Source: Oryzomicrobium sp.
GTDB taxonomy: Bacteria; Pseudomonadota; Gammaproteobacteria; Burkholderiales; Rhodocyclaceae
Assembly: GCF_021287045.1 (NCBI RefSeq)
Contig: NZ_JAJTBG010000006.1
Coordinates: 1 to 64,000 of the forward strand
Direction of reading: 5' to 3'
DNA length: 64,000 nucleotides
Below the pieces are notes generated by a model. It worked only from the letters and a program-made list of their open reading frames with translations, searched no databases and was not told where the DNA came from. A program made the position numbers and the translations under genes. This document shows positions 1-64,000 of this stretch, one piece after another; the stretch's first letter is position 1, and each line of letters begins with the position of its first letter.

Positions 1-54
1 AATCGTGCCAACGTTCACGTGCGGCTTCGTACGTTCGAACTTTTCCTTAGCCAT
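1..54 (-). CDS. tuf: Elongation factor Tu, N-terminal fragment (runs off the window)
   Basis: Only the first 18 codons are inside the window. They read MAKEKFERTKPHVNVGTI, the highly conserved EF-Tu N-terminus just before the G1 loop. EF-Tu delivers aminoacyl-tRNA to the ribosome in the cytoplasm. The start codon is at 54-52, preceded on the minus strand by a purine-rich GAGGGG ribosome-binding site. The gene lies 40 bp downstream of the tRNA-Thr gene on the same strand, the usual tRNA-Tyr/Gly/Thr/tuf arrangement, so it is probably co-transcribed with the tRNAs. Confidence 0.95.
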   Translation of the reverse strand, partial: MAKEKFERTKPHVNVGTI

Positions 55-94
55 TTCAGCCCCTCAAATTTCGAGACAAAAGAGTGAAAAACCG

Positions 95-169
95 TGGTGC
101 CCATGGGCAGGATTGAACTGCCGACCTCTCCCTTACCAAGGGAGTGCTCTGCCACTGAGCTACATGGGC
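95..169 (-). tRNA. tRNA-Thr (GGT)
   Basis: The minus strand folds into a complete cloverleaf: acceptor stem GCCCATG/CATGGGC, D-arm with AGCTCAGTGGCAGAGC, anticodon loop CTTGGTAAG (anticodon GGT), T-arm containing GTTCAATCC, and an encoded CCA end at 97-95. It is the last tRNA before tuf. Confidence 0.97.
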
Positions 170-197
170 GATCCAACAAAACCTTGTTACCGCGCGC

Positions 198-271
198 TGG
201 AGCGGGTGAAGGGAATCGAACCCTCGTCATAAGCTTGGAAGGCTTCTGCTCTACCATTGAGCTACACCCGC
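198..271 (-). tRNA. tRNA-Gly (TCC)
   Basis: Minus-strand cloverleaf with acceptor stem GCGGGTG/CACCCGC, anticodon loop carrying TCC, T-loop GGTTCGATTCC, and an encoded CCA at 200-198. It is 28 bp upstream of tRNA-Thr in the same transcription unit. Confidence 0.97.
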
Positions 272-364
272 CCAATTTCCAGCTTGGTTCCGAGAGAGCC
301 TGACAACGGGCTTTTCGGTCTTCACCCTGCAACACGATCGACACCGATCGCGCCGCAAGCGGTT

Positions 365-449
365 TGGTGGAGGAGGAAGGATTCGAACCTTCGAAGGCAG
401 TGCCGTCAGATTTACAGTCTGATCCCTTTGACCGCTCGGGAACTCCTCC
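365..449 (-). tRNA. tRNA-Tyr (GTA)
   Basis: Minus-strand cloverleaf of 85 nt with a long variable arm, as expected for tRNA-Tyr. The acceptor stem is GGAGGAG/CTCCTCC, the anticodon GTA sits in CTGTAAA, the T-loop is GGTTCGAATCC, and CCA is encoded at 367-365. It is the first gene of the tRNA-Tyr/Gly/Thr/tuf unit. Confidence 0.97.
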
Positions 450-763
450 GGATCGAAACGGCTAATTGCATCTACCTAGCCTTGCAGCCAAGTAGTCGTT
501 CGAGCCGAGAGGCAGAAGTATAGCAACAATTCCTCCGACGTCTACTCTTTTTTGGCTTTTCTTTCCTTCCCGGGGCGGCGCTCCCCTTTTTGTCGCTTTT
601 CCCCATGCGGAAGACGTCGGACACCCGTTGCAACCACCTTTCGGACACGTCCTTTTCAATCCTCGTAGAATGGCGCCCATAGCCAACGCGGCGCGGACGG
701 GTGGCCGAAAGTACACCTTCCCGGCGACGCCGCAGCCCCCCAACAAGTTGAAACGCTTCGATT
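450..763. other. Intergenic region between tRNA-Tyr and the FAD oxidase; holds the tRNA/tuf promoter
   Basis: The 314-bp gap between divergent units must contain the promoter of the tRNA/tuf operon. The best candidate -10 box on the minus strand is TATACT at 522-517, about 68 nt upstream of tRNA-Tyr. I could not find a convincing -35 hexamer at normal spacing. No open reading frame here looks real. The start of the downstream plus-strand gene has no strong Shine-Dalgarno sequence. Confidence 0.4.
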
Positions 764-2170
764 ATGACCTCGCATCAGCAGAATCCCGCTTCTCCGCCCC
801 CGGAAGCCCTCATCGCCGCCCTGCGCGCCCGCTTCGGCGAACGCTTTTCCCAGGGCGAATCGGTCCGCCTCCAGCACGGCCGCGACGAGTCGGTGCACAC
901 GCCGATGCTGCCCGACGGCGTCGTCTTCGCCCAAAGCACCGCCGAGGTGGCCGACGCCGTGGCCCTGTGCCACGCCCATGGCGTTCCGGTGATCCCCTAC
1001 GGCACCGGCAGTTCGGTGGAAGGCCACGTCCTCGCCCCCCGCGGCGGTATCACCATCGACCTGGCCGGCCTGGGCCAGGTCAAGCACATCCACGCCGAAG
1101 ACCTGACCGCCACGGTGGAAGCCGGGGTCACCCGCACCCAGTTGAACGCTGCCCTCAAGGGCACCGGCCTGTTCTTCCCCATCGACCCGGGGGCCGACGC
1201 CTCCCTGGGCGGCATGGCCTCCACCCGCGCCTCCGGCACCAACGCCGTGCGCTACGGGACCATGAAGGAAAACGTGCTGCAACTCACCGTGGTGCTGCCC
1301 GACGGCCAGGTCATCAAGACCGGCAGCCGGGCGCGCAAGTCGTCGGCGGGCTACGACCTGACCCGCCTGTTCGTCGGCGCCGAAGGCACCCTGGGCATCG
1401 TCACCGAGCTGACGGTGCGTCTGTACCCGGTGCCCGAGGCCATTTCCGCCGCGGTGTGTGCCTTCCCCAGCGTGGATGAGGCGGTCAACACGGTGATCGA
1501 GACCATCCAGTTGGGGGTGCCAGTGGCCCGGGTCGAACTGCTCGACGCGGTGACCATGGGCGCCATCAACCGCTTCTCCAAGACCGACTACCCGGAATCC
1601 CCCACCCTGTTCTTCGAGTTCCACGGTTCCGAGGCCGGGGTGGCCGAACAGGCCGAGACGGTGCAGGCCCTGGCCGCCGAGCACGGCGGGCAGAACTTCC
1701 AGTGGGCGGCTCGCCCCGAGGACCGCACCCGCCTGTGGCAGGCCCGCCACGACGCCTACTTCGCCTGCCTGCAGATGCAGCCGGGCTGCCGCGCCTTCCC
1801 CACCGATGTGTGCGTGCCGATCTCCCGCCTGGCCGAGTGCATCCACGCCACCAACGAGGATATCGCCCAGGTCGGCCTCAAGGTCGCCCTGTTCGGCCAC
1901 GTCGGCGACGGCAACTTCCATCTAGTGGTACTGGTCGATCCGGACAGCGAAAAGGACATGGCCGCCGCCGAATGGCTCAACGAGCGGGTGGTCGGCCGCG
2001 CCATCGACATGGAAGGCACCTGCACCGGCGAGCATGGCATCGGCCTGGGCAAGCAGCAGTTCATGGTGCGGGAGCACGGCCAGGGCGCCGTGGACCTGAT
2101 GCGCGTGCTCAAGCGCGCCATCGACCCGGCCGACCTGATGAACCCGGGCAAGATCCTGCCCGCTGCCTGA
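764..2170 (+). CDS. FAD-linked oxidase, D-lactate dehydrogenase (cytochrome)/glycolate oxidase GlcD type
   Basis: 468 residues, the usual length for the D-lactate/glycolate (GlcD/Dld) branch of the VAO/PCMH flavoprotein family. These enzymes oxidise D-2-hydroxyacids to 2-oxoacids and pass electrons to the respiratory chain. The N-terminal FAD-binding region carries VIPYGTGSSVEGH (about residues 76-88) and a glycine-rich GADASLGGMAST stretch. The C-terminal substrate domain ends with the family motif CTGEHGIGLGKQQFM, followed by the DLMNPGKILP terminus. No signal peptide or membrane segment is visible. It stands alone upstream of a c-di-GMP enzyme with a 58-bp gap, so co-transcription is possible. 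The choice among D-lactate, glycolate or D-2-hydroxyglutarate as substrate cannot be made from sequence alone. Confidence 0.85.
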   Translation: MTSHQQNPASPPPEALIAALRARFGERFSQGESVRLQHGRDESVHTPMLPDGVVFAQSTAEVADAVALCHAHGVPVIPYGTGSSVEGHVLAPRGGITIDLAGLGQVKHIHAEDLTATVEAGVTRTQLNAALKGTGLFFPIDPGADASLGGMASTRASGTNAVRYGTMKENVLQLTVVLPDGQVIKTGSRARKSSAGYDLTRLFVGAEGTLGIVTELTVRLYPVPEAISAAVCAFPSVDEAVNTVIETIQLGVPVARVELLDAVTMGAINRFSKTDYPESPTLFFEFHGSEAGVAEQAETVQALAAEHGGQNFQWAARPEDRTRLWQARHDAYFACLQMQPGCRAFPTDVCVPISRLAECIHATNEDIAQVGLKVALFGHVGDGNFHLVVLVDPDSEKDMAAAEWLNERVVGRAIDMEGTCTGEHGIGLGKQQFMVREHGQGAVDLMRVLKRAIDPADLMNPGKILPAA

Positions 2171-2228
2171 ACGGCTGCCGTCCGCTCCATACTTCGACAC
2201 TCCAACGCGCCGACACGCCACCACCGCC

Positions 2229-5156
2229 GTGAAGCCCACCCGCCTCCAGCCGATCCTCCACCCGGCCGCCCTCCAGGTCGCGGTGGGTTATGCGTTGGCG
2301 GCCCTGGCCTGGATCGCATTGTCGGACTACGTGGTGGACCTCTTCGCCCCCCCGACCGCCAGCGGCGGCTGGCAAAGCCTCAAGGGCGGCGCCTTCGTCC
2401 TGCTCACCTCCCTGCTCCTCTACCGGCTGGTCCGCCACCAGTTGGTCCGGCGCGACGAGGGGGCGCCCCTGCCGCCCCAGCAACTGTGGCGCCCGGTGCT
2501 CTACTACCTGGTGTTCGCCGCCGCCCTGGGCGGGCTGGCCTTCAGCGTCTACCGCACCGCCGAGCAGGCCATCGACGATACCGTGGCCCGGGACCTGGAG
2601 GCGGTGGCCCAGCTCAAGACCAACCAGCTCGTCCGCTGGCTCGACGAGCGGCAGCGCGACGCCCAGAGCATCGCCCTCAACCCTTTGTTCGTCGCCGCCC
2701 TGGAGCGCTGGCGCCACACCCCTGGCGGCTCCCGCCAGGCGGTGGACGACACCCTGCGAATGCTGCGCGACACCCTGGGCTACCAGGAAATCCACCTGTT
2801 CGCTCCAGACGGCCGAACCCTGCTGGCCAGCACCGGCAGCGAACCCCCAGGCCCCGACGATCTGCCGGCCGGCCTTCCCGGCCTGAACCGGCACCGTGCG
2901 GCGCTGACCGACTTTCACTACCGCGGCAGTGGCACGACCCGGCGCATCGCCCTGGACCTGTCGCTGCCCATCGCCACCACCGACGGCCGGCCCCTGGCCA
3001 TTCTCCAGCTGGAAATCAATCCCGAACGGGATCTGTACCCGGTGCTGCGCCAATGGCCCACCCCCAGCCGCTCGGCGGAGACCTTGCTGGTGCGGCGCGA
3101 CGACGGCGACGACATGGTCTATCTGGGCGACACCCGCCTCAGCCACGACACCGCCCTGCGCTTGCGCCACTCGCTCAAGGACGACTGGCTGCTCGCCGTC
3201 CGGCTGCTCCTGGGCGCCACCGGCCCCCAGCGGGCCCTCGACTACCGCCGCGTGCCGGTGATCGGCGTCGGCAGCCTGATCCCCGACACCCCCTGGCTGC
3301 TCATCACCAAGATCGACATCGGCGAGGCGTTCGCCCACCTCACCCTGGTCGGGCGCATCACCGGGCTGGTGCTGGCCTCCCTGCTGCTCGCCGCCGCCCT
3401 GGTCGGCATCGCCTCCTGGCGCAGCCTGCTGGCCCGCCACCATACCGCGCAGGAGCGCCAGCGCCTGCAACAGGAAGCCCTGCGCAAGCACTACGACCTG
3501 CTTTCCAAACACGCCAACGACATCATTTACCTGGCCGACAGCCAGGGCCACCTGGTGGAATGCAACGACCGGGCCCTGGCCGCCTACGGCCGCAGCCGCG
3601 AAGAGTTCCTCACCCTCAACCTGAGCGACCTGCGCACCGAGCAGACTCGCCCGGAACTGACCGGGGTGCTCGACCGGCTGTGGCGCGAGCACCACCTGCT
3701 CTACGAAACGGTGCACCAGCGCCGTGACGGCACGCCCTTCCCGGTGGAGGTCAGCGCCCGGGCCCTGGCCATCGAGGGCGAGACCTTCCTCCACGCCGTG
3801 GTGCGCGACATCAGCGAGCGCAAGGCGGCCGAGGCGCGCATCGACTACCTGGCGGGCCACGACCCCCTCACCGGCCTGCCCAACCGCAGCCTGCTGGCGG
3901 ACCGGGCCAGCCTGGTGCTGGACCTGGCCCACCGTTCCGGCAGCCAGGTGGCCCTCGTCTACCTGGACCTGGACCGTTTCCAGGCAATCAACGACACCCT
4001 GGGCCACAACCTGGGCGACCGGCTGCTCCAGGAAGTGGCCCAGCGCCTGGAAGCCCAGATCCGCTCGGCGGACACCCTGGCCCGCCTGGGAGGCGACGAG
4101 TTCGCCCTGCTCCTGCCCGACACCGACGCCGACGACGCCGCTCACATCGCCGGCAAGCTGCAACAGGCCCTGCGCACCCCCATCGCCCTGGACGGCCACA
4201 CCCTGCGGGTGTCGATCAGCCAGGGCATCAGCCTCTACCCCCTGGACGCCGACGCCTACAGCGACCTGGTGCGCAACGCCGACGCCGCCCTGCTCGCCGC
4301 CAAGAACGCCGGCCGCAACGGCTACCGCTTCTACGAGGCGGCCATGAACGCCCGCATCGCCGAGCAGCTGGCCCTGGAGATGGACCTGCGCGACGCCCTG
4401 GAGCACGACGCCCTGCACCTGCACTTCCAGCCCCAGTTCGACCTGGACGACGGCCGCCTGGTGGGGGCCGAGGTGCTGGCGCGCTGGACCCACCCGGACC
4501 ACGGCCCGATCTCGCCGGCCCGCTTCATTCCCCTGGCCGAGGAAACCGGCCTGATCCTGCCCCTGGGCAACTGGGTGCTGCGCCAGGCCTGCCGCCAATG
4601 GCGCACCTGGAGCGACGCCGACCTGATGCCGCCGCCCCTGGCGGTGAACCTCTCCGCCGCCCAGTTCCAGTCCCAGGGACTGCCCGAGGAAGTGGGCGGC
4701 ATCCTGGCCGACGCCGGCATGGCCGCCGCCAACCTGGAACTGGAGCTGACCGAGAGCATCGTCGCCGAGGACGCGGCCCGGGCCGAGGCCACCATGCGTC
4801 GCCTCGCCGCCCAGGGCATCCGCCTCTCCATCGACGATTTCGGCACCGGCTATTCGAGCCTGGCCTACCTGCGCCGCTTCCCCCTCGACAAGCTGAAGAT
4901 CGACCAGTCCTTCGTCCGCGACCTGGCCAATCCCGGCGGCAGCGACGTGATCGTCATCGCCATCATCCAGCTGGCCAAGGCTCTGGGCCTGGCGGTGATC
5001 GCCGAGGGGGTGGAGACCCCCGCCCAGGGCGATTTCCTGCGCCTGCACGGCTGCGACGAGGTGCAGGGCTACCTGTACGGGCGCCCCATGCCGTCGGCCG
5101 ACTTCGCCACCCTGCTCGCTGCCCACCGACCGGCCGCCCGCACCACCGCGCCCTGA
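2229..5156 (+). CDS. Membrane PAS-GGDEF-EAL protein (c-di-GMP cyclase/phosphodiesterase)
   Basis: 975 residues with a GTG start; no clear ribosome-binding site is visible. Membrane segments lie near residues 16-36, 94-112 and 374-396, and enclose a large periplasmic sensor region. A PAS domain follows at about 418-530, then GGDEF (GGDEF at 621-625, inhibitory-site RSAD five residues before it) and EAL. In EAL the signature reads EVL at 748-750, and the DDFGTGYSSL motif starts at 869. Both catalytic signatures look largely intact, so cyclase, phosphodiesterase or dual activity is possible. Known family behaviour: such proteins set c-di-GMP levels that govern biofilm and motility. The periplasmic ligand is unknown. 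It follows the FAD oxidase by 58 bp on the same strand. Confidence 0.9.
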   Translation: MKPTRLQPILHPAALQVAVGYALAALAWIALSDYVVDLFAPPTASGGWQSLKGGAFVLLTSLLLYRLVRHQLVRRDEGAPLPPQQLWRPVLYYLVFAAALGGLAFSVYRTAEQAIDDTVARDLEAVAQLKTNQLVRWLDERQRDAQSIALNPLFVAALERWRHTPGGSRQAVDDTLRMLRDTLGYQEIHLFAPDGRTLLASTGSEPPGPDDLPAGLPGLNRHRAALTDFHYRGSGTTRRIALDLSLPIATTDGRPLAILQLEINPERDLYPVLRQWPTPSRSAETLLVRRDDGDDMVYLGDTRLSHDTALRLRHSLKDDWLLAVRLLLGATGPQRALDYRRVPVIGVGSLIPDTPWLLITKIDIGEAFAHLTLVGRITGLVLASLLLAAALVGIASWRSLLARHHTAQERQRLQQEALRKHYDLLSKHANDIIYLADSQGHLVECNDRALAAYGRSREEFLTLNLSDLRTEQTRPELTGVLDRLWREHHLLYETVHQRRDGTPFPVEVSARALAIEGETFLHAVVRDISERKAAEARIDYLAGHDPLTGLPNRSLLADRASLVLDLAHRSGSQVALVYLDLDRFQAINDTLGHNLGDRLLQEVAQRLEAQIRSADTLARLGGDEFALLLPDTDADDAAHIAGKLQQALRTPIALDGHTLRVSISQGISLYPLDADAYSDLVRNADAALLAAKNAGRNGYRFYEAAMNARIAEQLALEMDLRDALEHDALHLHFQPQFDLDDGRLVGAEVLARWTHPDHGPISPARFIPLAEETGLILPLGNWVLRQACRQWRTWSDADLMPPPLAVNLSAAQFQSQGLPEEVGGILADAGMAAANLELELTESIVAEDAARAEATMRRLAAQGIRLSIDDFGTGYSSLAYLRRFPLDKLKIDQSFVRDLANPGGSDVIVIAIIQLAKALGLAVIAEGVETPAQGDFLRLHGCDEVQGYLYGRPMPSADFATLLAAHRPAARTTAP

Positions 5157-5415
5157 CCCCGCCGGGGCGTTTCCAGCGGCTCCTGCCGCCCCCCCCATCC
5201 CGGGCCGCGACCGGCGCGAAGTTCTACCCATAAGTCCCCTCCCCGTCTACCCCTGCTGCGACGCAACGTTACGGCGCCGGCGAAGTCCAATAAAGTGATC
5301 CCCGCCGCACACCCGCGGCATCCACACAATGGCCGGCGGGGCCCACAAGGCCCCGACCGAATCGCTAACCCCCGCCGCCCGTCGCTCACGGGACGGATCA
5401 CCGGAGGAGACACCC

Positions 5416-8400
5416 ATGAGCGATCTCTCGTCCTTCACCCTCGAGGACAAATACACCGCCACGTCCGGCCGGATCTACTTGACCGGCATCCAGGCCCTGG
5501 TCCGCCTGCCCATGTTGCAGCGGCTGCGCGACGAGGCCGCCGGGCTCAACACCGCCGGTTTCATCTCCGGCTACCGGGGCAGCCCCCTGGGCGCCCTCGA
5601 CCTGACCCTGTGGAAGGCCCGCCCCCACCTGGAACGGCACCACGTCGTCTTTCAACCCGGCATCAACGAGGACCTGGCCGCCACCGCGGTGTGGGGCAGC
5701 CAGCAGGTCGGCCTGAGCCCGGGGGCCCGCTACGACGGGGTGTTCGGCATGTGGTACGGCAAGGGGCCCGGGGTGGACCGCTGCGGCGACGTGTTCCGCC
5801 ACGCCAACGCCGCCGGCAGCTCCCGCTACGGCGGGGTGCTGGTGGTGGCCGGCGACGACCACGCCGCCAAGTCATCGACCCTGCCGCACCAGACCGAACA
5901 CCTGTTCAAGGCGGTGATGATGCCGGTGCTCTACCCGGCCAACGTCCAGGAGTACCTGGAGCTGGGCCTGCACGGCTGGGCCATGAGCCGCTACTCGGGC
6001 TGCTGGGTGGCCTTCAAGGCCCTGGCCGACACGGTGGAGACCTCGGCCTCGGTGAACGTGGACCCGCTCGGCGTGGACATCCGCCTGCCCACCGACTTCG
6101 CCCTGCCCGAGGGCGGCCTCAACATCCGCTGGCCCGACCCGCCCCTGCTCCAGGAAGCCCGCCTCACCCAGCAGAAGCTCTACGCCGCCCTGGCCTACGT
6201 GCGCGCCAACAAGCTCAACCGGGTGGTGCTCGACTCCCCGGCGCCGCGCCTGGGCATCCTCACGGCCGGCAAGTCCTACCTGGACGTGATGCAGGCTCTC
6301 GACGAACTGGGCATCGACGCCGAACTGGCGGCCCAGATCGGCCTGCGCGTGTTCAAGGTGGCCATGGTCTGGCCCCTGGAGTCCGACGGGGTGCGGCGCT
6401 TCGCCGAAGGGCTGGAAGAGATTCTGGTGGTGGAAGAAAAGCGCCAGATGCTCGAATACCAGCTCAAGGAGGAGCTGTACAACTGGCGCGAAGACGTGCG
6501 CCCGCGCATCGTCGGCAAGTTCGACGAAAAGGGCGAATGGGCCCAGATTCCCAAGGCCAACGGCATCGTGGACCACGGCGAATGGCTGCTGCCGGCAGCC
6601 GGCGAGCTGTCGGTGGCGCGCATCGCCCAGGTGATCGCCCAGCGCATCGAGCGCTTCTTCACCTCGCCGGTGATCGAGGCGCGGCTGAAGCTGATCGAGG
6701 CCAAGCAGAAATCCCTGGAAACGCCCCTGGTGCTGGCCGAGCGCAAGCCCACCTTCTGCTCCGGCTGCCCGCACAACACCTCGACCAAGGTGCCCGAGGG
6801 CTCCCGTGCCGTGGCCGGCATCGGCTGCCACTACATGGCCACCTGGATGACCGACCGGCCCACCACCACCTTCACCCACATGGGCGGCGAGGGCGTGCCC
6901 TGGGTCGGCCAGGCGCCCTTCACCAACGAGAAGCACATCTTCGCCAACCTGGGCGACGGCACCTACTTCCACTCCGGGATTCTGGCGATCCGCCAGGCGG
7001 TGGCAGCCAAGGTGCCGATCACCTACAAGATCCTCTACAACGACGCGGTGGCCATGACCGGCGGCCAGCCCCTCGACGGCACCCTGACCGTGCCCCAGCT
7101 GACCCGCCAGCTGGAGGCCGAGGGCATCGCCAAGATGGTCATCGTCACCGACGAGCCGGAGAAGTACGACGGTGTCACCGACCTGGCCACCCCGGGCGGG
7201 CAACCGATCCCGGTGCGCCACCGGGACGAGCTGGATGCGATCCAGCGCGAACTGCGCGAGTATCCGGCCCCCTCGATTCTCATCTACGACCAGACCTGCG
7301 CCACCGAGAAGCGCCGCCGGCGCAAGCGGGGCAAGATGATCGACCCGCCCAAGCGCGCCTTCATCAACGAGCTGGTGTGCGAAGGTTGCGGCGACTGCTC
7401 CCGGGAATCGAACTGCATGGCGGTGGTGCCGGTGGACACCGACTTCGGCCGCAAGCGGGCCATCGACCAGTCCGCCTGCAACAAGGACTTTTCCTGCCTG
7501 CGCGGCTTCTGCCCCTCGTTCGTCACCGTGGAAGGCGGCACCTTGAAGAAGGGCCGCGCCGTGGCCGGCACCGAAGCCCCCTTCCCCGAGCCGCCCCAGC
7601 CGACGCTGCCGGACACCGCCCGGCCCTTCAACCTGCTGGTGACCGGCGTCGGCGGCACCGGGGTGGTGACCCTGGGCGCCCTGATCGGCATCGCCGCCCA
7701 CCTGGACGGCAAGGGCATCTCGGTGCTCGACATGACCGGGCTGGCGCAAAAGTTCGGCGCCGTCTTCTCCCACATCCGCATCGCCGACCGGCCCGAGGAC
7801 ATCCACGCCACCCGCATCGCCACCGGCGAGGCGGATGCGGTGCTGGGCGGCGACCTGATCGTCACCGCCGGCAGCGAGGCCCTGGCCAAGATGCTCAAGG
7901 GCACCACCCGGGTGGTGGCCAACGTGGCCGAGACGCCCACGTCCGACTTCCTGCTCGACCCGGACTGGCAGCCCCCCACGGAAAAGCTCGACCGGCGCCT
8001 GGAAGACACGGTGGGCGAGGACAACGTCTGGTTCCTCGACGCCCAGAAGCTGGCCACGGCCCTGATGGGGGACGCCCTTTACACCAACATGTTCCTGCTC
8101 GGCTACGCCTGGCAGAAGGGCCTGATCCCCCTGACCCTGCCGTCCCTGCGCCGGGCCATCGAGTTGAACGCCACTACGGTGGACAAGAACCTGTCCGCCT
8201 TCCTGTGGGGCCGCCGCGCCGCCACCGACCTGGCGGCGGTGCAGCGCATCGCCGAGCCGCCGGAGGTGGTGCACCTGCATCCGTCCCAGTCTCTCGACGA
8301 CTTGGTGCAAAGCCGCGCCGCCTTCCTCACCGCCTACCAGAACGCCGCCTACGCCGAGCGCTACCGCCGCCTGGTGGAACGGGTGCGCGCCCTCGAAGCG

Positions 8401-9042
8401 CCCCTGGGCGGCAGCGCCCTGAGCGAGGCGGTGGCCCGCTACTACTTCAAGGTGCTGGCGATCAAGGACGAGTACGAAGTGGCCCGGCTGTACACCGACG
8501 GCACCTTCACCGAGCGCCTCCAGGCAGTGTTCGAGGGGGTACCGGGCAAGGACTACCAGGTGCATGCCTACCTGGCCCCGCCCCTGTGGACCAAGCCCGA
8601 CCCAATCACCGGCAAGACCCGCAAGCACCGCTACGGCCCGTGGATCTGGCCGGCGCTGCACGTCCTGGCCCGGCTGCGCTTCCTGCGCGGCACCGCCTTC
8701 GACGTCTTCGCCCGCAGCGAGGACCGGCGCCAGGAACGGCAGCAGCTGGCCGACTACGAGGCCGACGTGGAACTGATCCTGGAGCGGCTGGCCGGTGCAC
8801 GGGGCGACGGCGCGGCGGAGGCGCGGGAATCGTCCCAGGAAAGCACCCGAGAAAGCGCCCGGGCCGCGGCTCTGGCCCTGGCGCGCCTGCCGGAAAAAAT
8901 CCGCGGCTACGGCGCGGTGGGCGCCGCCAGCGCCAGGCCGGTGGCCGAGGAGCGGGTCCGGCTGCGGGCCGCCCTGACGGCGCCGGCCCAGCCCCAATCC
9001 CGGACCGGCCGGCCGGTGCCGGTGCGGGTGGTGGCGGCCTGA
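5416..9042 (+). CDS. Indolepyruvate ferredoxin oxidoreductase family protein (fused IorA-IorB type)
   Basis: 1208 residues from the ATG at 5416, chosen because GGAGGAGA lies 5 bp upstream; an earlier in-frame start would add 29 poor residues. The protein is a fused 2-oxoacid oxidoreductase that decarboxylates arylpyruvates to arylacetyl-CoA with ferredoxin as acceptor. Seen in order: a pyrimidine-binding TPP half near the N-terminus (GFISGYRGSPLGALD), the pyrophosphate-binding TPP half with GDG at 513-515 and YNDAVAMTGGQ after it, a cysteine-rich iron-sulfur segment starting CEGCGDC at 655 with further cysteines to FCPSF, and a gamma-type domain with TGVGGTGVVTLG. It fits aromatic amino-acid catabolism feeding phenylacetyl-CoA, in line with the PaaK-like ligase at 14.3 kb. 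It is monocistronic here. Confidence 0.9.
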   Translation: MSDLSSFTLEDKYTATSGRIYLTGIQALVRLPMLQRLRDEAAGLNTAGFISGYRGSPLGALDLTLWKARPHLERHHVVFQPGINEDLAATAVWGSQQVGLSPGARYDGVFGMWYGKGPGVDRCGDVFRHANAAGSSRYGGVLVVAGDDHAAKSSTLPHQTEHLFKAVMMPVLYPANVQEYLELGLHGWAMSRYSGCWVAFKALADTVETSASVNVDPLGVDIRLPTDFALPEGGLNIRWPDPPLLQEARLTQQKLYAALAYVRANKLNRVVLDSPAPRLGILTAGKSYLDVMQALDELGIDAELAAQIGLRVFKVAMVWPLESDGVRRFAEGLEEILVVEEKRQMLEYQLKEELYNWREDVRPRIVGKFDEKGEWAQIPKANGIVDHGEWLLPAAGELSVARIAQVIAQRIERFFTSPVIEARLKLIEAKQKSLETPLVLAERKPTFCSGCPHNTSTKVPEGSRAVAGIGCHYMATWMTDRPTTTFTHMGGEGVPWVGQAPFTNEKHIFANLGDGTYFHSGILAIRQAVAAKVPITYKILYNDAVAMTGGQPLDGTLTVPQLTRQLEAEGIAKMVIVTDEPEKYDGVTDLATPGGQPIPVRHRDELDAIQRELREYPAPSILIYDQTCATEKRRRRKRGKMIDPPKRAFINELVCEGCGDCSRESNCMAVVPVDTDFGRKRAIDQSACNKDFSCLRGFCPSFVTVEGGTLKKGRAVAGTEAPFPEPPQPTLPDTARPFNLLVTGVGGTGVVTLGALIGIAAHLDGKGISVLDMTGLAQKFGAVFSHIRIADRPEDIHATRIATGEADAVLGGDLIVTAGSEALAKMLKGTTRVVANVAETPTSDFLLDPDWQPPTEKLDRRLEDTVGEDNVWFLDAQKLATALMGDALYTNMFLLGYAWQKGLIPLTLPSLRRAIELNATTVDKNLSAFLWGRRAATDLAAVQRIAEPPEVVHLHPSQSLDDLVQSRAAFLTAYQNAAYAERYRRLVERVRALEAPLGGSALSEAVARYYFKVLAIKDEYEVARLYTDGTFTERLQAVFEGVPGKDYQVHAYLAPPLWTKPDPITGKTRKHRYGPWIWPALHVLARLRFLRGTAFDVFARSEDRRQERQQLADYEADVELILERLAGARGDGAAEARESSQESTRESARAAALALARLPEKIRGYGAVGAASARPVAEERVRLRAALTAPAQPQSRTGRPVPVRVVAA

Positions 9043-9258
9043 TCCCGCCGCAACGGGCTCCCCGGCCAACGCTGGGGAGCCCGGGCCCGCATCGTCCGCC
9101 GGATTGCCAAGCGAAAGCGTCGGGCGGTGCCGTGACCGGCCCTGCGGATGCGGGATCGCCCATCGGCAGAGCACACCGGGTAGCGCCGCCCGGCTTCCGC
9201 CTTCTCCGCCGACGGGGCACGCACGGTCCGCCAAGCGGCCCGGGTACAATCGCCCCCC

Positions 9259-10137
9259 ATGTCCGCCCCTCCCCTGCCCCCCGCCGACGCGCCCGCTACG
9301 TCCGACGCCTCTGCGTCGCCTGACGCCCCCGGCGCTGTCGAAACTGCCGAAATCGCCGACGGCGCCTCCGCCGAGGCCGCCCCCTACCCGACGCCGCGCC
9401 GCCAGCTGGCGCTCCAGGGCGGCGCCATCTTCCTCGTGCTGTGCATCGCCGTGCCCGCCTTCGGCCTGGGGAGCACGCCCTGGCCCTGGGGCGGCATCGC
9501 CCTGGCCATTGGCGCCACCGCCTTCGTCCTGGCGGTGCTGACCCGCCAGCCCTGGTGGTGGAAAGCCATCCACGCCGTGTTCTTTCCCCTGGCCTGGAGC
9601 GTGGCCCACCTGGGCATCGACCCGGGCTGGTTCCTGCTCGCCGCCATCCTGCTGCTGCTCGTCTATCGCGGCGCCCTCACCGGCCAAGTGCCCCTGTTCC
9701 TGTCCAACCGGGCGACGGTGCACGCCCTGGCCGAGCGTCTGCCGCAAGGCGCCCGGGTGGTGGACCTGGGAGCCGGCATCGGCAGCGTGGTCTTTCCCCT
9801 GGCCCGGCTACGCCCGGACCTGCGCCTGACCGGCATCGAGAACGCGCCCCTGACCTGGTTCGCCGGCCGCCTGCGCCGCGCCCTGTCGCCCCGCACCCGG
9901 GTGGACTGGCGCTATGGCAGCCTGTGGGATGCCGCCCTAGGCGACTACGACGCGGTGTACGCCTTTCTCTCCCCGGCCCCCATGCCGGCCCTGTGGGACA
10001 AGGCGCGGGCGGAGCTGCCCCCGGGCGGGCTCCTGGTATCGAACAGTTTTGCCGTACCGGACGTGGCTCCGGACGAAGAGATCGTGGTGGCCGACGGCAG
10101 CCGGCAGCTGTTCGTGTACCGGGTGGCCCCCGCCTGA
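9259..10137 (+). CDS. Class I SAM-dependent methyltransferase with N-terminal membrane anchor
   Basis: 292 residues. After a polar Ala/Pro-rich N-terminus of about 50 residues, three hydrophobic helices (about 55-75, 78-95 and 103-140) anchor the protein. A soluble methyltransferase domain follows: the SAM-binding motif VVDLGAGIGSVVFPLA starts near 169 and the acidic motif II is TGIENAP. The downstream DYDAVYAFLSP strand fits motif IV. The substrate is unknown. Similar small membrane-tethered methyltransferases are common and poorly characterised. A strong bidirectional terminator follows 20 bp after the stop. Confidence 0.75.
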   Translation: MSAPPLPPADAPATSDASASPDAPGAVETAEIADGASAEAAPYPTPRRQLALQGGAIFLVLCIAVPAFGLGSTPWPWGGIALAIGATAFVLAVLTRQPWWWKAIHAVFFPLAWSVAHLGIDPGWFLLAAILLLLVYRGALTGQVPLFLSNRATVHALAERLPQGARVVDLGAGIGSVVFPLARLRPDLRLTGIENAPLTWFAGRLRRALSPRTRVDWRYGSLWDAALGDYDAVYAFLSPAPMPALWDKARAELPPGGLLVSNSFAVPDVAPDEEIVVADGSRQLFVYRVAPA

Positions 10138-10157
10138 GCGGGCCGGCGGCATGCAAT

Positions 10158-10186
10158 AAGAAAAGGGGGCCTAGGCCCCCTTTTTC
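10158..10186. terminator. Bidirectional rho-independent terminator
   Basis: A perfect self-complementary GGGGGCCTAGGCCCCC (10165-10180) is flanked by AAGAAAA on the left and TTTTT on the right. It can end both the plus-strand methyltransferase gene and the minus-strand response-regulator gene. Confidence 0.9.
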
Positions 10187-10207
10187 ATTGTGCAGCGACG
10201 GTCTGGC

Positions 10208-10858
10208 CTACAGGCGGATGCCGTAGCGGCTGGCGGTGACCAGGGCCTGGGTGCGGCTGGAGACTCCCAGGGCCTTGAAGATGGCGGTGATGTGAATCTT
10301 CACCGTGCCCTCGGAGAGGCCGAGGATCTGGGCGATGTCACGGTTCGACTTGCCCCGGGCCATCAGGCCGAGGACCTCGGCCTGGCGTTCGGTGAGACCG
10401 TAGTCGGCCGGCGAGGCATCCTTGCCCACCTGGCCGGGGGGCACATCCACCTGGCCGCGCTGCACCGGCGGGCGGCTGGGGGTGAAGATCTGGCCTTCGA
10501 GCACCAGGCGCAGGGCGGCCAGCAGGGCCTCGGAAGAATAGGACTTGGGCACGAAGCCGGAAGCGCCGACCTTGAGCGCCCGTGTGACGGTGTGGGTGTC
10601 GTCGTAGGCCGAGACGATCACCACCGGCAGGGCCGGGAAGCGGTCGCGGAACATGGTCAGGCAGCTCAGGCCCTCGACCCCGGGCAGGGCCAGGTCGAGC
10701 AGCACCAAGTCCAGGTCAGGGTTGGACTCGACCAGGGACATGCCGAGCACGCATTCGCCGGCCTCCAAAACCTTCACTTCGTCGTCGAGCTGGCGCACCA
10801 CATTGGCCAGTCCTTCACGGACGAGAGCGTGGTCTTCGATGACGAGCAACTTGAGCAT
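10208..10858 (-). CDS. NarL/FixJ-family response regulator
   Basis: 216 residues: an N-terminal receiver domain and a C-terminal LuxR-type helix-turn-helix. The receiver has the acidic pocket IEDH (residues 7-10), phosphoacceptor Asp55 in LVLLDLALPG, and the conserved Lys in GFVPKSY. The HTH region LTERQAEVLGLMARGKSNRDI is canonical. It should be phosphorylated by a sensor kinase and then bind promoter DNA. No histidine kinase is adjacent, so it is an orphan regulator in this window. It is transcribed away from phaM across a 128-bp gap; regulation of phaM is possible but unproven. Confidence 0.92.
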   Translation of the reverse strand: MLKLLVIEDHALVREGLANVVRQLDDEVKVLEAGECVLGMSLVESNPDLDLVLLDLALPGVEGLSCLTMFRDRFPALPVVIVSAYDDTHTVTRALKVGASGFVPKSYSSEALLAALRLVLEGQIFTPSRPPVQRGQVDVPPGQVGKDASPADYGLTERQAEVLGLMARGKSNRDIAQILGLSEGTVKIHITAIFKALGVSSRTQALVTASRYGIRL

Positions 10859-10986
10859 GGTTCCCCCGGGACGGCCTATTCATGACGTTCGGCTGGCCGC
10901 GATTGTATCACCTCGCACACCCCATGCTCGGCCCCGTAATGGTTGGGTTAATATGACAATTCCCATCACAGAGGAGGCCCGTCATC

Positions 10987-11517
10987 ATGTCAGACCCCAT
11001 CTCCGCTTCGGATCCCATGGAGTTCATGCGCAACATGTGGGGGCAGCTCGGCTTCTCCCTGCCCGGCATGGTCGCGCCGACCCTGGATGTGGACGAACTG
11101 GAAAAACGCATCAAGGACCTCAAGGCGGTCGAAGGCTGGCTGCGCATGAACCTGTCGATGCTGCAACTGACCATCCAGGGCCTGGAAATGCAGCACTCCA
11201 CCCTGGGCGCGGTGCGCGCCATGGGCACCATGGCCAAGGCCAACACCCCCCAGTCCACCGGCGAGAACGGCGCCGGCGGCGAGGCCGCCCAGGCCTTCAC
11301 CGCCGCCGCGACCCAGGCCGCCCTGTGGCCCCTCAACCTGATGAGCCAGATGCAAGCCCAGGTCCAGGACCACCTGGAACAGCACTTCGCCAACGAGCCG
11401 GCCCCGGCCGAGCCCGCCGCCGCCAAACCGGCCCAGGCCGCCAGCGCCAAGAAGGCGGCGCCGCGCAAGCCTGCCGCCAAGGCGGGCAGCAAGTCCGGAG
11501 GCGGCAAGGCCGGCTGA
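10987..11517 (+). CDS. phaM: PhaM-like polyhydroxyalkanoate granule regulatory protein
   Basis: 176 residues. The N-terminus (DPMEFMRNMWGQLGFSLPG, then PTLDVDELEKRIKDLKAVE) matches the PhaM family, which activates PHA synthase PhaC and ties PHB granules to the nucleoid. The middle is a helical, Met/Gln-rich region. The last 35 residues are Lys/Ala/Pro-rich, like the DNA-binding tail of PhaM and histone H1-like proteins. It is shorter than the Ralstonia protein (about 260 residues, from memory). GAGGAGG lies about 10 bp before the ATG. It is a single gene followed by a strong terminator. The phaCAB genes are not in the window. Confidence 0.85.
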   Translation: MSDPISASDPMEFMRNMWGQLGFSLPGMVAPTLDVDELEKRIKDLKAVEGWLRMNLSMLQLTIQGLEMQHSTLGAVRAMGTMAKANTPQSTGENGAGGEAAQAFTAAATQAALWPLNLMSQMQAQVQDHLEQHFANEPAPAEPAAAKPAQAASAKKAAPRKPAAKAGSKSGGGKAG

Positions 11518-11550
11518 ATCCACCGCCACGGCGGCACCTGCGCAATGACG

Positions 11551-11575
11551 AAAGCCCGGGCGTGCCCGGGCTTTT
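11551..11575 (+). terminator. Rho-independent terminator of phaM
   Basis: A perfect 10-bp stem AAGCCCGGGC/GCCCGGGCTT with a GT loop is followed by a short T run (CTTTTGCTTT). It lies 33 bp after the phaM stop and faces the convergent AEC transporter gene. Confidence 0.85.
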
Positions 11576-11686
11576 GCTTTGGCGGAACCGATACCCGCCG
11601 GCGCCCAGGCCAACACCTCAGGCCGGAGCCGGGCATGGCACATGACACGGCGGAGGTCGACAACGGCGGCGTCCGGCGTACTCCCC

Positions 11687-12586
11687 TCAGCCCCCCGCCA
11701 GCCAGCCGGCCCACAGGGGCATGGTGAACATGGAGGCCACGGTGGTGGCGGAAATCAGCCAGGCCACGCTCTGGCCGTCACCGCCCATGCGCATGGCCAG
11801 GATGTAGGCCGACGAGGCGGTGGGCAGGGCGGCGAACAGCACCGCCACTTGCAGGTTGAGGCCGTCCAGGCCCAGGGCCCGGCCGAGCAGCAGGGCGGCC
11901 ACAGGCAGGGCGAACAGCTTGACCGCCACCAGGTAGACGCCAGCGCCGCGCAGGGGCGTGCCGCCGCGAAAGCGCAGCGCCGCCCCCACCGCCATCAGGC
12001 CCAGGGCCACTGAGGCGTCCCCCAGGCGGCCGAGGAAGACCTGCAAGGGCTTGGGCGGGACGAAGCCCAGCAGGTTGAGGGCCAGGCCGGCCAGGGTGGC
12101 CCAGATCAGGGGGTTACGGGCGATCTCGCGCCACACGTTGGCCTCGGCGTGGCGGGCCAGCATCCACACCGCCACGGTGTTGGCCAGGGGCACGGCGCAG
12201 CCGGTGACCAGGGCCATGGTGGCGATGCCCGGGGCGCCGAACAGCAGCCCGGCGCTGGCCAGGGCCACGTAAGTGTTGAAGCGGAAGCTGCACTGGAAGA
12301 CCGAGGCGAACACCATCGGCGTCGGGCGGAACACCGGCCGCACCAGGGCGCCCAGCACCATCCCCACCCCCATCGCCAGGTAGGCGGTGAGCACCAGGGG
12401 CGCGGCGGCCCCCAGGTCCAGGGGGGTCTTCATCACCGCGTTGACCAGCAGGGCGGGGAAGAGGACGTAGTAGACGACCTTTTCCAGGCCGGTCCAGAAG
12501 TGGTCGCCCAGGTGCAAGTGGCGGCGAAGGCCGTAGCCGAGCAGGATCAGGGCGAAATCGGGAAGGAGCAGGAGAGCGGCGGACAT
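11687..12586 (-). CDS. AEC-family transporter (auxin efflux carrier type)
   Basis: 299 residues and almost entirely hydrophobic, with about 8-10 membrane helices in two halves, as in the AEC (auxin efflux carrier/malonate carrier) family of permeases. The N-terminus PDFALILLGYGLRRHLHLGDHFWTGLEKVVYYVLFPALLV is typical. A conserved polar break occurs in the fourth helix and in the TGCAVPLANTV segment. Family members export or import organic acids, amino acids or auxin-like compounds. The substrate cannot be read from the sequence. It is monocistronic, converging on phaM. Confidence 0.88.
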   Translation of the reverse strand: MSAALLLLPDFALILLGYGLRRHLHLGDHFWTGLEKVVYYVLFPALLVNAVMKTPLDLGAAAPLVLTAYLAMGVGMVLGALVRPVFRPTPMVFASVFQCSFRFNTYVALASAGLLFGAPGIATMALVTGCAVPLANTVAVWMLARHAEANVWREIARNPLIWATLAGLALNLLGFVPPKPLQVFLGRLGDASVALGLMAVGAALRFRGGTPLRGAGVYLVAVKLFALPVAALLLGRALGLDGLNLQVAVLFAALPTASSAYILAMRMGGDGQSVAWLISATTVASMFTMPLWAGWLAGG

Positions 12587-12968
12587 GGGGCGATTCTACG
12601 CAATGCGCGTCCCGGGGACACACCGGCCGATGGACGGAGATCGGCCATGGGCGCGGCGTTCGGCCAGGTCGGCGCACCGCGGGGGGCATCCGCACGGCTG
12701 GTGGTGCGGGCCTGTGGAGGCGGTGGCAAGCGGTGGCAGCCGGTCCGGCGGCGCCATGCAGGCGTGGCGCCGCGTCGATCCATTAATTTTCTTCAAGTAT
12801 TTGGAAGCGCCAGCCGCCAAACCCAACGACTGGCGCGGACCTTTGATTTCCCCCCGGTCGGATACTTGAATATTTTTAATATATCGCCCGGCCGGGCGGG
12901 CAATCCGGCGCCGAGCGACGGCCAACCTCCGACCGCCACCCTCTGGCGGCCTGCCGCCGACCGGCGTC
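12587..12968. other. Intergenic region with AT-rich nested inverted repeat
   Basis: 382 bp between two minus-strand genes, with no credible coding sequence. The notable content is an AT-rich stretch (12781-12885) that breaks the surrounding very high GC. It contains the nested inverted repeat annotated separately and one copy of the dispersed CTGGCGCGG sequence. Confidence 0.6.
12792..12870. repeat. Nested inverted repeat with CTGGCGCGG core
   Basis: Outer arms TTCAAGTAT (12792-12800) and ATACTTGAA (12862-12870) are perfect 9-bp inverted repeats, each extended outward by AT-rich sequence. Inside are a second inverted pair, GCGCCAG (12807-12813) and CTGGCGC (12830-12836). The inner right arm is the core of the dispersed repeat (ACTGGCGCGGACCTTT, 12829-12844) that recurs in other intergenic regions here. 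It could be a hairpin, a MITE-like remnant or an operator. Confidence 0.6.
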
Positions 12969-14171
12969 CTAAAGGATGCCCTGGGCCAGCAGGCCGTCCA
13001 CCTCGTCCATGGCGAAGCCCGCGTCGAGCAGGATGGCCCGGCTGTCCTGGCCTGGGGCCGGCGGTTCCCCTCCGGCGGTCAGGCGCACCCCGTCCATGAC
13101 GAAGGGGGAGGCGGCGGCGCCGCTGCGCAGCTCATCTCCGGCCAGCCCCCGGGCCTGGAACTGGGGCAGGTGCAGGGCTTCCTCCGGGGTCAGCACCGGG
13201 GTGACGCAGGCGTCCACCGTGGCAAAGCGTTCGGCCCAGTGGGCCAGGGGACGGCTGGCGATCAGGTCGGCCACCGCGGCGCGCAGGGCGTCGCGCTCGG
13301 CCCCGTCCAGGTGCTGCTGGCCGGCCCACTCCGGCCGCTCCACGGTGGCGCAGAAGGCCGCCCAGAACTTGGCCTCCAGGGCGCCCACCGCCAGGTGGCG
13401 GCCGTCCTGGGTGGCGTAGACGCCGTACCAGGGCAGCCCGCCGGTGAGCATTTCCTCGCCCCGGGGCGCGGCGGCGCCGGCCTCGGCGAGCAGGGGGGTC
13501 ATGTGGTGGGTGAGCACCACCTCGGCCATGGCCACGTCGAGCATCCGCCCCTGGCCGCTCTGCCGGGCGCCGTAGAGGGCGGCGACGATGGACAGGGCGG
13601 CCGGCAGGGCGCCACCGAGCAGGTCGCCGATTTGCAGGCTGGGAATGGCGGGCTGGACGGCGCCGGTGCTGGCGGTGCGCTCCAACACGCCGCTGACCGC
13701 CAGGTAGTTGAGGTCGTGGCCGGCCAGGTCGCGCCAGGGGCCGTCCTGGCCGTAGCCGGTGATGGCGCAATAGACCAGGCGCGGATTGACGGCCTTGAGC
13801 GCCTCGTAGCCCAGGCCGAGGCGGTCCATCACCCCGGGGCGGAAGCTTTCCACCAGCACGTCGGCGGATTCGGCCAGGCGGCGCAGCACGGCCTTGCCCA
13901 GGGGATGCTTGAGGTCCAGGCGCAGGGCGCGCTTGCCCCGGTTGAGGGCGCGGAAGAAGCGGCTGTCGGAATCGCGCAAGCCGGGAGGCGGCGGGCCCAT
14001 TTCCCGGGCGTAGTCGCCGGCGCCGGTGTCCTCGATCTTGATGATCTCGGCCCCCAGGTCGGCCAGGTGGCGGGTGGCCAGGGGGCCGGGCAGCAGCCGG
14101 GTCAGGTCGAGGACGCGCACACCGTGCAGCGGGGCGGCGGCGGATGATGTGGGGGAGGAAGGGCGGGTCAC
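12969..14171 (-). CDS. Class III (CaiB/BaiF family) CoA-transferase or acyl-CoA racemase
   Basis: 400 residues. The N-terminus LHGVRVLDLTRLLPGPLATRHLADLGAEIIKIE is the CaiB/BaiF/alpha-methylacyl-CoA racemase signature, followed by FRALNRGKRALRLDLKHP and YCAITGYGQDGPW. Family members move CoA between carboxylic acids or racemise 2-methylacyl-CoAs. The sequence looks closer to the racemase-like group. It is the last gene of a minus-strand cluster, 94 bp after the PaaK-like ligase and behind a Liv transporter, so it probably acts on the imported and activated acid. Specificity is not determinable here. Confidence 0.85.
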   Translation of the reverse strand: MTRPSSPTSSAAAPLHGVRVLDLTRLLPGPLATRHLADLGAEIIKIEDTGAGDYAREMGPPPPGLRDSDSRFFRALNRGKRALRLDLKHPLGKAVLRRLAESADVLVESFRPGVMDRLGLGYEALKAVNPRLVYCAITGYGQDGPWRDLAGHDLNYLAVSGVLERTASTGAVQPAIPSLQIGDLLGGALPAALSIVAALYGARQSGQGRMLDVAMAEVVLTHHMTPLLAEAGAAAPRGEEMLTGGLPWYGVYATQDGRHLAVGALEAKFWAAFCATVERPEWAGQQHLDGAERDALRAAVADLIASRPLAHWAERFATVDACVTPVLTPEEALHLPQFQARGLAGDELRSGAAASPFVMDGVRLTAGGEPPAPGQDSRAILLDAGFAMDEVDGLLAQGIL

Positions 14172-14265
14172 GGCAGCGACTCCAGGCAGGGCCGGATGAA
14201 AAACCCCGGGACCGCAGCGATGACGGGCCCGGGGTTGCGGAAAGGCATGGAAGGGCGGAGCGGGA

Positions 14266-15498
14266 TCAGTCGTACTTGCGGGCGTCCTCGATCACCTTGC
14301 CGTCGTTGGGCAAGGCGCCGGGGGCGGCCAGGACGACCTCGCCGCGCAGCTTGGTGATGTCGCGCACGCTGCCCACCAGGGCTTCGGCCAGGCCGTCGGG
14401 CCGGCTGTCGACCTCGCAATGCACCACCATGTTGTCCTGGCCGGAAGCGTTGTCCACCACGATGCGGGCGCGGCGCACCTCGGGATGGCGCTTGACCAGG
14501 GCCGCCACCTGGGAGGGATGGACGAACATGCCCTTGATCTTGGTGGTCTGGTCGGCCCGGCCCATCCAGCCCTTGATGCGGGTGTTGGTGCGGCCGCAGG
14601 GGGAGATGCCGGGCAGCACCGCCGACATGTCGCCGGTGGCGAAGCGGATCAGCGGGTAGTCCGGGTTGAAGGTGGTCACCACCACCTCGCCCACCTCCCC
14701 TTCGGCCACCGGGTCGCCGGTGCCGGGGCGGACGATCTCGACGATGATGTCTTCGTCGATGACCATGCCTTCCATGGCCGGGGTCTCGTAGGCGATCAGC
14801 CCCAGGTCGGCGGTGGCGTAGCACTGCAACACCTGCAATCCCCGCTCCTGGAAGCTCTTGCGTACCACCGGCAGCAGGGCCTCGCCGGACACCAGGGCCG
14901 TCTTCAGGCTGGAGATGTCGGCGCCCTGCTCGTCGGCCTTGTCGGCAATGATCTTGAGGAAGGACGGGGTGCCGACGTAGCCAGCCGGGCGCATCAGGGT
15001 GATGGCCTCAACCTGCTGGTCGGTCTGCCCCACCCCGGCGGGGAACATCGGGCAGCCCAGGCGGGCGATGCCGCCGGCGAAGATGAAGGCCCCCGGGGTG
15101 AAGTGAAAGGAAAAGCAGTTGTGCACCAGGTCGCCGGGGCGAAAGCCGGCGGCGTAGAGGGCCCGGGCCATGCGCCAGGGGTCCTGGCCCTTGCCTTCCG
15201 GCTCCAGGATCGGCCCGGGGGAGCAATAGACGTGGCGCAGGTTGCCAAGCGGCGTGGCGGCCAGGCCGCCGAAGGGCGGGGCCGCCTTCTGTCGCTCGAT
15301 CAGGTCGGACTTGTGGATCACCGGCAGGGCGGCCAGGGCCGCCCGGTTGTGGATGTCGGCCGGGTCGATGTCGGCCAGGATCTCGGCGAAATAGGGGGCG
15401 TGGGCCTTGGCATGGGCCGCCTGGCGTGGCAGGCGGTCGAACAGGGAACGCTCCCGCTCGGCGGGGTCGCGGGTTTCGAGAGAGTCGTAGTGGGGCAT
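14266..15498 (-). CDS. PaaK-like phenylacetate/aryl-CoA ligase (AMP-forming)
   Basis: 410 residues, similar in length to phenylacetate-CoA ligase PaaK (about 430). The PaaK-type N-terminus has ETRDPAERERSLFDRLPRQ and HAPYFAEIL. Internal motifs include VHNCFSFHFTPG, the QCYATADLGLIAYE segment, and FATGDMSAVLPG with the conserved Asp that contacts the AMP ribose. Reaction of the family: arylacetate or benzoate + ATP + CoA to acyl-CoA + AMP + PPi. The usual Thr/Ser-Gly-Thr-Thr-Gly loop of the wider superfamily is replaced here by YCSPGPILEPEGKG, so this is a divergent PaaK relative. It sits between livF and a CoA-transferase gene, supporting a role in acid activation after uptake. Confidence 0.82.
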   Translation of the reverse strand: MPHYDSLETRDPAERERSLFDRLPRQAAHAKAHAPYFAEILADIDPADIHNRAALAALPVIHKSDLIERQKAAPPFGGLAATPLGNLRHVYCSPGPILEPEGKGQDPWRMARALYAAGFRPGDLVHNCFSFHFTPGAFIFAGGIARLGCPMFPAGVGQTDQQVEAITLMRPAGYVGTPSFLKIIADKADEQGADISSLKTALVSGEALLPVVRKSFQERGLQVLQCYATADLGLIAYETPAMEGMVIDEDIIVEIVRPGTGDPVAEGEVGEVVVTTFNPDYPLIRFATGDMSAVLPGISPCGRTNTRIKGWMGRADQTTKIKGMFVHPSQVAALVKRHPEVRRARIVVDNASGQDNMVVHCEVDSRPDGLAEALVGSVRDITKLRGEVVLAAPGALPNDGKVIEDARKYD

Positions 15499-15658
15499 GG
15501 CAGCCTCGCGAAACGAAAGGGTTGGGCCGGTGCTGGTTGGGGGATGCGGGGTCTGGCGACGGCTTTCGCGGCGAACCGGGTCCGCTCCGGCGGCAACAGG
15601 GGAGCCGCGGGCCGGCCGCTGCCGGACCCGGGGCGCTGCGCCGTGCCGCGGGAGGGGA

Positions 15659-16489
15659 TCAGGAAAGCCAGCGCTTGCGCCGGCGGTAGTGCTTGACGTC
15701 GCGGAAGCTCTTGCGCCCGGCGGAGGACAGGCCCAGGTAGAACTCCTTGACGTCCTCGTTGCTGCGCAGCTCTTCGGCGGCGCCTTCCATGACGATGCGC
15801 CCCGATTCGAGGATGTAGCCGAAGTCGGCGTAGCGCAGGGCCACCATGGTGTTCTGCTCGGCGAGCAGGAAGCTGACGTTTTCCCGGGCGTTGAGGTCCT
15901 TCACGATCTCGAAGATCTCCTCGACGATCTGGGGCGCCAGGCCCATGGAGGGCTCGTCGAGCAGGATCATTTCCGGGCTGGCCATCAGCGCCCGGCCGAT
16001 GGCGCACATCTGCTGCTCGCCGCCGGAGGTGTAGCCAGCCTGGGACTTGCGCCGGGTCTTGAGGCGCGGGAAGTAGTGGTAGACCTTCTCCAGGCTCTCG
16101 TTGAGCTGGCCCCGGGAGATGGACTGGGTGTAGGCCCCGGTGAGGAGGTTCTCCTCGATGGTCAGGTGGCCGAAGCAGTGGCGCCCTTCCATCACCTGGA
16201 TGACGCCCTGGCGCACCAGGTCGGAAGGCGTCAGCTGGTCCACCCGGGAACCCTTGAATTCGACGCTGCCCTTGGTGACGTCGCCCCGTTCGGCGCGCAG
16301 CAGGTTGGAGATGGCCTTCAGGGTGGTGGTCTTGCCCGCGCCGTTGGCGCCGAGCAGGGCGACGATCTTGCCCTTGGGCACGGTCAGGGAAACCCCCTTC
16401 AGCACCAGGATCACGTGGTCGTAGATGACCTCGATGTTGTTGATGCTCAGGTAGTCGGCACCGGGTACTGCGGCAATGTGTGCGGTCAT
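15659..16489 (-). CDS. livF: Branched-chain amino acid/aromatic acid-type ABC transporter ATP-binding protein LivF
   Basis: 276 residues. One ABC domain with Walker A GANGAGKTT (about 47-55), signature SGGEQQM, Walker B MILLDEPSMGL and switch region LLAEQNT. LivF and LivG form the ATPase dimer of Liv (HAAT) importers at the inner membrane. The C-terminal extension (KSFRDVKHYRRRKRWLS) is longer and more basic than in amino-acid LivF proteins, a trait I associate with aromatic-acid-linked Liv systems. It lies 70 bp downstream of the binding-protein gene, from which it is separated by a strong stem-loop. Confidence 0.92.
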   Translation of the reverse strand: MTAHIAAVPGADYLSINNIEVIYDHVILVLKGVSLTVPKGKIVALLGANGAGKTTTLKAISNLLRAERGDVTKGSVEFKGSRVDQLTPSDLVRQGVIQVMEGRHCFGHLTIEENLLTGAYTQSISRGQLNESLEKVYHYFPRLKTRRKSQAGYTSGGEQQMCAIGRALMASPEMILLDEPSMGLAPQIVEEIFEIVKDLNARENVSFLLAEQNTMVALRYADFGYILESGRIVMEGAAEELRSNEDVKEFYLGLSSAGRKSFRDVKHYRRRKRWLS

Positions 16490-16520
16490 GTGTCGTCCCG
16501 TTTCACAGGTGGCGGGGCGG

Positions 16521-16544
16521 GCGCGGCGCCCAGGGGCGCCGCGC
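16521..16544 (-). promoter_or_regulatory. Intercistronic stem-loop between the binding-protein gene and livF
   Basis: A perfect 10-bp stem GCGCGGCGCC/GGCGCCGCGC with a 4-nt loop lies in the 70-bp gap after the binding-protein stop codon. No T run follows, so it is unlikely to be a full terminator. Such hairpins after binding-protein genes usually protect the upstream mRNA from 3' exonucleases and raise binding protein over the ABC subunits. Confidence 0.75.
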
Positions 16545-16559
16545 CGCTTTCCTCGCGGC

Positions 16560-17882
16560 TTACTTTTCCTTGGAGCAGTCGCGCGGGGTGATGCCCTTTT
16601 CCTTGGCGTACTGCTTGGCCGAGGCTTCGAACAGCGGGTGGATCAGGGACTTGTTGCCCTCGATCCAGTCGGACACGGGCACCCACTTGGCGCCGTCCCA
16701 CTGCTGGATCTTCACCTTGCCGGAACCCTCGTGGTTGCTGCAGGAGGTCTTCACCTCGGGCAGCAGGCCGGTGGCGCCCAGGGTCTTGATGCGGGCGTCG
16801 GTGACGTTGAGGTTCTCAAGACCCCAGCGCACCTGCTCGCCGGTCATGGACTTGCCCTTGCCGTACTTTTCCTGGGCCTTGTAGATGGCCTCCACCGACA
16901 CCACGGCGGCGGATACGCCGCGGTTGTAGAGGATGGTGCCGAGCTTGGACTTGTCCTTCAGGTTGCCGTGGCCGCCGGCATAGACCACCTTCTCGATGTC
17001 GGCGATGAGGGGCACGCTCTTGCCGGCCACGTTCCAGGTGGCGGACATGTAGCCCTTGGCGGCGTCGCCGGCGGGCACGGTGTCCTCCTCGGAGCCGGCC
17101 CACCAGGAGCCGACGATCTTGTCGCGGGGGTAGCCCACCTTCTGGGCGGCCTTCAGGGCGGTCTGGTTCATCACCCCCCAGCCCCAGAAGATCACGTAGT
17201 CGGGCTTTTCCTGGCGGATCTTGAGCCACTGGGCGCCCTGCTCGTTACCCGGGTGGGCCACGGGAATCTGCACCAGGTTGAACTTGTTCAGGCGGCTCTC
17301 GGCCTCCAGGGCGACGATCGGCTCCTTGCCGTAGGCGGAGTCGTGGTACAGGAAGACGATCTTCTTGCCGTCCAGGCTGCCCTTTTCCTTGTCCTTGAGG
17401 AACTTGACGATGGCCGAAGCCTGCATCTGGTAGGTGGTGATCAGGGGGAAGGCGTAGGGAAAGACCGAGCCGTCCACCGCATCGGTACGGCCGTAGCCCA
17501 TCATCGCCAGGGGCAGCTTGTCCTGGGCGGACTTGTCCACCAGGGCGTAGGAGATGCCGGTGGACATGGTGTGGATCGGACCGGCAGAAACCTTGGCCTT
17601 GGACTTGAGGCGCTCGTAGCACTCGACGCCCTTGGCGTTGTTGTACTCGGTTTCGCACTCTTCCCAGGTGATCTTCACCCCGTTGATCCCGCCGTTCTTC
17701 ATGTTGACGTAGTTCAGGTAGTCGATGAACCCGCCGTAGAAAGCCTCGCCGTTGGCGCCGTAGGGGCCGACGCGGTAGGAGGGGATGGGGAAGAACTGGT
17801 CGTCGGCCATAGCAGCGCCGGGAGCAGCAAACACGGCGGCCACGGCAGCGGCGCAGGCAACGGATTTGAATTGCTTGAACAT
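16560..17882 (-). CDS. Liv-type ABC transporter periplasmic substrate-binding protein
   Basis: 440 residues from the ATG at 17882, chosen because GAGGAG lies about 7 bp upstream and a clean signal peptide follows (MFKQFKSVACAAAVAAVF, cleavage near AMA-DD). The mature protein is a type I periplasmic binding fold of the LivJ/LivK kind: NGEAFYGGFIDYLNYVNMKNGG, KITWEECETEYNNAKGVECYERLK, and YVIFWGWGVMNQTALKAAQKVGYP. It is longer than amino-acid LivJ (about 370), like the ligand-binding proteins of Liv systems in aromatic- or acid-degradation clusters. It would deliver the substrate to LivHM. It is flanked on both sides by strong stem-loops within the operon. Confidence 0.9.
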   Translation of the reverse strand: MFKQFKSVACAAAVAAVFAAPGAAMADDQFFPIPSYRVGPYGANGEAFYGGFIDYLNYVNMKNGGINGVKITWEECETEYNNAKGVECYERLKSKAKVSAGPIHTMSTGISYALVDKSAQDKLPLAMMGYGRTDAVDGSVFPYAFPLITTYQMQASAIVKFLKDKEKGSLDGKKIVFLYHDSAYGKEPIVALEAESRLNKFNLVQIPVAHPGNEQGAQWLKIRQEKPDYVIFWGWGVMNQTALKAAQKVGYPRDKIVGSWWAGSEEDTVPAGDAAKGYMSATWNVAGKSVPLIADIEKVVYAGGHGNLKDKSKLGTILYNRGVSAAVVSVEAIYKAQEKYGKGKSMTGEQVRWGLENLNVTDARIKTLGATGLLPEVKTSCSNHEGSGKVKIQQWDGAKWVPVSDWIEGNKSLIHPLFEASAKQYAKEKGITPRDCSKEK

Positions 17883-17937
17883 GATGTGTCTCCTCTTCGT
17901 TGGTATGGAACTACACGGCGGAGGGGCCGCCCCTTCG

Positions 17938-18003
17938 ATACGGATTCGCTTTCGGCCGGCCAACGCGGCGGTGCGACGCCGGCCGGTTGAAGCGAAGCCG
18001 TAT
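17938..18003 (-). promoter_or_regulatory. Long stem-loop between livM and the binding-protein gene
   Basis: The two ends of this 66-bp segment are complementary: ATACGG then TTCGCTT then CGGCCGGC on the left, and GCCGGCCG then AAGCGAA then CCGTAT on the right. This gives about 21 paired positions with small bulges. It starts exactly at the livM stop codon. No T run follows. It probably marks an mRNA processing or stabilisation point upstream of the highly expressed binding-protein gene. Confidence 0.75.
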
Positions 18004-19079
18004 CAGTGGGGGAAAGGCCACAGCCGCAGTTTCTCCTTGGCGATCTGCCACAGACGGGCCAGCCCGTGCGGCTCGACGATCAGGAAGAACATGATGAGCG
18101 CGCCGAAGATCATCGTCTGGATGTGGGAGATGGACGCCCCATCCACCGGCAGGCTCAGGGTTTCGGACAGGGCCGGCAGCAGCACGTCGAGCAGCACCGG
18201 CAGCAGCAGGATGAAGGCTGCGCCGACGAAGCTGCCGAGGATGCTGCCCACCCCGCCGATGATGATCATGAACAGGATCTTGAACGACAGCTCCAGGGAG
18301 AAGCCGTCCGGCTCCACCGAGCCCAGGTAGCAGAAGGCGTATAGGGCACCGGCCACGCCGCAGTAGAAGGAACTGACGGCGAAGGCGGTGAGCTTGGTGC
18401 GCATGATGCGAAAACCGATCACCTCGGCGGCCACGTCCATGTCGCGCACCGCCATCCAGGAGCGGCCGACGTTGCCGCGCACCAGGTTCTTGGCGGCCAG
18501 GGCCAGTACCACGACGATGCCCAGCACCAGCAGGTACTTGTCCTGGGGCGAGTTGAATTCGTGGCCGAAGATGATGATCTTCTGCGCCGAGATCACACCG
18601 GAGGAGGAGTTGTTGGACAACCAGGGGAACTTGGTCAGGCACCAGACGATGAAGAACTGGGCCGCCAGGGTCGCCACCGCCAGGTAGAAGCCCTTGATGC
18701 GCAGGGACGGCAGGCCGAACAGGATGCCCACCCCGGCGGCGACGACGCCGCCGAGCAGGAAGGACACCAGGATCGGAATGCCCTCGATGCGCAGCTGGAA
18801 GTTGTAGGCGGCGTAGGCGCCCACCGCCATGAAGGCGGCGGAGCCCAGGGACAGCTGGCCGGCGTAGCCGGTCAGGATGTTCAGCCCCAGGGCCGCCAGG
18901 GCGAAGATCAGGAAGGGGATGAGGATGGCCGAGAACCAGTATTCGCTGGCGAACATCGGCACCCCGAGGAAGGCCACGGCCAGCAGCACGACCATGCCGA
19001 TGCGGTCCTGGCGGATGGGCAGAATCTGCTGGTCGGCCCCGTAGCTCGTCTTGAACTGACCGGCTTCACGATAAAACAT
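18003..19079 (-). CDS. livM: Liv-type ABC transporter permease LivM
   Basis: 358 residues and very hydrophobic, with about 8-10 membrane helices. Family landmarks include ALGLNILTGYAGQLSLGSAAFMAVGAY and the cytoplasmic coupling loop RGNVGRSWMAVRDMDVAAEVIGF, followed by KLTAFAVSSFYCGVAGALYA. LivM pairs with LivH to form the translocation pore. It lies 30 bp downstream of livH and upstream of the binding-protein gene. Confidence 0.93.
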   Translation of the reverse strand: MFYREAGQFKTSYGADQQILPIRQDRIGMVVLLAVAFLGVPMFASEYWFSAILIPFLIFALAALGLNILTGYAGQLSLGSAAFMAVGAYAAYNFQLRIEGIPILVSFLLGGVVAAGVGILFGLPSLRIKGFYLAVATLAAQFFIVWCLTKFPWLSNNSSSGVISAQKIIIFGHEFNSPQDKYLLVLGIVVVLALAAKNLVRGNVGRSWMAVRDMDVAAEVIGFRIMRTKLTAFAVSSFYCGVAGALYAFCYLGSVEPDGFSLELSFKILFMIIIGGVGSILGSFVGAAFILLLPVLLDVLLPALSETLSLPVDGASISHIQTMIFGALIMFFLIVEPHGLARLWQIAKEKLRLWPFPH

Positions 19080-19109
19080 GGGTTGTCTCCGTCTTGTTCT
19101 GGGGGTCGA

Positions 19110-20024
19110 TCACACGCGGTCGATGTGCTTCTCGCCGAACAGGCCCTCGGGCCGCACCAGCAGGAAGAGCAGGGCCAGCACGTAGGGGAACCAGCCTTCG
19201 ATGCCGCCGAAGTTGCCGCCGAACATGGCCTGCATCACCGGAGGGATGTACACCTCGGCGAGCTTCTCGCTGGCGCCGATGATCAGGCCGCCGACGATGG
19301 CGCCGGGCACCGAGGTGAAGCCCCCCAGGATCAGCACCGGCAGGGCCTTCAGGGCAGTGAAGGTGAGGGCGAACTGGACACCGTTGCGGGCACCCCAGAG
19401 CATCCCCGCCACCAGGGCGACGAAACCGGCCACGCCCCAGACGATGGCCCAGATGCGTTCCAGCGGGATGCCGATGGACAGGGCGGCCTGGTGGTCGTCG
19501 GCCACGGCGCGCAGGGCGCGGCCGACCCGGGTGTATTGGAAGAACAGGGCCAGGCCGGTGACCAGCAGGCCGGCGATCAGCGCCGCCACCAGGTCGAAGC
19601 GGGAGACCACGATGCCCAGGCTGTCGAGCACGCTCTCGATCGGCTCGTCCACGATGCCGATGTCCAGGCCGCGCACCGAGTGCCCCCACACCAGGGGCGC
19701 GAAGCCCTCGACGAAAAAGGTCAGGCCGATGGTGGCCATGAACAGGGAGATGGGCGTCTGGTTGACCATCTTGCGCAGCACGAACTTCTCGGTGGCCATG
19801 CCGAACAGCAGCATGATGAAGAAGGCCAGGATCAGGGCCAGCCACAGGGGGGCGCCCTTCTCCATGCAGCCGACCACCGACAGGGCGGCGAAGTACACCA
19901 TCGCCCCCTGGGCGAAGTTGAACACGCCGGATGCCTTGTAGATCAGCACGAAGCCCAGGGCCACCAGGGAGTACATCACCCCGGAGAGCAGGCCGCCGAT
20001 GAGGATTTCAAAAAAGAACTGCAT
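19110..20024 (-). CDS. livH: Liv-type ABC transporter permease LivH
   Basis: 304 residues with about 8 membrane helices. The N-terminus IGGLLSGVMYSLVALGFVLIYKASGVFNFAQGAMVY is the LivH signature. The coupling loop is TRVGRALRAVADDHQAALSIGI, and the C-terminus ends LLVRPEGLFGEKHIDRV. It is the second permease of the importer, 24 bp after livG and 30 bp before livM, so tightly co-transcribed. Confidence 0.94.
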   Translation of the reverse strand: MQFFFEILIGGLLSGVMYSLVALGFVLIYKASGVFNFAQGAMVYFAALSVVGCMEKGAPLWLALILAFFIMLLFGMATEKFVLRKMVNQTPISLFMATIGLTFFVEGFAPLVWGHSVRGLDIGIVDEPIESVLDSLGIVVSRFDLVAALIAGLLVTGLALFFQYTRVGRALRAVADDHQAALSIGIPLERIWAIVWGVAGFVALVAGMLWGARNGVQFALTFTALKALPVLILGGFTSVPGAIVGGLIIGASEKLAEVYIPPVMQAMFGGNFGGIEGWFPYVLALLFLLVRPEGLFGEKHIDRV

Positions 20025-20048
20025 GGTGTCCGTCCTCTTTCCTATGTC

Positions 20049-20831
20049 TCAGTGCTGGGTGCCCAGGTAGGCGGCGATCACCTCGGGATTGTTCTTCACC
20101 TCGTCGGGCACGCCGTCGCCGATCTTCTTGCCGTAGTCGAGGACCACCACCCGATCGGAGATGTCCATCACCACGCCCATGTCGTGCTCGATCAGGACGA
20201 TGGTGGTGCCGAACTGGTCGTTCACGTCGAGGATGAAACGGCACATGTCCTGTTTCTCTTCCACGTTCATGCCGGCCATGGGCTCGTCGAGGAGCAGCAG
20301 GTTGGGCTCGGCGGCCAATGCCCGGCCCAGTTCGACCCGCTTTTGCAGGCCGTAGGGCAGGCGGCCCACCGGGGTCTTGCGGATGTGCTGGATTTCGAGG
20401 AAGTCGATCACCTCTTCCACCTTCTTGCGGTGCTCCAGCTCCTCGTTGCGCGCCCGGCCCCAGAAGAAGGCCTGCTCCACAAGGGTGGCCTTCATCTTCA
20501 GGTTGCGCCCGGTCATCAGGTTGTCGAGCACGCTCATGCCCTTGAACAGGGCGATGTTCTGGAAGGTGCGGGCGAAGCCCTGGCCGGCGGCCTCGTAGGG
20601 TTCCATCTTGCGACGCTCCTCGCCCCGGTAAATGATCTTGCCCTCCTGGGGGTGGTACACGCCGTTGATGACGTTGAGCATGGAGCTCTTGCCCGCGCCG
20701 TTGGGGCCGATGATCGAGCGGATTTCGTGCTCGCGGATGTTGAAGCTGATGTCGGTCAGCGCCTTCACGCCGCCGAAGCGTAGCGAGATGTTCTGCAGGT
20801 CAACAATGACCTCGCCGATTTGTCGAGCCAC
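20049..20831 (-). CDS. livG: Liv-type ABC transporter ATP-binding protein LivG
   Basis: 260 residues with a GTG start preceded by GGAGGAG. One ABC domain: Walker A GPNGAGKSS (about 42-50), signature segment LPYGLQKRVELGRAL, Walker B LLLLDEPMAGM and the switch His in LIEHDMG. It also has the Liv-type insert RTFQNIALFKGMSVLDNLMTG. It is the partner ATPase of LivF. It follows the CoA ligase gene by 105 bp, showing that ligase and transporter belong to one operon. Confidence 0.93.
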   Translation of the reverse strand: MARQIGEVIVDLQNISLRFGGVKALTDISFNIREHEIRSIIGPNGAGKSSMLNVINGVYHPQEGKIIYRGEERRKMEPYEAAGQGFARTFQNIALFKGMSVLDNLMTGRNLKMKATLVEQAFFWGRARNEELEHRKKVEEVIDFLEIQHIRKTPVGRLPYGLQKRVELGRALAAEPNLLLLDEPMAGMNVEEKQDMCRFILDVNDQFGTTIVLIEHDMGVVMDISDRVVVLDYGKKIGDGVPDEVKNNPEVIAAYLGTQH

Positions 20832-20936
20832 TGTGGTGTCTCCTCCGTGGCGGCGGTGGCGGCCGTCCCCTTTGGGCCGGCCGGTCCGCCGTGATGAACT
20901 CGGATGTGCGGATCGGGAAAGGATCGGAAGGGGCGC

Positions 20937-22904
20937 TCAGGCGGCCTGGCGCTGCGGCACCGCGAACACCTTGGCGTCGCCGATGCGCAGGTCGGCGGCC
21001 ACCATGCCGGTGCGCCCGTCCTCGAACTTGACCTGGGTTTCGATGTACTGGCTGGCGCGGCCGGCGTAGAAGGCCTCCACCAGCACCCCGTACTTTTCGG
21101 CGATGAAGCCGCGGCGCACCTTGCGGGTGCGGGTCAGCTCGTCGTCGTCCGGGTCCAGCTCCTTGTGCAGCACGAGGAAGCGGGCCACCTGGGAATCGGC
21201 CAGCATCGGGTCGTGGATCAACTCCGCGTTCACCTTCTCGATGCACTCCTGGATCAGGGTGTACACCTCGGGCTTGGCCGCCAGGTCGGTGTAGCCGGCG
21301 TAGGCGATGCCGCGCTTCTCGGCCCAGTTGCCCACCGCCTCCATGTCGATGTTGATGAAGGCGCACACCTGGCCCCGGTTGTGGCCGAAGCACACCGCTT
21401 CCTTGATGTAGGGGAAGAACTTGAGCTTGTTCTCGATGTAGTTGGGGGCGAACATCGCGCCGTTGGCCAGCTTGCCCACGTCCTTGGCCCGGTCGATGAT
21501 CTTCAGGTGGCCGTCCTCGTCGAAGAAGCCGGCGTCGCCGGTGAGGAAGTAGCCGTCGGCGTCGATCGACTCGGCGGTGGAATCGGGCCGCTTGTAGTAC
21601 TCCTTGAGCAACATCGGCCCCTTGACCAGGATCTCGCCCTTGTCGGAGATCTTCACCTCGACGAAAGGCCCGGGCTTGCCCACCGAATCGAGCTTGATCT
21701 CGCCGCTGGGCTGGAGGCAGACGTAGGCGCAGGTTTCGGTCTGGCCGTAGAACTGCTTGAGGTTGATGCCGATGGAGCGGTAGAAGCGGAACAGGTCGGG
21801 GCCGATCGCCGCGCCAGCGGTGTAGCCGACCCGGATGCGGCTCAGGCCGAGCACGTTCTTGAGCGGGCCGTAGACCAGCACGTTGCCCAAGGCGTAGAGC
21901 AGGCGGTCGCCGCCGCCCACCGGCTTGCCGTCCAGGATGTCGGCGCCGCAGCGCTTGGCCACGTCCATGAAGAAATGGAACATGCGGCGCTTGATCGCTC
22001 CGGCGTCCTCCATGCGGATCATCACCTGGGTGAGCAGGTTCTCGAAGATGCGCGGCGGGGCGAAGTAGTAGGTGGGCCCGATCTCGCGCAGGTCGGACAT
22101 GACCGTGTCGGACGATTCGGGACAGTTGATGGTGAAGCCCGCCACCAGCGCCTGGGCATAGGAGAACAGGTGGTCGCCGACCCAGGCCATGGGCAGGTAG
22201 GAGAGCACTTCCTCGTCGGCGGTCAGCGCGTCGAACTGGCAGGCGCCCTTGGCGGCGCTGATGAAGGCGTGGTGGGTCTGGCAGACGCCCTTGGGCTTGC
22301 CGGTGGTGCCCGAGGTGTACAGCATCACCGCCGTGTCGTCGCTCCGCCCCTTGTCGATCTCGGCGGCGACCACCCCGGCGTGGGCGGCGTTGTACTCGCG
22401 GCCCAGGTCCATCGCCGCTTCGACGAAGTGCAGGTAGGGCTGGTCATAGTGGCGCATGCCCCGGGGGTCGTCATAGACGATGTGGGCCAGGGCCGGCAGG
22501 CTGTCGCGGATTTCCAGCAGCTTGTCCACCTGCTCCTGGTTCTCGGCGAAGGCGAAGGTCACGCCCGCGTCCAGCAGGGCGAACTGCATCTCGGTGGCCA
22601 CCGCGTCCTGATAAAGGGGCACGGGCACCGCGCCCAGGCACTGCACGGCCAGCATGGCCTGGTACAGGCGCGGCCGGTTGTCGCCGATGATGGCGACGTT
22701 GTCGCCGCGTTGCAGGCCCAGCTTGGCCAGGCCGCCGGCCAGGGCCACCACCTGTTCCCGGGCATCCTCCCAGGTCCAGGTCTGCCAGATGCCCAGGTCC
22801 TTTTCCCGCATGGCGGGCTGGTTGCCCCGGACCCGGGCATGGTGCATCAACAGTCGGGGAAAGGTGTCGAGCCCTTCCACTGCCTTGCTCGCCTTGTCAG
22901 GCAT
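20937..22904 (-). CDS. AMP-dependent acyl-CoA synthetase (long-chain/aryl acid type)
   Basis: 655 residues from the ATG at 22904, chosen because GGAGGAG sits 6 bp upstream; an upstream in-frame start adds 19 unconvincing residues. Member of the ANL superfamily: P-loop VMLYTSGTTGKPKGV, substrate region FYGQTETCAYVCLQ, and YFLTGDAGFFDEDGHLKIIDR near the C-terminal hinge. The reaction is acid + ATP + CoA to acyl-CoA + AMP + PPi. It is larger than benzoate-CoA ligases and has the FACS-like layout. As first gene of the liv/paaK-like cluster it probably activates the acid imported by that transporter; which acid (fatty, phenylalkanoic, terpenoid) is open. Confidence 0.85.
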   Translation of the reverse strand: MPDKASKAVEGLDTFPRLLMHHARVRGNQPAMREKDLGIWQTWTWEDAREQVVALAGGLAKLGLQRGDNVAIIGDNRPRLYQAMLAVQCLGAVPVPLYQDAVATEMQFALLDAGVTFAFAENQEQVDKLLEIRDSLPALAHIVYDDPRGMRHYDQPYLHFVEAAMDLGREYNAAHAGVVAAEIDKGRSDDTAVMLYTSGTTGKPKGVCQTHHAFISAAKGACQFDALTADEEVLSYLPMAWVGDHLFSYAQALVAGFTINCPESSDTVMSDLREIGPTYYFAPPRIFENLLTQVMIRMEDAGAIKRRMFHFFMDVAKRCGADILDGKPVGGGDRLLYALGNVLVYGPLKNVLGLSRIRVGYTAGAAIGPDLFRFYRSIGINLKQFYGQTETCAYVCLQPSGEIKLDSVGKPGPFVEVKISDKGEILVKGPMLLKEYYKRPDSTAESIDADGYFLTGDAGFFDEDGHLKIIDRAKDVGKLANGAMFAPNYIENKLKFFPYIKEAVCFGHNRGQVCAFINIDMEAVGNWAEKRGIAYAGYTDLAAKPEVYTLIQECIEKVNAELIHDPMLADSQVARFLVLHKELDPDDDELTRTRKVRRGFIAEKYGVLVEAFYAGRASQYIETQVKFEDGRTGMVAADLRIGDAKVFAVPQRQAA

Positions 22905-23163
22905 GGTCGTCTCCTCCGTTGCCACCTCACCGCGCCAGACCTCGCCGGGCGGTTGGAACAATTCGGGGGCGGGTGGGGCGGCTTGTCTGCCGCGCCGGCC
23001 GTTTTCGGTCTCACCCGCCGGTGTCGTTGCTGCCGGAAGCCTGTATCCGTGCCGGTCCTGCCTTGGGCCATGTTAGGCGCGGGGCCTGACACGGCACTTA
23101 CGGCATAGTAAAACCATTTACCGAAACAGCTTCTGGGAACGCAGTCTAGTGACAAGTGGCGCC

Positions 23164-23205
23164 TATAATTGTCGTCTGGCTGACATTTGCGAAAAAAAAT
23201 GCAAA
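23164..23205 (+). promoter_or_regulatory. Promoter -10 box and start-overlapping inverted repeat of the Crp/Fnr gene
   Basis: A perfect TATAAT lies at 23164-23169, about 30 bp upstream of the ATG at 23199. I see no good -35 at 16-18 bp spacing, so activation or weak expression is likely. TTTGC (23186-23190) and GCAAA (23201-23205) form an inverted repeat across the start codon, and GTAAA/TTTAC (23108-23121) forms another upstream. Either could be an operator for the divergent pair. This is inference. Confidence 0.45.
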
Positions 23206-23873
23206 CGCTCAAAGAAGCAATCCGAGGTGCCGTCTGGGCGAGGGAACTGGACGAGGAAGCCCTGGCCCGCGTCGAGGCGGGCACCGTCGAACGCAAGATT
23301 CCCGCCGGCGGTTTCGTCTGCCATCGCGGCGAACCCACCGAGCACTGGATCGGCGTGGTGGAGGGGCTGGCCAAGATGAGCAGCCACTGGATCACCGGCA
23401 AGACCATGACCTTCACCGGCGTGCCCACCGGCGGCTGGTTCGGCGAGGGCTCCCTGCTCAAGCGCGAAATCCGCAAGTACGACGTGCTGGCCCTGCGCGA
23501 ATCCCGGGTGGCCTACATGGGGGCGGGCACCTTCTACTGGCTGCTCGACCACAGCATTCCCTTCAACCGCTTTCTGCTCACCCAGCTCAACGAGCGCCTC
23601 GGCCAGTTCATCGGCATGGTGGAGTACGAGCGCATGCTCGACACCGATGCGCGCATCGCTCGCTGCATCGCCGCCCTGTTCAACCCGGTCCTGTACCCGG
23701 GCACCGGCGCCGAGCTGGGGATTTCCCAGGAAGAAATCGGCTACCTGGCCGGCGTCTCGCGCCAGCGGGTGAACCAGGGGCTGAAGGTCCTGGAGGACGC
23801 GGGCCTGCTCTCCCTCAACTACGGCAAGGTCACCGTCCTCGACGTGGACGGCCTGCGCCGCTTTGGGCTCTGA
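23199..23873 (+). CDS. Crp/Fnr-family transcriptional regulator
   Basis: 224 residues from the ATG at 23199; a TTG at 23187 would add four. There is an N-terminal cyclic-nucleotide-binding fold (KIPAGGFVCHRGEPTEHWIGVVEG, GWFGEGSLL) and a C-terminal winged helix-turn-helix (LGISQEEIGYLAGVSRQRVNQGLKVLEDAGLL). The cAMP-contact Arg-Ser pair of true Crp is not obvious, and the four Fnr cysteines are absent, so it is neither Crp nor an iron-sulfur Fnr. It is divergent from the CoA ligase/liv operon with 294 bp between the starts, which makes it the leading candidate for that operon's regulator. Confidence 0.88.
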   Translation: MQTLKEAIRGAVWARELDEEALARVEAGTVERKIPAGGFVCHRGEPTEHWIGVVEGLAKMSSHWITGKTMTFTGVPTGGWFGEGSLLKREIRKYDVLALRESRVAYMGAGTFYWLLDHSIPFNRFLLTQLNERLGQFIGMVEYERMLDTDARIARCIAALFNPVLYPGTGAELGISQEEIGYLAGVSRQRVNQGLKVLEDAGLLSLNYGKVTVLDVDGLRRFGL

Positions 23874-23883
23874 AGCCCCCGGG

Positions 23884-25626
23884 TCAGCCGGCCGGGCCGG
23901 CCACCTGGACCCGGTTGCGGCCTTCCGCCTTGGCGGCATAGAGGGCCTCGTCGGCGGCCTGGAAGAGGCGCCGCCAGGCCCCTTCCCCGGGCGGGCATTC
24001 GGCCACGCCGAAACTGCAGGTGACCGGCACCGCCAGCCCCTCCTCCACCGCCACCGGGCGGGACTCCACTGCCTGGCGCAGCTTTTCGGCCTTGGCCCGC
24101 AGGGTGGGCAGCCCGGGGCTGGGCTGGGCGAGGAAGGCGAATTCCTCGCCGCCGTAGCGCACCAGGATGTCCGAATCCCGGGTCAGGGCCTGGATGCGCC
24201 GCGCCACCTCCTGCAACACCCGGTCCCCGGCCAGGTGGCCGTGGGTGTCGTTGATGCGCTTGAAGTAGTCGATGTCGAACAGGATCAGCCCGGCCGGCGG
24301 CCCTTCGGCCTCGGGCAGGGACAGGTCCTCGCCGAACTGCTCCAGAGCGCGGCGGTTGAAGAGGCCGGTCAAGGCGTCGGTCTCGGCCTGACGGCGCAGC
24401 CGCTCGCTCAGCACCTGCCGTTCCCGGTCCCGGGCCAGGGCCTCGCGCTGGCGCAGGCGCAGCACGGCGATAGCCTCGAACAGGGCCGACATTTCCCGCC
24501 CGGGCGCCGGCGGCGCCGGCACTTCCCGGGTATCGCCGGCGGCCAGGGCAATGATCTCCTCCCGGGCGCGCAGCAGCGGGCGGAACACCTGGCGGTCAGC
24601 ACCGAGCAGGATCACCAGCAGCACCGTCAGGCTGGCCAGGGCCACCAGCAGGGACAGCAGCATCTCGTTGCGCGCCGCGTCCCGGGCCTCCACGGCCCGG
24701 GCCATGGTGAGAACGATGACCCGGTCGCGCAGGGTTTCCAGGGGGCGGAAGTCGGGCACGATGCGCTCGGTGAACTGGCCGGCGCTGAGCGGATAGGGCC
24801 GCCCCGCCATGCTCGCCTGGAGCACCTCGTCCACCAGCCCCAGGGCCGTGCCCAGGCGACGCCGCACCTGATCCAGGAGGCGCACCGCGCCGGCGTCGTG
24901 AAGCAGCACGTCCACGTGCTGATCGAGGGTCGTGCCGATCTGCTCGACCCGGCCGCGCAGGCGGCTCACCGCATGGCGCTGCACGGGGTTGAGGGGCTGG
25001 GCGGTGATCAGGGCCGGCACCAGCTCGGAGCCGATGCGCCCGGCGTTCTCGCGCAGGTCGCCCATCAGGCGGGCGATGATCACCGAGCCGGCCATGCGGC
25101 TGTCGTTGTCGATGACCCGGGCGCCGGTGGCGTTGACCACGGGGGCCAGGGCATCCACCACGGCGAACATGCCGCCGATGGCCTGGCGGATTTGCTCGGC
25201 ACTGCGCTCGCGGCGCGACAGAGCGGCCACCCGGTCCACCTCGCGGCGGGCCTCCGTCAGCTGCTCGCGCAGCCGGGGCAGTGCCTCCAGGGCGGCGCGG
25301 CCGGCCTCGTCGCGGCCGTCGATGTTCTCGGCCAGATCCCGCGTCAGTTCGTTCAGGGCCAGGTCGGCGCTTTCCCGGTAAGTATGCAGGCGCGCCAGGT
25401 AGGCGCTGTCGGGATCGTTGCCGTCGCCCATGACGCTGTTGGACGGTCCCCGCTCGGCGGAGATCAGGTTGGCGACCCGCAGGGCGGCGTGGAACACCTG
25501 GAGGCGTTCGAGGCTGCGGGCGTTGCGGCGGTAATCCTGGAACGAGGGTGATACGACCTGGGCGGCCAGCGTCAGCGCCCCGAGCACGATCACCGCGGCT
25601 CCCAGGCGAAGCTTGCGGCTGAGCAT
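23884..25626 (-). CDS. Membrane-bound diguanylate cyclase with periplasmic four-helix-like sensor
   Basis: 580 residues from the ATG at 25626, where a clear N-terminal membrane helix starts (about 4-26). The longer upstream reading is Arg/Pro-rich and unlikely. A long helical periplasmic region contains ANLISAERGPSNSVMG, reminiscent of the ERG motif of nitrate/nitrite-sensing (NIT) domains; that link is tentative. A second helix (MLLSLLVALASLTVLLVILL) and a HAMP-like linker precede GGDEF. The active motif is GGEEF at 492-496 with an RDSD inhibitory site five residues before, so cyclase activity with product feedback is expected. It converges on the Crp/Fnr gene, with only 10 bp between them. 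Confidence 0.9.
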   Translation of the reverse strand: MLSRKLRLGAAVIVLGALTLAAQVVSPSFQDYRRNARSLERLQVFHAALRVANLISAERGPSNSVMGDGNDPDSAYLARLHTYRESADLALNELTRDLAENIDGRDEAGRAALEALPRLREQLTEARREVDRVAALSRRERSAEQIRQAIGGMFAVVDALAPVVNATGARVIDNDSRMAGSVIIARLMGDLRENAGRIGSELVPALITAQPLNPVQRHAVSRLRGRVEQIGTTLDQHVDVLLHDAGAVRLLDQVRRRLGTALGLVDEVLQASMAGRPYPLSAGQFTERIVPDFRPLETLRDRVIVLTMARAVEARDAARNEMLLSLLVALASLTVLLVILLGADRQVFRPLLRAREEIIALAAGDTREVPAPPAPGREMSALFEAIAVLRLRQREALARDRERQVLSERLRRQAETDALTGLFNRRALEQFGEDLSLPEAEGPPAGLILFDIDYFKRINDTHGHLAGDRVLQEVARRIQALTRDSDILVRYGGEEFAFLAQPSPGLPTLRAKAEKLRQAVESRPVAVEEGLAVPVTCSFGVAECPPGEGAWRRLFQAADEALYAAKAEGRNRVQVAGPAG

Positions 25627-25790
25627 TGCGAATCCGATTCCGGTATCCACCTCCCCGGGTGGTCTTGGCCCTGTGGGCTCTTCTTTGGCTAGGTGCATCT
25701 GTCTAATTTCGGGCGCCATTCTCCCTGAAAACCACTGCGCTCCCCTGACAAAAAAGAGCCCCCACACTCGCTCACTGCGCTTCACTCGCA

Positions 25791-25811
25791 GCCCCCCGAG
25801 GGGGCGTTTTT
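25791..25811 (+). terminator. Plus-oriented terminator-like hairpin
   Basis: GCCCCC, a short CGA loop and GGGGGC are followed by GTTTTT: a textbook rho-independent shape for plus-strand transcription. No plus-strand gene lies upstream except the distant Crp/Fnr gene, so it would end either antisense transcription through the cyclase leader or an unrecognised small RNA. Confidence 0.6.
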
Positions 25812-25832
25812 GTCTTGGGGCGGCCCAGCGAT

Positions 25833-25857
25833 AAAAAAAACGGCCCCAGGGGGGCCG
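25833..25857 (-). terminator. Rho-independent terminator of the dctP/itaconate operon
   Basis: On the minus strand CGGCCCC, a 3-nt CCT loop and GGGGCCG are followed by eight T residues (25840-25833). It lies 90 bp past the dctP stop and closes the operon. Confidence 0.9.
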
Positions 25858-25946
25858 GGCGCCAGCGAGGCGCGGAGGGGTAGGTCGTCGGCGCGGCGCG
25901 CCAGAAAACCCGGCCCGCCGCCGCCACACCGTTCTACCGGAGGAAA

Positions 25947-26975
25947 CTACTGTTTGAAGCCCAGGGCGGCAGATTCCTTATAGATCGCCTCGATGGTGTC
26001 CTTGCCGACGCGGCCGGCCATTTCCTTGTGCACCGGCAGCAGGGCCTGGCGCCAGGCTTCCCGCTCCTTGTCGGTCAGGGTGATCACCTTGACCCGGCCG
26101 GATGCCTGGATTTTGCGCAGGGCCTCGTCGTTCTCCTGCTGGGCGATGGCGTTGGTGTACTTGGTGGCGTCCTTCATCGCGCCTTCGAGGATGGTGCGGA
26201 TGTCGGGCGGCAGGCCGTCCCAGAACTTCTTGTTGGTGATCACCGCGTAACCGATGTAGCCGTGGTTGGACACGGTCATGTCCTTCTGCACCTCGTGGGT
26301 CTTCTGGGTCCAATAGTTGGACGGGGTGTTCTCGGTGCCGTCCACCACGCCGGTCTGCAAGGCCTGGTACACCTCGGAGAAGGCCATCACCTGGGGCAGG
26401 GCGCCCAGGGCGCGCATCTGGGCCTCGAGGATTTTCGAGGACTGGATGCGCATCTTCAGGCCCTTGAAGTCCTTCACTTCGCGCAGGGGCCGGTTGGCGC
26501 TCATTTCCTTGAAGCCGTTATCCCAGTAGGCCAAGCCGACGATGCCCTTGGGTTCGAGCTTCTTGAGCATGGCCTGGCCCACCGGGCCGTTGGTCACCCG
26601 GTCGAGCACCGCGGCGCTGGGGAAGATGAAGGGCAGGTCGAAGACCTCGAATTCCTTCACGCCCAAGGGGCCGAACTTGGACAGGGACGGGGCGAGCATC
26701 TGCACCGAGCCAAGTTGTAGGGCCTCGACCTCTTCCTTGTCCTTGTACAGCTGGCTGTTGGGGTACACCTCGACCTTGACCCGGCCGCCGGTACGCTCTT
26801 CGGCCAGTTGCTTGAAGCGCTCGGCGCCCTTGCCCTTGGGGGTGTCGGGCGCCACCACGTGGCTGAACTTGATGACGATCGGGTTAGCGGCGGTCTGAGC
26901 CAGGGCCACGGCGGGCAGCGCCGCGGCCAGGGCCAGGGTGACGGCGGTCTTGCGGATGGTGTTCAGTATCTTCAT
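25947..26975 (-). CDS. dctP: TRAP transporter substrate-binding protein DctP
   Basis: 342 residues with a signal peptide (MKILNTIRKTAVTLALAAAL, cleavage after ALA-Q). The mature protein has the DctP fold landmarks IVIKFSHVVAPDTPKGKGAERFKQL, the binding-site Arg region LKMRIQSSKILEAQMRALGA, and GTENTPSNYWTQKTHEVQK. DctP proteins capture C4-dicarboxylates or related acids for a DctQM membrane unit. GGAGGAG lies 5 bp before the ATG. It ends the itaconate-type operon, 99 bp after the lyase gene. No dctQ or dctM gene follows, since a terminator comes directly after, so it must use a membrane unit encoded elsewhere. Itaconate or a related acid is the probable ligand, by context only. Confidence 0.92.
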   Translation of the reverse strand: MKILNTIRKTAVTLALAAALPAVALAQTAANPIVIKFSHVVAPDTPKGKGAERFKQLAEERTGGRVKVEVYPNSQLYKDKEEVEALQLGSVQMLAPSLSKFGPLGVKEFEVFDLPFIFPSAAVLDRVTNGPVGQAMLKKLEPKGIVGLAYWDNGFKEMSANRPLREVKDFKGLKMRIQSSKILEAQMRALGALPQVMAFSEVYQALQTGVVDGTENTPSNYWTQKTHEVQKDMTVSNHGYIGYAVITNKKFWDGLPPDIRTILEGAMKDATKYTNAIAQQENDEALRKIQASGRVKVITLTDKEREAWRQALLPVHKEMAGRVGKDTIEAIYKESAALGFKQ

Positions 26976-27074
26976 GGTCTCCTCCGTTTATGCACGGTTG
27001 TTTTAGGCTGGGTTGGGGTTGAGGGTGCTGCGGGAACAACAGGTGCTACAGGTGCTACTGGTACTGCGAAAAAC

Positions 27075-27914
27075 TCAGGACGCCAGGGCGGCGGCGACGA
27101 GCAGGCGTTCGGCCCGGGCGATCACCGGGGCGTCGATCATGCGGCCGTCCACCACCGCGGCGCCGCCGCCGGCGGCCTCGGCCGCGGCGATCACCGCCTT
27201 GGCCCAGGCCACCTCGTCGGCGCTGGGGGTGAAGGCCTCGGTGACCGTGCCCACCTGGTTGGGGTGAATCAGCAGTAGGGCGCCGTAACCGTGGTTGCGC
27301 GCCCGGTTGGCGTAATAGGACAGAGCCTCGCCGTCGCCGATGGCGGTGAACACGCCATCCACCGGCAGGGGCAGGCCGGCGCGGCGGCTGGCCAGAACAA
27401 TCATGGCCCGGTAGGGCAGAAAGACCAGCTCTTCCCGGTCGCTCTCGTCCGGGGTCAGGCTCAAATCCACCGCCAGGTCGAGCTTGCCGAACACCAGGCG
27501 GGTCGTGCCCGGGGCGGCGGCGATCTCGGCCAGGGCGTCCATGCCGCGGCCGGTCTCGACGATGGGCAGCACCGGCTTGCCGCTGACCCGGTGGCAGTGG
27601 CTCACCGCGTCGGCGGTCTCGGCCTTGGGCAGGAGCAGACCGGCCACCCCCGGGTGGCGGCAGGCGGCCAGGTCGGCCTCCATCCAGGCGGTGCCGGTGC
27701 CGTTGATGCGCACCACCACGGCAGCCTGGGGATTGGCGTCGAGCCAGACGGTGAGCAGGCCCCGGGCGGTATCCTTGTCGGCGGGGGCCACCGCGTCCTC
27801 CAGATCGACGATCACCACGTCGGTGCCGCTGGCCAGGGCCTTGGCGATGCGCTCGGGGCGCGAGGCGGGGACGAACAGGAAGGTGCGGGCGTCGGCCAGG
27901 GAAGTCTTGAGCAT
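27075..27914 (-). CDS. CitE-like CoA lyase, probable (S)-citramalyl-CoA lyase
   Basis: 279 residues of the HpcH/HpaI-CitE TIM-barrel family. Seen: the N-terminal RTFLFVPASRPERIAKAL, VIVDLEDAVAPADK, VVRINGTGTAWMEADL, metal-ligand Glu in LPIVETGRGMDAL and metal-ligand Asp in VFGKLDLAVDL, and the FTAIGDGEALSYYANRARNHG segment. In itaconate degradation this enzyme (Ccl/RipC) splits (S)-citramalyl-CoA into acetyl-CoA and pyruvate. The family assignment is firm. The substrate is inferred from the neighbouring CoA-transferase and MaoC hydratase. It lies 24 bp after the CoA-transferase gene. Alternatives are malyl-CoA or beta-methylmalyl-CoA lyase. Confidence 0.85.
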   Translation of the reverse strand: MLKTSLADARTFLFVPASRPERIAKALASGTDVVIVDLEDAVAPADKDTARGLLTVWLDANPQAAVVVRINGTGTAWMEADLAACRHPGVAGLLLPKAETADAVSHCHRVSGKPVLPIVETGRGMDALAEIAAAPGTTRLVFGKLDLAVDLSLTPDESDREELVFLPYRAMIVLASRRAGLPLPVDGVFTAIGDGEALSYYANRARNHGYGALLLIHPNQVGTVTEAFTPSADEVAWAKAVIAAAEAAGGGAAVVDGRMIDAPVIARAERLLVAAALAS

Positions 27915-27938
27915 GGGGTTCTCCGGGTATCCAGGGGG

Positions 27939-29135
27939 TTAGACCACGCCCTTGGCGTGCAGGTCTGCGGCCCGCCCGGCAAAGCCCAGCTCGGCCAGGA
28001 TGGCGTCGGTGTGGGCGCCCAGGGCGGGGATCGGGTCCATGCGCGCCGGACGGTCCGGGCCGGTGCCCGGTGGGTAGAGGGCGGGCAGCGGGCCCACCGG
28101 CGAGTCCACCGTGGTCCAGCGGCCCCGGGCCTTGAGCTGGGGGTGCTCCCACAGGTCGGCCATGGTGTTGACGTGGGCGTTGGCGATGTCCGCCGCGTCG
28201 AGCTTGGCGATCACCGCCTCGGCGCTGCTGCCGGCGAACTCGGCCACGATCAGGTCGTGCAGCTCGGTGCGGTGGGCGGTGCGGGCGGCGTTGTCCACGA
28301 AGCGCGGATCGGTCTTGAGGTCGGGGCGCTCCAGCACCTTGTCGCAGAAGGTGGCCCATTCGCGCTCGTTCTGCAGGCCGAGCATGACGGTACGGCCGTC
28401 GCCGGCCTTGAACGGGCCGTAGGGGTAGATGGTGGCGTGGGCGGCGCCGGAGCGGCGCGGCGGCTGCTGGCCCTTGTAGGCGTAGTAGAGGGGAAAGCTC
28501 ATCCACTCCATCATGGTGTCGATCATCGCCACCTCGACGCGCCGTCCCCGGCCGGTGCGGGCCCGCTCCAGCAGGGCGGCGAGGATGCCCGAATAGGCGT
28601 ACATGCCGGCGGCGATGTCGGCCACCGAGATGCCAGACTTCACTTCTTCTTCCGGAGTGCCGGTCACCGAGAGGAAACCGCCCTCGCTCTGGATCAGCAG
28701 GTCGTAGGCCTTCTTCTCAGTGTAGGGGCCACCGTCGCCGTAACCGGAGATATCGCAGACGATCAGGCCCGGGTACTTGGGCGACAGGGCCTCGTAGGAC
28801 AGCCCCAGGCGGGCGGCGGCGCCCGGCGCCAGGTTCTGCACCAGCACGTCGGCCTTGGCCAGGATGGCTTCGAGGATGTCCCGGGCCTCGGGCTGCTTGA
28901 GGTCGAGGCAGAGGCTTTCCTTGGAGCGGTTCACCCAGACGAAGTGGGAGGCCAGGCCATCGACGCGGCGGTCGTAGGCCCGGGCGAAATCGCCCACGCC
29001 GGGACGCTCGATCTTGATCACCCGGGCGCCCTGGTCGGCCAGGTGGCGGGTGGCCAGGGGCGCGGCGATGGCGTGCTCCAGGGAGACGACGGTGACGCCC
29101 TCGAGGGGCAGATTGGTTGCGGCGGTCATGGTCAA
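27939..29135 (-). CDS. Class III CoA-transferase, probable itaconate CoA-transferase
   Basis: 398 residues, CaiB/BaiF family. Seen: LEGVTVVSLEHAIAAPLATR, DQGARVIKIERPGVGDFARA, VWVNRSKESLCLDLKQPEAR, ISGYGDGGPYTEKKAYDLLIQ, and the MIDTMMEWMSFPLYYA segment shared by Ict/mesaconyl-type transferases. The predicted reaction in an itaconate pathway is itaconate + succinyl-CoA to itaconyl-CoA + succinate (Ict/RipA). Spacing is tight: 22 bp after the PrpD gene and 24 bp before the lyase. The family is certain and the substrate is inferred from operon order. Confidence 0.85.
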   Translation of the reverse strand: MTMTAATNLPLEGVTVVSLEHAIAAPLATRHLADQGARVIKIERPGVGDFARAYDRRVDGLASHFVWVNRSKESLCLDLKQPEARDILEAILAKADVLVQNLAPGAAARLGLSYEALSPKYPGLIVCDISGYGDGGPYTEKKAYDLLIQSEGGFLSVTGTPEEEVKSGISVADIAAGMYAYSGILAALLERARTGRGRRVEVAMIDTMMEWMSFPLYYAYKGQQPPRRSGAAHATIYPYGPFKAGDGRTVMLGLQNEREWATFCDKVLERPDLKTDPRFVDNAARTAHRTELHDLIVAEFAGSSAEAVIAKLDAADIANAHVNTMADLWEHPQLKARGRWTTVDSPVGPLPALYPPGTGPDRPARMDPIPALGAHTDAILAELGFAGRAADLHAKGVV

Positions 29136-29157
29136 TCCAGAAATACGGTGGAGCGGA

Positions 29158-30519
29158 TCAGAACAGGGAAGCGAGGGAAGAGGCGTCGTGCAGGCCCCAC
29201 ACCCGGGCGATCAGGGCGTTAGCTTCGGCCTCGCTGGCGGCGCCGGAGAAACGCGCCAGGCGGCGGGCCTTGTCCTCCAGCTCGGCGCGGGACAAGGGAT
29301 TGCCCGGGTCGCCCTTGGGCTCGTCCAGGGCGCCGCGCAAGGTGCGGCCATCCACGGTGGTGACCTCAACCCGGCCCAGCCAGCGGCGCGGGTAGGCCCC
29401 GTCCACTTCCGGGTCCAGCGCCATGCGCACCTTGGCGCGGAACTCGGCGACGCGAGGGTCGGTCAGGGCGTGGTCGCGGAATTCCTCCAGGCCGGCCTTG
29501 CCATGGACGGCGATCAGGCCGAGCACGGTGCCCATGGAAAACTTGGCCTGGTGCACCGTCACCGGCACGTCCACCGCGCCGAGCACGTCGATGGCGCCCT
29601 GGTGCACCCGGGCGGTGACGGCGGCGATGTCGGCGGCGGCCAGCCCCTCGCGCTGCATCAGGTCGAGCAGGGCGTCGGCGGCCGGGTGGGTGTGGCGGCA
29701 CGACGAGTGGAACTTGAACGAGGTTTCCAGCAGGGCCCAGCGGCTGCCCAGGCGATCCACCAGGCGGGCCGGGTCGGCGTCCGAGGACATGCCGGCGGCC
29801 AGGCCCTGGGCGCCTTCGAGAATGCGCCGGGCGCCGGTGACGCCGGACTTGGCCAGGTAGGCGGCGGCCAGGCCGTTGGCGGCAGCGTGGGCGGTGTGCA
29901 GTTGCTTGGAATCGGCGGCGTCGCGCAGGAATTCCCACAGGCCGGCGGCCTGGGTGCCGGCGGAGCCCAGAGCGTTCACCATTTGGGCCGGGGTCAGGTC
30001 GAGCAGGCGGCCCACGGCCACGGCGGCGGCCAGGGTGCCGACGGTGGCCGTGGTGTGGAAGATGCGGTAGTGGGAGCGACCGAGGAACTCGCCGATGCGG
30101 ATGCCGGCCTCGTAGCCGGCCACCGACGCGGCGATCAGCTCGGCGCCGCTCTTGCCCAGGTCCTGGGCCACCGCCAGGGCGGCGGGAAAGACCACGGTGG
30201 CCGGGTGCAGCACCGAGCTGTTGTGCAGGTCGTCCTGCTCCACCAGGTGGGACGAGGCGGCATTCACCCAAGCGGCGAAGAAGGCCGAACTGCGCGCGCG
30301 GCTAACCAGAATTTCGGCCGACCCAGTGGCCGGGCCCATGGCCCGGGCGAAGCCCTCGAACTGGGGAATCGGATGCAGGCCCTTGGCGGCCAGGGCCGAG
30401 GCGGCCCAGTCGAGGAACAGTTCCTCGGTGCGGGCGACCACCGCCGGGGGCAGCTGGTCGTAGCGCAGGCCGGCGACGAATTCGGCCAGTTCTTGCGTGT
30501 AGGCGCGGGGAGCGGTCAT
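29158..30519 (-). CDS. MmgE/PrpD family protein of the itaconate-type operon
   Basis: 453 residues. The MmgE/PrpD fold is evident from TQELAEFVAGLRYDQLPP, WVNAASSHLVEQDDLHNSSVLHPATVVFPAALAVAQ, ALGSAGTQAAGLWEF and FKFHSSCRHTHPAADALLDL. Family members are 2-methylcitrate dehydratases, cis-aconitate decarboxylases and related (de)hydratases on methylated tricarboxylic or dicarboxylic acids. A PrpD-like gene sits at the same place in the Pseudomonas aeruginosa itaconate cluster (from memory). Its own reaction is not established. It may act on a related acid such as mesaconate, citramalate or cis-aconitate. Confidence 0.85.
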   Translation of the reverse strand: MTAPRAYTQELAEFVAGLRYDQLPPAVVARTEELFLDWAASALAAKGLHPIPQFEGFARAMGPATGSAEILVSRARSSAFFAAWVNAASSHLVEQDDLHNSSVLHPATVVFPAALAVAQDLGKSGAELIAASVAGYEAGIRIGEFLGRSHYRIFHTTATVGTLAAAVAVGRLLDLTPAQMVNALGSAGTQAAGLWEFLRDAADSKQLHTAHAAANGLAAAYLAKSGVTGARRILEGAQGLAAGMSSDADPARLVDRLGSRWALLETSFKFHSSCRHTHPAADALLDLMQREGLAAADIAAVTARVHQGAIDVLGAVDVPVTVHQAKFSMGTVLGLIAVHGKAGLEEFRDHALTDPRVAEFRAKVRMALDPEVDGAYPRRWLGRVEVTTVDGRTLRGALDEPKGDPGNPLSRAELEDKARRLARFSGAASEAEANALIARVWGLHDASSLASLF

Positions 30520-30654
30520 GGCGTGTCCTCGGGATCTTAGGGGTGTGGCATACGGGTTTGCACTCGGAGCGAGGAAGCTAAGACGAGGCGCGAAACCGCA
30601 AACAGTGGGTTAACGCGGCAAGGCAAAGCTGTCATCGCTTCGAGGGCGAAGCCG

Positions 30655-31851
30655 TCAGAACGAGCGCGGCAGACCCAGCAGGTGCTCGGCCACGTAGGAC
30701 AGGATCAGGTTGGTGGAGATCGGCGCCACCTGGTACAGGCGGGTCTCGCGGAACTTGCGCTCGATGTCGTATTCGCAGGCGAAGCCGAAGCCGCCGTGGG
30801 TTTGCAGGCAGGCGTTGGCCGCTTCCCAGGAGGCCTTGGCGGCCAGGTGCTTGGCCATGTTGGCGGCGGGGCCGCAGGCCAGGCCGGCGTCGAACTGGGC
30901 ACAGGCCCGGTAGCGCATCAGGTTGGCGGCCTCGATCTCCATGTGGGCCTCGGCCAGGGGGAACTGGACGCCCTGGTTCTTGCCGATGGGGCGACCGAAC
31001 ACCACCCGCTCGTTGGCGTACTTCACCGCCCGGTCCACGAACCAGTAGCCGTCGCCGATGCACTCGGCGGCGATCAGGGTGCGCTCGGCGTTGAGCCCGT
31101 CGAGGATGTACTTGAAGCCCTTGCCCTCTTCGCCGATCAGGTTCTCTTCCGGGATCTCCAGGTTGTCGAAGAACAGCTCGTTGGTCTCGTGGTTCACCAT
31201 GTTGGGGATGGGACGCACGGTCAGGCCGTGGCCGATGGCCTCGCGCAGATCGACGAGGAAGATCGACATGCCCTCGGTCTTCTTGGCGCACTGGTCCCGG
31301 GGCGTGGTGCGGGCCAAGAGGATCATGTAGTCGGAGTGCTGGATGCGGCTGATCCACACCTTCTGGCCGTTCACCACGTAGCGGTCGCCCTGCTTCACGG
31401 CGGTGGTCTTGAGCTGGGTGGTGTCGGTGCCGGTGGTGGGCTCGGTCACGCCCATGGACTGGAGGCGCAGCTCGCCGCTGGCGATCTTGGGCAGCAGCAT
31501 CTGCTTCTGGGCATCGGAACCGTGGCGCAGCAGGGTGCCCATGTTGTACATCTGGCCGTGCACCGTGCCCGAGTTGCCGCCGCAACGGTTCACCTCTTCG
31601 AGCACCACCGAGGCCTCGGTCAGGCCCAGGCCGGAACCGCCGTACTCCTCGGGGATCATGGCGGCCAGCCAGCCGGCTTCGGTCAGGGCGTTGACGAATT
31701 CCTCGGGGAAGCCGCGGGCCTCGTCCACCTTGCGCCAGTACTCGTCCGGATAGTGGCTGCACAGGTCGCGCACCGCTTCGCGGATTTCCATGTGGGTTTC
31801 GTTGAGGTTGAAGTTGAGGAAGGGGGTCATCGGGGCGCTCATTTCGGTCAT
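30655..31851 (-). CDS. Acyl-CoA dehydrogenase family protein
   Basis: 398 residues, standard acyl-CoA dehydrogenase length. The N-terminal helical domain includes LNETHMEIREAVRDLCSHYPDEYW. The FAD/substrate segment is LQSMGVTEPTTGTDTTQL and VVNGQKVWISRIQHSDYMILLART. The C-terminal half has LQTHGGFGFACEYDIERKFRETRLYQVAPISTNL. The usual catalytic Glu position near EYDIERKFRE appears to carry an acidic residue but needs alignment. It would oxidise an acyl-CoA to the 2,3-enoyl-CoA. A dehydrogenase occupies the same slot in known itaconate clusters with no firmly known role. It follows the hydratase gene by 103 bp. Confidence 0.88.
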   Translation of the reverse strand: MTEMSAPMTPFLNFNLNETHMEIREAVRDLCSHYPDEYWRKVDEARGFPEEFVNALTEAGWLAAMIPEEYGGSGLGLTEASVVLEEVNRCGGNSGTVHGQMYNMGTLLRHGSDAQKQMLLPKIASGELRLQSMGVTEPTTGTDTTQLKTTAVKQGDRYVVNGQKVWISRIQHSDYMILLARTTPRDQCAKKTEGMSIFLVDLREAIGHGLTVRPIPNMVNHETNELFFDNLEIPEENLIGEEGKGFKYILDGLNAERTLIAAECIGDGYWFVDRAVKYANERVVFGRPIGKNQGVQFPLAEAHMEIEAANLMRYRACAQFDAGLACGPAANMAKHLAAKASWEAANACLQTHGGFGFACEYDIERKFRETRLYQVAPISTNLILSYVAEHLLGLPRSF

Positions 31852-31954
31852 GTCGGCTGCCGCCTCTGGGCGGTCGGGATCTGTTGGGGTTGGGGTGTCG
31901 TCGTTATGCGTTGTTATGCGTCGTTACTCGTCGTTCTGGCCGGCAAGTCTTCGC

Positions 31955-32812
31955 TTACTCGGCAAACGTCACGTCGGCCTTCATCGTCAGCCGGCCGGCG
32001 CAGTCGGTCCACAGCTTGGCCTGGCCCGGGCCGGTGATCTCGCCGCAGACGTCGAAGGTCTGGTTGTCGTAGATCGGCCCCACGGCGCGGAAGGCAAAAC
32101 CGGTGACGCGCTTGCCCGGGTTGGCCTGCTGAAAGCCCTGCAACAGCAGGGTGGCGGTGAGGGGACCATGCACCACCAGGCCGGGATAGCCCTCTTCCTG
32201 GGTGACGTAGGGGTAGTCGTAGTGGATGCGGTGGCCGTTGAAGGTCAGGGCCGAGTAGCGGAACAGCAGCACGCTGTCAGGCTTGCACAGCTGGCGGAAC
32301 TGGCCGGGGGCGGCGGCCGGGGCCACCTCGCCGCCCGGGGGCGTGCCCTTGGGGGCCGGGTTGCGGTAGACGATGTCGTGCTCTTCTTCCACCGCCAGGC
32401 CGTTGGCGCCGGAAATGGCGTGGTGCACGGTGACGAACACCAGGTCGCCGGCCTTGCCGCTCTTGCGCTCGGCGCGGATCAGGCGGGAGACGCGGGTGAC
32501 GGCCTCGCCGACCATGAGGGGCTGGTGGAAGGTCAGGCGGCCGCCGGCCCACATGCGGTTGGGCAGCTCCACCGGAGGCAGGATGCCGCCGGCGGCGCCG
32601 CGGCGCGGGTGGCCGTCGGTGCCCAGTTCGGACTGGCGGGCGGCGGGGGTGAAATAGACCCAGTGCCACAGGGGCGGCAGCTCCCGCTCCGGCGCGGCGG
32701 GCCAGTCCAGGGTGGCGGCCAGGGCGATCACCTGGCGCGGGTCGATGCGATCCTCGCGGGTTTCGCTACGGCCGATCCAGTCGGCCAACGTGTCGGTGGC
32801 GGCGGTGCTCAT
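31955..32812 (-). CDS. MaoC-like hydratase, probable itaconyl-CoA hydratase
   Basis: 285 residues: a double-hotdog protein of the FAS1-like MaoC dehydratase family. The N-terminal half has DWIGRSETREDRIDPRQVIALAATLDW and LPPLWHWVYFTP. The C-terminal half carries the hydratase-2 catalytic region FRYSALTFNGHRIHYDYPY, with the Asn-His-Arg-Ile-His-Tyr-Asp core, followed by EGYPGLVVHGPL. Closest named types are itaconyl-CoA hydratase (Ich/RipB) and mesaconyl-C4-CoA hydratase, which share these motifs. Predicted reaction: itaconyl-CoA + water to (S)-citramalyl-CoA. GAGGAG lies 7 bp before the ATG. It is the first gene of the operon, divergent from lysR. Confidence 0.87.
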   Translation of the reverse strand: MSTAATDTLADWIGRSETREDRIDPRQVIALAATLDWPAAPERELPPLWHWVYFTPAARQSELGTDGHPRRGAAGGILPPVELPNRMWAGGRLTFHQPLMVGEAVTRVSRLIRAERKSGKAGDLVFVTVHHAISGANGLAVEEEHDIVYRNPAPKGTPPGGEVAPAAAPGQFRQLCKPDSVLLFRYSALTFNGHRIHYDYPYVTQEEGYPGLVVHGPLTATLLLQGFQQANPGKRVTGFAFRAVGPIYDNQTFDVCGEITGPGQAKLWTDCAGRLTMKADVTFAE

Positions 32813-32913
32813 CTTGTCTCCTCGGTCCTGCTGGCCCCGGTCCGGGGCGCGGTGTGGGACGCATCATCGCCGCGGCCCCCTGCCGCTACAATTCACCATT
32901 TCGAGAGCCTGCC

Positions 32914-32928
32914 TTCGGCATTGCCGAA
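32914..32928. promoter_or_regulatory. LysR-type operator (perfect 15-bp palindrome)
   Basis: TTCGGCATTGCCGAA is a perfect dyad of 7-bp arms around one base and contains the T-N11-A core expected for LysR regulators. It lies in the 154-bp gap between the divergent hydratase operon and lysR, 39 bp from the lysR start codon. It is probably the recognition site for the adjacent LysR protein. Confidence 0.75.
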
Positions 32929-32966
32929 TCGCAGTGCAACATCGCCCGCTGCTTTCCGGATTCGCC

Positions 32967-33935
32967 ATGCACTTCGACCTGACCGACCTGCGCCTGTTCA
33001 TCCACGTCGCCGAGAGCAAGAGCCTGACGCGGGGCGCCGAGCGCAGCCACCTGTCCCTGCCCGCCGCCAGCGCCCGGGTCAAGGAACTGGAAAACCAGGC
33101 CGGGGTGCGCCTGCTCTACCGGGCGCCCCGGGGCGTGGCCCTGACCCCGGCGGGGCAGAGCCTGCTCCAGCACGCCCGCATCCTGCTCGCCCAGATCGAA
33201 TACCTGAAGGGCGACCTGCAACGCTTCGGCGAAGGGGTCACCGGCCACATCCGGGTGTTCGCCAACACCACCGCGGTCACCGAATTCATGCCCGAGGTGC
33301 TGGCCACCTTCCTCAACGACCACCCCCAGGTGGACGTGGACCTGCAAGAGCGCCTCACCGGCGAGATCATCCGCGGCGTGCTCGACGGCACCACCGACCT
33401 GGGCATCGTCTCCGGCCCGATCGACGACGCCGGGCTGGAAAAGCACCACTTCTCCACCGACCGGCTGGTGCTGGCGTTGCCCCTGGGCCACCGCCTGGCC
33501 GGCGCCGGCAAGGTGCATTTTGCCGACACCCTGGAGGACGATTTCATCGGCCTGCACGAGGGCAGCACCTTGCAGACCTTCCTCAACCAGCTGATGCGCG
33601 ACGTGAAGCGCCAACTGCACATCCGCGTCCAGGTCAGCAACTTCGAATCCCTGTGCCGCATGGTGGAGGCCGGGGTGGGCATCGGCGTGGTGCCCGAATC
33701 GGCGGGCATCCGCCACAGCCGGACGATGAAGCTGGTGCTCAAGGAGCTGGACGAGCCCTGGGCCCTGCGCGAGCGCTACGTGCTGACCCGCCAGGGCGCC
33801 GCCCTGCCCAGCTTCACCCAGGCCCTGATCGACACCATCCTGCGCCTCAACCGGACCCTGGCCGCCCCCGGCGGCACGGCCCCGGCGGTCGCCAAGGCCA
33901 AGCCGCCGCGCCGCCCCAAGGCCGCCAAGGCCTGA
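32967..33935 (+). CDS. LysR-family regulator of the itaconate-type operon
   Basis: 322 residues from the ATG at 32967; upstream in-frame sequence is not LysR-like. The N-terminal winged helix-turn-helix reads FDLTDLRLFIHVAESKSLTRGAERSHLSLPAASARVKELE. The C-terminal effector domain has VRVFANTTAVTEFMPEVLATFL-like periplasmic-binding topology (GHIRVFANTTAVTEF, GIVSGPIDDAGLEKHHF, ESLCRMVEAGVGIGVVPES). The last 25 residues are Lys/Ala/Pro-rich. Divergent position next to the hydratase gene and a palindromic site between them indicate autoregulation plus activation of the operon, with itaconate or itaconyl-CoA as likely inducer. A LysR gene (RipR/ItcR type) is divergent in the Pseudomonas cluster as well. 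Confidence 0.9.
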   Translation: MHFDLTDLRLFIHVAESKSLTRGAERSHLSLPAASARVKELENQAGVRLLYRAPRGVALTPAGQSLLQHARILLAQIEYLKGDLQRFGEGVTGHIRVFANTTAVTEFMPEVLATFLNDHPQVDVDLQERLTGEIIRGVLDGTTDLGIVSGPIDDAGLEKHHFSTDRLVLALPLGHRLAGAGKVHFADTLEDDFIGLHEGSTLQTFLNQLMRDVKRQLHIRVQVSNFESLCRMVEAGVGIGVVPESAGIRHSRTMKLVLKELDEPWALRERYVLTRQGAALPSFTQALIDTILRLNRTLAAPGGTAPAVAKAKPPRRPKAAKA

Positions 33936-34044
33936 CCGGAAACCCAAGCGGGGCGCGGACCTTCAGCCCCCCTGCCCGGAGCGCCGCGCGGGGCGTGGAG
34001 TTCCGGACCACCTGGCTGGAAACGCCCGACTGGCGCGGGGTTCC
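33934..34044 (+). repeat. Two direct copies of the dispersed CTGGCGCGG repeat
   Basis: Copy one (33934-33966) contains CCGGAAACCC and then GGGCGCGGACCTTCAG, starting at the lysR stop codon. Copy two (34014-34044) contains CTGGAAACG and then ACTGGCGCGGGGTTCC. Both share the layout C-N-GGAAA, 8-11 bp, then TGGCGCGG or GGGCGCGG and a T-rich tail, as seen in the other intergenic copies. Confidence 0.65.
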
Positions 34045-34160
34045 AACCCGGGCCTTTGAGCCCTCCCCCGCCAGCGCCGGCGCCCCGGCACAGGAGTACA
34101 CTGGCGCCCATCCCCCGGGCCCGGCCCGGGCCTGCCGTCCGCCCCCCGCCTGTCCGCACC

Positions 34161-35522
34161 GTGCCCCACTCCGCTTTCGGCCGTCCGGCCGCCGCCTGCC
34201 GCAACTCCCGCAACTCCTGCCTTTCCCTCGTTGCCCCCGCGCCCCTGCTGCGCCGCCTGCCCCTGCTGCTGGCCCTGGGCCTGGCCGCCTGTGCCTCGTC
34301 GCCCCCGGCGCCGGTGGTGACGCCGGGCCGCCCTGCCACGCCGCCGGCTGCCAGCGCCCCCACCCCCGCTCCGGTATCGGGCGCCAGCGTTACCCCGGTG
34401 CAGCCGCCGCCGGCAGTGAGCGCCGTGCCCCTGCCGCCGCCCCCCGCCACCTCCGTGCCGGCCGTGCCCGCCGTACCGCCGCCGGACCCGGCGACCCTGG
34501 AACGGGAAGCCCGGGCCCAGGCGCTGCGCCTGCTGCCGGCGGGCATCGCCGACCGGCCCGGCTGGGCCGGCGACATCGCCGCCGCCCTGGTGGCCCTGCG
34601 CCTGCCGGCCAACCCGGCCAACCTCTGCGCCACCATCGCCGTGATCGAGCAGGAATCGAGCTTTCAGGCCGACCCGGCGGTGCCCGGGCTGAACAGGATC
34701 GCCTGGAAGGAAATCGAGGTGCGGCGCAGCCGCTACGGCATTCCCAAGCTGGTGCTGGACGCCGCCCTGGCCAAGACCTCGCCGGACGGGCGCAGCTACA
34801 AGGCGCGTATCGACGCCCTGAAGACCGAGCGGCAGATGAACGAGCTGTTTTCCGACATGATCGCCGAGCTGCCCGCCGGCCGGACCCTGCTGGCCGACTA
34901 CAACCCGGTGCGCACCGGCGGGCCGATGCAGGTCAGCGTCGAGTTCGCCAAAACCCAGGTGCGCGAGAAGCCCTACCCCTACGCCCGCCCAGGCATGGAC
35001 GTGCGCCGCGAGGTGTTCACCCGGCGCGGCGGGGTGTATTTCGGCATGGCCATCCTGCTCGACTACCCCGCGTCCTACACCCAGGCGGTCTACCGCTTCG
35101 CCGATTTCAACGCCGGGCGCTACGCCAGCCGCAACGCCGCCTTCCAGGCCGCCGTGGCCAAACTGGCCGGCAAGCCCCTGGACCTGGACGGAGACTTGCT
35201 GCGCTACGACAAGGGCCAGCCGTCCGCCACCCCCAGCGCCACCCGCAACGCCCTGGTCGGCCAGGCCCGGCGCCTGGGCATGAATGCCGCCGCCATCGAC
35301 CGGGACCTGGCCCTGGAAAAGACCTACGGCTTCGCCCAGACCCCTCTCTACCAGCGGGTCTACGCCCTGGCCGACCAGGCCGCCGGCCGCCCCCAGCCCC
35401 GGGAGGCCCTGCCGCGCATCGACCTGAAGAGCCCGAAGATCCAGCGCAAGCTCACCACCGAATGGTTCGCCCGCCGGGTGGACGGCCGCTATCAGCAATG
35501 CCTGGCGCGCAGCCAGGCGTGA
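34161..35522 (+). CDS. DUF1615 family lipoprotein
   Basis: 453 residues from the GTG at 34161; a TTG at 34056 would add 35 Pro-rich residues. A hydrophobic segment ends in the lipobox LAAC (Cys44), then a Pro/Ala-rich linker of about 70 residues. The conserved body (ALRLPANPANLCATIAVIEQESSFQADPAVPG, ADYNPVRTGGPMQVSVEFAK, RRGGVYFGMAILLDYPASY, RFADFNAGRYASRNAAFQ) matches the DUF1615 family. The IEQESSF motif recalls the catalytic Glu region of lytic transglycosylases, so peptidoglycan binding or cleavage is conceivable but unproven. It is probably attached to the inner face of the outer membrane. Confidence 0.8.
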   Translation: MPHSAFGRPAAACRNSRNSCLSLVAPAPLLRRLPLLLALGLAACASSPPAPVVTPGRPATPPAASAPTPAPVSGASVTPVQPPPAVSAVPLPPPPATSVPAVPAVPPPDPATLEREARAQALRLLPAGIADRPGWAGDIAAALVALRLPANPANLCATIAVIEQESSFQADPAVPGLNRIAWKEIEVRRSRYGIPKLVLDAALAKTSPDGRSYKARIDALKTERQMNELFSDMIAELPAGRTLLADYNPVRTGGPMQVSVEFAKTQVREKPYPYARPGMDVRREVFTRRGGVYFGMAILLDYPASYTQAVYRFADFNAGRYASRNAAFQAAVAKLAGKPLDLDGDLLRYDKGQPSATPSATRNALVGQARRLGMNAAAIDRDLALEKTYGFAQTPLYQRVYALADQAAGRPQPREALPRIDLKSPKIQRKLTTEWFARRVDGRYQQCLARSQA

Positions 35523-35614
35523 GGGCGGGATTCGTGGGATTCATTGAATTCACGGGATTTGCGGGCGCGGAACTCGCCGGGTTCATGCCCACCCCATAGG
35601 CCAGCACCACCGCC

Positions 35615-36292
35615 ATGAACTACCTCGCCCACGCCGTCCTCGCCGGCCCGGACCCGCTGCTGCGCCTGGGCGGGCTGATGGGGGATTTCGTCAAAGGGCC
35701 CCTGCCGCCCGGCACGGCGGGGATTGCAGGCGCCGCGCCCCTGCCGGAGCGGCTCGTCCTCGGCCTGCGCCTGCACCGGGCCATCGACGCCTATGCCGAG
35801 ACCCACCCGGCCTTTCGCGCCAGCCGCGCCCGGGTCAGTGCGGAACGGCGCCGGGTGGCCGGAATCATGGTGGATCTGTTCTACGACCACTTCCTCGCCC
35901 GGGACTGGGCGGCGTGGCCCACCGCCCCCGGCTTCGCCGCCTTCGGCCACAACATCGACGTGGCACCGGCCGGCAGCGGCCTGGCGGCCTACTGCGCCGC
36001 CACCTACGCCCTGTTCGACGCCCACGCGGCCTTGCTGCCGCCCCGGCTGGCGGAGGTGGCGCCCCTGATGGCGGCCCACGACTGGCTCGGCTCCTACGCC
36101 GAGGCGGCGACCATCGCCTTGGCTCTGGACCGCATGGCGGCGCGGCGTTTTTCCCACCCCACGCCCCTGGCCGGTGGAGGGGCCGAACTGCTGATGGACT
36201 ATGACGGGTTCGCAGCGGACTTCCGCGCCTTCTTCGCCGATGCCCTGGAGTTCGCCCGCCAGTGGCGGGAACGGGAAGGACTGGCGGACTGA
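35615..36292 (+). CDS. acpH: ACP phosphodiesterase (AcpH)
   Basis: 225 residues. The N-terminus MNYLAHAVLAGPDPLLRLGGLMGDFVKG is the AcpH (DUF479) signature, including the His and Asp metal ligands of this HD-related family. GLRLHRAIDAYAETHPAF and MVDLFYDHFLARDW follow, with more His/Asp ligands. The enzyme removes 4'-phosphopantetheine from holo-acyl carrier protein in the cytoplasm. It is slightly longer than the E. coli protein (193). Single gene, plus strand, followed by a long noncoding island. Confidence 0.9.
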   Translation: MNYLAHAVLAGPDPLLRLGGLMGDFVKGPLPPGTAGIAGAAPLPERLVLGLRLHRAIDAYAETHPAFRASRARVSAERRRVAGIMVDLFYDHFLARDWAAWPTAPGFAAFGHNIDVAPAGSGLAAYCAATYALFDAHAALLPPRLAEVAPLMAAHDWLGSYAEAATIALALDRMAARRFSHPTPLAGGGAELLMDYDGFAADFRAFFADALEFARQWREREGLAD

Positions 36293-37076
36293 GCACGGCC
36301 CGGGGGATTGCCGATGGAGCCCTAGGCCCCGTCAAACCCCGCGCCAATAAACGATCTCCAGGCAGGCATCGCCGAACCCCGCGCCAGTAGCCGAGATTGA
36401 AGGCACGATCATGGAGAACAAGTATTGGAGCGGGTCTTCAGCCTCCCTAGCCTGGAGCCTTAGTGGGGCACTGCTCAGTGCTGCCCTCACTGGGCGCCTC
36501 AGCAACCGGAAGCGTTGTATTTCGCCTGGACGGCGAGCCACTTTCTGTCCGGCGACAGGAAGTAGCCAAAGAACGCCCGAACTGTACAGTGCGCTCCCCC
36601 GCCGGCAGGCCGATGAAACTGGCCTACCGGTACCCTGCGCTACTCGCCCGGGACGGGGGCTGCGGAACTCGGCCTACGGCCTCAGACAGTCCTCGCCCTT
36701 TCCCGTCCCGGCCTGCGTTGCTCGGCGGGGGAGAAGGGCACAGGGGGCGCACGGTTTTGGCACTTCCCGGAAAGCCACGGCTGGCGGGGTGTTTGAAGGT
36801 ATGCCTTCGGATAACAGCGCCAGTATTAGCTTTCCTGGCATATACCTTGTAGCGCGAGTATTGGCGGGGGTTTCCAGGCCTTACGCAAAAATTTTGCGCT
36901 GCATACGCGCCGACCATCCTGCTGCGTTCTCTGCGCCTCTGCAAACTCAGCGTTGAAAGCGGTTCAGCCGGTTTTCTTGGTGCTCCCTTGGTTTCCTGGA
37001 TGCTTTGGAGGTGCGCTTTTCAGTGCTTGGCACGTCGCGTCGATAATTCCCTTCCCCCCTGGTGCCACGCCCGCAG
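36293..37076. repeat. 784-bp noncoding island packed with repeats and hairpins
   Basis: No reading frame here looks like a protein. Copies of the dispersed CTGGCGCGG family lie at 36331-36364 (inverted), 36372-36400 (inverted), 36421-36440, 36764-36795, 36816-36840 (inverted) and 36857-36879. Between them are a hairpin CTTTCTGTC/GACAGGAAG at 36541-36562 followed by AGTAGCCAAAGAACGC, and a GCGGAACTCGGCCTACGG-type stretch at 36661-36678. These last two resemble, from memory, a repeat widespread in betaproteobacterial intergenic DNA. CGCAAAAATTTTGCG at 36885-36899 is a perfect dyad. Confidence 0.65.
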
Positions 37077-38114
37077 TTACACCCCCCACAGGGCCGGTTC
37101 GGCCATGGCCAGGACCTGCTGTTGCAGCTCGCCGATGCGCGCCTGCCAGTAGGCGTGGGTGTTGAACCAGGGGAAGGCGGCGGGAAAGGCCGGGTCGTTC
37201 CAGCGCCGCGCCAGCCAGGCGCTGTAGTGCAGCAGGCGCAGGGTGCGCAGGGCTTCCACCAGGCGCAGCTCCCGGGGGTCGAAGTCGCAGAAGTCCTCGT
37301 AGCCGGCCAGCACGTCGGCCAATTGCCGGGACATTTCCTGGCGGTCGCCGGAAAGCAGCATCCACAGGTCCTGCACCGCCGGGCCCATGCGGCTGTCGTC
37401 GAAATCCACGAAATGGGGCCCGGGGGCGTCACCCTCGTCGTTCCACAAAATGTTGCCGCCGTGGCAGTCGCCGTGCAGGCGCAGCCGGCGCACTTCGCCG
37501 GCCCGCTCGAAGGCCTGGGCCACCCCGTCCAGGGCGGCATCGGCCGCATCGCGCCAGGGGGCGAGCAGGTCGGCGGGGAGGAAGTCGTGGCCGAGCAGCC
37601 AGTCCCGGGAGTCGTAGCCGAAGCTGCCGATGTCCAGGGCCGGCCGGTGCTGGTAGTCGGCCACCCGGCCGACGGCGTGGATGCGGCCGAGAAAGCGGCC
37701 GATCCATTCCAGGGTGGCCGCATCGCCCAGTTCCGGCGCCCGGCCGCCGCGCCGGGGAAACAGGGCGAAGCGGTGGCCGGCGTGGTGGTGCAGGGTGGCG
37801 CCATTCAATTCCAGGGCGGCCACCACCGGGATTTCCCGGGCCGCCAGCTCGCTGGCGAAGGCGTGCTCTTCCAGGATGGCGGCGTCGCTCCAGCGCTGGG
37901 GCCGGTAGAACTTGGCGATCAGGGGCGGGGCGCCGGGAGGCTCGTCGATGCCCACCTGGTAGACCCGGTTCTCGTAGCTGTTGAGTGCCAGCAGGCGCCC
38001 GTCGGGCACCAGGCCGACGGATTCGAGGGCGTCCAGGATCAGGTCCGGCCCCAGGTCGGCGTAGGGAGTGCCGGCGGCGGAGGCGGCGGGAAGGTGGTCG
38101 GCGGGAGGGGTCAT
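37077..38114 (-). CDS. srkA: Stress response serine/threonine kinase SrkA (YihE/RdoA family)
   Basis: 345 residues, close to E. coli SrkA (328). The kinase-like APH fold is shown by ALNSYENRVYQVGIDEP (nucleotide loop), LIAKFYRPQRWSD with the ATP-binding Lys, the catalytic loop LRLHGDCHGGNILW (His-Gly-Asp-Cys-His, then Asn), and metal-binding PHFVDFDDSRMGPAVQDLW. SrkA phosphorylates proteins on Ser/Thr and protects against MazF-linked death and oxidative stress. It is divergent from the mutarotase gene. Confidence 0.92.
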   Translation of the reverse strand: MTPPADHLPAASAAGTPYADLGPDLILDALESVGLVPDGRLLALNSYENRVYQVGIDEPPGAPPLIAKFYRPQRWSDAAILEEHAFASELAAREIPVVAALELNGATLHHHAGHRFALFPRRGGRAPELGDAATLEWIGRFLGRIHAVGRVADYQHRPALDIGSFGYDSRDWLLGHDFLPADLLAPWRDAADAALDGVAQAFERAGEVRRLRLHGDCHGGNILWNDEGDAPGPHFVDFDDSRMGPAVQDLWMLLSGDRQEMSRQLADVLAGYEDFCDFDPRELRLVEALRTLRLLHYSAWLARRWNDPAFPAAFPWFNTHAYWQARIGELQQQVLAMAEPALWGV

Positions 38115-38268
38115 GGAGTCATGGTCAAGGTCTCGTTGTCAGCTGCCTAGGATACCGCGACGGCGGTACACTGCCGCTCCTGCCCGACCCGCGCGCCGCC
38201 CGACCAGCCCCTGGCATCCGGCGGCGCGCCCGTTCCACATCAGCGCCCCATCCTCCCAGAGCCTTGCC

Positions 38269-39126
38269 ATGACCACGCCTGCTTCGATCACCCCCTGCGA
38301 TTTCCACGGCACCCCGGCCCTGCGCCTGACCAGCGGCGACGGCGCCACGGCGGTGGTGTCCCTGCTCGGCGGCCAGCTGCTGTCCTGGGTGCCACCGGGG
38401 GAAAAGGAACAGCTGTTCGTCGGCGAACGGGCCGTCTTCGACGGCTCCAAGCCGATCCGCGGCGGCGTGCCGGTGTGCTTTCCCCAGTTCGCCGACCTGG
38501 GCGGGCTGCCCAAGCACGGCCTGCTGCGCACCCGCCGCTGGGAGGTGAGCGACCAATCCCAGCACAACGGCTGCACCCTGGTGTCCCTGGTCTGCGGCGA
38601 CGACGCCGCCAGCCGGGCCCAGTGGCCCCACGCCTTCCGCGCCGAGCTGACGGTGGCGATCGAGGGCGAACGCCTCGACCTGGAACTGTCGCTGACCAAC
38701 CCGGGGGAGGCGCCCTTCGCCTTCACCGGCGCGCTGCACACCTACCTGAAGGTGGCCGAGGTGGAGGAGGTGTCCCTGGAAGGCCTGTACGGCCTGGACT
38801 ACCTGGACAAGCTCAAGGATGCCGCCCCCACCCGGGAGACGGCCCCCAGCCTGGTGGTGGACCGGGAGGTGGACCGCATCTATTACGACTGCGCCCGCCC
38901 CCTGCTGCTGCGCGACGAGCAGCACACCCTGGGCATCAACGCCGAGGGCTTTAGCGACGTAGTGGTGTGGAATCCCTGGGAGGGCGCCGAGGAGCGCTTC
39001 CCCGACCTGGCGGCCAAGGATTTCCGCCGCTTCCTGTGCGTCGAGGCGGCGGTGGCCCGCCAACCGGTGACCGTGGCCCCGGGGGAGGAATGGTGGGGCC
39101 GGCAGACCGTGGTGGTGCTGTCCTGA
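38269..39126 (+). CDS. D-hexose-6-phosphate mutarotase (YeaD family)
   Basis: 285 residues from the ATG at 38269; earlier in-frame codons overlap the divergent srkA and give unlikely sequence. Aldose-1-epimerase-like beta-sandwich: GAQL-type segment LLGGQLLSWVP, IRGGVPVCFPQFADLGGLPKHGLLRTRRWEV with the catalytic His, FTGALHTYLKVAEVEEV, and FSDVVVWNPWEGAEERFPDL followed by RRFLCVEAA with the catalytic Glu. It interconverts alpha- and beta-glucose 6-phosphate in the cytoplasm. Confidence 0.92.
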   Translation: MTTPASITPCDFHGTPALRLTSGDGATAVVSLLGGQLLSWVPPGEKEQLFVGERAVFDGSKPIRGGVPVCFPQFADLGGLPKHGLLRTRRWEVSDQSQHNGCTLVSLVCGDDAASRAQWPHAFRAELTVAIEGERLDLELSLTNPGEAPFAFTGALHTYLKVAEVEEVSLEGLYGLDYLDKLKDAAPTRETAPSLVVDREVDRIYYDCARPLLLRDEQHTLGINAEGFSDVVVWNPWEGAEERFPDLAAKDFRRFLCVEAAVARQPVTVAPGEEWWGRQTVVVLS

Positions 39127-39166
39127 GCCACCGCACCCGGCGGTAGCGCCTAGGCCAGGCGCGGAC

Positions 39167-39397
39167 CTATTCCTTGCGCTGGTTGAGCTTGGCCAGCTGG
39201 CGCAGGTTGTAGCTGGTGTAGGTGAAGGCGCCGGCGGCGACGATGGCCTGGACCACCAGGGGGCCGTCGAAGGCGGTGCCGTTGGCCAGGGCCGAGATGC
39301 ACGAGCCGCCCAAGATCACCGTGGCGAACAGACCGCCGGCGATGCGGATCTTGGCGAAGAGCTTTTGCTGCGGGAGGGTGGGCTTCTGCAGGGCCAT
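39167..39397 (-). CDS. Small membrane protein, unknown function
   Basis: 76 residues from the ATG at 39397; a TTG at 39418 would add seven. Two hydrophobic stretches (KIRIAGGLFATVILGGSCISAL and PLVVQAIVAAGAFTYTSYNL) suggest two membrane helices with a short loop. The C-terminus is charged (RQLAKLNQRKE). I do not recognise the family. It is divergent from the RbgA-like GTPase across 112 bp and convergent with the mutarotase. A GCGCCT/AGGCGC hairpin (39146-39162) lies after its stop. Confidence 0.6.
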   Translation of the reverse strand: MALQKPTLPQQKLFAKIRIAGGLFATVILGGSCISALANGTAFDGPLVVQAIVAAGAFTYTSYNLRQLAKLNQRKE

Positions 39398-39509
39398 AGG
39401 TAACAAGGGTCGGAGCAAGAGTCGAAAAGGTCGGAACGCGTTGTGCGGCGGGTCGCGGGGCAGGATGGGGGATAATAAGCAAATCCCGAAAATTTCCTAG
39501 TCCAAATTC

Positions 39510-40460
39510 ATGTCCATCCAGTGGTTCCCCGGCCACATGACCTCGGCGCGCAAGAAAGCCGCCGAGACCATGGCCAACACCGACGTCGTCATCGAGGTGG
39601 TGGACGCCCGCCTGCCCGAGGCCAGCAGCAACCCCATGATCCACGAGCTGCGCACCTTCCGTAACCGGCCCTGCCTGAAGCTGCTCAACAAGGTGGACCT
39701 GGCCGACCCGGAGGCGACCCGCGCCTGGATCGCCTACTACAACGCCCAGGACGGGGTGAAGGCCTTCGCCATGTCGGCCAAGAAGCCCGCCGACGTGGCC
39801 CGCATCACCGGCCTGTGCCAGCAACTGGCACCCCACCGCAACGACCCGACCAAGCCCCTGCGCATGATGATCATGGGCATCCCCAACGTGGGCAAATCGA
39901 CCCTGATGAACGCCCTGTTGAAGCGCAAGGTGGCGGCCGTCGGCGACCAGCCGGCGGTGACCAAGATGCAGCAGCGCCTCGACCTGGGCAAGGGCATGAG
40001 CATCACCGACACCCCGGGCATGCTCTGGCCGCGCATCCCCTACGCCAGCGACGGCCTGATGCTGGCCGCCAGCCACGCCGTGGGCACCAACGCCTACATC
40101 GACGAGGAGGTGGCGACCTTCCTCGGCGACTTCCTGCTCGACCGCTACCCGGCCCTGGTGGCGGCCCGCTACAAGCTCGCGCCGGCGGACCTGGCCGGCC
40201 TGGACGGCCCCGGCCTGATCGAGCTGGTGGCGCGCAAGCGCGCCTGCCGCAAGATGGGCAAGGGAGGCGGCGACTGGGACCTGGAGAAGGCGGCGGTGAT
40301 CCTGCTCACCGACTACCGCAGCGGCGCCATCGGCCGCATCACCCTGGAAACCCCGGAATCCCGCGCCGCCATGATCGCCGCCGCCCCGGCACCGGAGCCA
40401 GAAGCCACGGACGAGGACGGCGAGGAGCGCCCGGACGCGGGCAACGGCGGCAACGGCTGA
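39510..40460 (+). CDS. Ribosome biogenesis GTPase, YlqF/RbgA family
   Basis: 316 residues. The circularly permuted GTPase order is visible: G4 LLNKVDLADP first, then G1 GIPNVGKSTLMNALL, then G3 ITDTPGMLWPR. The N-terminus MSIQWFPGHMTSARKKAAE is the RbgA signature (WFPGHM). RbgA acts in maturation of the large ribosomal subunit. The C-terminal part carries a helical domain with RKRACRKMGKGGGDWDLEKAA. The stop codon is the first of three in-frame TGA codons created by a 9-bp tandem repeat. Confidence 0.92.
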   Translation: MSIQWFPGHMTSARKKAAETMANTDVVIEVVDARLPEASSNPMIHELRTFRNRPCLKLLNKVDLADPEATRAWIAYYNAQDGVKAFAMSAKKPADVARITGLCQQLAPHRNDPTKPLRMMIMGIPNVGKSTLMNALLKRKVAAVGDQPAVTKMQQRLDLGKGMSITDTPGMLWPRIPYASDGLMLAASHAVGTNAYIDEEVATFLGDFLLDRYPALVAARYKLAPADLAGLDGPGLIELVARKRACRKMGKGGGDWDLEKAAVILLTDYRSGAIGRITLETPESRAAMIAAAPAPEPEATDEDGEERPDAGNGGNG

Positions 40461-40481
40461 TCCGGCTGATCCGGCTGATCC
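40455..40481 (+). repeat. 9-bp tandem repeat (3 copies) at the stop codon of the GTPase gene
   Basis: GGCTGATCC is repeated three times without a gap. The first copy contains the stop codon, and because the unit is 9 bp, copies two and three supply two further in-frame TGA stops. It looks like recent slippage. Confidence 0.85.
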
Positions 40482-40493
40482 GGCCGCGCCCAC

Positions 40494-40529
40494 AAGCACA
40501 CAGGCCCCGTTTCCGGGGCCTGTGTGCTT
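40494..40529. terminator. Strong bidirectional terminator
   Basis: AAGCACACAGGCCCCG, a TTT loop and CGGGGCCTGTGTGCTT form a perfect 16-bp stem. A short T run (with AA on the other side) lies at each end. It separates the convergent GTPase and methyltransferase genes. Confidence 0.88.
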
Positions 40530-40581
40530 TGGAGCGCCCGATGATCCGGGCGCGCGGGAAGGGGCCGCGGGCGCTGCCGGC

Positions 40582-41613
40582 TCAGACCCGCAGCAGCAGC
40601 ATCTTCAGCGGCGGCTGACCGTCGTAGCTGGGGAAGTCGGCTTCCGGGGCGATCCACTCGAACTCGCGGATTTCCCGGCCGGCCTTGCGCGCGCTGCGTT
40701 GCAGCTGGTCGAGCCAGGCGTCCCGGTCCACCTGGGCCACGTTGTTGCAGCAGATCAGGGTGCCGCCGGGGGCGGTGCACAGCAGGGCCGGCTTGAACAC
40801 GGCGGAATAGTCGTTGACCAGGTCCACCACGCCGAAGGGGCTCTTGGCATAGCGCGGCGGATCGAGAAAGACCAGGTCGAAGGTCTGGGGCTCCAGCTCG
40901 GGGAAGGGCGGTAGGCGCTTGCCGCGCACCATCTTGGGCTGGCCGATGCCGGACAGCTGGCGGGCGGCGGCGAAGACGTCGCTCTTGATCAGGCGGGGCC
41001 GGGTGGCCAGCTCGTTGCGCTTGGCGTTTTCCTTGGCGACCTTGAGGTTGGCCTCGGCGAAATCAACGTTCACCACGAAACGGGCCCCGGCCTTGGCGGC
41101 GGCCAGGCCGACCCCGCCGGTGTAGGCGAACAGGTTGAGCACCGATTTGCCCGCAGCCTCGGCCATCACCCGGCGCCGGCCGGCGCGCAGGTCGAGGAAC
41201 AGCCAGGGGTCCTGGCCGGAATGGCGGGCCTGGATCAGGTAGGTGATGCCCAGCTCGTGGGCTTCCCGGGGCAGTTCCGCCGCCGCCTGGCGCTCCGCCG
41301 GCAGGGGGTTGGCGATGCGCGAGTTGCCCTGGCTGCGGTCGTTCCAGATCACCGTCAGGCCGGGCAGGGCCGTGGCGTAGAAGGCTTCCAGCTCGGCCAG
41401 GTCGGCCTCGCCCAGGGGGCGGTGGAAGGTCTGCACCAGCAGCAGGTCGCCGTAGCGGTCCACGGTCAGGCCCGGCACGCCCTCGACGCTGCCGTGGAAC
41501 ACCCGGTAGGTATCGGTGCCTTCGGCGTGGAGCCGGGCCATCAGTTCGGCACGGGCGGTAAGCGCCAGTTGCAGGCGGTCGGACAGGGGGGCGTCGAAAA
41601 GGGAATCGGACAT
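40582..41613 (-). CDS. Class I SAM-dependent (rRNA) methyltransferase, RlmI-like
   Basis: 343 residues from the ATG at 41613; upstream in-frame sequence lies antisense to the next gene and is rejected. An N-terminal EEHD-like domain (TYRVFHGSVEGVPGLTVDRYGDLLLVQTFH) precedes a Rossmann methyltransferase: SAM motif LNLFAYTGGVGLAAAKAGA, VNVDFAEANL, and motif IV FDLVFLDPPRYAKS. This layout matches the RlmI/YccW group that makes 5-methylcytosine in 23S rRNA, but the N-terminal PUA domain of E. coli RlmI is missing or reduced. Divergent from the next gene by 117 bp. Confidence 0.82.
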   Translation of the reverse strand: MSDSLFDAPLSDRLQLALTARAELMARLHAEGTDTYRVFHGSVEGVPGLTVDRYGDLLLVQTFHRPLGEADLAELEAFYATALPGLTVIWNDRSQGNSRIANPLPAERQAAAELPREAHELGITYLIQARHSGQDPWLFLDLRAGRRRVMAEAAGKSVLNLFAYTGGVGLAAAKAGARFVVNVDFAEANLKVAKENAKRNELATRPRLIKSDVFAAARQLSGIGQPKMVRGKRLPPFPELEPQTFDLVFLDPPRYAKSPFGVVDLVNDYSAVFKPALLCTAPGGTLICCNNVAQVDRDAWLDQLQRSARKAGREIREFEWIAPEADFPSYDGQPPLKMLLLRV

Positions 41614-41730
41614 GGGCGCTCGGAAAAAGAGTGGGCGGGGCGCTTCGGTGGACCCGGAGCGCTTGCGCCGCAAGGGCGCCATTCTACCGGCAGCGTAGAA
41701 TGCGGCCCTCTGCGTTTTTTCCGGCACCCC

Positions 41731-42606
41731 GTGCCCCGCCCCGCCGTGACCGCTGCCCCGATCCCCGAAATCAAGCCCGGCCAGTCCATCGAGCTGCTCA
41801 AGGAGCTGCACATCCTGACCCGGGACGGCAAGCTCAACCAGGACACCCGGCGCAAGCTGAAGCAGGTGTACCACCTCTACCACTTCATCGAGCCCCTGCT
41901 CGACGAGGTGACGGCGGCCCCAGCAAACCCCGCAGACGCGGACGACGCCCCCGCCCGGGACTTCACCCTGGTGGATCACGGCGCCGGCAAGTCCTACCTG
42001 GGCTTCATCCTCTACGACCTGTTCTTCAAGTCCCGGGAGGTCGGCCGCATCGTCGGCATCGAGACCCGGGCCGAGCTGGTGGAAAAATCCCGGGCCCTGG
42101 CGCAGCGCCTGGAGTTTGCCCGCATGGCCTTCCACGCCCTGACGGTGGAGGAATCCATCGATTCGCCCCTGCTGCCCGGCACGGTGGACGTGGTGACGGC
42201 GCTGCACGCCTGCGACACCGCCACCGACGACGCGATCCGTTTCGGCCTGGCCAAGGAAGCCCGCTTCATGGTGCTGGTGCCCTGCTGCCAGGCGGAAGTG
42301 GCCAGCGTGCTGCGCCGGCACAAGAACGAGTCCTTCGCCCGGACGCCCCTGTCCGAGCTGTGGCGTCACCCCATCCACACCCGGGAATTCGGCAGCCAGC
42401 TGACCAATGCCCTGCGCTGCCTGCAACTGGAAGCCCACGGCTACCAGGTGACGGTGACCGAGCTGGTGGGCTGGGAGCACTCGATGAAGAACGAGCTGAT
42501 CATCGCCCGGCGCACCGGCGCCCCCCGGCGCAACGCCCGGGAGCGGTTGGAACAAATCCTCGACGAGCTGAACCTCACCGACCTGCGCGGCCGCTTCCTG
42601 GCCTGA
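41731..42606 (+). CDS. Class I SAM-dependent methyltransferase of unknown substrate
   Basis: 291 residues from the GTG at 41731; a second GTG at 41746 is equally possible and neither has a clear ribosome-binding site. After a helical N-terminus comes FTLVDHGAGKSYLGFILYDLF (SAM-binding loop) and GIETRAELVEKSRALAQRL. VTALHACDTATDDAI and MVLVPCCQAEVASVL follow. The His-Ala-Cys-Asp and Pro-Cys-Cys-Gln motifs match the GSTCD-like Methyltransf_32 group, where they sit near the active site. Substrate unknown. Convergent with the globin-coupled cyclase gene. Confidence 0.78.
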   Translation: MPRPAVTAAPIPEIKPGQSIELLKELHILTRDGKLNQDTRRKLKQVYHLYHFIEPLLDEVTAAPANPADADDAPARDFTLVDHGAGKSYLGFILYDLFFKSREVGRIVGIETRAELVEKSRALAQRLEFARMAFHALTVEESIDSPLLPGTVDVVTALHACDTATDDAIRFGLAKEARFMVLVPCCQAEVASVLRRHKNESFARTPLSELWRHPIHTREFGSQLTNALRCLQLEAHGYQVTVTELVGWEHSMKNELIIARRTGAPRRNARERLEQILDELNLTDLRGRFLA

Positions 42607-42630
42607 CGGAGCGCCGGCCCGCGCCGGTGT

Positions 42631-43728
42631 CTAGGCGGCCCCGTTGCCCTCGGCTGCGCTCGCAGCGGCCCGCTTGGCCGACTGCTTGGCCTCGTACATG
42701 CGGGCGTCGGCCTGGCTGATCAGGGCGTCGGCCAGGTCGTATTCCCCCGGGCCGGTCTGAACCGAGCCGACGCTCAGGGTGATCCCCGGCAGCCGGTCGG
42801 CAATGGCGTTGGCCAGACGGCGGCAGAAGCCGGCTTCTGCCTCGGCCTCGGTGCAGTTGGGCAGGATGGCGCAGAACTCGTCGCCGCCGTAGCGGAAGTA
42901 CATGTCCTCGCCCCGGCCGACGCTGCGCAGCACCTCGCCCACGTTGCGCAGCACCTCGTCGCCGCGCAGGTGGCCGAAGTGATCGTTGATCATCTTGAAG
43001 TCGTTCACGTCCAGGTAGACCAGGGTCACCGCCTCGTTGCGACGCTGGGCGGCACGCAGGACGCCGGGCAGCGTCTCGCTCAGATAACGCCGGTTGTAGA
43101 TGCCGGTGAGGGAGTCGGTGCGGGTCAGGGCCTCCAGCTCCTGGGTGCGCTGGCTGACCTTTTCCTCCAGGCTGCGGGCGTAACGGTCCGACTTGTTCTT
43201 GGCCGTCTCGATCTCGGCCACCAGGCTGCGGATGTAGGTTTCGAACACCAGGGTGACGTCGAAGATCACCAGCTTGTCCAGGGCCTCCAGCGCCCCCCGG
43301 CTGCCCGCCCCGGCGCCCAGGGCGTCCACCAGGGTCCGGATGAGCAGCCCCTTCAGCTCGTGGATGCCGGAAAGGTAGAGGCGCGGCTCGACGCCGATGC
43401 GCTTGTGCACCATGCCGATGCGCAGGCGGTTGTTGACGTACTCCACGTCGTAGAAGCCGCTGAACAGGTCGAGGATGTAGCGCCGCTGGGCGGTGCGCAG
43501 GCGCCCCAGGGTGTCGGCGTCGCCGATCAGCAGAGCGATCTCGTCCACGCTGGTCTGGGCCCGGTAGAAGGCGTCCACCAGGTCGTCGATGCGCTCGGCG
43601 ATCACCGGCAGACAGGCCGCCAGGGCGCTGGCGTGCTCCGGGGTGAAATTGAGCAGTTGCTTGCGGTACTCGATGTCGAGTTCGCTGATGTGCATCTGCT
43701 CAAGCAGAGTTTGCTCGGTCTGCTGCAT
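42631..43728 (-). CDS. Globin-coupled diguanylate cyclase (heme oxygen sensor)
   Basis: 365 residues from the ATG at 43728, where GAGGAT precedes at 9 bp. The N-terminal 160 residues are a protoglobin-type sensor domain. The proximal heme ligand is His108 in RIGMVHKRIGVEPRLYL, the hallmark of globin-coupled sensors. A helical linker (about 165-200) leads to a GGDEF domain with GGDEF at 281-285 and an RGED inhibitory site at 272-275. Known relatives (DosC/YddV, BpeGReg) change c-di-GMP synthesis with oxygen binding. Single gene. It is the only cytosolic cyclase of the four in the window. Confidence 0.93.
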   Translation of the reverse strand: MQQTEQTLLEQMHISELDIEYRKQLLNFTPEHASALAACLPVIAERIDDLVDAFYRAQTSVDEIALLIGDADTLGRLRTAQRRYILDLFSGFYDVEYVNNRLRIGMVHKRIGVEPRLYLSGIHELKGLLIRTLVDALGAGAGSRGALEALDKLVIFDVTLVFETYIRSLVAEIETAKNKSDRYARSLEEKVSQRTQELEALTRTDSLTGIYNRRYLSETLPGVLRAAQRRNEAVTLVYLDVNDFKMINDHFGHLRGDEVLRNVGEVLRSVGRGEDMYFRYGGDEFCAILPNCTEAEAEAGFCRRLANAIADRLPGITLSVGSVQTGPGEYDLADALISQADARMYEAKQSAKRAAASAAEGNGAA

Positions 43729-43849
43729 GGCCCCATCCTCGATGCGGTTCGGCCGCGCCGGCACGCCTTGCGCCGACAGACGGCCACAACCCGATCATCA
43801 TAAACAAAGCCCCTGCCGGCGCAATGATCATGCGCGGGCAACCCGGCGG

Positions 43850-44461
43850 CTACATGCCCACGTAGCGCCCGGGCTTGTGATTGACCGCGATGACCAGGTT
43901 GAGGGCCATCGCGCCGATGACCGAAATGCCCACCAGGCCGACGGGCCGGATCAGCAGGGCCGCGCCGACGATGGCCAGGTCCGCCGCCATCTGCACCTTG
44001 CCGGCCCGCCAGCCCCGGGTTTCCTGCAGGTAGATGGCGAGCACCCCCAGGCCGCCCAGGCTGGCCTTGTGCCGCACCAGGATGAGCAGGCCGATGCCGG
44101 TGAGGAAGCCGCCCATGATCCCGGCGAAGAGCGGGTCGAGCCGGTCGAAGTGGATCAGGTGGGGCAGCAGCTCGCTGTACAGCGACAGCAGCGCCACGGC
44201 GGCGAAGGTCTTGACCGTGAACACCCAGCCCAGGGTGCGCACGGCGAAGAAGTAGAAGGGCAGGTTGATGACGAAGAACAGGACGCCGAAGGACCAGTCG
44301 CTGGCGTAGTGGGCGAGGAAGGCCAGGCCGGCGGTGCCGCCGGTGAGCAGCCCGGCGTGGCGGAAGAAGACGACGGACAGGGCAACGAACAGAGGGCCGA
44401 CCAGGAGGGCCTGGATGTCCTCGGCGAGGGAATGGCGGACGGGGGGGATGGAGGCGGTCAC
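43850..44461 (-). CDS. YitT family membrane protein
   Basis: 203 residues with about five or six membrane helices. The family landmarks GLLTGGTAGLAFLAHYASDWSFGVLFFVINLPFYFFA and GFLTGIGLLILVRHKASLGGLGVLAIYLQ match YitT (DUF161). It lacks the cytoplasmic DUF2179 domain common in longer homologues. Function is unknown; some relatives are linked to small-molecule transport. It lies 63 bp upstream on the plus map of the sensor cyclase gene and is transcribed after it, so it may end that transcription unit. Confidence 0.85.
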   Translation of the reverse strand: MTASIPPVRHSLAEDIQALLVGPLFVALSVVFFRHAGLLTGGTAGLAFLAHYASDWSFGVLFFVINLPFYFFAVRTLGWVFTVKTFAAVALLSLYSELLPHLIHFDRLDPLFAGIMGGFLTGIGLLILVRHKASLGGLGVLAIYLQETRGWRAGKVQMAADLAIVGAALLIRPVGLVGISVIGAMALNLVIAVNHKPGRYVGM

Positions 44462-44524
44462 GACGGCGAAACGGTAAAAGGCGGGGCCGGCAGGGGAAGG
44501 CGACAGGTGGATGCCGGCGGAACG

Positions 44525-46312
44525 CTATTCTACGGCAGGGGGTGCGGCCACCGGGACCTCTCCCGCCGGCCAGGCCGGGGTGTCGTGGAAGCGGTAGGTG
44601 TTGCGCCCCTGGTGCTTGGCCCGGTACATGGCGATGTCAGCCGAATGGAGCAGGGAGGCGGCGTCGGCGCCGTCCTCGGGATAGCGGCTGATCCCCATGC
44701 TGGCCTGGACCACCAGGCTCCGGTCCGCCACTTGCAGGGGCAACTGGAAGCGCTGCAACAGTTTCTCGGCCACCAGGGCCACGTCCCTGGGGTCCGCCAC
44801 CGTGTCGAACAGGATGACGAACTCTTCGCCCCCCAGCCGCGCCACCGTGTCCGTCTCCCGCACCGAGGCGCACAGCAGGCGGGCCGTCTCGCGCAGCACC
44901 TCGTCGCCCACCCCGTGGCCCAGGCTGTCGTTGATTTCCTTGAAGCAGTCCAGGTCGATGAACAGTACCGCCAGGGTGCCGCCCTTGCGCCGGGCGGTGG
45001 CCACCGCGTGCTCCAGGCGATCGGTGAAGAAGCGCCGGTTGGGCAGGCCGGTGAGGGGGTCGTGGCGGGCCAGGTGGTCGAGCCGGCTGCGGCTCTCGTA
45101 CAACTCGGCCAGGTGGGCACCGATCTGGGTCTGCATCTCGCCGAAGCTGCGGGCCAGGGTGCCGAACTCGTCGCGCCGCGCCAGGGGCAGCTCGCCCATG
45201 ACGTGCTCCCGGGAGAAGCGCTGGGCCGCCGCCACCAGCATGTTCAACGGCCGGAGCACCGCCCGGGAGACCAGGGCGGCCACCGCCACGGCCAGCAGGC
45301 TGAAGGCCAGCACCAGCTGCCAGGTGGTCTGCCCCAGCAGGCGGGATTCGGCCAGGACGGTCTGGATCGGCTGGGACAGGCCCAGAATGACGAAGCGCCC
45401 TTCGCTCGGCACGCCGATGGGCAGGCGCATGAAGGCGGCCACGGCGTCGGCGGGCACCGGACCGACGCTCTGCTCGCCCCGGGTGACCACGGTCTTGGCC
45501 TTGTGGTCGAGCAGGTCCTGGACCGCCGGGTAGGTGTCCTGGACCAGCACCCGGCGGCCCCGGTCGAAGCCGAAGGTCAGGTCGGCCTCGGGGTGCATCA
45601 GGAAGTCGCCCCGCTCGTTGGTCAGGTAGAGCCAGAAATCTTCCGGCAGATCGGCCTTGAGCAGGTCGAACAGGCCGTTGACGTCGATGTTGACCACCGC
45701 CACGCCCCACACCTGGCCGTCCGCCCCGGCTACCGGGGTGGCGACCTGGAGGGAGGGCTTGTTCAGCCCGGCGTGGGCGCCCTGCTCGTGGTTGATGACG
45801 ATGGGCGAGAGATAGACCTGGCCCGGGGTCAGCTCCAGGGTGTGGAAGACGTAGGGGTAGTAGCCCTTTTCCTGGAGCAGCGGGCCGTCCAGGCGCACCA
45901 GGCGGCCGTCGTCCCGGTCCACCCGGACCACTTCCCGGCCGTGGTGGGCAGCGCCGATCAGGCGCACCTGGAAGTACTCGGGATGGACGCGCAGCAGGGC
46001 GGAGAAGGTTTCCGCCAGATCGTCCCGGGCCCCGCCGTTCCGGTCGCCCTGGACGACCCGGCGGGTGGCCGGGGCCTGGGCGAGCAGGCGCACATCGTCG
46101 GCCACCCCGGCCAGGGCCACCACCAGGCGGCGGCCGAGCACCTGGGTGGCGGTCAGCAGTTCCCGCTCGGCGGCGTTCACCAGCAGGTTGCGGCTCTGGC
46201 TGTAGGAGTAGTAGCCGGTCAGGCCCGTCGCCAGGATGGCGAAGGCCGCCAGCAGCAGGCCGAGCTTGGCGCCGATACCCAGGCGGCCCAGAAGGTCGGG
46301 CAGGGGGCGCAT
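44525..46312 (-). CDS. Membrane diguanylate cyclase with dCache-like periplasmic sensor
   Basis: 595 residues from the ATG at 46312. Membrane helix at about 13-33, a large periplasmic domain (about 35-330) with dCache features (YYPYVFHTLELTPGQVYLSPIVINHEQG, ATPVAGADGQVWGVAVVNIDVNGL), then a second helix (LVLAFSLLAVAVAALVSRAVL), HAMP, and GGDEF. The catalytic motif is GGEEF at 494-498 with an RETD inhibitory site just before. The start codon overlaps the stop of the upstream binding-protein gene (TGATG), which shows translational coupling. The upstream protein probably presents a ligand to this sensor. The sequence downstream ends with the full GGDEF domain. Confidence 0.92.
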   Translation of the reverse strand: MRPLPDLLGRLGIGAKLGLLLAAFAILATGLTGYYSYSQSRNLLVNAAERELLTATQVLGRRLVVALAGVADDVRLLAQAPATRRVVQGDRNGGARDDLAETFSALLRVHPEYFQVRLIGAAHHGREVVRVDRDDGRLVRLDGPLLQEKGYYPYVFHTLELTPGQVYLSPIVINHEQGAHAGLNKPSLQVATPVAGADGQVWGVAVVNIDVNGLFDLLKADLPEDFWLYLTNERGDFLMHPEADLTFGFDRGRRVLVQDTYPAVQDLLDHKAKTVVTRGEQSVGPVPADAVAAFMRLPIGVPSEGRFVILGLSQPIQTVLAESRLLGQTTWQLVLAFSLLAVAVAALVSRAVLRPLNMLVAAAQRFSREHVMGELPLARRDEFGTLARSFGEMQTQIGAHLAELYESRSRLDHLARHDPLTGLPNRRFFTDRLEHAVATARRKGGTLAVLFIDLDCFKEINDSLGHGVGDEVLRETARLLCASVRETDTVARLGGEEFVILFDTVADPRDVALVAEKLLQRFQLPLQVADRSLVVQASMGISRYPEDGADAASLLHSADIAMYRAKHQGRNTYRFHDTPAWPAGEVPVAAPPAVE

Positions 46313-47391
46313 CAGAAGCGCTCCGGGGTGTCGCCGGCGATGATGCGCCGCCACAGGGCGGCCCGCCGGCCGGCGTCCTCCACCGGTTCGAGCCAGACCA
46401 GGCCGGCGCCGGGGGGCAGGTGGGACGGCTCGCGCAGGGTGTTGGCCAGGCCCTGGCGGGCGGTCAGGGCGGAGCTCACCGGCTCTTCCAGGGTGTAGTT
46501 GATCCAGGCCTCGGCCAGGCGCGGGTTGTGCGCCCCCCGGGACACGGCCCAGCAGTCGAGCCAGGCCAGGGCGCCTTCCCGGGGAATGGCGTAGCCCACG
46601 TCGAGGCCGGCCTTTTTCAGCATGGCCAGCTGCTGGGTGCCGTAATTGGCGAACATCAGGGCGATGCGGTTGTCGCGGAACAGTTCCACCGCCTCTTCCG
46701 GCGAGGTGTAGAAGGTGCGCACGTTGCGGCGCAGGGCCACCAGCCGGTCCACCACCTTGCGGAAATCGGCCTCGGGAATGCGGAACGGCGTCTTGCTGCC
46801 GAGAGACTGGGCCGCCAGAGAGAAGTTGTGGCTGCTGCCGTTGTAGGCCAGCACCCGGCCCTGGAAGCGCGGGTCCCACAGGGCGCCCACCGTGGCGGGG
46901 GGCTCCGGCACCTGCTTGCGGTCGTAGATCAGCCCCATTTCGGAATAGGTGTAGGGGATCGCATAGACCTGGCCGCGGCGCACCACCCCGGGCAGGGAGG
47001 CCAGGTCGCGGAAGCGCGGCAGCTGCTGGCGGGTGTTGGGGATGTTGGCCAGGTCGAGGGGCTGGACTAGGCCGTCGTCGATAATGCGGCGCAGTTCGGC
47101 GGTATTGGCCGCCAGCACGTCGAAATCGCCGCCCCGGTTGGCGCGCAGGCGGCTCCACAGGGCATCGTCGGATTCCACCAGGGTCACTTCGACGCGCACG
47201 TCATGGCGCTTTTCGAAAGCCCGCACCAGATCGGCGTCGGCATAACCGGGCCAGGCCAGGATGCGCAGGGTTTCTCGGCCCTGGGCGGCCGCCCAGGTGG
47301 AAAACAGGGCCAGTCCCAGGACGGCCAGCCCCAGCTGGATCAAACGGAAGCCCCGGGCGGCGGGGCGGCAAATCAGGTGCGGGAGCGGCAT
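46312..47391 (-). CDS. Periplasmic solute-binding protein, PotD/family 1 type, coupled to a sensor cyclase
   Basis: 359 residues with a signal peptide ending near STWAAAQ. The mature protein starts TLRILAWPGYADADLVRAFEKRHDVRVEV, the opening strand-helix of PotD/PotF-type type II binding proteins, with VYAIPYTYSEMGLIYDRKQV and YTSPEEAVELFRDNRIALMFANYG further on. Family ligands include polyamines, Fe(III), 2-aminoethylphosphonate and sugars. No ABC permease or ATPase gene is near. Instead the stop codon overlaps the start of a dCache-GGDEF gene, so this looks like a signalling rather than an uptake protein. Confidence 0.85.
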   Translation of the reverse strand: MPLPHLICRPAARGFRLIQLGLAVLGLALFSTWAAAQGRETLRILAWPGYADADLVRAFEKRHDVRVEVTLVESDDALWSRLRANRGGDFDVLAANTAELRRIIDDGLVQPLDLANIPNTRQQLPRFRDLASLPGVVRRGQVYAIPYTYSEMGLIYDRKQVPEPPATVGALWDPRFQGRVLAYNGSSHNFSLAAQSLGSKTPFRIPEADFRKVVDRLVALRRNVRTFYTSPEEAVELFRDNRIALMFANYGTQQLAMLKKAGLDVGYAIPREGALAWLDCWAVSRGAHNPRLAEAWINYTLEEPVSSALTARQGLANTLREPSHLPPGAGLVWLEPVEDAGRRAALWRRIIAGDTPERF

Positions 47392-47743
47392 GTCGGGGCG
47401 ACTCGGGTTGGTACGGCGGCTGCGCTGGGCGCCGCCGCTTGTTGTTGTCGGTGCATCTTCACTTTTTTCCCGGCAAATTGCATCTCATTGTCCTGAACCG
47501 TCCCTGACGCCCAGGCGGCATTTTTTGCCACCGGCCGCCGGCCCCCTCCCCTGCATCCCGTCGCCTCCCCGCAGCAGCGGCCCCGGACTCCGTTCCCGAA
47601 CCAGGCCCCGCGAGCCAGCGGCAGCGCCGCCTCACGCAGCGGCACGGGCCAAAACAATGCCGATCGCATGATCGATCGCGGCAGTGCAGGCACTTTGGCA
47701 TGAAGGTTGCTGAAACGTTCCGGACTTTTTTCAGGAACCGCCC
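47392..47743. other. Intergenic region between divergent genes
   Basis: 352 bp between the binding-protein/cyclase operon and a plus-strand hypothetical gene. It must contain promoters for both. CGATCG occurs twice around a short AT core (47660-47680), a weak inverted repeat. No hairpin with a T run and no plausible coding sequence were found. Confidence 0.45.
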
Positions 47744-48253
47744 ATGTTCAGCACCGCGAGCATCCTCGCCGGTATCGGCGTGCGCGCCGTGGCCTCGGTG
47801 GCCTCCTCCATCGCTTCGGCGGTGGGAGCTTCCGGCGACAGCGCCGAAACGCCCTCTTCGGCGAAAATCACCATCAGCAGCGAGGCCAAGGCCGCGCTGC
47901 AAAGCGCCAGCGCCCGGGACAAGACCCAGCAGGAACTGCGCGACGCCGTCCAGAACGACCCGCAGCTGGCGGAGCAGCTGGCCCGCGCCATGGCCTACAC
48001 GCCGGACCGGCTGTCGGTGCGCAACGACCAGAATGACTGGGCCAACAGCCGCTACGCCAACGGCACCCCGGTGACCGACGGCAACTACCAGTCGTCCATG
48101 AACAGCCAGATTTCCGCCGCCCAGCAGCAGCGCATCGCCCTGTACGAAAACGAGCGGGCCAAGGGCACCCCGGCGGCGCAGATCTACGACAAGCTCCAGG
48201 CCTTCAACGCCAGCCTGTCCAACGACTACCGGGTCGCCACCGGCCTGGCCTGA
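47744..48253 (+). CDS. Conserved-looking hypothetical protein
   Basis: 169 residues, unrecognised. The N-terminal 30 residues are Ala/Ser/Val-rich (MFSTASILAGIGVRAVASVA) and could be an amphipathic or weakly hydrophobic helix without a signal-peptidase site. A segment SSAKITISSEAKAALQSASA follows. The rest is polar and helical (QELRDAVQNDPQLAEQLARAMAY, QQQRIALYENERAKGTPAAQIYDKL). The ITISSEAKAAL piece recalls the short ISxEA motif of several flagellar- or adhesion-associated proteins, but I cannot assign a role. Coding character is supported by a consistent GC3 bias and a good start context. Confidence 0.65.
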   Translation: MFSTASILAGIGVRAVASVASSIASAVGASGDSAETPSSAKITISSEAKAALQSASARDKTQQELRDAVQNDPQLAEQLARAMAYTPDRLSVRNDQNDWANSRYANGTPVTDGNYQSSMNSQISAAQQQRIALYENERAKGTPAAQIYDKLQAFNASLSNDYRVATGLA

Positions 48254-48353
48254 CCGGCCTGGATGAGAGCGGGCGGCAAATTTTGCCGCCACACCCGTAC
48301 CGGCCCGGCGGCGGCGCGGCTACAATCGCCCCCTCCCCCGCCCCGGAGCCGCC

Positions 48354-48554
48354 ATGGACGCCCGCCTCACCGAGCTGGAAATCAAGCTCGCCTACGCCGA
48401 AGACCTGCTGGAAACCCTCAACCTGACGGTGTTCCGCCAGCAGGAGCAGATCGAGCAGCTGCAACGCCAGCTGCGGGAACTGCACCAGCAGATGCACAGC
48501 GCCTCCCCCGGCGAAGCGCGCAACCTGCGCGACGAGATTCCGCCCCACTATTGA
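48354..48554 (+). CDS. slyX: SlyX family protein
   Basis: 66 residues, the usual SlyX length (about 70). The sequence is one long coiled coil: RLTELEIKLAYAEDLLETLN, VFRQQEQIEQLQRQLRELHQ, and the terminal PPHY, which is the family's conserved C-terminal signature. Function is unknown; it is often found near FKBP-type isomerase slyD. Single gene with a terminator 80 bp downstream. Confidence 0.92.
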   Translation: MDARLTELEIKLAYAEDLLETLNLTVFRQQEQIEQLQRQLRELHQQMHSASPGEARNLRDEIPPHY

Positions 48555-48635
48555 TGGCGCCGGCGGCGGACCGCCGGCCGCAGCGGAGCCGCCCCCCCCT
48601 GCACCATGCGCAGCGCTTGCCGCCATCGGCCGCCG

Positions 48636-48656
48636 CCCCGGTATTGCCGGGGTTTT
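48636..48656 (+). terminator. Probable terminator of slyX
   Basis: CCCCGG (48636-48641), TATTG loop, CCGGGG (48647-48652) and TTTT follow 82 bp after the slyX stop. The stem is short but perfect. Confidence 0.65.
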
Positions 48657-48783
48657 CCCTTGCCGGGATTTTCACATTTCCCCGTGCGCCGGCCCGACCG
48701 TCACTCAAATAAAACCGAAGGCTGAACAAGCGTCCAGCGCCAAAGTCCGCGACAGTCGCTGAGTTTGCCGATGCACCCACTCT

Positions 48784-48808
48784 AAGCCTTCGGAAAAACC
48801 GAAGGCTT
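48784..48808. repeat. Perfect hairpin AAGCCTTCGG/CCGAAGGCTT
   Basis: A 10-bp perfect stem with a 5-nt A loop. A third direct copy of its right arm, CCGAAGGCT, lies 76 bp upstream at 48715-48723. There is no T run on either strand, so it is not a simple terminator. Confidence 0.7.
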
Positions 48809-48962
48809 CAGCCACGCGCTGTTGGCCCCGGTCCGGGCCTTGCCCGTTCCAAAGCACGGCGCTCCCGGCCGGCTTGCACAGCATTGGCCGCATCGGTCAG
48901 ATCGGCCAGTCAGAAGGCACACGGCGGGAAGCCCCGCCCCAGCCGCCCCGGCGCAGCGCCCC

Positions 48963-50915
48963 TCAGCGGGCGACCAGGGAGATCACCCGGTTCTTGCGCA
49001 GCTTGCCGACCACGTGCATCTCGCATTTGACGCAGTCGAAGCGCAGGGTCAGGCGCTCGTTGTTGTTCACCAGGGTCAGGGGGTCGGCCTTGATGCCCTT
49101 CACTTCCTTCGGGCACAGGTTGAAGTCGTGGCGCAGGCAGTGCTTGGTGATCATCAGCGACACCGCGCCGGTTTCCTCGTTGGCTTCAAAGGCCGATTCG
49201 ATCAGCCGCACCCCGTGCTTGGCGTAGAAGGCCCGGGCCTGGTCGTTGTACACGTTGCCCAGGTAGGTGAGCTCGTCATCCGGATAGGGCACCGGCGGCT
49301 CCACCGGCACGGCCCGGGGCGGGCGCGCGTAGGCGGCGGCGCGGGCCGCGTCCAGGGCCTCCACCGCCTCGCGGCGCAGGCCGTTGAGCACCCCGGCGGG
49401 GAGAAACCAGGGCTGGGACAGGGCCACCGCGATGGCCTCGGGGGCGGCGGCGTAGAGGGTCGTCCCCAGCTTGCCCAGGTTCTCGCGGATGGTGGCCAGG
49501 GCCCGCTCGCCGTTCTGGGCCGGCTCGTGGGGATGGACCACGGCGGCCGAAGCGCTCACCCCGTCCTCGTCGGTCAGGGTCAGGGAAAAACCGTCCGGAG
49601 TCTCGGCAAAGGCCAGGCGCACGTCCACCCGGCGCTCGGCGGATTTCTTCTCCAAAGCCCGCTCGAAGGCCTGGTCCCGGTTGCGGTAAAGCTCCCGGCC
49701 CGCTTCCAGGGCCTCGGGCACTTCGCTGACGAACAGCCGGTACGATCGGGAATCGTGCTGTCCGCCCGCCAGGGGCTCGGCGCGATTGATCCGCAGCCCC
49801 ACCAGTTCGCCTTCCTTGTCGAAGAAGGACAGGCCGTCGCCGTTGTGCAAGGGGTCGATGCCGGCGTCGATCTCGGCCTCGAACCAGCCCAGGCCGACCT
49901 CGCCGACGGCGCCGATGCGGGTGCCCGAGAACTTGGGCGTATCGAAGGCGCCGATGTCGTGCTGGCGGCCGTTCACGAAGTAGTCGGTGGAGCCCCGGTT
50001 GAAGGTCTTTTCCGGCTGGGGGGTGAAGGTGTAGGTGCAGCGCCCGGCGGAGGCGCGCCGGTAGCGGTCCGGCGCCGCCGCCAGGATGTCGTCGAGCAGG
50101 GTGCGGTAGTGGGCGGTGATGTTCTTGACGTAGGACAGGTCCTTGAGCCGCCCCTCGATCTTGAACGAGGAGATGCCGGCATCGGCCAGGGCGCGCAGGT
50201 TGGCCGACTGGTCGTTGTCCTTCATCGACAGCAGGTGCTTGTCCTGGGCGAGCAACTGGCCGTCGGCCCCTTCCAGGTCGTAGGGCAGGCGGCAGGCCTG
50301 GGAGCAGTCGCCCCGGTTGGCGGAGCGGCCGGTGTGGGCGTGGCTGATGTAGCACTGGCCGCTGTAGGCGACGCACAGGGCGCCGTGCACGAAGAATTCC
50401 AGGGCCACGTCGGTGCCGGCGGCGATCTTGCCGATCTGCTGGAGGGTCAGCTCCCGGGCCAGGACGATCTGGGAAAAGCCCACGTCCTGGAGGAAGCGGG
50501 CTTTCTCGACCCCGCGGATGTCGGTCTGGGTGCTGGCATGCAGCTGGATCGGCGGCAGGTCCACTTCCAGCAGCCCCATGTCCTGGAGGATGAGGGCGTC
50601 GGCGCCGGCCTCGTAGAGCTGCCAGGCCAGGCGTCGGGCCGGCTCCACCTCGTCGTCGCGCAGGATGGTGTTGAGCGCCACCAGCACCCGGGCGTTGTAA
50701 CGGTGGGCGTGGGCGGACAGCCGGGCGATGTCGGCCACCGTGTTGCCGGCGTTGGAGCGGGCGCCGAAGGCCGGGCCGCCGATGTACACCGCGTCGGCCC
50801 CGTGGTTGATGGCCTCGATGCCGAAATCGGCGTTCTTGGCCGGGGCGAGCAGTTCGAGGGGGCGGGCGGCAGCCTGGGCGGCCGGGGCGGGGGAAGCAGC
50901 GGACATGGCGGACAT
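48963..50915 (-). CDS. rlhA: U32 peptidase-family protein, RlhA-like (23S rRNA C2501 hydroxylation)
   Basis: 650 residues from the ATG at 50915 (another ATG at 50906), matching the length of RlhA/YdcP (about 650) rather than the shorter TrhP/YegQ (about 450). The U32 core is LELLAPAKNADFGIEAINHGADAVYIGGPAFGAR, HASTQTDIRGVEKARFLQDVGF and VHGALCVAYSGQCYISHAHTGRSANRGDCSQACRLPY, the cysteines probably holding an iron-sulfur cluster. The C-terminal part adds CLRHDFNLCPKE and FDCVKCEMHVVGKLRKN. RlhA hydroxylates C2501 of 23S rRNA. It is not expected to be a real protease. No partner gene is adjacent. Confidence 0.85.
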   Translation of the reverse strand: MSAMSAASPAPAAQAAARPLELLAPAKNADFGIEAINHGADAVYIGGPAFGARSNAGNTVADIARLSAHAHRYNARVLVALNTILRDDEVEPARRLAWQLYEAGADALILQDMGLLEVDLPPIQLHASTQTDIRGVEKARFLQDVGFSQIVLARELTLQQIGKIAAGTDVALEFFVHGALCVAYSGQCYISHAHTGRSANRGDCSQACRLPYDLEGADGQLLAQDKHLLSMKDNDQSANLRALADAGISSFKIEGRLKDLSYVKNITAHYRTLLDDILAAAPDRYRRASAGRCTYTFTPQPEKTFNRGSTDYFVNGRQHDIGAFDTPKFSGTRIGAVGEVGLGWFEAEIDAGIDPLHNGDGLSFFDKEGELVGLRINRAEPLAGGQHDSRSYRLFVSEVPEALEAGRELYRNRDQAFERALEKKSAERRVDVRLAFAETPDGFSLTLTDEDGVSASAAVVHPHEPAQNGERALATIRENLGKLGTTLYAAAPEAIAVALSQPWFLPAGVLNGLRREAVEALDAARAAAYARPPRAVPVEPPVPYPDDELTYLGNVYNDQARAFYAKHGVRLIESAFEANEETGAVSLMITKHCLRHDFNLCPKEVKGIKADPLTLVNNNERLTLRFDCVKCEMHVVGKLRKNRVISLVAR

Positions 50916-51095
50916 CGTGGCAACGCCCGGCCGGGGCCGGGCGGGGGAGACGGTGGAAAGGATGGAAAGCGGAAAGAAGCGGACGGCAACCGCCTGAAAA
51001 ACGAAACGGCCGGTCCGTAGGGGACCGGCCGACAGGGTACCAGCCTGGGGCGGGCGCCGCACGCGGCCACCGGAATCCGGCGGCGGGGCGGCGCC

Positions 51096-52178
51096 TCAGC
51101 GCACTCGGCTTTCCACCAGGCGGAAGAAGAAGGCGCCGACGGCCACGCTGATGGCCCAGGCGAGCATCAGGCCGATGGCGCTGGCGGTGGGGTTGCGCGG
51201 CGCCAGGTGGGGAATCACCGCGTTCATCACCATCAGCACCGGAAAGTGGAAGAGGAACACCGAGTAGGAAATCTTGCCCAGGTAGGCCAGGGGCTTCACG
51301 TCCAGCCAGGCTTCCAGGGCGCCGGTACGCCGGCCCACGCCCAGGGCCAGGGCCACCGCCAGGGCCACGGCGATGCGCAGGCGGAAATCCACCGCCAGGG
51401 CGGCCACCACGATGGCCGCCAGCAGCGTCAGCCATACATAGGAGCGCCGTTCGTCGGCGGCCCAGTAGGCCAGGGCGCCCATGGCGTAGGAGCCGAAGAA
51501 GTAGATGGCCCACTCGTCCCACACCTCGTTGCGGTTGAAGTGGAACAGGGACACCACCGCCAGCACGCCCACCAGCACCGGGGTCAGGCGGCGCACCTGG
51601 CCGGCCACGGCGCCGGCCTTGCGCGACAGCCACAGGGTGAGAACCATCAGGGCGAACAGCTGGAAATCGATGGCCACGTACCAGACGCCGGCGGACAGGG
51701 CCTCCTGGTTAAGCAGGCCGTTCAGCAGCAGGGCGTGGGCGGCCAGTTGGGGCAGGGTCGGGGCGTTGGGCACCCAGCCGTCCCACAGCCACAGCCGGGC
51801 CAGGGCGGCACAGGTGATGCCGACCCCCAGGGCCGCCAGGTAGGGCAGCACCAGGCGCCGGTAGCGCTTCCAGATCAGGAGCAGGGGGCGCTCCACCGTG
51901 GGCTCCCCGGTGGGGGCCAGCCCCTTGGCGGCGAGGAAGCCGCCGATGACGAGGAAGACCTGGACCGCCACCCGGGCGTAGTCGTACATCCAGTCGAGCA
52001 ACTGGGGGGCCAGCTCCCGGGCCGATTCGGACAGGGGCCCGTAGCTGGAGAGGTGGTGGAGCACGATCAACTGGGAGGCGATGGCCTTGAAGGCGTCGAT
52101 CAAGGGCATGCGCCGCTCGGCGCGGCGCGGGGCGCTTTCCGGCAGTTGGCTGGGGATGACGGCGGGTACGGCGGACAT
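51096..52178 (-). CDS. Acyltransferase family 3 membrane protein
   Basis: 360 residues with about 10 membrane helices. Family 3 signatures: IDAFKAIASQLIVLHHLSSYGP, with the catalytic His in the first helix, YARVAVQVFLVIGGFLAAKG, LVLPYLAALGVG, GVWYVAIDFQLFALMVL and YLGKISYSVFLFHFPVLMVM. Members transfer acetyl or other acyl groups to sugars of O-antigen, peptidoglycan or exopolysaccharide. No polysaccharide genes are nearby, so the target is unknown. Single gene. Confidence 0.88.
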   Translation of the reverse strand: MSAVPAVIPSQLPESAPRRAERRMPLIDAFKAIASQLIVLHHLSSYGPLSESARELAPQLLDWMYDYARVAVQVFLVIGGFLAAKGLAPTGEPTVERPLLLIWKRYRRLVLPYLAALGVGITCAALARLWLWDGWVPNAPTLPQLAAHALLLNGLLNQEALSAGVWYVAIDFQLFALMVLTLWLSRKAGAVAGQVRRLTPVLVGVLAVVSLFHFNRNEVWDEWAIYFFGSYAMGALAYWAADERRSYVWLTLLAAIVVAALAVDFRLRIAVALAVALALGVGRRTGALEAWLDVKPLAYLGKISYSVFLFHFPVLMVMNAVIPHLAPRNPTASAIGLMLAWAISVAVGAFFFRLVESRVR

Positions 52179-52570
52179 GGCGTAAACGGCAACGGCCCGG
52201 CCGGCGTGCGGCAGGGCGGGGATTCGGTTCAGAAAATCGGAGGAATCGGACGTGTTGCTTGCGCGGCGCGATCCCGGGCCTGGGGCGCCGTGGATCGGTC
52301 AGGACGAATGATGCGCCCTCCCGGCGCCCCCCGAAAGGCCCGGAAGTTCTCTTTACGTTTTGCAACACATTGTTTTGGCGCAGGATTATGCCGCCAACTG
52401 GCGGCGAAATCCAGGGATTTCGCCGGGAAATTGCCGCAATGCAGCAGCAACTCCCCCACACCGGGGCGGAAATATTTCACGCTCCGCGTAAATATCGCGT
52501 CAACTTCCCGGCTCGTGCCGCGTTATTCGCCCCATGGTGAGCAATCACCGCACATCCAACGGAGATAGCA
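52179..52570. other. Structured, partly AT-rich intergenic region
   Basis: 392 bp between divergent genes. In the plus direction it contains successive short stems: GCCGCC-AACT-GGCGGC (52391-52406), CGAAATC-CAGG-GATTTCG (52407-52424), and ATATTTCACGC-TCC-GCGTAAATAT (52472-52495; one bulged C). It is clearly richer in A and T than its surroundings. It must hold the promoter of the small gene at 52571. A structured 5' leader or a small RNA would fit; I see no riboswitch I know. Confidence 0.5.
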
Positions 52571-52855
52571 ATGGGTAGCCTTAGCAACGAATCCTTCGAC
52601 GACTTTCTGGATTCCCTGAAGCGCGCCGGGGTCGTCATCAGCAACGAACGCGAGCTGCGCGAGCGGCTGGCCGAGGCCCAACGCTGGCGCTACGCTTTCA
52701 CCACCCTTGCTTCCAACGGCCGTCAGATCGGCATCCGCTTCGAAGACCAGGGCCAGGGCGTGAACGAAGCCGAAATCCACCGCACCTTCACCGCCTTCCA
52801 GTTCCCCGAGCGCTCCGAAGCCCTGTTCGCCGCCAGCCTCAAGGCCGAACACTAA
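52571..52855 (+). CDS. Small conserved-looking protein of unknown function
   Basis: 94 residues with a good GGAGATA ribosome-binding site 6 bp before the ATG. No signal peptide or membrane helix. It is acidic and helical at the N-terminus (LSNESFDDFLDSLKRAGVVISNERELRERLAEAQRWR), followed by a strand-like segment (AFTTLASNGRQIGIRFEDQG) and FTAFQFPERSEALFAASL. I do not recognise it. A strong tandem terminator after it and a structured AT-rich leader before it suggest a well-expressed single gene. Confidence 0.7.
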   Translation: MGSLSNESFDDFLDSLKRAGVVISNERELRERLAEAQRWRYAFTTLASNGRQIGIRFEDQGQGVNEAEIHRTFTAFQFPERSEALFAASLKAEH

Positions 52856-52875
52856 ACCGCGCCAACCCCTCTTCC

Positions 52876-52908
52876 CGCCGCCTGGCCGTCCTCGATAGCC
52901 AGGCGGCG
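52876..52908 (+). terminator. First hairpin of a tandem terminator
   Basis: CGCCGCCTGGC and GCCAGGCGGCG form a perfect 11-bp stem with an 11-nt loop, 20 bp after the stop codon. No T run follows directly. Confidence 0.6.
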
Positions 52909-52915
52909 CGTCTGC

Positions 52916-52953
52916 CCAAGGCCCGCCCCTCCTGGAGCGGGCCTTGGCGTTTT
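52916..52953 (+). terminator. Second hairpin of the tandem, with T run
   Basis: CCAAGGCCCGC and GCGGGCCTTGG form a perfect 11-bp stem with a 10-nt loop, followed by CG and TTTT. It is the main terminator of the small unknown gene. Confidence 0.85.
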
Positions 52954-53056
52954 CGGCCGCCGCTCCGCATGGCGGGCGGCGATAGCCGTAAGTGGTCACT
53001 CTCCTTTATGCTCGCGTCTTCGGCCCACGGCCCACCTTACGCACAGGAGAGTTTCC

Positions 53057-53512
53057 ATGCCGATGTTCGTCGACACCTCGCCCCCGGGCGAATGCATCTT
53101 CTGCCGTCTGGTGGCTGGCGAGATCCCCGCCTCCACGGTGTATGAGGACGACCAGACCATCGCTTTCCTCGACATCGGCCAGGTCAATCCCGGCCACGTG
53201 CTGGTGGCGATCAAGCGCCACGCCGCCACCCTGTTCGACCTGACCCCGGACGAGGCGGCCGCCGCCATGCGCACCGCCCAGCGCATCGCCCACGCCATCC
53301 AAGCCGCCTTCGATCCGCCCGGCCTGAGCCTGTTCCAGGCCAACGGGGTGGAAGGCAACCAGACCGTGTTCCACTTCCACATCCACGTCCTGCCCCGCCA
53401 CGCCGACGACGGCATCGAACTCAGCTGGCCGCGCAAGGACCCGCCCCGGGCCGCCCTGGACGATTACGCCGCCCGGCTGCGCGCCGCCCTGGGCAGCGGC
53501 CAGGGCGCGTGA
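53057..53512 (+). CDS. HIT family nucleotide-binding hydrolase
   Basis: 151 residues. CIFCRLVAGEIPASTVYEDD supplies the zinc-binding Cys pair, FLDIGQVNPGHVLVAIKRHAATLFDL the core strands, and HFHIHVLPRH the histidine-triad motif. HIT proteins hydrolyse adenosine phosphoramidate and related dinucleotide polyphosphates. GGAGAG lies 6 bp upstream of the ATG. The stop codon overlaps the start of the PAP2 gene (TGATG), so the two are translationally coupled. Confidence 0.93.
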   Translation: MPMFVDTSPPGECIFCRLVAGEIPASTVYEDDQTIAFLDIGQVNPGHVLVAIKRHAATLFDLTPDEAAAAMRTAQRIAHAIQAAFDPPGLSLFQANGVEGNQTVFHFHIHVLPRHADDGIELSWPRKDPPRAALDDYAARLRAALGSGQGA

Positions 53513-54201
53513 TGGCCGCCAGCAGCCTTCTCGCCGCCTCCGGCTCCCTGCGCGGCCGCCCCCTGCTGGCGGCCATGTTCCGCCTGTGGTGGCTGAAGGC
53601 CGCGGGCACCACGGTGTTCATCACCCTGTTCTTCGTCGCCTACGTGCACCTGCTCAAGAACCCGAGCGGCGTCGTCACCGAAATGCCGGTACTGTGGCTG
53701 GATGAGGCCGTGGGGGTGCAGACCCTGGCCCTGCCGCTGTACCTGTCGCTGTGGGTCTATGTTTCCCTGCCCACCCTGCTGCTGTTCACCTTTGCCGAAC
53801 TGGCCGCCTTCGGCCTGGCCGCAGCCCTGCTCTGCCTGTTCGGCCTGACCTGCTTCTATTTCTGGCCCACCGCCGTACCGCCGGCCAACATCGACTGGGG
53901 CCAGTACCCGGGCTTCGCCTTCATGAAAGGCATCGACGCGGCAGGAAACGCCTGCCCGTCCCTGCACGTGGCCACCGCCGTGTTTTCCGCCTGCTGGCTG
54001 CAAGCCCTGCTGCACCGCATCGAGGCCCCGGCCTGGCTCAACCAGGCCAACTGGCTGTGGTGCCTAGGCATCGCCTATTCGACCTTGGCGACCAAGCAGC
54101 ACGTGGCGGTGGACATGGTGGCCGGTATCGCCCTGGGCGGCGTGGCCGGCCTGCTGTCGCTGCGTGCCTGTGCCGACCGGCTGGCCCGCTACCGGCCGTA
54201 G
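53512..54201 (+). CDS. PAP2-superfamily membrane phosphatase/transferase
   Basis: 229 residues; the ATG at 53512 overlaps the HIT stop, and a GTG three bases earlier is a weaker alternative. About five or six membrane helices. The PAP2 C2 motif is NACPSLHVATAVF and the C3 motif STLATKQHVAVDMVAG, where the usual Arg after Ser is Thr. This variant occurs in the inositol-phosphoceramide-synthase-like branch. The Lys-x6-Arg-Pro C1 motif is not obvious. It probably acts on lipid phosphates at the inner membrane. A bidirectional terminator follows. Confidence 0.85.
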   Translation: MAASSLLAASGSLRGRPLLAAMFRLWWLKAAGTTVFITLFFVAYVHLLKNPSGVVTEMPVLWLDEAVGVQTLALPLYLSLWVYVSLPTLLLFTFAELAAFGLAAALLCLFGLTCFYFWPTAVPPANIDWGQYPGFAFMKGIDAAGNACPSLHVATAVFSACWLQALLHRIEAPAWLNQANWLWCLGIAYSTLATKQHVAVDMVAGIALGGVAGLLSLRACADRLARYRP

Positions 54202-54220
54202 CTGTTGTTCCGACTCAAAC

Positions 54221-54249
54221 AAAAAAACCCGCCAACTGGCGGGTTTTTT
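54221..54249. terminator. Bidirectional rho-independent terminator
   Basis: AACCCGCC, an AACT loop and GGCGGGTT form the stem, with a run of A on the left and a run of T on the right. It serves both the PAP2 gene (plus) and ettA (minus). Confidence 0.93.
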
Positions 54250-54275
54250 GTCGCAACGTCTGCGTACTGGCGCGA

Positions 54276-55940
<1,665 letters not shown>

Positions 55941-56087
55941 TGCGGGTTTCCGGTTGGTGCGAAAGGCGGGAATTATGGAGGAAAGCGCCGGGGGATTCAC
56001 CCCGGCCCCGCCCGCGGGGCCCGTTTCGCGCCGGCCGCCGGGGGCGCGACATTCACGCCGCGCGCCCAAACCCAAGGCAGGACGGGC

Positions 56088-56174
56088 GTTTCCGGGCAGC
56101 CTTGGACAAACACCGCCACTGGCGCGGACCTTCGGCATACCCTCGCCAGGATCGAGGACTGGCGCGGCTTTCCA
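56088..56174. repeat. Paired copies of the dispersed CTGGCGCGG/TTTCCGGGCA repeat
   Basis: The first copy has GTTTCCGGGCAG, 22 bp, GCGCGG and ACCTTCGGCATACC (56088-56132). The second has CCAGGATCGAGG, ACTGGCGCGG and CTTTCCA (56146-56174). The first aligns without gaps to the region 63558-63613, although the 22-bp spacer differs in sequence. Confidence 0.7.
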
Positions 56175-56224
56175 CGGTGCAACATGGCGGCGCCATGCCA
56201 CTCCCGCCGTCGCCCCTCCACGTT

Positions 56225-56434
56225 TCACGTTTCGCCGTCGTCCCGCGGCCCCGCCTCGTCCCGCCACGCCCCCAGACGCCGGGTGGCGGTACGCAGGACG
56301 TCGATCTGGCGTTCGAAGTTGCGGCAGCCGGAGCAGATCGCCAGATGCAGGCGCAGGGCCAGCCGGGCGGGCACGCCCAGTTCCCGCTCCTGGGCATCGG
56401 ACAGCAGCCGGGTCGCCTCCTTGCAGTTCAGCAT
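56225..56434 (-). CDS. Zinc-finger anti-sigma factor (zf-HC2 type)
   Basis: 69 residues from the ATG at 56434. It has the ZAS zinc-binding pattern His30-x3-Cys34-x2-Cys37 (HLAICSGC) after Cys4 in MLNCKEATRLLSDAQEREL. It has no membrane segment, so it would be a soluble anti-sigma factor. Its start overlaps the last codons of the ECF sigma gene by 7 bp. It probably binds that sigma factor and releases it on thiol oxidation or metal loss. Confidence 0.85.
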   Translation of the reverse strand: MLNCKEATRLLSDAQERELGVPARLALRLHLAICSGCRNFERQIDVLRTATRRLGAWRDEAGPRDDGET

Positions 56435-57015
56435 GACATTCCCCCCTCGCCGGCAAACCAGCGCTCCTGTAGGCAGAGGCGCAGGCTCATGCGCGCCCGG
56501 TGCAGAACTACCCAGCAGTTGGCCGCTGTAATCGACAATTCGCCGCAGATTTCCCGCGTATCGAAGCCCAGGTACTCCCGCATCATGAACACTCGGGCGG
56601 TGTTTTCCGGCAGGCGGGTCAAGCACAGCCGAAACACCTCCCAGAATTCGGCCCGGGACAGGGCCGCTTCCGGATCGCCCCAGGCCGCCGGGCGCTCCTC
56701 GGCGCGCCAGTGCCCGTCGGAACGGAACAGGTCGTCGAAGGCGTCCTCGGGAATCTCGTCGATCTCGGCCAGGGGCTGGGGCTGGCGCACCCGCTGGCGG
56801 ATGGCGTCCACGATCTTGTGGCGCAGGATGCCGAACACCCAGGTGCTCCACTGGGCCCGGCCGGCGAACCCGGCGCCGTCGCGGCAGGCGGCCAGCAGGG
56901 TTTCCTGCACCGCATCCTCGGCCGCCGCCTCGTCGCGCAGTTGCAGCACGGCAAAGCGCAGCAGGTCGCGGCGCAGCCCGACCAGGTCCGCAGCAGCAGG
57001 CGCCGGAACGCTCAT
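56428..57015 (-). CDS. ECF-family RNA polymerase sigma factor
   Basis: 195 residues from the ATG at 57015. Region 2 is recognisable: RRDLLRFAVLQLRDEAAAEDAVQETLLAACR and STWVFGILRHKIVDAIRQ. Region 4 includes LPENTARVFMMREYLGFDTREICGELSITAANCWVVLHRARMSLRLCL. It overlaps the redoxin gene upstream by 4 bp and the zinc-finger gene downstream by 7 bp. The layout (redoxin, sigma, ZAS anti-sigma) suggests an oxidative or thiol stress regulon that includes its own operon. Confidence 0.92.
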   Translation of the reverse strand: MSVPAPAAADLVGLRRDLLRFAVLQLRDEAAAEDAVQETLLAACRDGAGFAGRAQWSTWVFGILRHKIVDAIRQRVRQPQPLAEIDEIPEDAFDDLFRSDGHWRAEERPAAWGDPEAALSRAEFWEVFRLCLTRLPENTARVFMMREYLGFDTREICGELSITAANCWVVLHRARMSLRLCLQERWFAGEGGMSC

Positions 57016-57554
57016 GCCTCGCCCCGGGCCGGGTAGTCCTTGGCGATGACGAAATCCAGGGCCTTGAGCACGTCGGCGAACCCCGGCCGGGCAAAGGGCA
57101 TGGTCTGGATGGCCGCCCAGTAAAGAGTGCCGTCGGGGCGCACCAGAAAGAGACCAGGCTCGGTGAACAGGGCCGGCTCCTCGATGCCGATGGAGGTAGC
57201 GCCTCGGCCGGTGGAAACGTACAGCCCCCAGGCCCGGCCGGTGGCGATGGACAGGCCGTAACCCAGGGCCAGGCCCTCCAGCCGCCATTCCCGGTGCGTA
57301 TCCCGGGCCCGGGCTTCGTCGTCGGCGGAAACGGCCAGCACGTCCACGCCCCGGGCGGCGAATTCGGGGAGGAGGCGGACCAGCTCCTGGAGATAGGCGC
57401 GGCAGATGGGGCAGTGGCGCCCCCGGTAGGCCACCACCAGGGTGAAACGTTCCGGGCGCCGGTCGGCAAGGCGCCAGAGGGAACCGTCCACCGTCGCTAC
57501 GGCCAGGTCGGGCACGGGGTGGCGGGGCATGGGACGAGGGCAAAGATCGGTCAT
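57012..57554 (-). CDS. Redoxin/peroxiredoxin-like AhpC-TSA family protein
   Basis: 180 residues from the ATG at 57554, where GGAG lies 7 bp upstream; an ATG at 57572 is the alternative. Thioredoxin fold: FTLVVAYRGRHCPICRAYLQELVRLLPEF contains a Cys-Pro-Ile-Cys pair in the place of the peroxidatic loop. VDVLAVSADDEARARDTHREW and LGYGLSIATGRAWGLYVS are typical of the peroxiredoxin-like AhpC/TSA group. It probably reduces peroxides or acts as a thiol reductase in the cytoplasm. It is the first gene of the operon with an ECF sigma and an anti-sigma factor (4-bp overlap). Confidence 0.85.
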   Translation of the reverse strand: MTDLCPRPMPRHPVPDLAVATVDGSLWRLADRRPERFTLVVAYRGRHCPICRAYLQELVRLLPEFAARGVDVLAVSADDEARARDTHREWRLEGLALGYGLSIATGRAWGLYVSTGRGATSIGIEEPALFTEPGLFLVRPDGTLYWAAIQTMPFARPGFADVLKALDFVIAKDYPARGEA

Positions 57555-57779
57555 CGAGGGGCTCCGTGGCATTGTCGTCAGGGGCGCGCGGCAGAAGGCC
57601 GGCGCCGCCCGTTTGGAGAGGCTAAATCAATCTGTCGTTCCCCCGGCGCAATTCCTTACACCCTGCCAGCGGCGAGATGGCGCCCCCCCCGTGTACCGCC
57701 CTTTGCCCTCCCTCGGCGCATTGGGCACAATCCTGCCCTCGCGGCGCCGTGGGTGCCGACCGTCTTTTGTGATTGCGCC

Positions 57780-58568
57780 ATGACCCTGCCCGCCGACACC
57801 TTCGCCCCCCTGGCCTCCCGGGAGCTGCAAACCTACGCCGCTCGCCTCGTCCAGGATGCTTTCGCCCGCCTGTTCCGCCTATCCCTGGAAGGCAGCGAGG
57901 CGGAGTGGCGCGCCGGCGCCCAGGAAATCGCCGCCCGTGCCGAGGAATGGATCGCCGCCGCCGAGGGCGGCCGTGACGGGGAGGCCGGCATCCTGCGCCG
58001 CGCCATGCTGCTGGCCGGCCTGGACCAATGGGGCCTGGCCTACGCCCAGATCTTCGGCCCCTCGGCCATGGCCGGGCTGACCGAGCTGGTCGGTCTGCTG
58101 CGCGACGCCCTGGACCCGGCCAGCGAGGGCCGCTGTCAGGCCGCCTTCAGCGCCCTTCAGGACAACGAGGGCGATGCCATCGACTTCAAGGTCGGGCTGC
58201 GCCGCGACCTGCACCTGACCATCTGGCACGCCATGATCGCCAGCGAGGAGCGGGACGAAGCGTTCGCCATCCTCAGCCAGCTGGGCGGCATGATGGCAGC
58301 CCTGACCCGGACCATGCCGGAAGTGGGCTGGCGGCTGGTGGCCGATGCCCTGGCCCACATCCAGATCCGCTGCCTGGCCCATCGGCTGGCCAGCGACGGC
58401 CTGGGCCAGGAAACCACCCAGGCGCTGTTCGGCGCGCTCAGCCGGGAACTGCCGAAACCCCAGTGGGAGCAGATCATGGCCCAGGCCACCCAAGCCGTGC
58501 TGGGCTGGCAGGAGGCCAGCCGCGGCGCCGCCGGGGAGGCCGGCGCCGCAGGCCAGACCCTGCACTGA
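57780..58568 (+). CDS. Hypothetical helical protein
   Basis: 262 residues from the ATG at 57780; upstream in-frame sequence overlaps the divergent redoxin gene and is rejected. All-helical, acidic, Ala/Leu-rich, with no signal peptide or membrane helix. Segments such as LQTYAARLVQDAFARLFRLSLEGSEAE, ILRRAMLLAGLDQWGLAYAQIFG and MIASEERDEAFAILSQLGGMM suggest helical repeats. No catalytic motif is evident and I do not recognise the family. It is convergent with the bactofilin gene. Confidence 0.7.
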   Translation: MTLPADTFAPLASRELQTYAARLVQDAFARLFRLSLEGSEAEWRAGAQEIAARAEEWIAAAEGGRDGEAGILRRAMLLAGLDQWGLAYAQIFGPSAMAGLTELVGLLRDALDPASEGRCQAAFSALQDNEGDAIDFKVGLRRDLHLTIWHAMIASEERDEAFAILSQLGGMMAALTRTMPEVGWRLVADALAHIQIRCLAHRLASDGLGQETTQALFGALSRELPKPQWEQIMAQATQAVLGWQEASRGAAGEAGAAGQTLH

Positions 58569-58610
58569 CCCCGGCCCCGCCCGGCCCGGGCGGGAGCAGC
58601 GGGGCGCCCG

Positions 58611-59276
58611 TCACGCATCCGTGCCGGCCTTGGCCGAACCTGCGGCCGGAGCGGACGGCGAAAGGCTCGAAACGGACGCACCGGCGGAAGCGGCCCGGGT
58701 CAGTACCGGGGTGTCGGCGTCTAGGGACTTGATGTCGCCGGACAGCTCGCCGCCCTCGTCGATGAGAATCTTGCCGTAGCGGATGGTGCCGCTGACCCGG
58801 CCGGTTTCATGGATCACCAGTTGCTGGCGGGCGGTCAGTTCGCCCTCGAAGGTGCCGTACACCTCGGCCACGTCGATGCTCACCTTGCCGCTGAACACCC
58901 CCTTTTCGGCGATGTGCATGACCCGGCTGTCCATGGTGGCCTCGACCCGGCCTTCCACCACCAGGGTGTCGCAGTCGAGGATTTCCGCCCCCTTCAGCTT
59001 CACGTCGGGGCCGACGATCAGGCGGTTGCCGCCCACTGCGTCGGTCAGCCCCGGCTTGGCGGCGGACTTGCCCGCATCGGCCGCATTCAGGGGGCTGCTG
59101 GCGGTGGCCGGCCCGGCGGGAGCGCGCCCGGGAGTGCCGAGGGGCGCCAGGCCGACCGGCGCCGCCACCGCAGCGCCAGAGGCGCCGGACAGGCGGGTGT
59201 CCCGGGGGGCCAGGGCGTCGTTGCGCAGGGGGGCGGTTTCCTCGCGTTTGCCGAAGAAGCTTTGCTTGTTGAGCAT
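58611..59276 (-). CDS. Bactofilin
   Basis: 221 residues. A Pro/Ala-rich N-terminal tail of about 80 residues precedes the bactofilin beta-helix (about 84-190): LIVGPDVKLKGAEILDCDTLVVEGRVEATMDSR, GVFSGKVSIDVAEVYGTFEGEL and GRVSGTIRYGKILIDEGGELSGD. The C-terminal tail is disordered. Bactofilins polymerise without nucleotide and organise cell shape, stalks or polar proteins. Often they neighbour an M23 peptidase; none is present here. Confidence 0.92.
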   Translation of the reverse strand: MLNKQSFFGKREETAPLRNDALAPRDTRLSGASGAAVAAPVGLAPLGTPGRAPAGPATASSPLNAADAGKSAAKPGLTDAVGGNRLIVGPDVKLKGAEILDCDTLVVEGRVEATMDSRVMHIAEKGVFSGKVSIDVAEVYGTFEGELTARQQLVIHETGRVSGTIRYGKILIDEGGELSGDIKSLDADTPVLTRAASAGASVSSLSPSAPAAGSAKAGTDA

Positions 59277-59666
59277 GGAAGGTCCTTAAGGTGGAGTGGC
59301 AAAGTCGAACCGTCGCGGCAGCCGCCGCAACGCCATCCCGACCTATGGCAAGCAGCGTGCCACTTCACGCCAAGCCCCGCGTTTACAGCGGTTCACCTCA
59401 CGATTGCCACCCGATCGCCGACGATAGGCGCAAATAGTGTCGGGCCAGCCCGACGCCGAATCCATGCATCCGGCCTAGTTGCTGTTTTTTCGCGGATTTT
59501 CCTGTCGGGCCGGAGCGACAGACAGAACGTTCACGACCGCCGGGGCGCCTCGCCCCCGGGCGCCGCCCCGATCCAGAACAAAAAAGAAACGGCCACGGGG
59601 GCTGACGCAGCCGTGGCCGAATAACTACCGAGGGACACAACTAATCGGTCGGATGCGACCTTCGGG
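59277..59666. other. Intergenic region containing the icmF terminator
   Basis: 390 bp between icmF and the bactofilin gene, both on the minus strand. It contains the icmF terminator and should contain the bactofilin promoter. No gene is visible. Confidence 0.55.
59578..59619 (-). terminator. Rho-independent terminator of icmF
   Basis: On the minus strand CGGCCACGG (59619-59611), a 12-nt loop and CCGTGGCCG (59598-59590) are followed by TTTCTTTTTT. It lies about 48 bp after the icmF stop. Confidence 0.88.
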
Positions 59667-62600
59667 TCACATGTTGCGCCGGTACTGGCCGCCCACGTCG
59701 TAGAGGGCGGTGGTGATCTGCCCCAGGGAACAGACCTGGACCGCATCCACCAGCACCTCGAACAGGTTGCCGTTGGCGATGGCCGTCTGTTGCAGACGTT
59801 CCAGCATGGGGCCGGATTGGGCCTGGTGGCGGGACTGGAAGTCGCGCAGGCGCTGGATCTGGGACTGCTTTTCCTCCTCGGTGGAACGGGCCAGCTCGAT
59901 CTCCACCTGGGCGCTGCCCTTGGGATTGAGGAAGGTGTTTACGCCGATGAGGGGCAGGGAGCCATCGTGCTTCTTGTGCTCGTAGTGCAGCGACTCCTCC
60001 TGGATCTTGCCGCGCTGGTAGCCGGTTTCCATGGCGCCGAGCACCCCGCCGCGGGCGGCGATGGCCTCGAACTCCTTGAGCACCGCCTCTTCCACCAGGT
60101 CGGTCAGCTCGTCCATGATAAAGGCGCCCTGGTTGGGGTTCTCGTTCTTGGCCACGCCCCATTCCCGGTTGATGATGAGCTGGATGGCCATGGCGCGGCG
60201 CACCGACTCCTCGGTCGGGGTGGTGATGGCCTCGTCGTAGGCGTTGGTGTGCAGGGAGTTGCAGTTGTCGTAGATGGCGATCAGGGCCTGCAACGTGGTG
60301 CGGATGTCGTTGAAATCCATCTCCTGGGCGTGGAGCGACCGGCCCGAGGTCTGGATGTGGTACTTGAGTTTCTGGCTGCGCTCGTTGGCGCCGTACTTGT
60401 TCTTCATCGCCACGGCCCAGATGCGCCGGGCCACCCGACCGATCACCGAGTATTCCGGGTCCATGCCGTTGCTGAAGAAGAACGACAGGTTGGGGGCGAA
60501 GTCGTCGATGTGCATGCCCCGGGCCAGGTAGCTCTCCACGTAGGTGAAGCCGTTGGCCAGGGTGAAGGCCAGCTGGGAGATGGGGTTCGCGCCCGCCTCG
60601 GCGATGTGGTAGCCGGAGATCGACACCGAGTAGAAGTTCTGCACCTTGTTGTGCACGAAGAACTCCTGGATGTCGCCCATCATCTTCAGGGCGAACTCGG
60701 TGGAGAAGATGCAGGTGTTCTGGCCCTGGTCTTCCTTGAGGATGTCGGCCTGCACGGTGCCGCGCACGGTGGACAGCACCCACTCGCGGATCTTCTCGGC
60801 CTCGTCCTCGGTGGGCGCACGGCCGTTGTCGGCCTTGAACTTGTCGATCTGCTGGGCGATGGCGGTGTTGAAGAACATCGCCAGGATGATCGGCGCCGGG
60901 CCGTTGATCGTCATCGACACCGAGGTGGACGGGGCGCACAGGTCGAAGCCGTCGTAGAGCACCTTCATGTCGTCCAGGGTGGCGATGGACACGCCGGAGT
61001 TGCCGATCTTGCCGTAGATGTCGGGGCGCTCGTCCGGGTCGCAGCCGTACAGGGTGACCGAGTCGAAGGCCGTCGACAGGCGGTGGGCCGGCATGCCCTC
61101 GGACACCTTCTTGAAGCGGCGGTTGGTGCGGAAGGCGTCGCCCTCGCCGGCGAACATGCGGGTCGGGTCCTCGCCCTCGCGCTTGAAGGCGAACACGCCG
61201 GCGGTGTAGGGGAAGGAGCCGGGCACGTTCTCGCGCATCAGGAAGCGCAGCACCTCGCCGTCGTCGCCGAACTTGGGCAGCACCACCTTCTTGATCTTGG
61301 TGCCGGAGAGGGATTCGGAGACCAGCTTGGTGCGGATTTCCTTGTCGCGGATCTTCACCACGTACTCGTCGCCGGAATAGGCCTGTTGCATCTCGGGCCA
61401 CTGCTCCAGCAGCTTCTTGGCCTTGGGATCGAGCTGGCCGTCCTTCCAGGTCAGCACCTCGTCCACGTCGGCCACCGGCTTGTCACAGCCCTTGAGCAGA
61501 TCGCGGGAGATGCGCAGGGACTGGCGTTCCCGGGCCAGCTTGACCTGCTCGTCGGTGTGGGCGTGGTAGCCGCGCAGGGTCTCGGCGATCTCGGCCAGGT
61601 AGCGCACCCGCTTGGGCGGCACGATGGCCTGCTGGTAGGAGGACTGCTTGACCGCCACCTTGGGCAGTTTGCCCGGCTGGAGGGTCAGCCCCAACTCGGC
61701 CAGGCGCTCGATGAGAGCCTGGTACAGGGCGGTGACGCCGTCGTCGTTGAAGTGGGCGGCCATGGTGCCGAACACGGGCATGGCGTCGGTGGGCTCGGCG
61801 AAGCGCTCCCGGTTGCGCTGGTACTGCTTGCGCACGTCGCGCAGGGCATCCTCGGCGCCCTTGCGGTCGAACTTGTTGATGGCCACGAAGTCGGCGAAGT
61901 CGAGCATGTCGATCTTCTCCAGTTGGCTGGCGGCGCCGAACTCGGGGGTCATCACGTACAGCGAAGCGTCCACGTGGGGGACGATGGCGGCGTCGCCCTG
62001 GCCGATGCCGGAGGTCTCGACGATGAGCAGGTCGAAGCCGGACACCTTGCAGGCGGCGATCACCTCGGGCAGGGCGGCGGAAATCTCGCTGCCGGTGTCC
62101 CGGGTGGCCAGGGAGCGCATGTAGATGTTGGCCCCCTCGATGGCGTTCATGCGGATGCGGTCGCCCAGCAGGGCACCGCCGGTGCGCTTGCGCGACGGGT
62201 CGATGGAGACGATGCCGAGCTTGAGCTGGTCGTCCTGGTCGAGGCGGAAGCGGCGCACCAGCTCGTCGGTGAGCGACGATTTACCGGCGCCGCCGGTGCC
62301 GGTGATGCCCAGGGTCGGCGTGGCGGTCTGGGCGGCAGCCTCGCGCAGGGCGGCCTTCACATCCTCGCCGTAGGCGCCGTTCTCCAGGGCGGTGATGACC
62401 TTGGCCAGGGTGCGCCGGTCGCCGGAGCGCAGCCCGGCCAGCACGGCCTCGACGCCCTGGGGCGCGGCGGCGGTCAGGTCGTAGTCGGAGGTTTCCACCA
62501 CCTCGTTGATCATGCCCTGCAAACCCAGGGACTGGCCGTCGCCGGGGGAGTAGATGCGGGTCACGCCGTAGTCGTGCAGCTCGGAAATCTCGGAGGGCAC

Positions 62601-62933
62601 GATCACCCCGCCGCCGCCGCCGAACACCTTGATGTTCTCGCCGCCGTGCTGGCGCAGCAGGTCGATCATGTACTTGAAGTACTCGACATGACCGCCCTGG
62701 TAGGAGGTGATGGCGATGCCCTGCACGTCTTCCTGCAGCGCCGCGTTGACGATGTCGCCCACGGACCGGTTGTGCCCCAGGTGGATCACCTCGGCGCCGG
62801 TGGATTGCAGGATGCGGCGCATGATGTTGATCGAGGCGTCGTGGCCGTCGAACAGGGCGGCGGCGGTGACGAAGCGCACCTTGTGGCGGGGCTTGTAGGG
62901 GACGAGCTTGTGGGCAACGGAAAGGTCGGTCAT
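59667..62933 (-). CDS. icmF: Fused isobutyryl-CoA mutase IcmF
   Basis: 1088 residues from the ATG at 62933; an earlier start adds 18 residues. The IcmF domain order is clear. First, an N-terminal B12-binding domain with the cobalt-ligand His31 in [14 protein letters not shown] and the [13 protein letters not shown] loop. Second, a MeaB-like G-protein domain with Walker [10 protein letters not shown] (212-220), the [20 protein letters not shown] segment and [15 protein letters not shown]. Third, the TIM-barrel mutase half with [27 protein letters not shown] and [16 protein letters not shown]. IcmF interconverts isobutyryl-CoA and butyryl-CoA, with side activity on isovaleryl/pivalyl-CoA, and its G-domain loads and protects the cofactor. 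It links valine catabolism to beta-oxidation and PHA. No B12 gene is adjacent. Confidence 0.95.
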
Positions 62934-63048
62934 GGGCGAGGTTCCGGAAGGCAAGCACTGCGGTCGAACCGGGCCGCCATCCTGCACGGGGCGGCCGCAA
63001 CGGGCGGGCCCGGGAAATCCGGGCCGGAGAGTGATGGCACCTTAGCTA

Positions 63049-63064
63049 ACGTTGACGTCAACGT
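63049..63064. promoter_or_regulatory. Perfect 16-bp operator-like palindrome upstream of icmF
   Basis: ACGTTGACGTCAACGT is a perfect dyad. An extra half-site GTCAAC overlaps it at 63063-63068. It lies 116 bp upstream of the icmF start. The TTGACGTCAA centre resembles sites described for MerR-type LiuR regulators of branched-chain acyl-CoA genes, from memory; the matching regulator is not in the window. Confidence 0.6.
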
Positions 63065-63130
63065 CAACTTAACCGAATCGCAAGCCATCGCTCTTACTGC
63101 AACCCAGGCCCGGCGCGGTTGGGGTAGTTT

Positions 63131-63421
63131 TCAGGGAGTCGGGGTCAGGCCCGAACCGTGATGGGGCGCGGTACGGCCGGCCGGCGCATGGCCGTGGTCG
63201 GCCTGGGGGCGCTGGGGCAGCATGAACCAGGTGAGCAGGCTGGAGCCGGCGCAGATCAGCCAGAACAGGAAGAAGCCCAGGGAATAGGTGGCGTAGGACG
63301 ACATTTCCACCGTCCCGCCGAGGAAGTACAGCTGCTGCGGGTTGATCACCCAAAAGAAGAGGAATTCGGCGACCGCCGCGGCAACGAAGGATGGCCACAG
63401 CACCCAGATGACCTTGTTCAT
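63131..63421 (-). CDS. Small two-helix membrane protein, unknown function
   Basis: 96 residues from the ATG at 63421, with GGGAGG 7 bp upstream. Two hydrophobic segments (VIWVLWPSFVAAAVAEFLFFWVI and TYSLGFFLFWLICAGSSLLTWFML) make two membrane helices. The C-terminus is polar and His-rich (QADHGHAPAGRTAPHHGSG). I do not recognise it; the layout resembles small proteins of respiratory or transport modules. It is upstream of icmF on the same strand but separated from it by the palindrome and about 200 bp. Confidence 0.75.
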   Translation of the reverse strand: MNKVIWVLWPSFVAAAVAEFLFFWVINPQQLYFLGGTVEMSSYATYSLGFFLFWLICAGSSLLTWFMLPQRPQADHGHAPAGRTAPHHGSGLTPTP

Positions 63422-63536
63422 GGAACGCCTCCCGTCAGGTTGTGGGGTACTGGGTATGACCGGGCAGGCGGCGCGGAAGTTGCGCGCGACGCTGCCGATC
63501 CGGCAACGATTGGACGGCTCCCGAAAAGCGGCCAAG

Positions 63537-63638
63537 CCAAACCCCGCGCCAGATAATGGTTTCCGGGCAGTGGCTGCAAAGAACAAGGCAGGGCGCGGCT
63601 TTCCAGGCACACCTGCTGGAAAGGCCCACCCTGCCTTG
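63537..63638. repeat. Head-to-head dispersed repeats forming a terminator-like hairpin
   Basis: An inverted copy (AAACCCCGCGCCAG ... GGTTTCCGGGCA, 63537-63569) is followed by a forward part (GGGCGCGGCTTTCCAGGCAC, 63591-63610). The forward part folds with downstream DNA: CAAGGCAGGG (63584-63593) pairs with CCCTGCCTTG (63629-63638), and CTTTCCAG (63599-63606) with CTGGAAAG (63616-63623). On the minus strand it starts 17 bp past the stop of the flavin-binding gene and is followed by TTCTTTG, so it may serve as that gene's terminator. Confidence 0.7.
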
Positions 63639-63654
63639 GCTTCCGGCCGGTGCC

Positions 63655-64000
63655 TCAGCAATACCGCTCCGGCAGCGGCGGCACCGCCAGGCCGGCGCAC
63701 TCCGCCTCGGGGCGAGGCTCGCCGGCCACCACCCGCAGGGGCACCACCCCGGCCCAGGCCGGCCGCTCCAGATCCTGGGGCAGGTCCTTGGGCGGGCCGC
63801 TGCGCACCTTGGCCGCCGCCTCGTCCAGGGAGATGCGCAGCAAGGCGGTGCCAGCCAGTTCCTTGTCGTCCGGCGGCCGCACCTGGGAAGCGCGCCCGGG
63901 CACCGCGTGGTCGAGGAACGCCGCCAGGGACGCGGCCTTGGCCGCCGGATCGGCCACCTCCTCGAAGGTGCCGTAGATCACCACCGAGCGGTAGTTCATC
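63655..64000 (-). CDS. Pyridoxamine 5'-phosphate oxidase-like FMN-binding protein, C-terminal part (runs off the window)
   Basis: The C-terminal 114 residues are visible; the start lies beyond the window edge. YRSVVIYGTFEEVADPAAKAASLAAFLDHAVPGR and LAGTALLRISLDEAAAKVRSGPP match the PNPOx-like split-barrel family (flavin-nucleotide-binding, Nim/HugZ-like). YRSVVIYG is the usual central strand, followed by the G-x-F/A-E-E-V turn. These proteins bind FMN; many are general reductases or detoxifying proteins. Function is unassigned. A repeat-derived hairpin follows the stop. Confidence 0.75.
   Translation of the reverse strand, partial: MNYRSVVIYGTFEEVADPAAKAASLAAFLDHAVPGRASQVRPPDDKELAGTALLRISLDEAAAKVRSGPPKDLPQDLERPAWAGVVPLRVVAGEPRPEAECAGLAVPPLPERYC

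What the first reader, a model, noticed from the sequence alone, without database searches (positions are those of the whole stretch)
12828..63613. A dispersed family of short intergenic repeats built on CTGGCGCGG and TTTCCRGGCA
At least 13 copies occur, all outside the genes I call. Members: 12828-12845, 33934-33966, 34014-34044, 36331-36364, 36372-36400, 36421-36440, 36764-36795, 36816-36840, 36857-36879, 56088-56132, 56146-56174, 63537-63569, 63585-63613. A full unit reads TGCC-N-GGAAA, 6-10 bp, then YTGGCGCGG, then a T/C-rich tail often ending TTTCCRGGCA. The unit is therefore itself an imperfect palindrome. Two units from 36.3 and 63.5 kb match at 31 of 40 aligned positions by hand count. 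Units are commonly paired, in direct or inverted orientation. This looks like a REP/REPIN-like or MITE-derived family specific to this lineage.
Basis: seen in the sequence. Interest (0 to 1): 0.72.

Follow-up and report, generated by a model that had tools for sequence, protein, structure and literature searches.

The report
Three-palindrome 120-bp dispersed intergenic repeat
The scattered short repeats are pieces of a roughly 120-base DNA element, built of three 40-base near-palindromes in a fixed register, that is estimated to occur, whole or in part, close to two hundred times per genome, mostly near the ends of genes, with no sign of the transposase usually held responsible for such repeats.

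Summary
In detail: the 13 listed copies are real and far above chance. What was missed is their organisation. Units are 40-bp imperfect palindromes spaced exactly 40 bp centre to centre (65 of 126 flanks at pitch 40; 0-3 at each other pitch from 25 to 59), and 51 of 77 arrays span three register positions. The object is a ~120-bp, three-palindrome element; the window holds five, plus three lone units. Extrapolated array loci, whole or partial: 194 in the own genome, 181 in its congener G001. Diverged relatives with another favoured core occur in a second genus, g21. Arrays lie near gene 3' ends, with an excess in convergent gaps. They resemble REP/BIME repeats, but REP-defining tests fail: no GTAG/CGTC tag excess; no Y1 (RAYT-type) gene in three of four clear carriers, and the one in the fourth is unlinked. 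Arm covariation is weak to absent, no target duplication is visible, and substitution divergence is no lower than in other intergenic DNA. Best reading: an old, non-autonomous, dispersed palindromic element, spread by an unidentified or lost enzyme and now mostly inherited vertically; the spread itself is inferred. New variant of a known kind.

The parts
33932..34050 (-). three-unit element (centres 33951 weak, 33991, 34031), between two + strand genes; its first bases overlap the end of the called gene that stops at 33935
   Evidence: R2 70.3 bits (part of R2's training set); register; array at the syntenic place in G001, 3141424-3141504
36326..36444 (-). three-unit element (centres 36346, 36386, 36426), in a convergent gap
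   Evidence: R2 60.7 bits (in training set); the G001 orthologue has the same unit orientations
36762..36879 (-). three-unit element (centres 36782, 36822, 36862), same convergent gap, next to a different ~300-bp repeat
   Evidence: R2 55.4 bits (in training set); the composite recurs at other loci
56060..56179 (+). three-unit element (centres 56080 very weak, 56120, 56160)
   Evidence: R2 55.3 bits (in training set); register
63536..63651 (+). three-unit element (centres 63551, 63591, 63631 very weak)
   Evidence: R2 65.1 bits (in training set); register
12808..12850 (+). lone unit, centre 12831
   Evidence: R1 18.2 bits; the gap is 371 bp here and 85 bp in G001, which has no unit there
   Evidence: R1 18.9 bits
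   Evidence: R1 17.7 bits

Best explanation
The repeats are copies, many of them decayed or partial, of a ~120-bp non-autonomous element made of three 40-bp imperfect palindromes (unit consensus close to TGCCYGGAAAnnCCnCGACTGGCGCGGnnTTTCCRGGCA) in fixed register. Shown: the 40-bp pitch, the usual number of three, intergenic and 3'-end placement, restriction to one genus plus a diverged counterpart in another genus, and absence of a linked Y1/RAYT gene. Inferred: copies spread as a discrete unit (the most similar copies at different loci are also alike in the linkers between units and not outside the element); the route is recognition of the folded palindromes by an enzyme acting in trans, unidentified or lost; present copies are mostly old and vertically inherited, and survive where a transcribed hairpin is harmless or mildly useful, behind genes.
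For: Pitch control: 65 of 126 flanks at 40, 0-3 elsewhere. Spans of 77 arrays: 1:14, 2:6, 3:51, 4:3, 5:3; in 32 of the 51 all three units score >=0 bits. Linkers, not used to choose the arrays: identity 0.516 in the 20 most similar of 1266 non-orthologous pairs against 0.341 in all, while outside the element it is 0.279 and 0.288 (those 20 were ranked by identity over 121 positions, 22 of them linker). Best non-orthologous identities 0.69-0.72, mean 0.50, sd 0.058. R2 at E<=0.001: 155 and 157 matches in G000 and G001, 16 in G021, no more than 2 in each of the other 17 genomes. At E<=0.01 the g21 genomes have 29, 45 and 3 (layout). Single strands fold better than mononucleotide shuffles, mean z -2.6 and -2.9, 42 elements. 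Convergent gaps hold 28 of 63 intergenic arrays against 22% of intergenic bases; in 400 kb of G105, 8 of 9 intergenic loci are convergent.
Against: No target-site duplication and no clean empty site between the two species. No transposase was found, and only the Y1 family was searched. Of 12 syntenic gap loci with units, 7 hold units in both species, so recent movement is not shown. The high information inside -60..+60 and low outside is partly built in, since arrays were chosen for units at those places and oriented on that stretch; likewise the inverted-repeat ends. 26 of 77 arrays are not three-unit.
Confidence: 0.55

Rival explanations
1. A selected host element: six half-sites alternating about every 20 bp (two helical turns) bind a chromosomal protein, or three hairpins act as a 3'-end, bidirectional-termination or mRNA-protection module; copies persist because they work.
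For: Exact pitch although copies are only half identical. Indel events per 100 aligned bases between the two species: 1.70 in arrays (18 events), 3.22 in other intergenic DNA, inside aligned blocks only. 3'-end and convergent placement. Related layout with another core in g21.
Against: Substitution divergence of arrays (0.220) is no lower than that of other intergenic DNA (0.188). The lower divergence of the unit core (12 of 158, against about 25% in flanks; 20 of 32 units alignable) is inflated by choosing units that match the core. Covariation of arms is weak to absent. Five of 12 syntenic gap loci have units in one species only. No T-run terminator in 33000-37200 (that region only).
Confidence: 0.28
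2. A genuine REP/REPIN family mobilised by a RAYT.
For: Palindromic extragenic repeats in high copy, clustered near gene 3' ends; one Y1 gene in G000 and one in G011, which has 6 weak R2 matches; a strand difference between chromosome halves for 94 of the 157 G001 matches (16+/28- and 30+/20-, p 0.025, origin assumed near base 1).
Against: No Y1 gene in G001, G021, G105, G150. No R2 match in the fetched 3-kb or smaller loci around the Y1 genes of G000, G002, G011, G013, and no R1 match in that of G000. No GTAG or CGTC excess. Triplets rather than doublets.
Confidence: 0.1
3. Local tandem repeats made by slippage of a 40-bp unit.
For: Constant 40-bp pitch; two near-identical arrays 201 bp apart in contig C7 (0.90 identity).
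Against: All four orientation combinations (17 -+, 14 --, 12 +-, 7 ++), a usual number of three, and similarity of units and linkers between distant loci.
Confidence: 0.04

Closest known systems
REP / palindromic units of enterobacteria and their BIMEs
   Same: About 40-nt imperfect palindromes, extragenic, high copy, regular spacing, near gene 3' ends (in part recalled; PMC2817692 abstract read).
   Different: No GTAG excess, no linked RAYT, a usual three-unit entity. The resemblance may be convergence.
REPINs (PMC3116915, abstract and section list read)
   Same: Clustered palindromic units treated as one dispersing entity, predicted to form hairpins.
   Different: REPINs are inverted doublets tied to RAYTs; here three units in any orientation and no RAYT link.
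CGTC-tagged REPs without a dedicated transposase (PMC3733652: abstract, passages and section 14 read)
   Same: Short palindromic repeats lacking a known transposase, between unidirectional and convergent ORFs.
   Different: CGTC is below expectation here (28 seen, 60 expected). Dimer distances in that paper are variable; here the pitch is 40 bp.
Bacterial MITEs of ~100-130 bp (ERIC-type and similar; recalled, PMC2759123 seen only in a search listing)
   Same: Length, intergenic dispersal, inverted-repeat ends.
   Different: Internal three-palindrome periodicity; no target duplication found; parental transposon not searched.

Membership tests
REP (GTAG or CGTC tagged) | 20-40 bp palindromic repeat, high copy, extragenic | tested here: met
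   the dyad is imperfect
REP (GTAG or CGTC tagged) | unpaired GTAG or CGTC tetranucleotide at one foot | tested here: not met
   81-nt windows on 153 units: GTAG 21 seen, 20.4 expected; CTAC 29, 24.8 (13 of them at one place inside the unit); CGTC 28, 60.2; GACG 35, 58.5
REP with RAYT | cognate Y1 transposase flanked by the repeats | tested here: not met
   PF01797: 0 in G001, G021, G105, G150; 1 in G000, with no R1 or R2 match in its 3.3-kb locus
REPIN | inverted doublet as the dispersing unit | tested here: not met
   51 of 77 arrays span three positions, 6 span two
BIME | regularly spaced units | tested here: met
BIME | alternating orientation | tested here: inconclusive
   29 of 50 neighbours at 40 bp alternate; orientation is uncertain because units are near-palindromic
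MITE | terminal inverted repeats | tested here: inconclusive
   ~20 bp in the consensus, but expected of any array of palindromic units
MITE | target-site duplication | tested here: not met
   42 non-redundant elements, k of 2-6, 8 and 9, 121 end choices each; old copies may have lost it
MITE | related autonomous transposon | not tested
   only PF01797 was searched
structured RNA family | compensatory base pairs | tested here: not met
   52 units: covariation score 0.195 against 0.187 in shuffles (136 of 500 as high), though double changes are 64 against 50.1 (28 of 500) and the score exceeds the slid versions (0.065-0.139). 42 elements: alifold gives no consensus structure; the junction of units 2 and 3 is the best centre, +31 pairs over expectation, against -29 at unit 3. 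Rfam at gathering scores finds three tRNAs in the window

The most novel reading that the evidence does not exclude
A class of mobile or self-propagating three-hairpin elements whose 3 x 40-bp geometry is kept while the recognised core sequence drifts between genera, handled by an enzyme that is not a RAYT.
Probability: 0.2. Interest if true: 0.7.

Novelty: new variant of a known kind. Interest (0 to 1): 0.5.

Why it matters
REP-like repeats are usually explained by RAYTs. A high-copy family with a fixed triplet geometry, lineage-specific cores and no RAYT in three clear carrier genomes makes it testable whether such repeats can spread or persist without one, and whether a precise 40-bp pitch is kept by selection.

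Tried and rejected
RNA hairpin kept by compensation: little support. Rfam: only tRNAs. RAYT link: not found. Target duplications: none. Clean empty sites: intergenic DNA of the two species is too diverged. Plasmid relatives of one array and of the 300-bp companion repeat: no match. Literature: searches returned 0 papers (53 rested on a guessed genus name); I saw only the titles and abstract openings of the 11, 12 and 12 listed papers (77 and 78 had 2307 and 53 matches) and nothing of this kind; subscription papers are not covered. A >30-copy repeat at C6:167254-167430 looks by eye like a chemoreceptor signalling-domain coding stretch (sequence) and was dropped. My notebook calls the own Y1 gene broken; that was too strong: the domain match has no internal stop, the ORF is 138 codons, truncation was not tested.

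Rows dropped before counts: 4 of 39 pattern sites before the unit matrix (C6:47640, C9:190491, C9:344702, C9:261310); 4 of 57 sites (C6:48833, C6:47085, C9:343461, C9:260556); 1 of 53 units before alignment A1 (C9:261351); clusters without a unit of 16 bits; units under 18 bits as anchors and genic ones; 12 of 32 units; 9 of 51 elements as near-duplicates.
Full report
Observation. The 13 intervals are real. Pattern CTGGCGCGGNNTTYC occurs 68 times in the own genome (reversed control 0) and 76 times in G001, the only same-genus genome listed, against 0-8 in the 59 others (reversed control there 0-2). A stricter pattern gives 36 and 44, and at most one in each of the other 197 genomes of the family sample; 11 of these have one.

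Architecture. A matrix from 35 sites showed neighbouring units exactly 40 bp apart (25 of 31 neighbours under 300 bp; 50 of 59 in 1.26 Mb). With 63 anchor units and 126 flanks, 65 have a unit at 40 bp; no other pitch from 25 to 59 gives more than 3. In 77 arrays the spans are 1:14, 2:6, 3:51, 4:3, 5:3 (a position counts as a unit above the 99.5th percentile of random positions, so some are weak: in 32 of the 51 all three score >=0 bits, and in one the middle is missing). By source, three-position spans are 12 of 23 in the own C5 and C6 stretches, 30 of 41 in G001 and 9 of 13 in other own loci, which were picked by pattern. The 51 triplets, oriented by expectation-maximisation, align without gaps. 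Mean information is 0.5-1.1 bits per column inside -60..+60 and about 0.2 outside, partly by construction. Independent of that choice, a fourth unit is rare (6 of 77), and the 22 linker positions are more alike in the most similar non-orthologous copies than in all pairs, while the outside is not. A profile of the triplet (R2) finds five full elements in the window, all in its training set, plus partial matches.

Relatives. R2 gives 155 and 157 matches in G000 and G001 at E<=0.001. The search scores about 150 candidates per genome, which makes these low, but some places count on both strands, which makes them high. It gives 16 in G021 (genus g21) and 0-2 in the other 17 genomes tried. At E<=0.01 the g21 genomes G021, G105 and G150 have 29, 45 and 3, and five genomes of two other genera have 2-6 weak matches. 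Many of the 40 g21 copies read show three GGA..TCC modules at about 40 bp, with another favoured core in G105 (GGCAATAGGGACGCCATTCTTC); others are partial, and several are ~11 bp shorter between units 2 and 3. In 400 kb of G105 a profile seeded with 11 G105 copies, at least two from that stretch, finds 10 distinct loci (reversed-sequence control 0); 9 are intergenic and 8 of these lie between convergent genes. Extrapolated array loci, lone units included: 194 in the own genome (23 in 464 kb) and 181 in G001 (41 in 800 kb).

Placement. 123 of 138 units are intergenic, by a codon-usage gene caller written here. Of 69 arrays, 28 are convergent, 30 tandem, 5 divergent, 6 genic; convergent gaps are 22% of intergenic bases (p 7e-5) and divergent ones are under-used (p 0.014). 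These p values are too strong, as orthologous arrays of the two species, and two arrays in one gap, count apart. Adjacent gene ends are 86 three-prime (median 50 bp) and 42 five-prime (median 124 bp).

Evolution. Copies at different loci are on average half identical; five orthologous pairs have 0.69-0.84. At 12 syntenic gaps with units, 7 hold them in both species, 3 only in the own genome, 2 only in G001; further units lie inside aligned blocks. Inside aligned blocks, array substitution divergence is 0.220 against 0.188 in other intergenic DNA, while indel events are 1.70 against 3.22 per 100 aligned bases, from 1061 aligned array bases and 18 events. The indel deficit hints at constraint on spacing.

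Structure and mobility. Within units, pairing equals what column composition predicts at most offsets; offset 8 exceeds it (14 against 8.9 of 35). Over 52 units the covariation score is near its shuffles, though above the slid controls. Over 42 elements no consensus RNA fold results; the junction between units 2 and 3 shows the largest surplus of pairs, unit 3 a deficit, which may reflect subfamilies. Single strands fold better than mononucleotide shuffles. There is no target duplication. In G001 the strand of 94 listed elements differs between chromosome halves (p 0.025); skew in the fetched parts roughly fits an origin near base 1. I treat this as a hint only.

Transposase. PF01797 finds one gene in G000, none in G001, G021, G105 or G150, and one each in G002, G011 and G013; G011 also has 6 weak R2 matches. 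No R2 match lies in the fetched loci around these four genes. Other transposase families were not searched.

Interpretation. It works like a REP/BIME-type dispersed palindromic element but fails tests that define REPs and REPINs (tag, RAYT, doublet). The mechanism of spread is inferred, not shown. The main rival is a selected host element at gene 3' ends; its best support is the exact pitch and the placement, its main weakness the ordinary substitution rate.

Noticed in passing
window 36463-36760: A different ~300-bp repeat with several copies in G001 (about 77-80% identity over the longer matches); in the window and at two G001 loci read (L076, L080) a unit array follows it; at the orthologous G001 locus it lies in the opposite orientation. 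No plasmid match.
   Followed up: partly
G000:C9:130204-130533 (L031): The only Y1_Tnp (PF01797) gene found in the own genome, a 138-codon ORF with no R1 or R2 match in its 3.3-kb locus.
   Followed up: partly
G000:C7:44122-44442: Two three-unit arrays 201 bp apart with 0.90 identity, apparently a local duplication.
   Followed up: no
G105 loci L200, L203, L205, L209, L212, L213: A shorter subtype in genus g21, lacking ~11 bp between units 2 and 3, more alike than the others by eye and possibly younger.
   Followed up: partly
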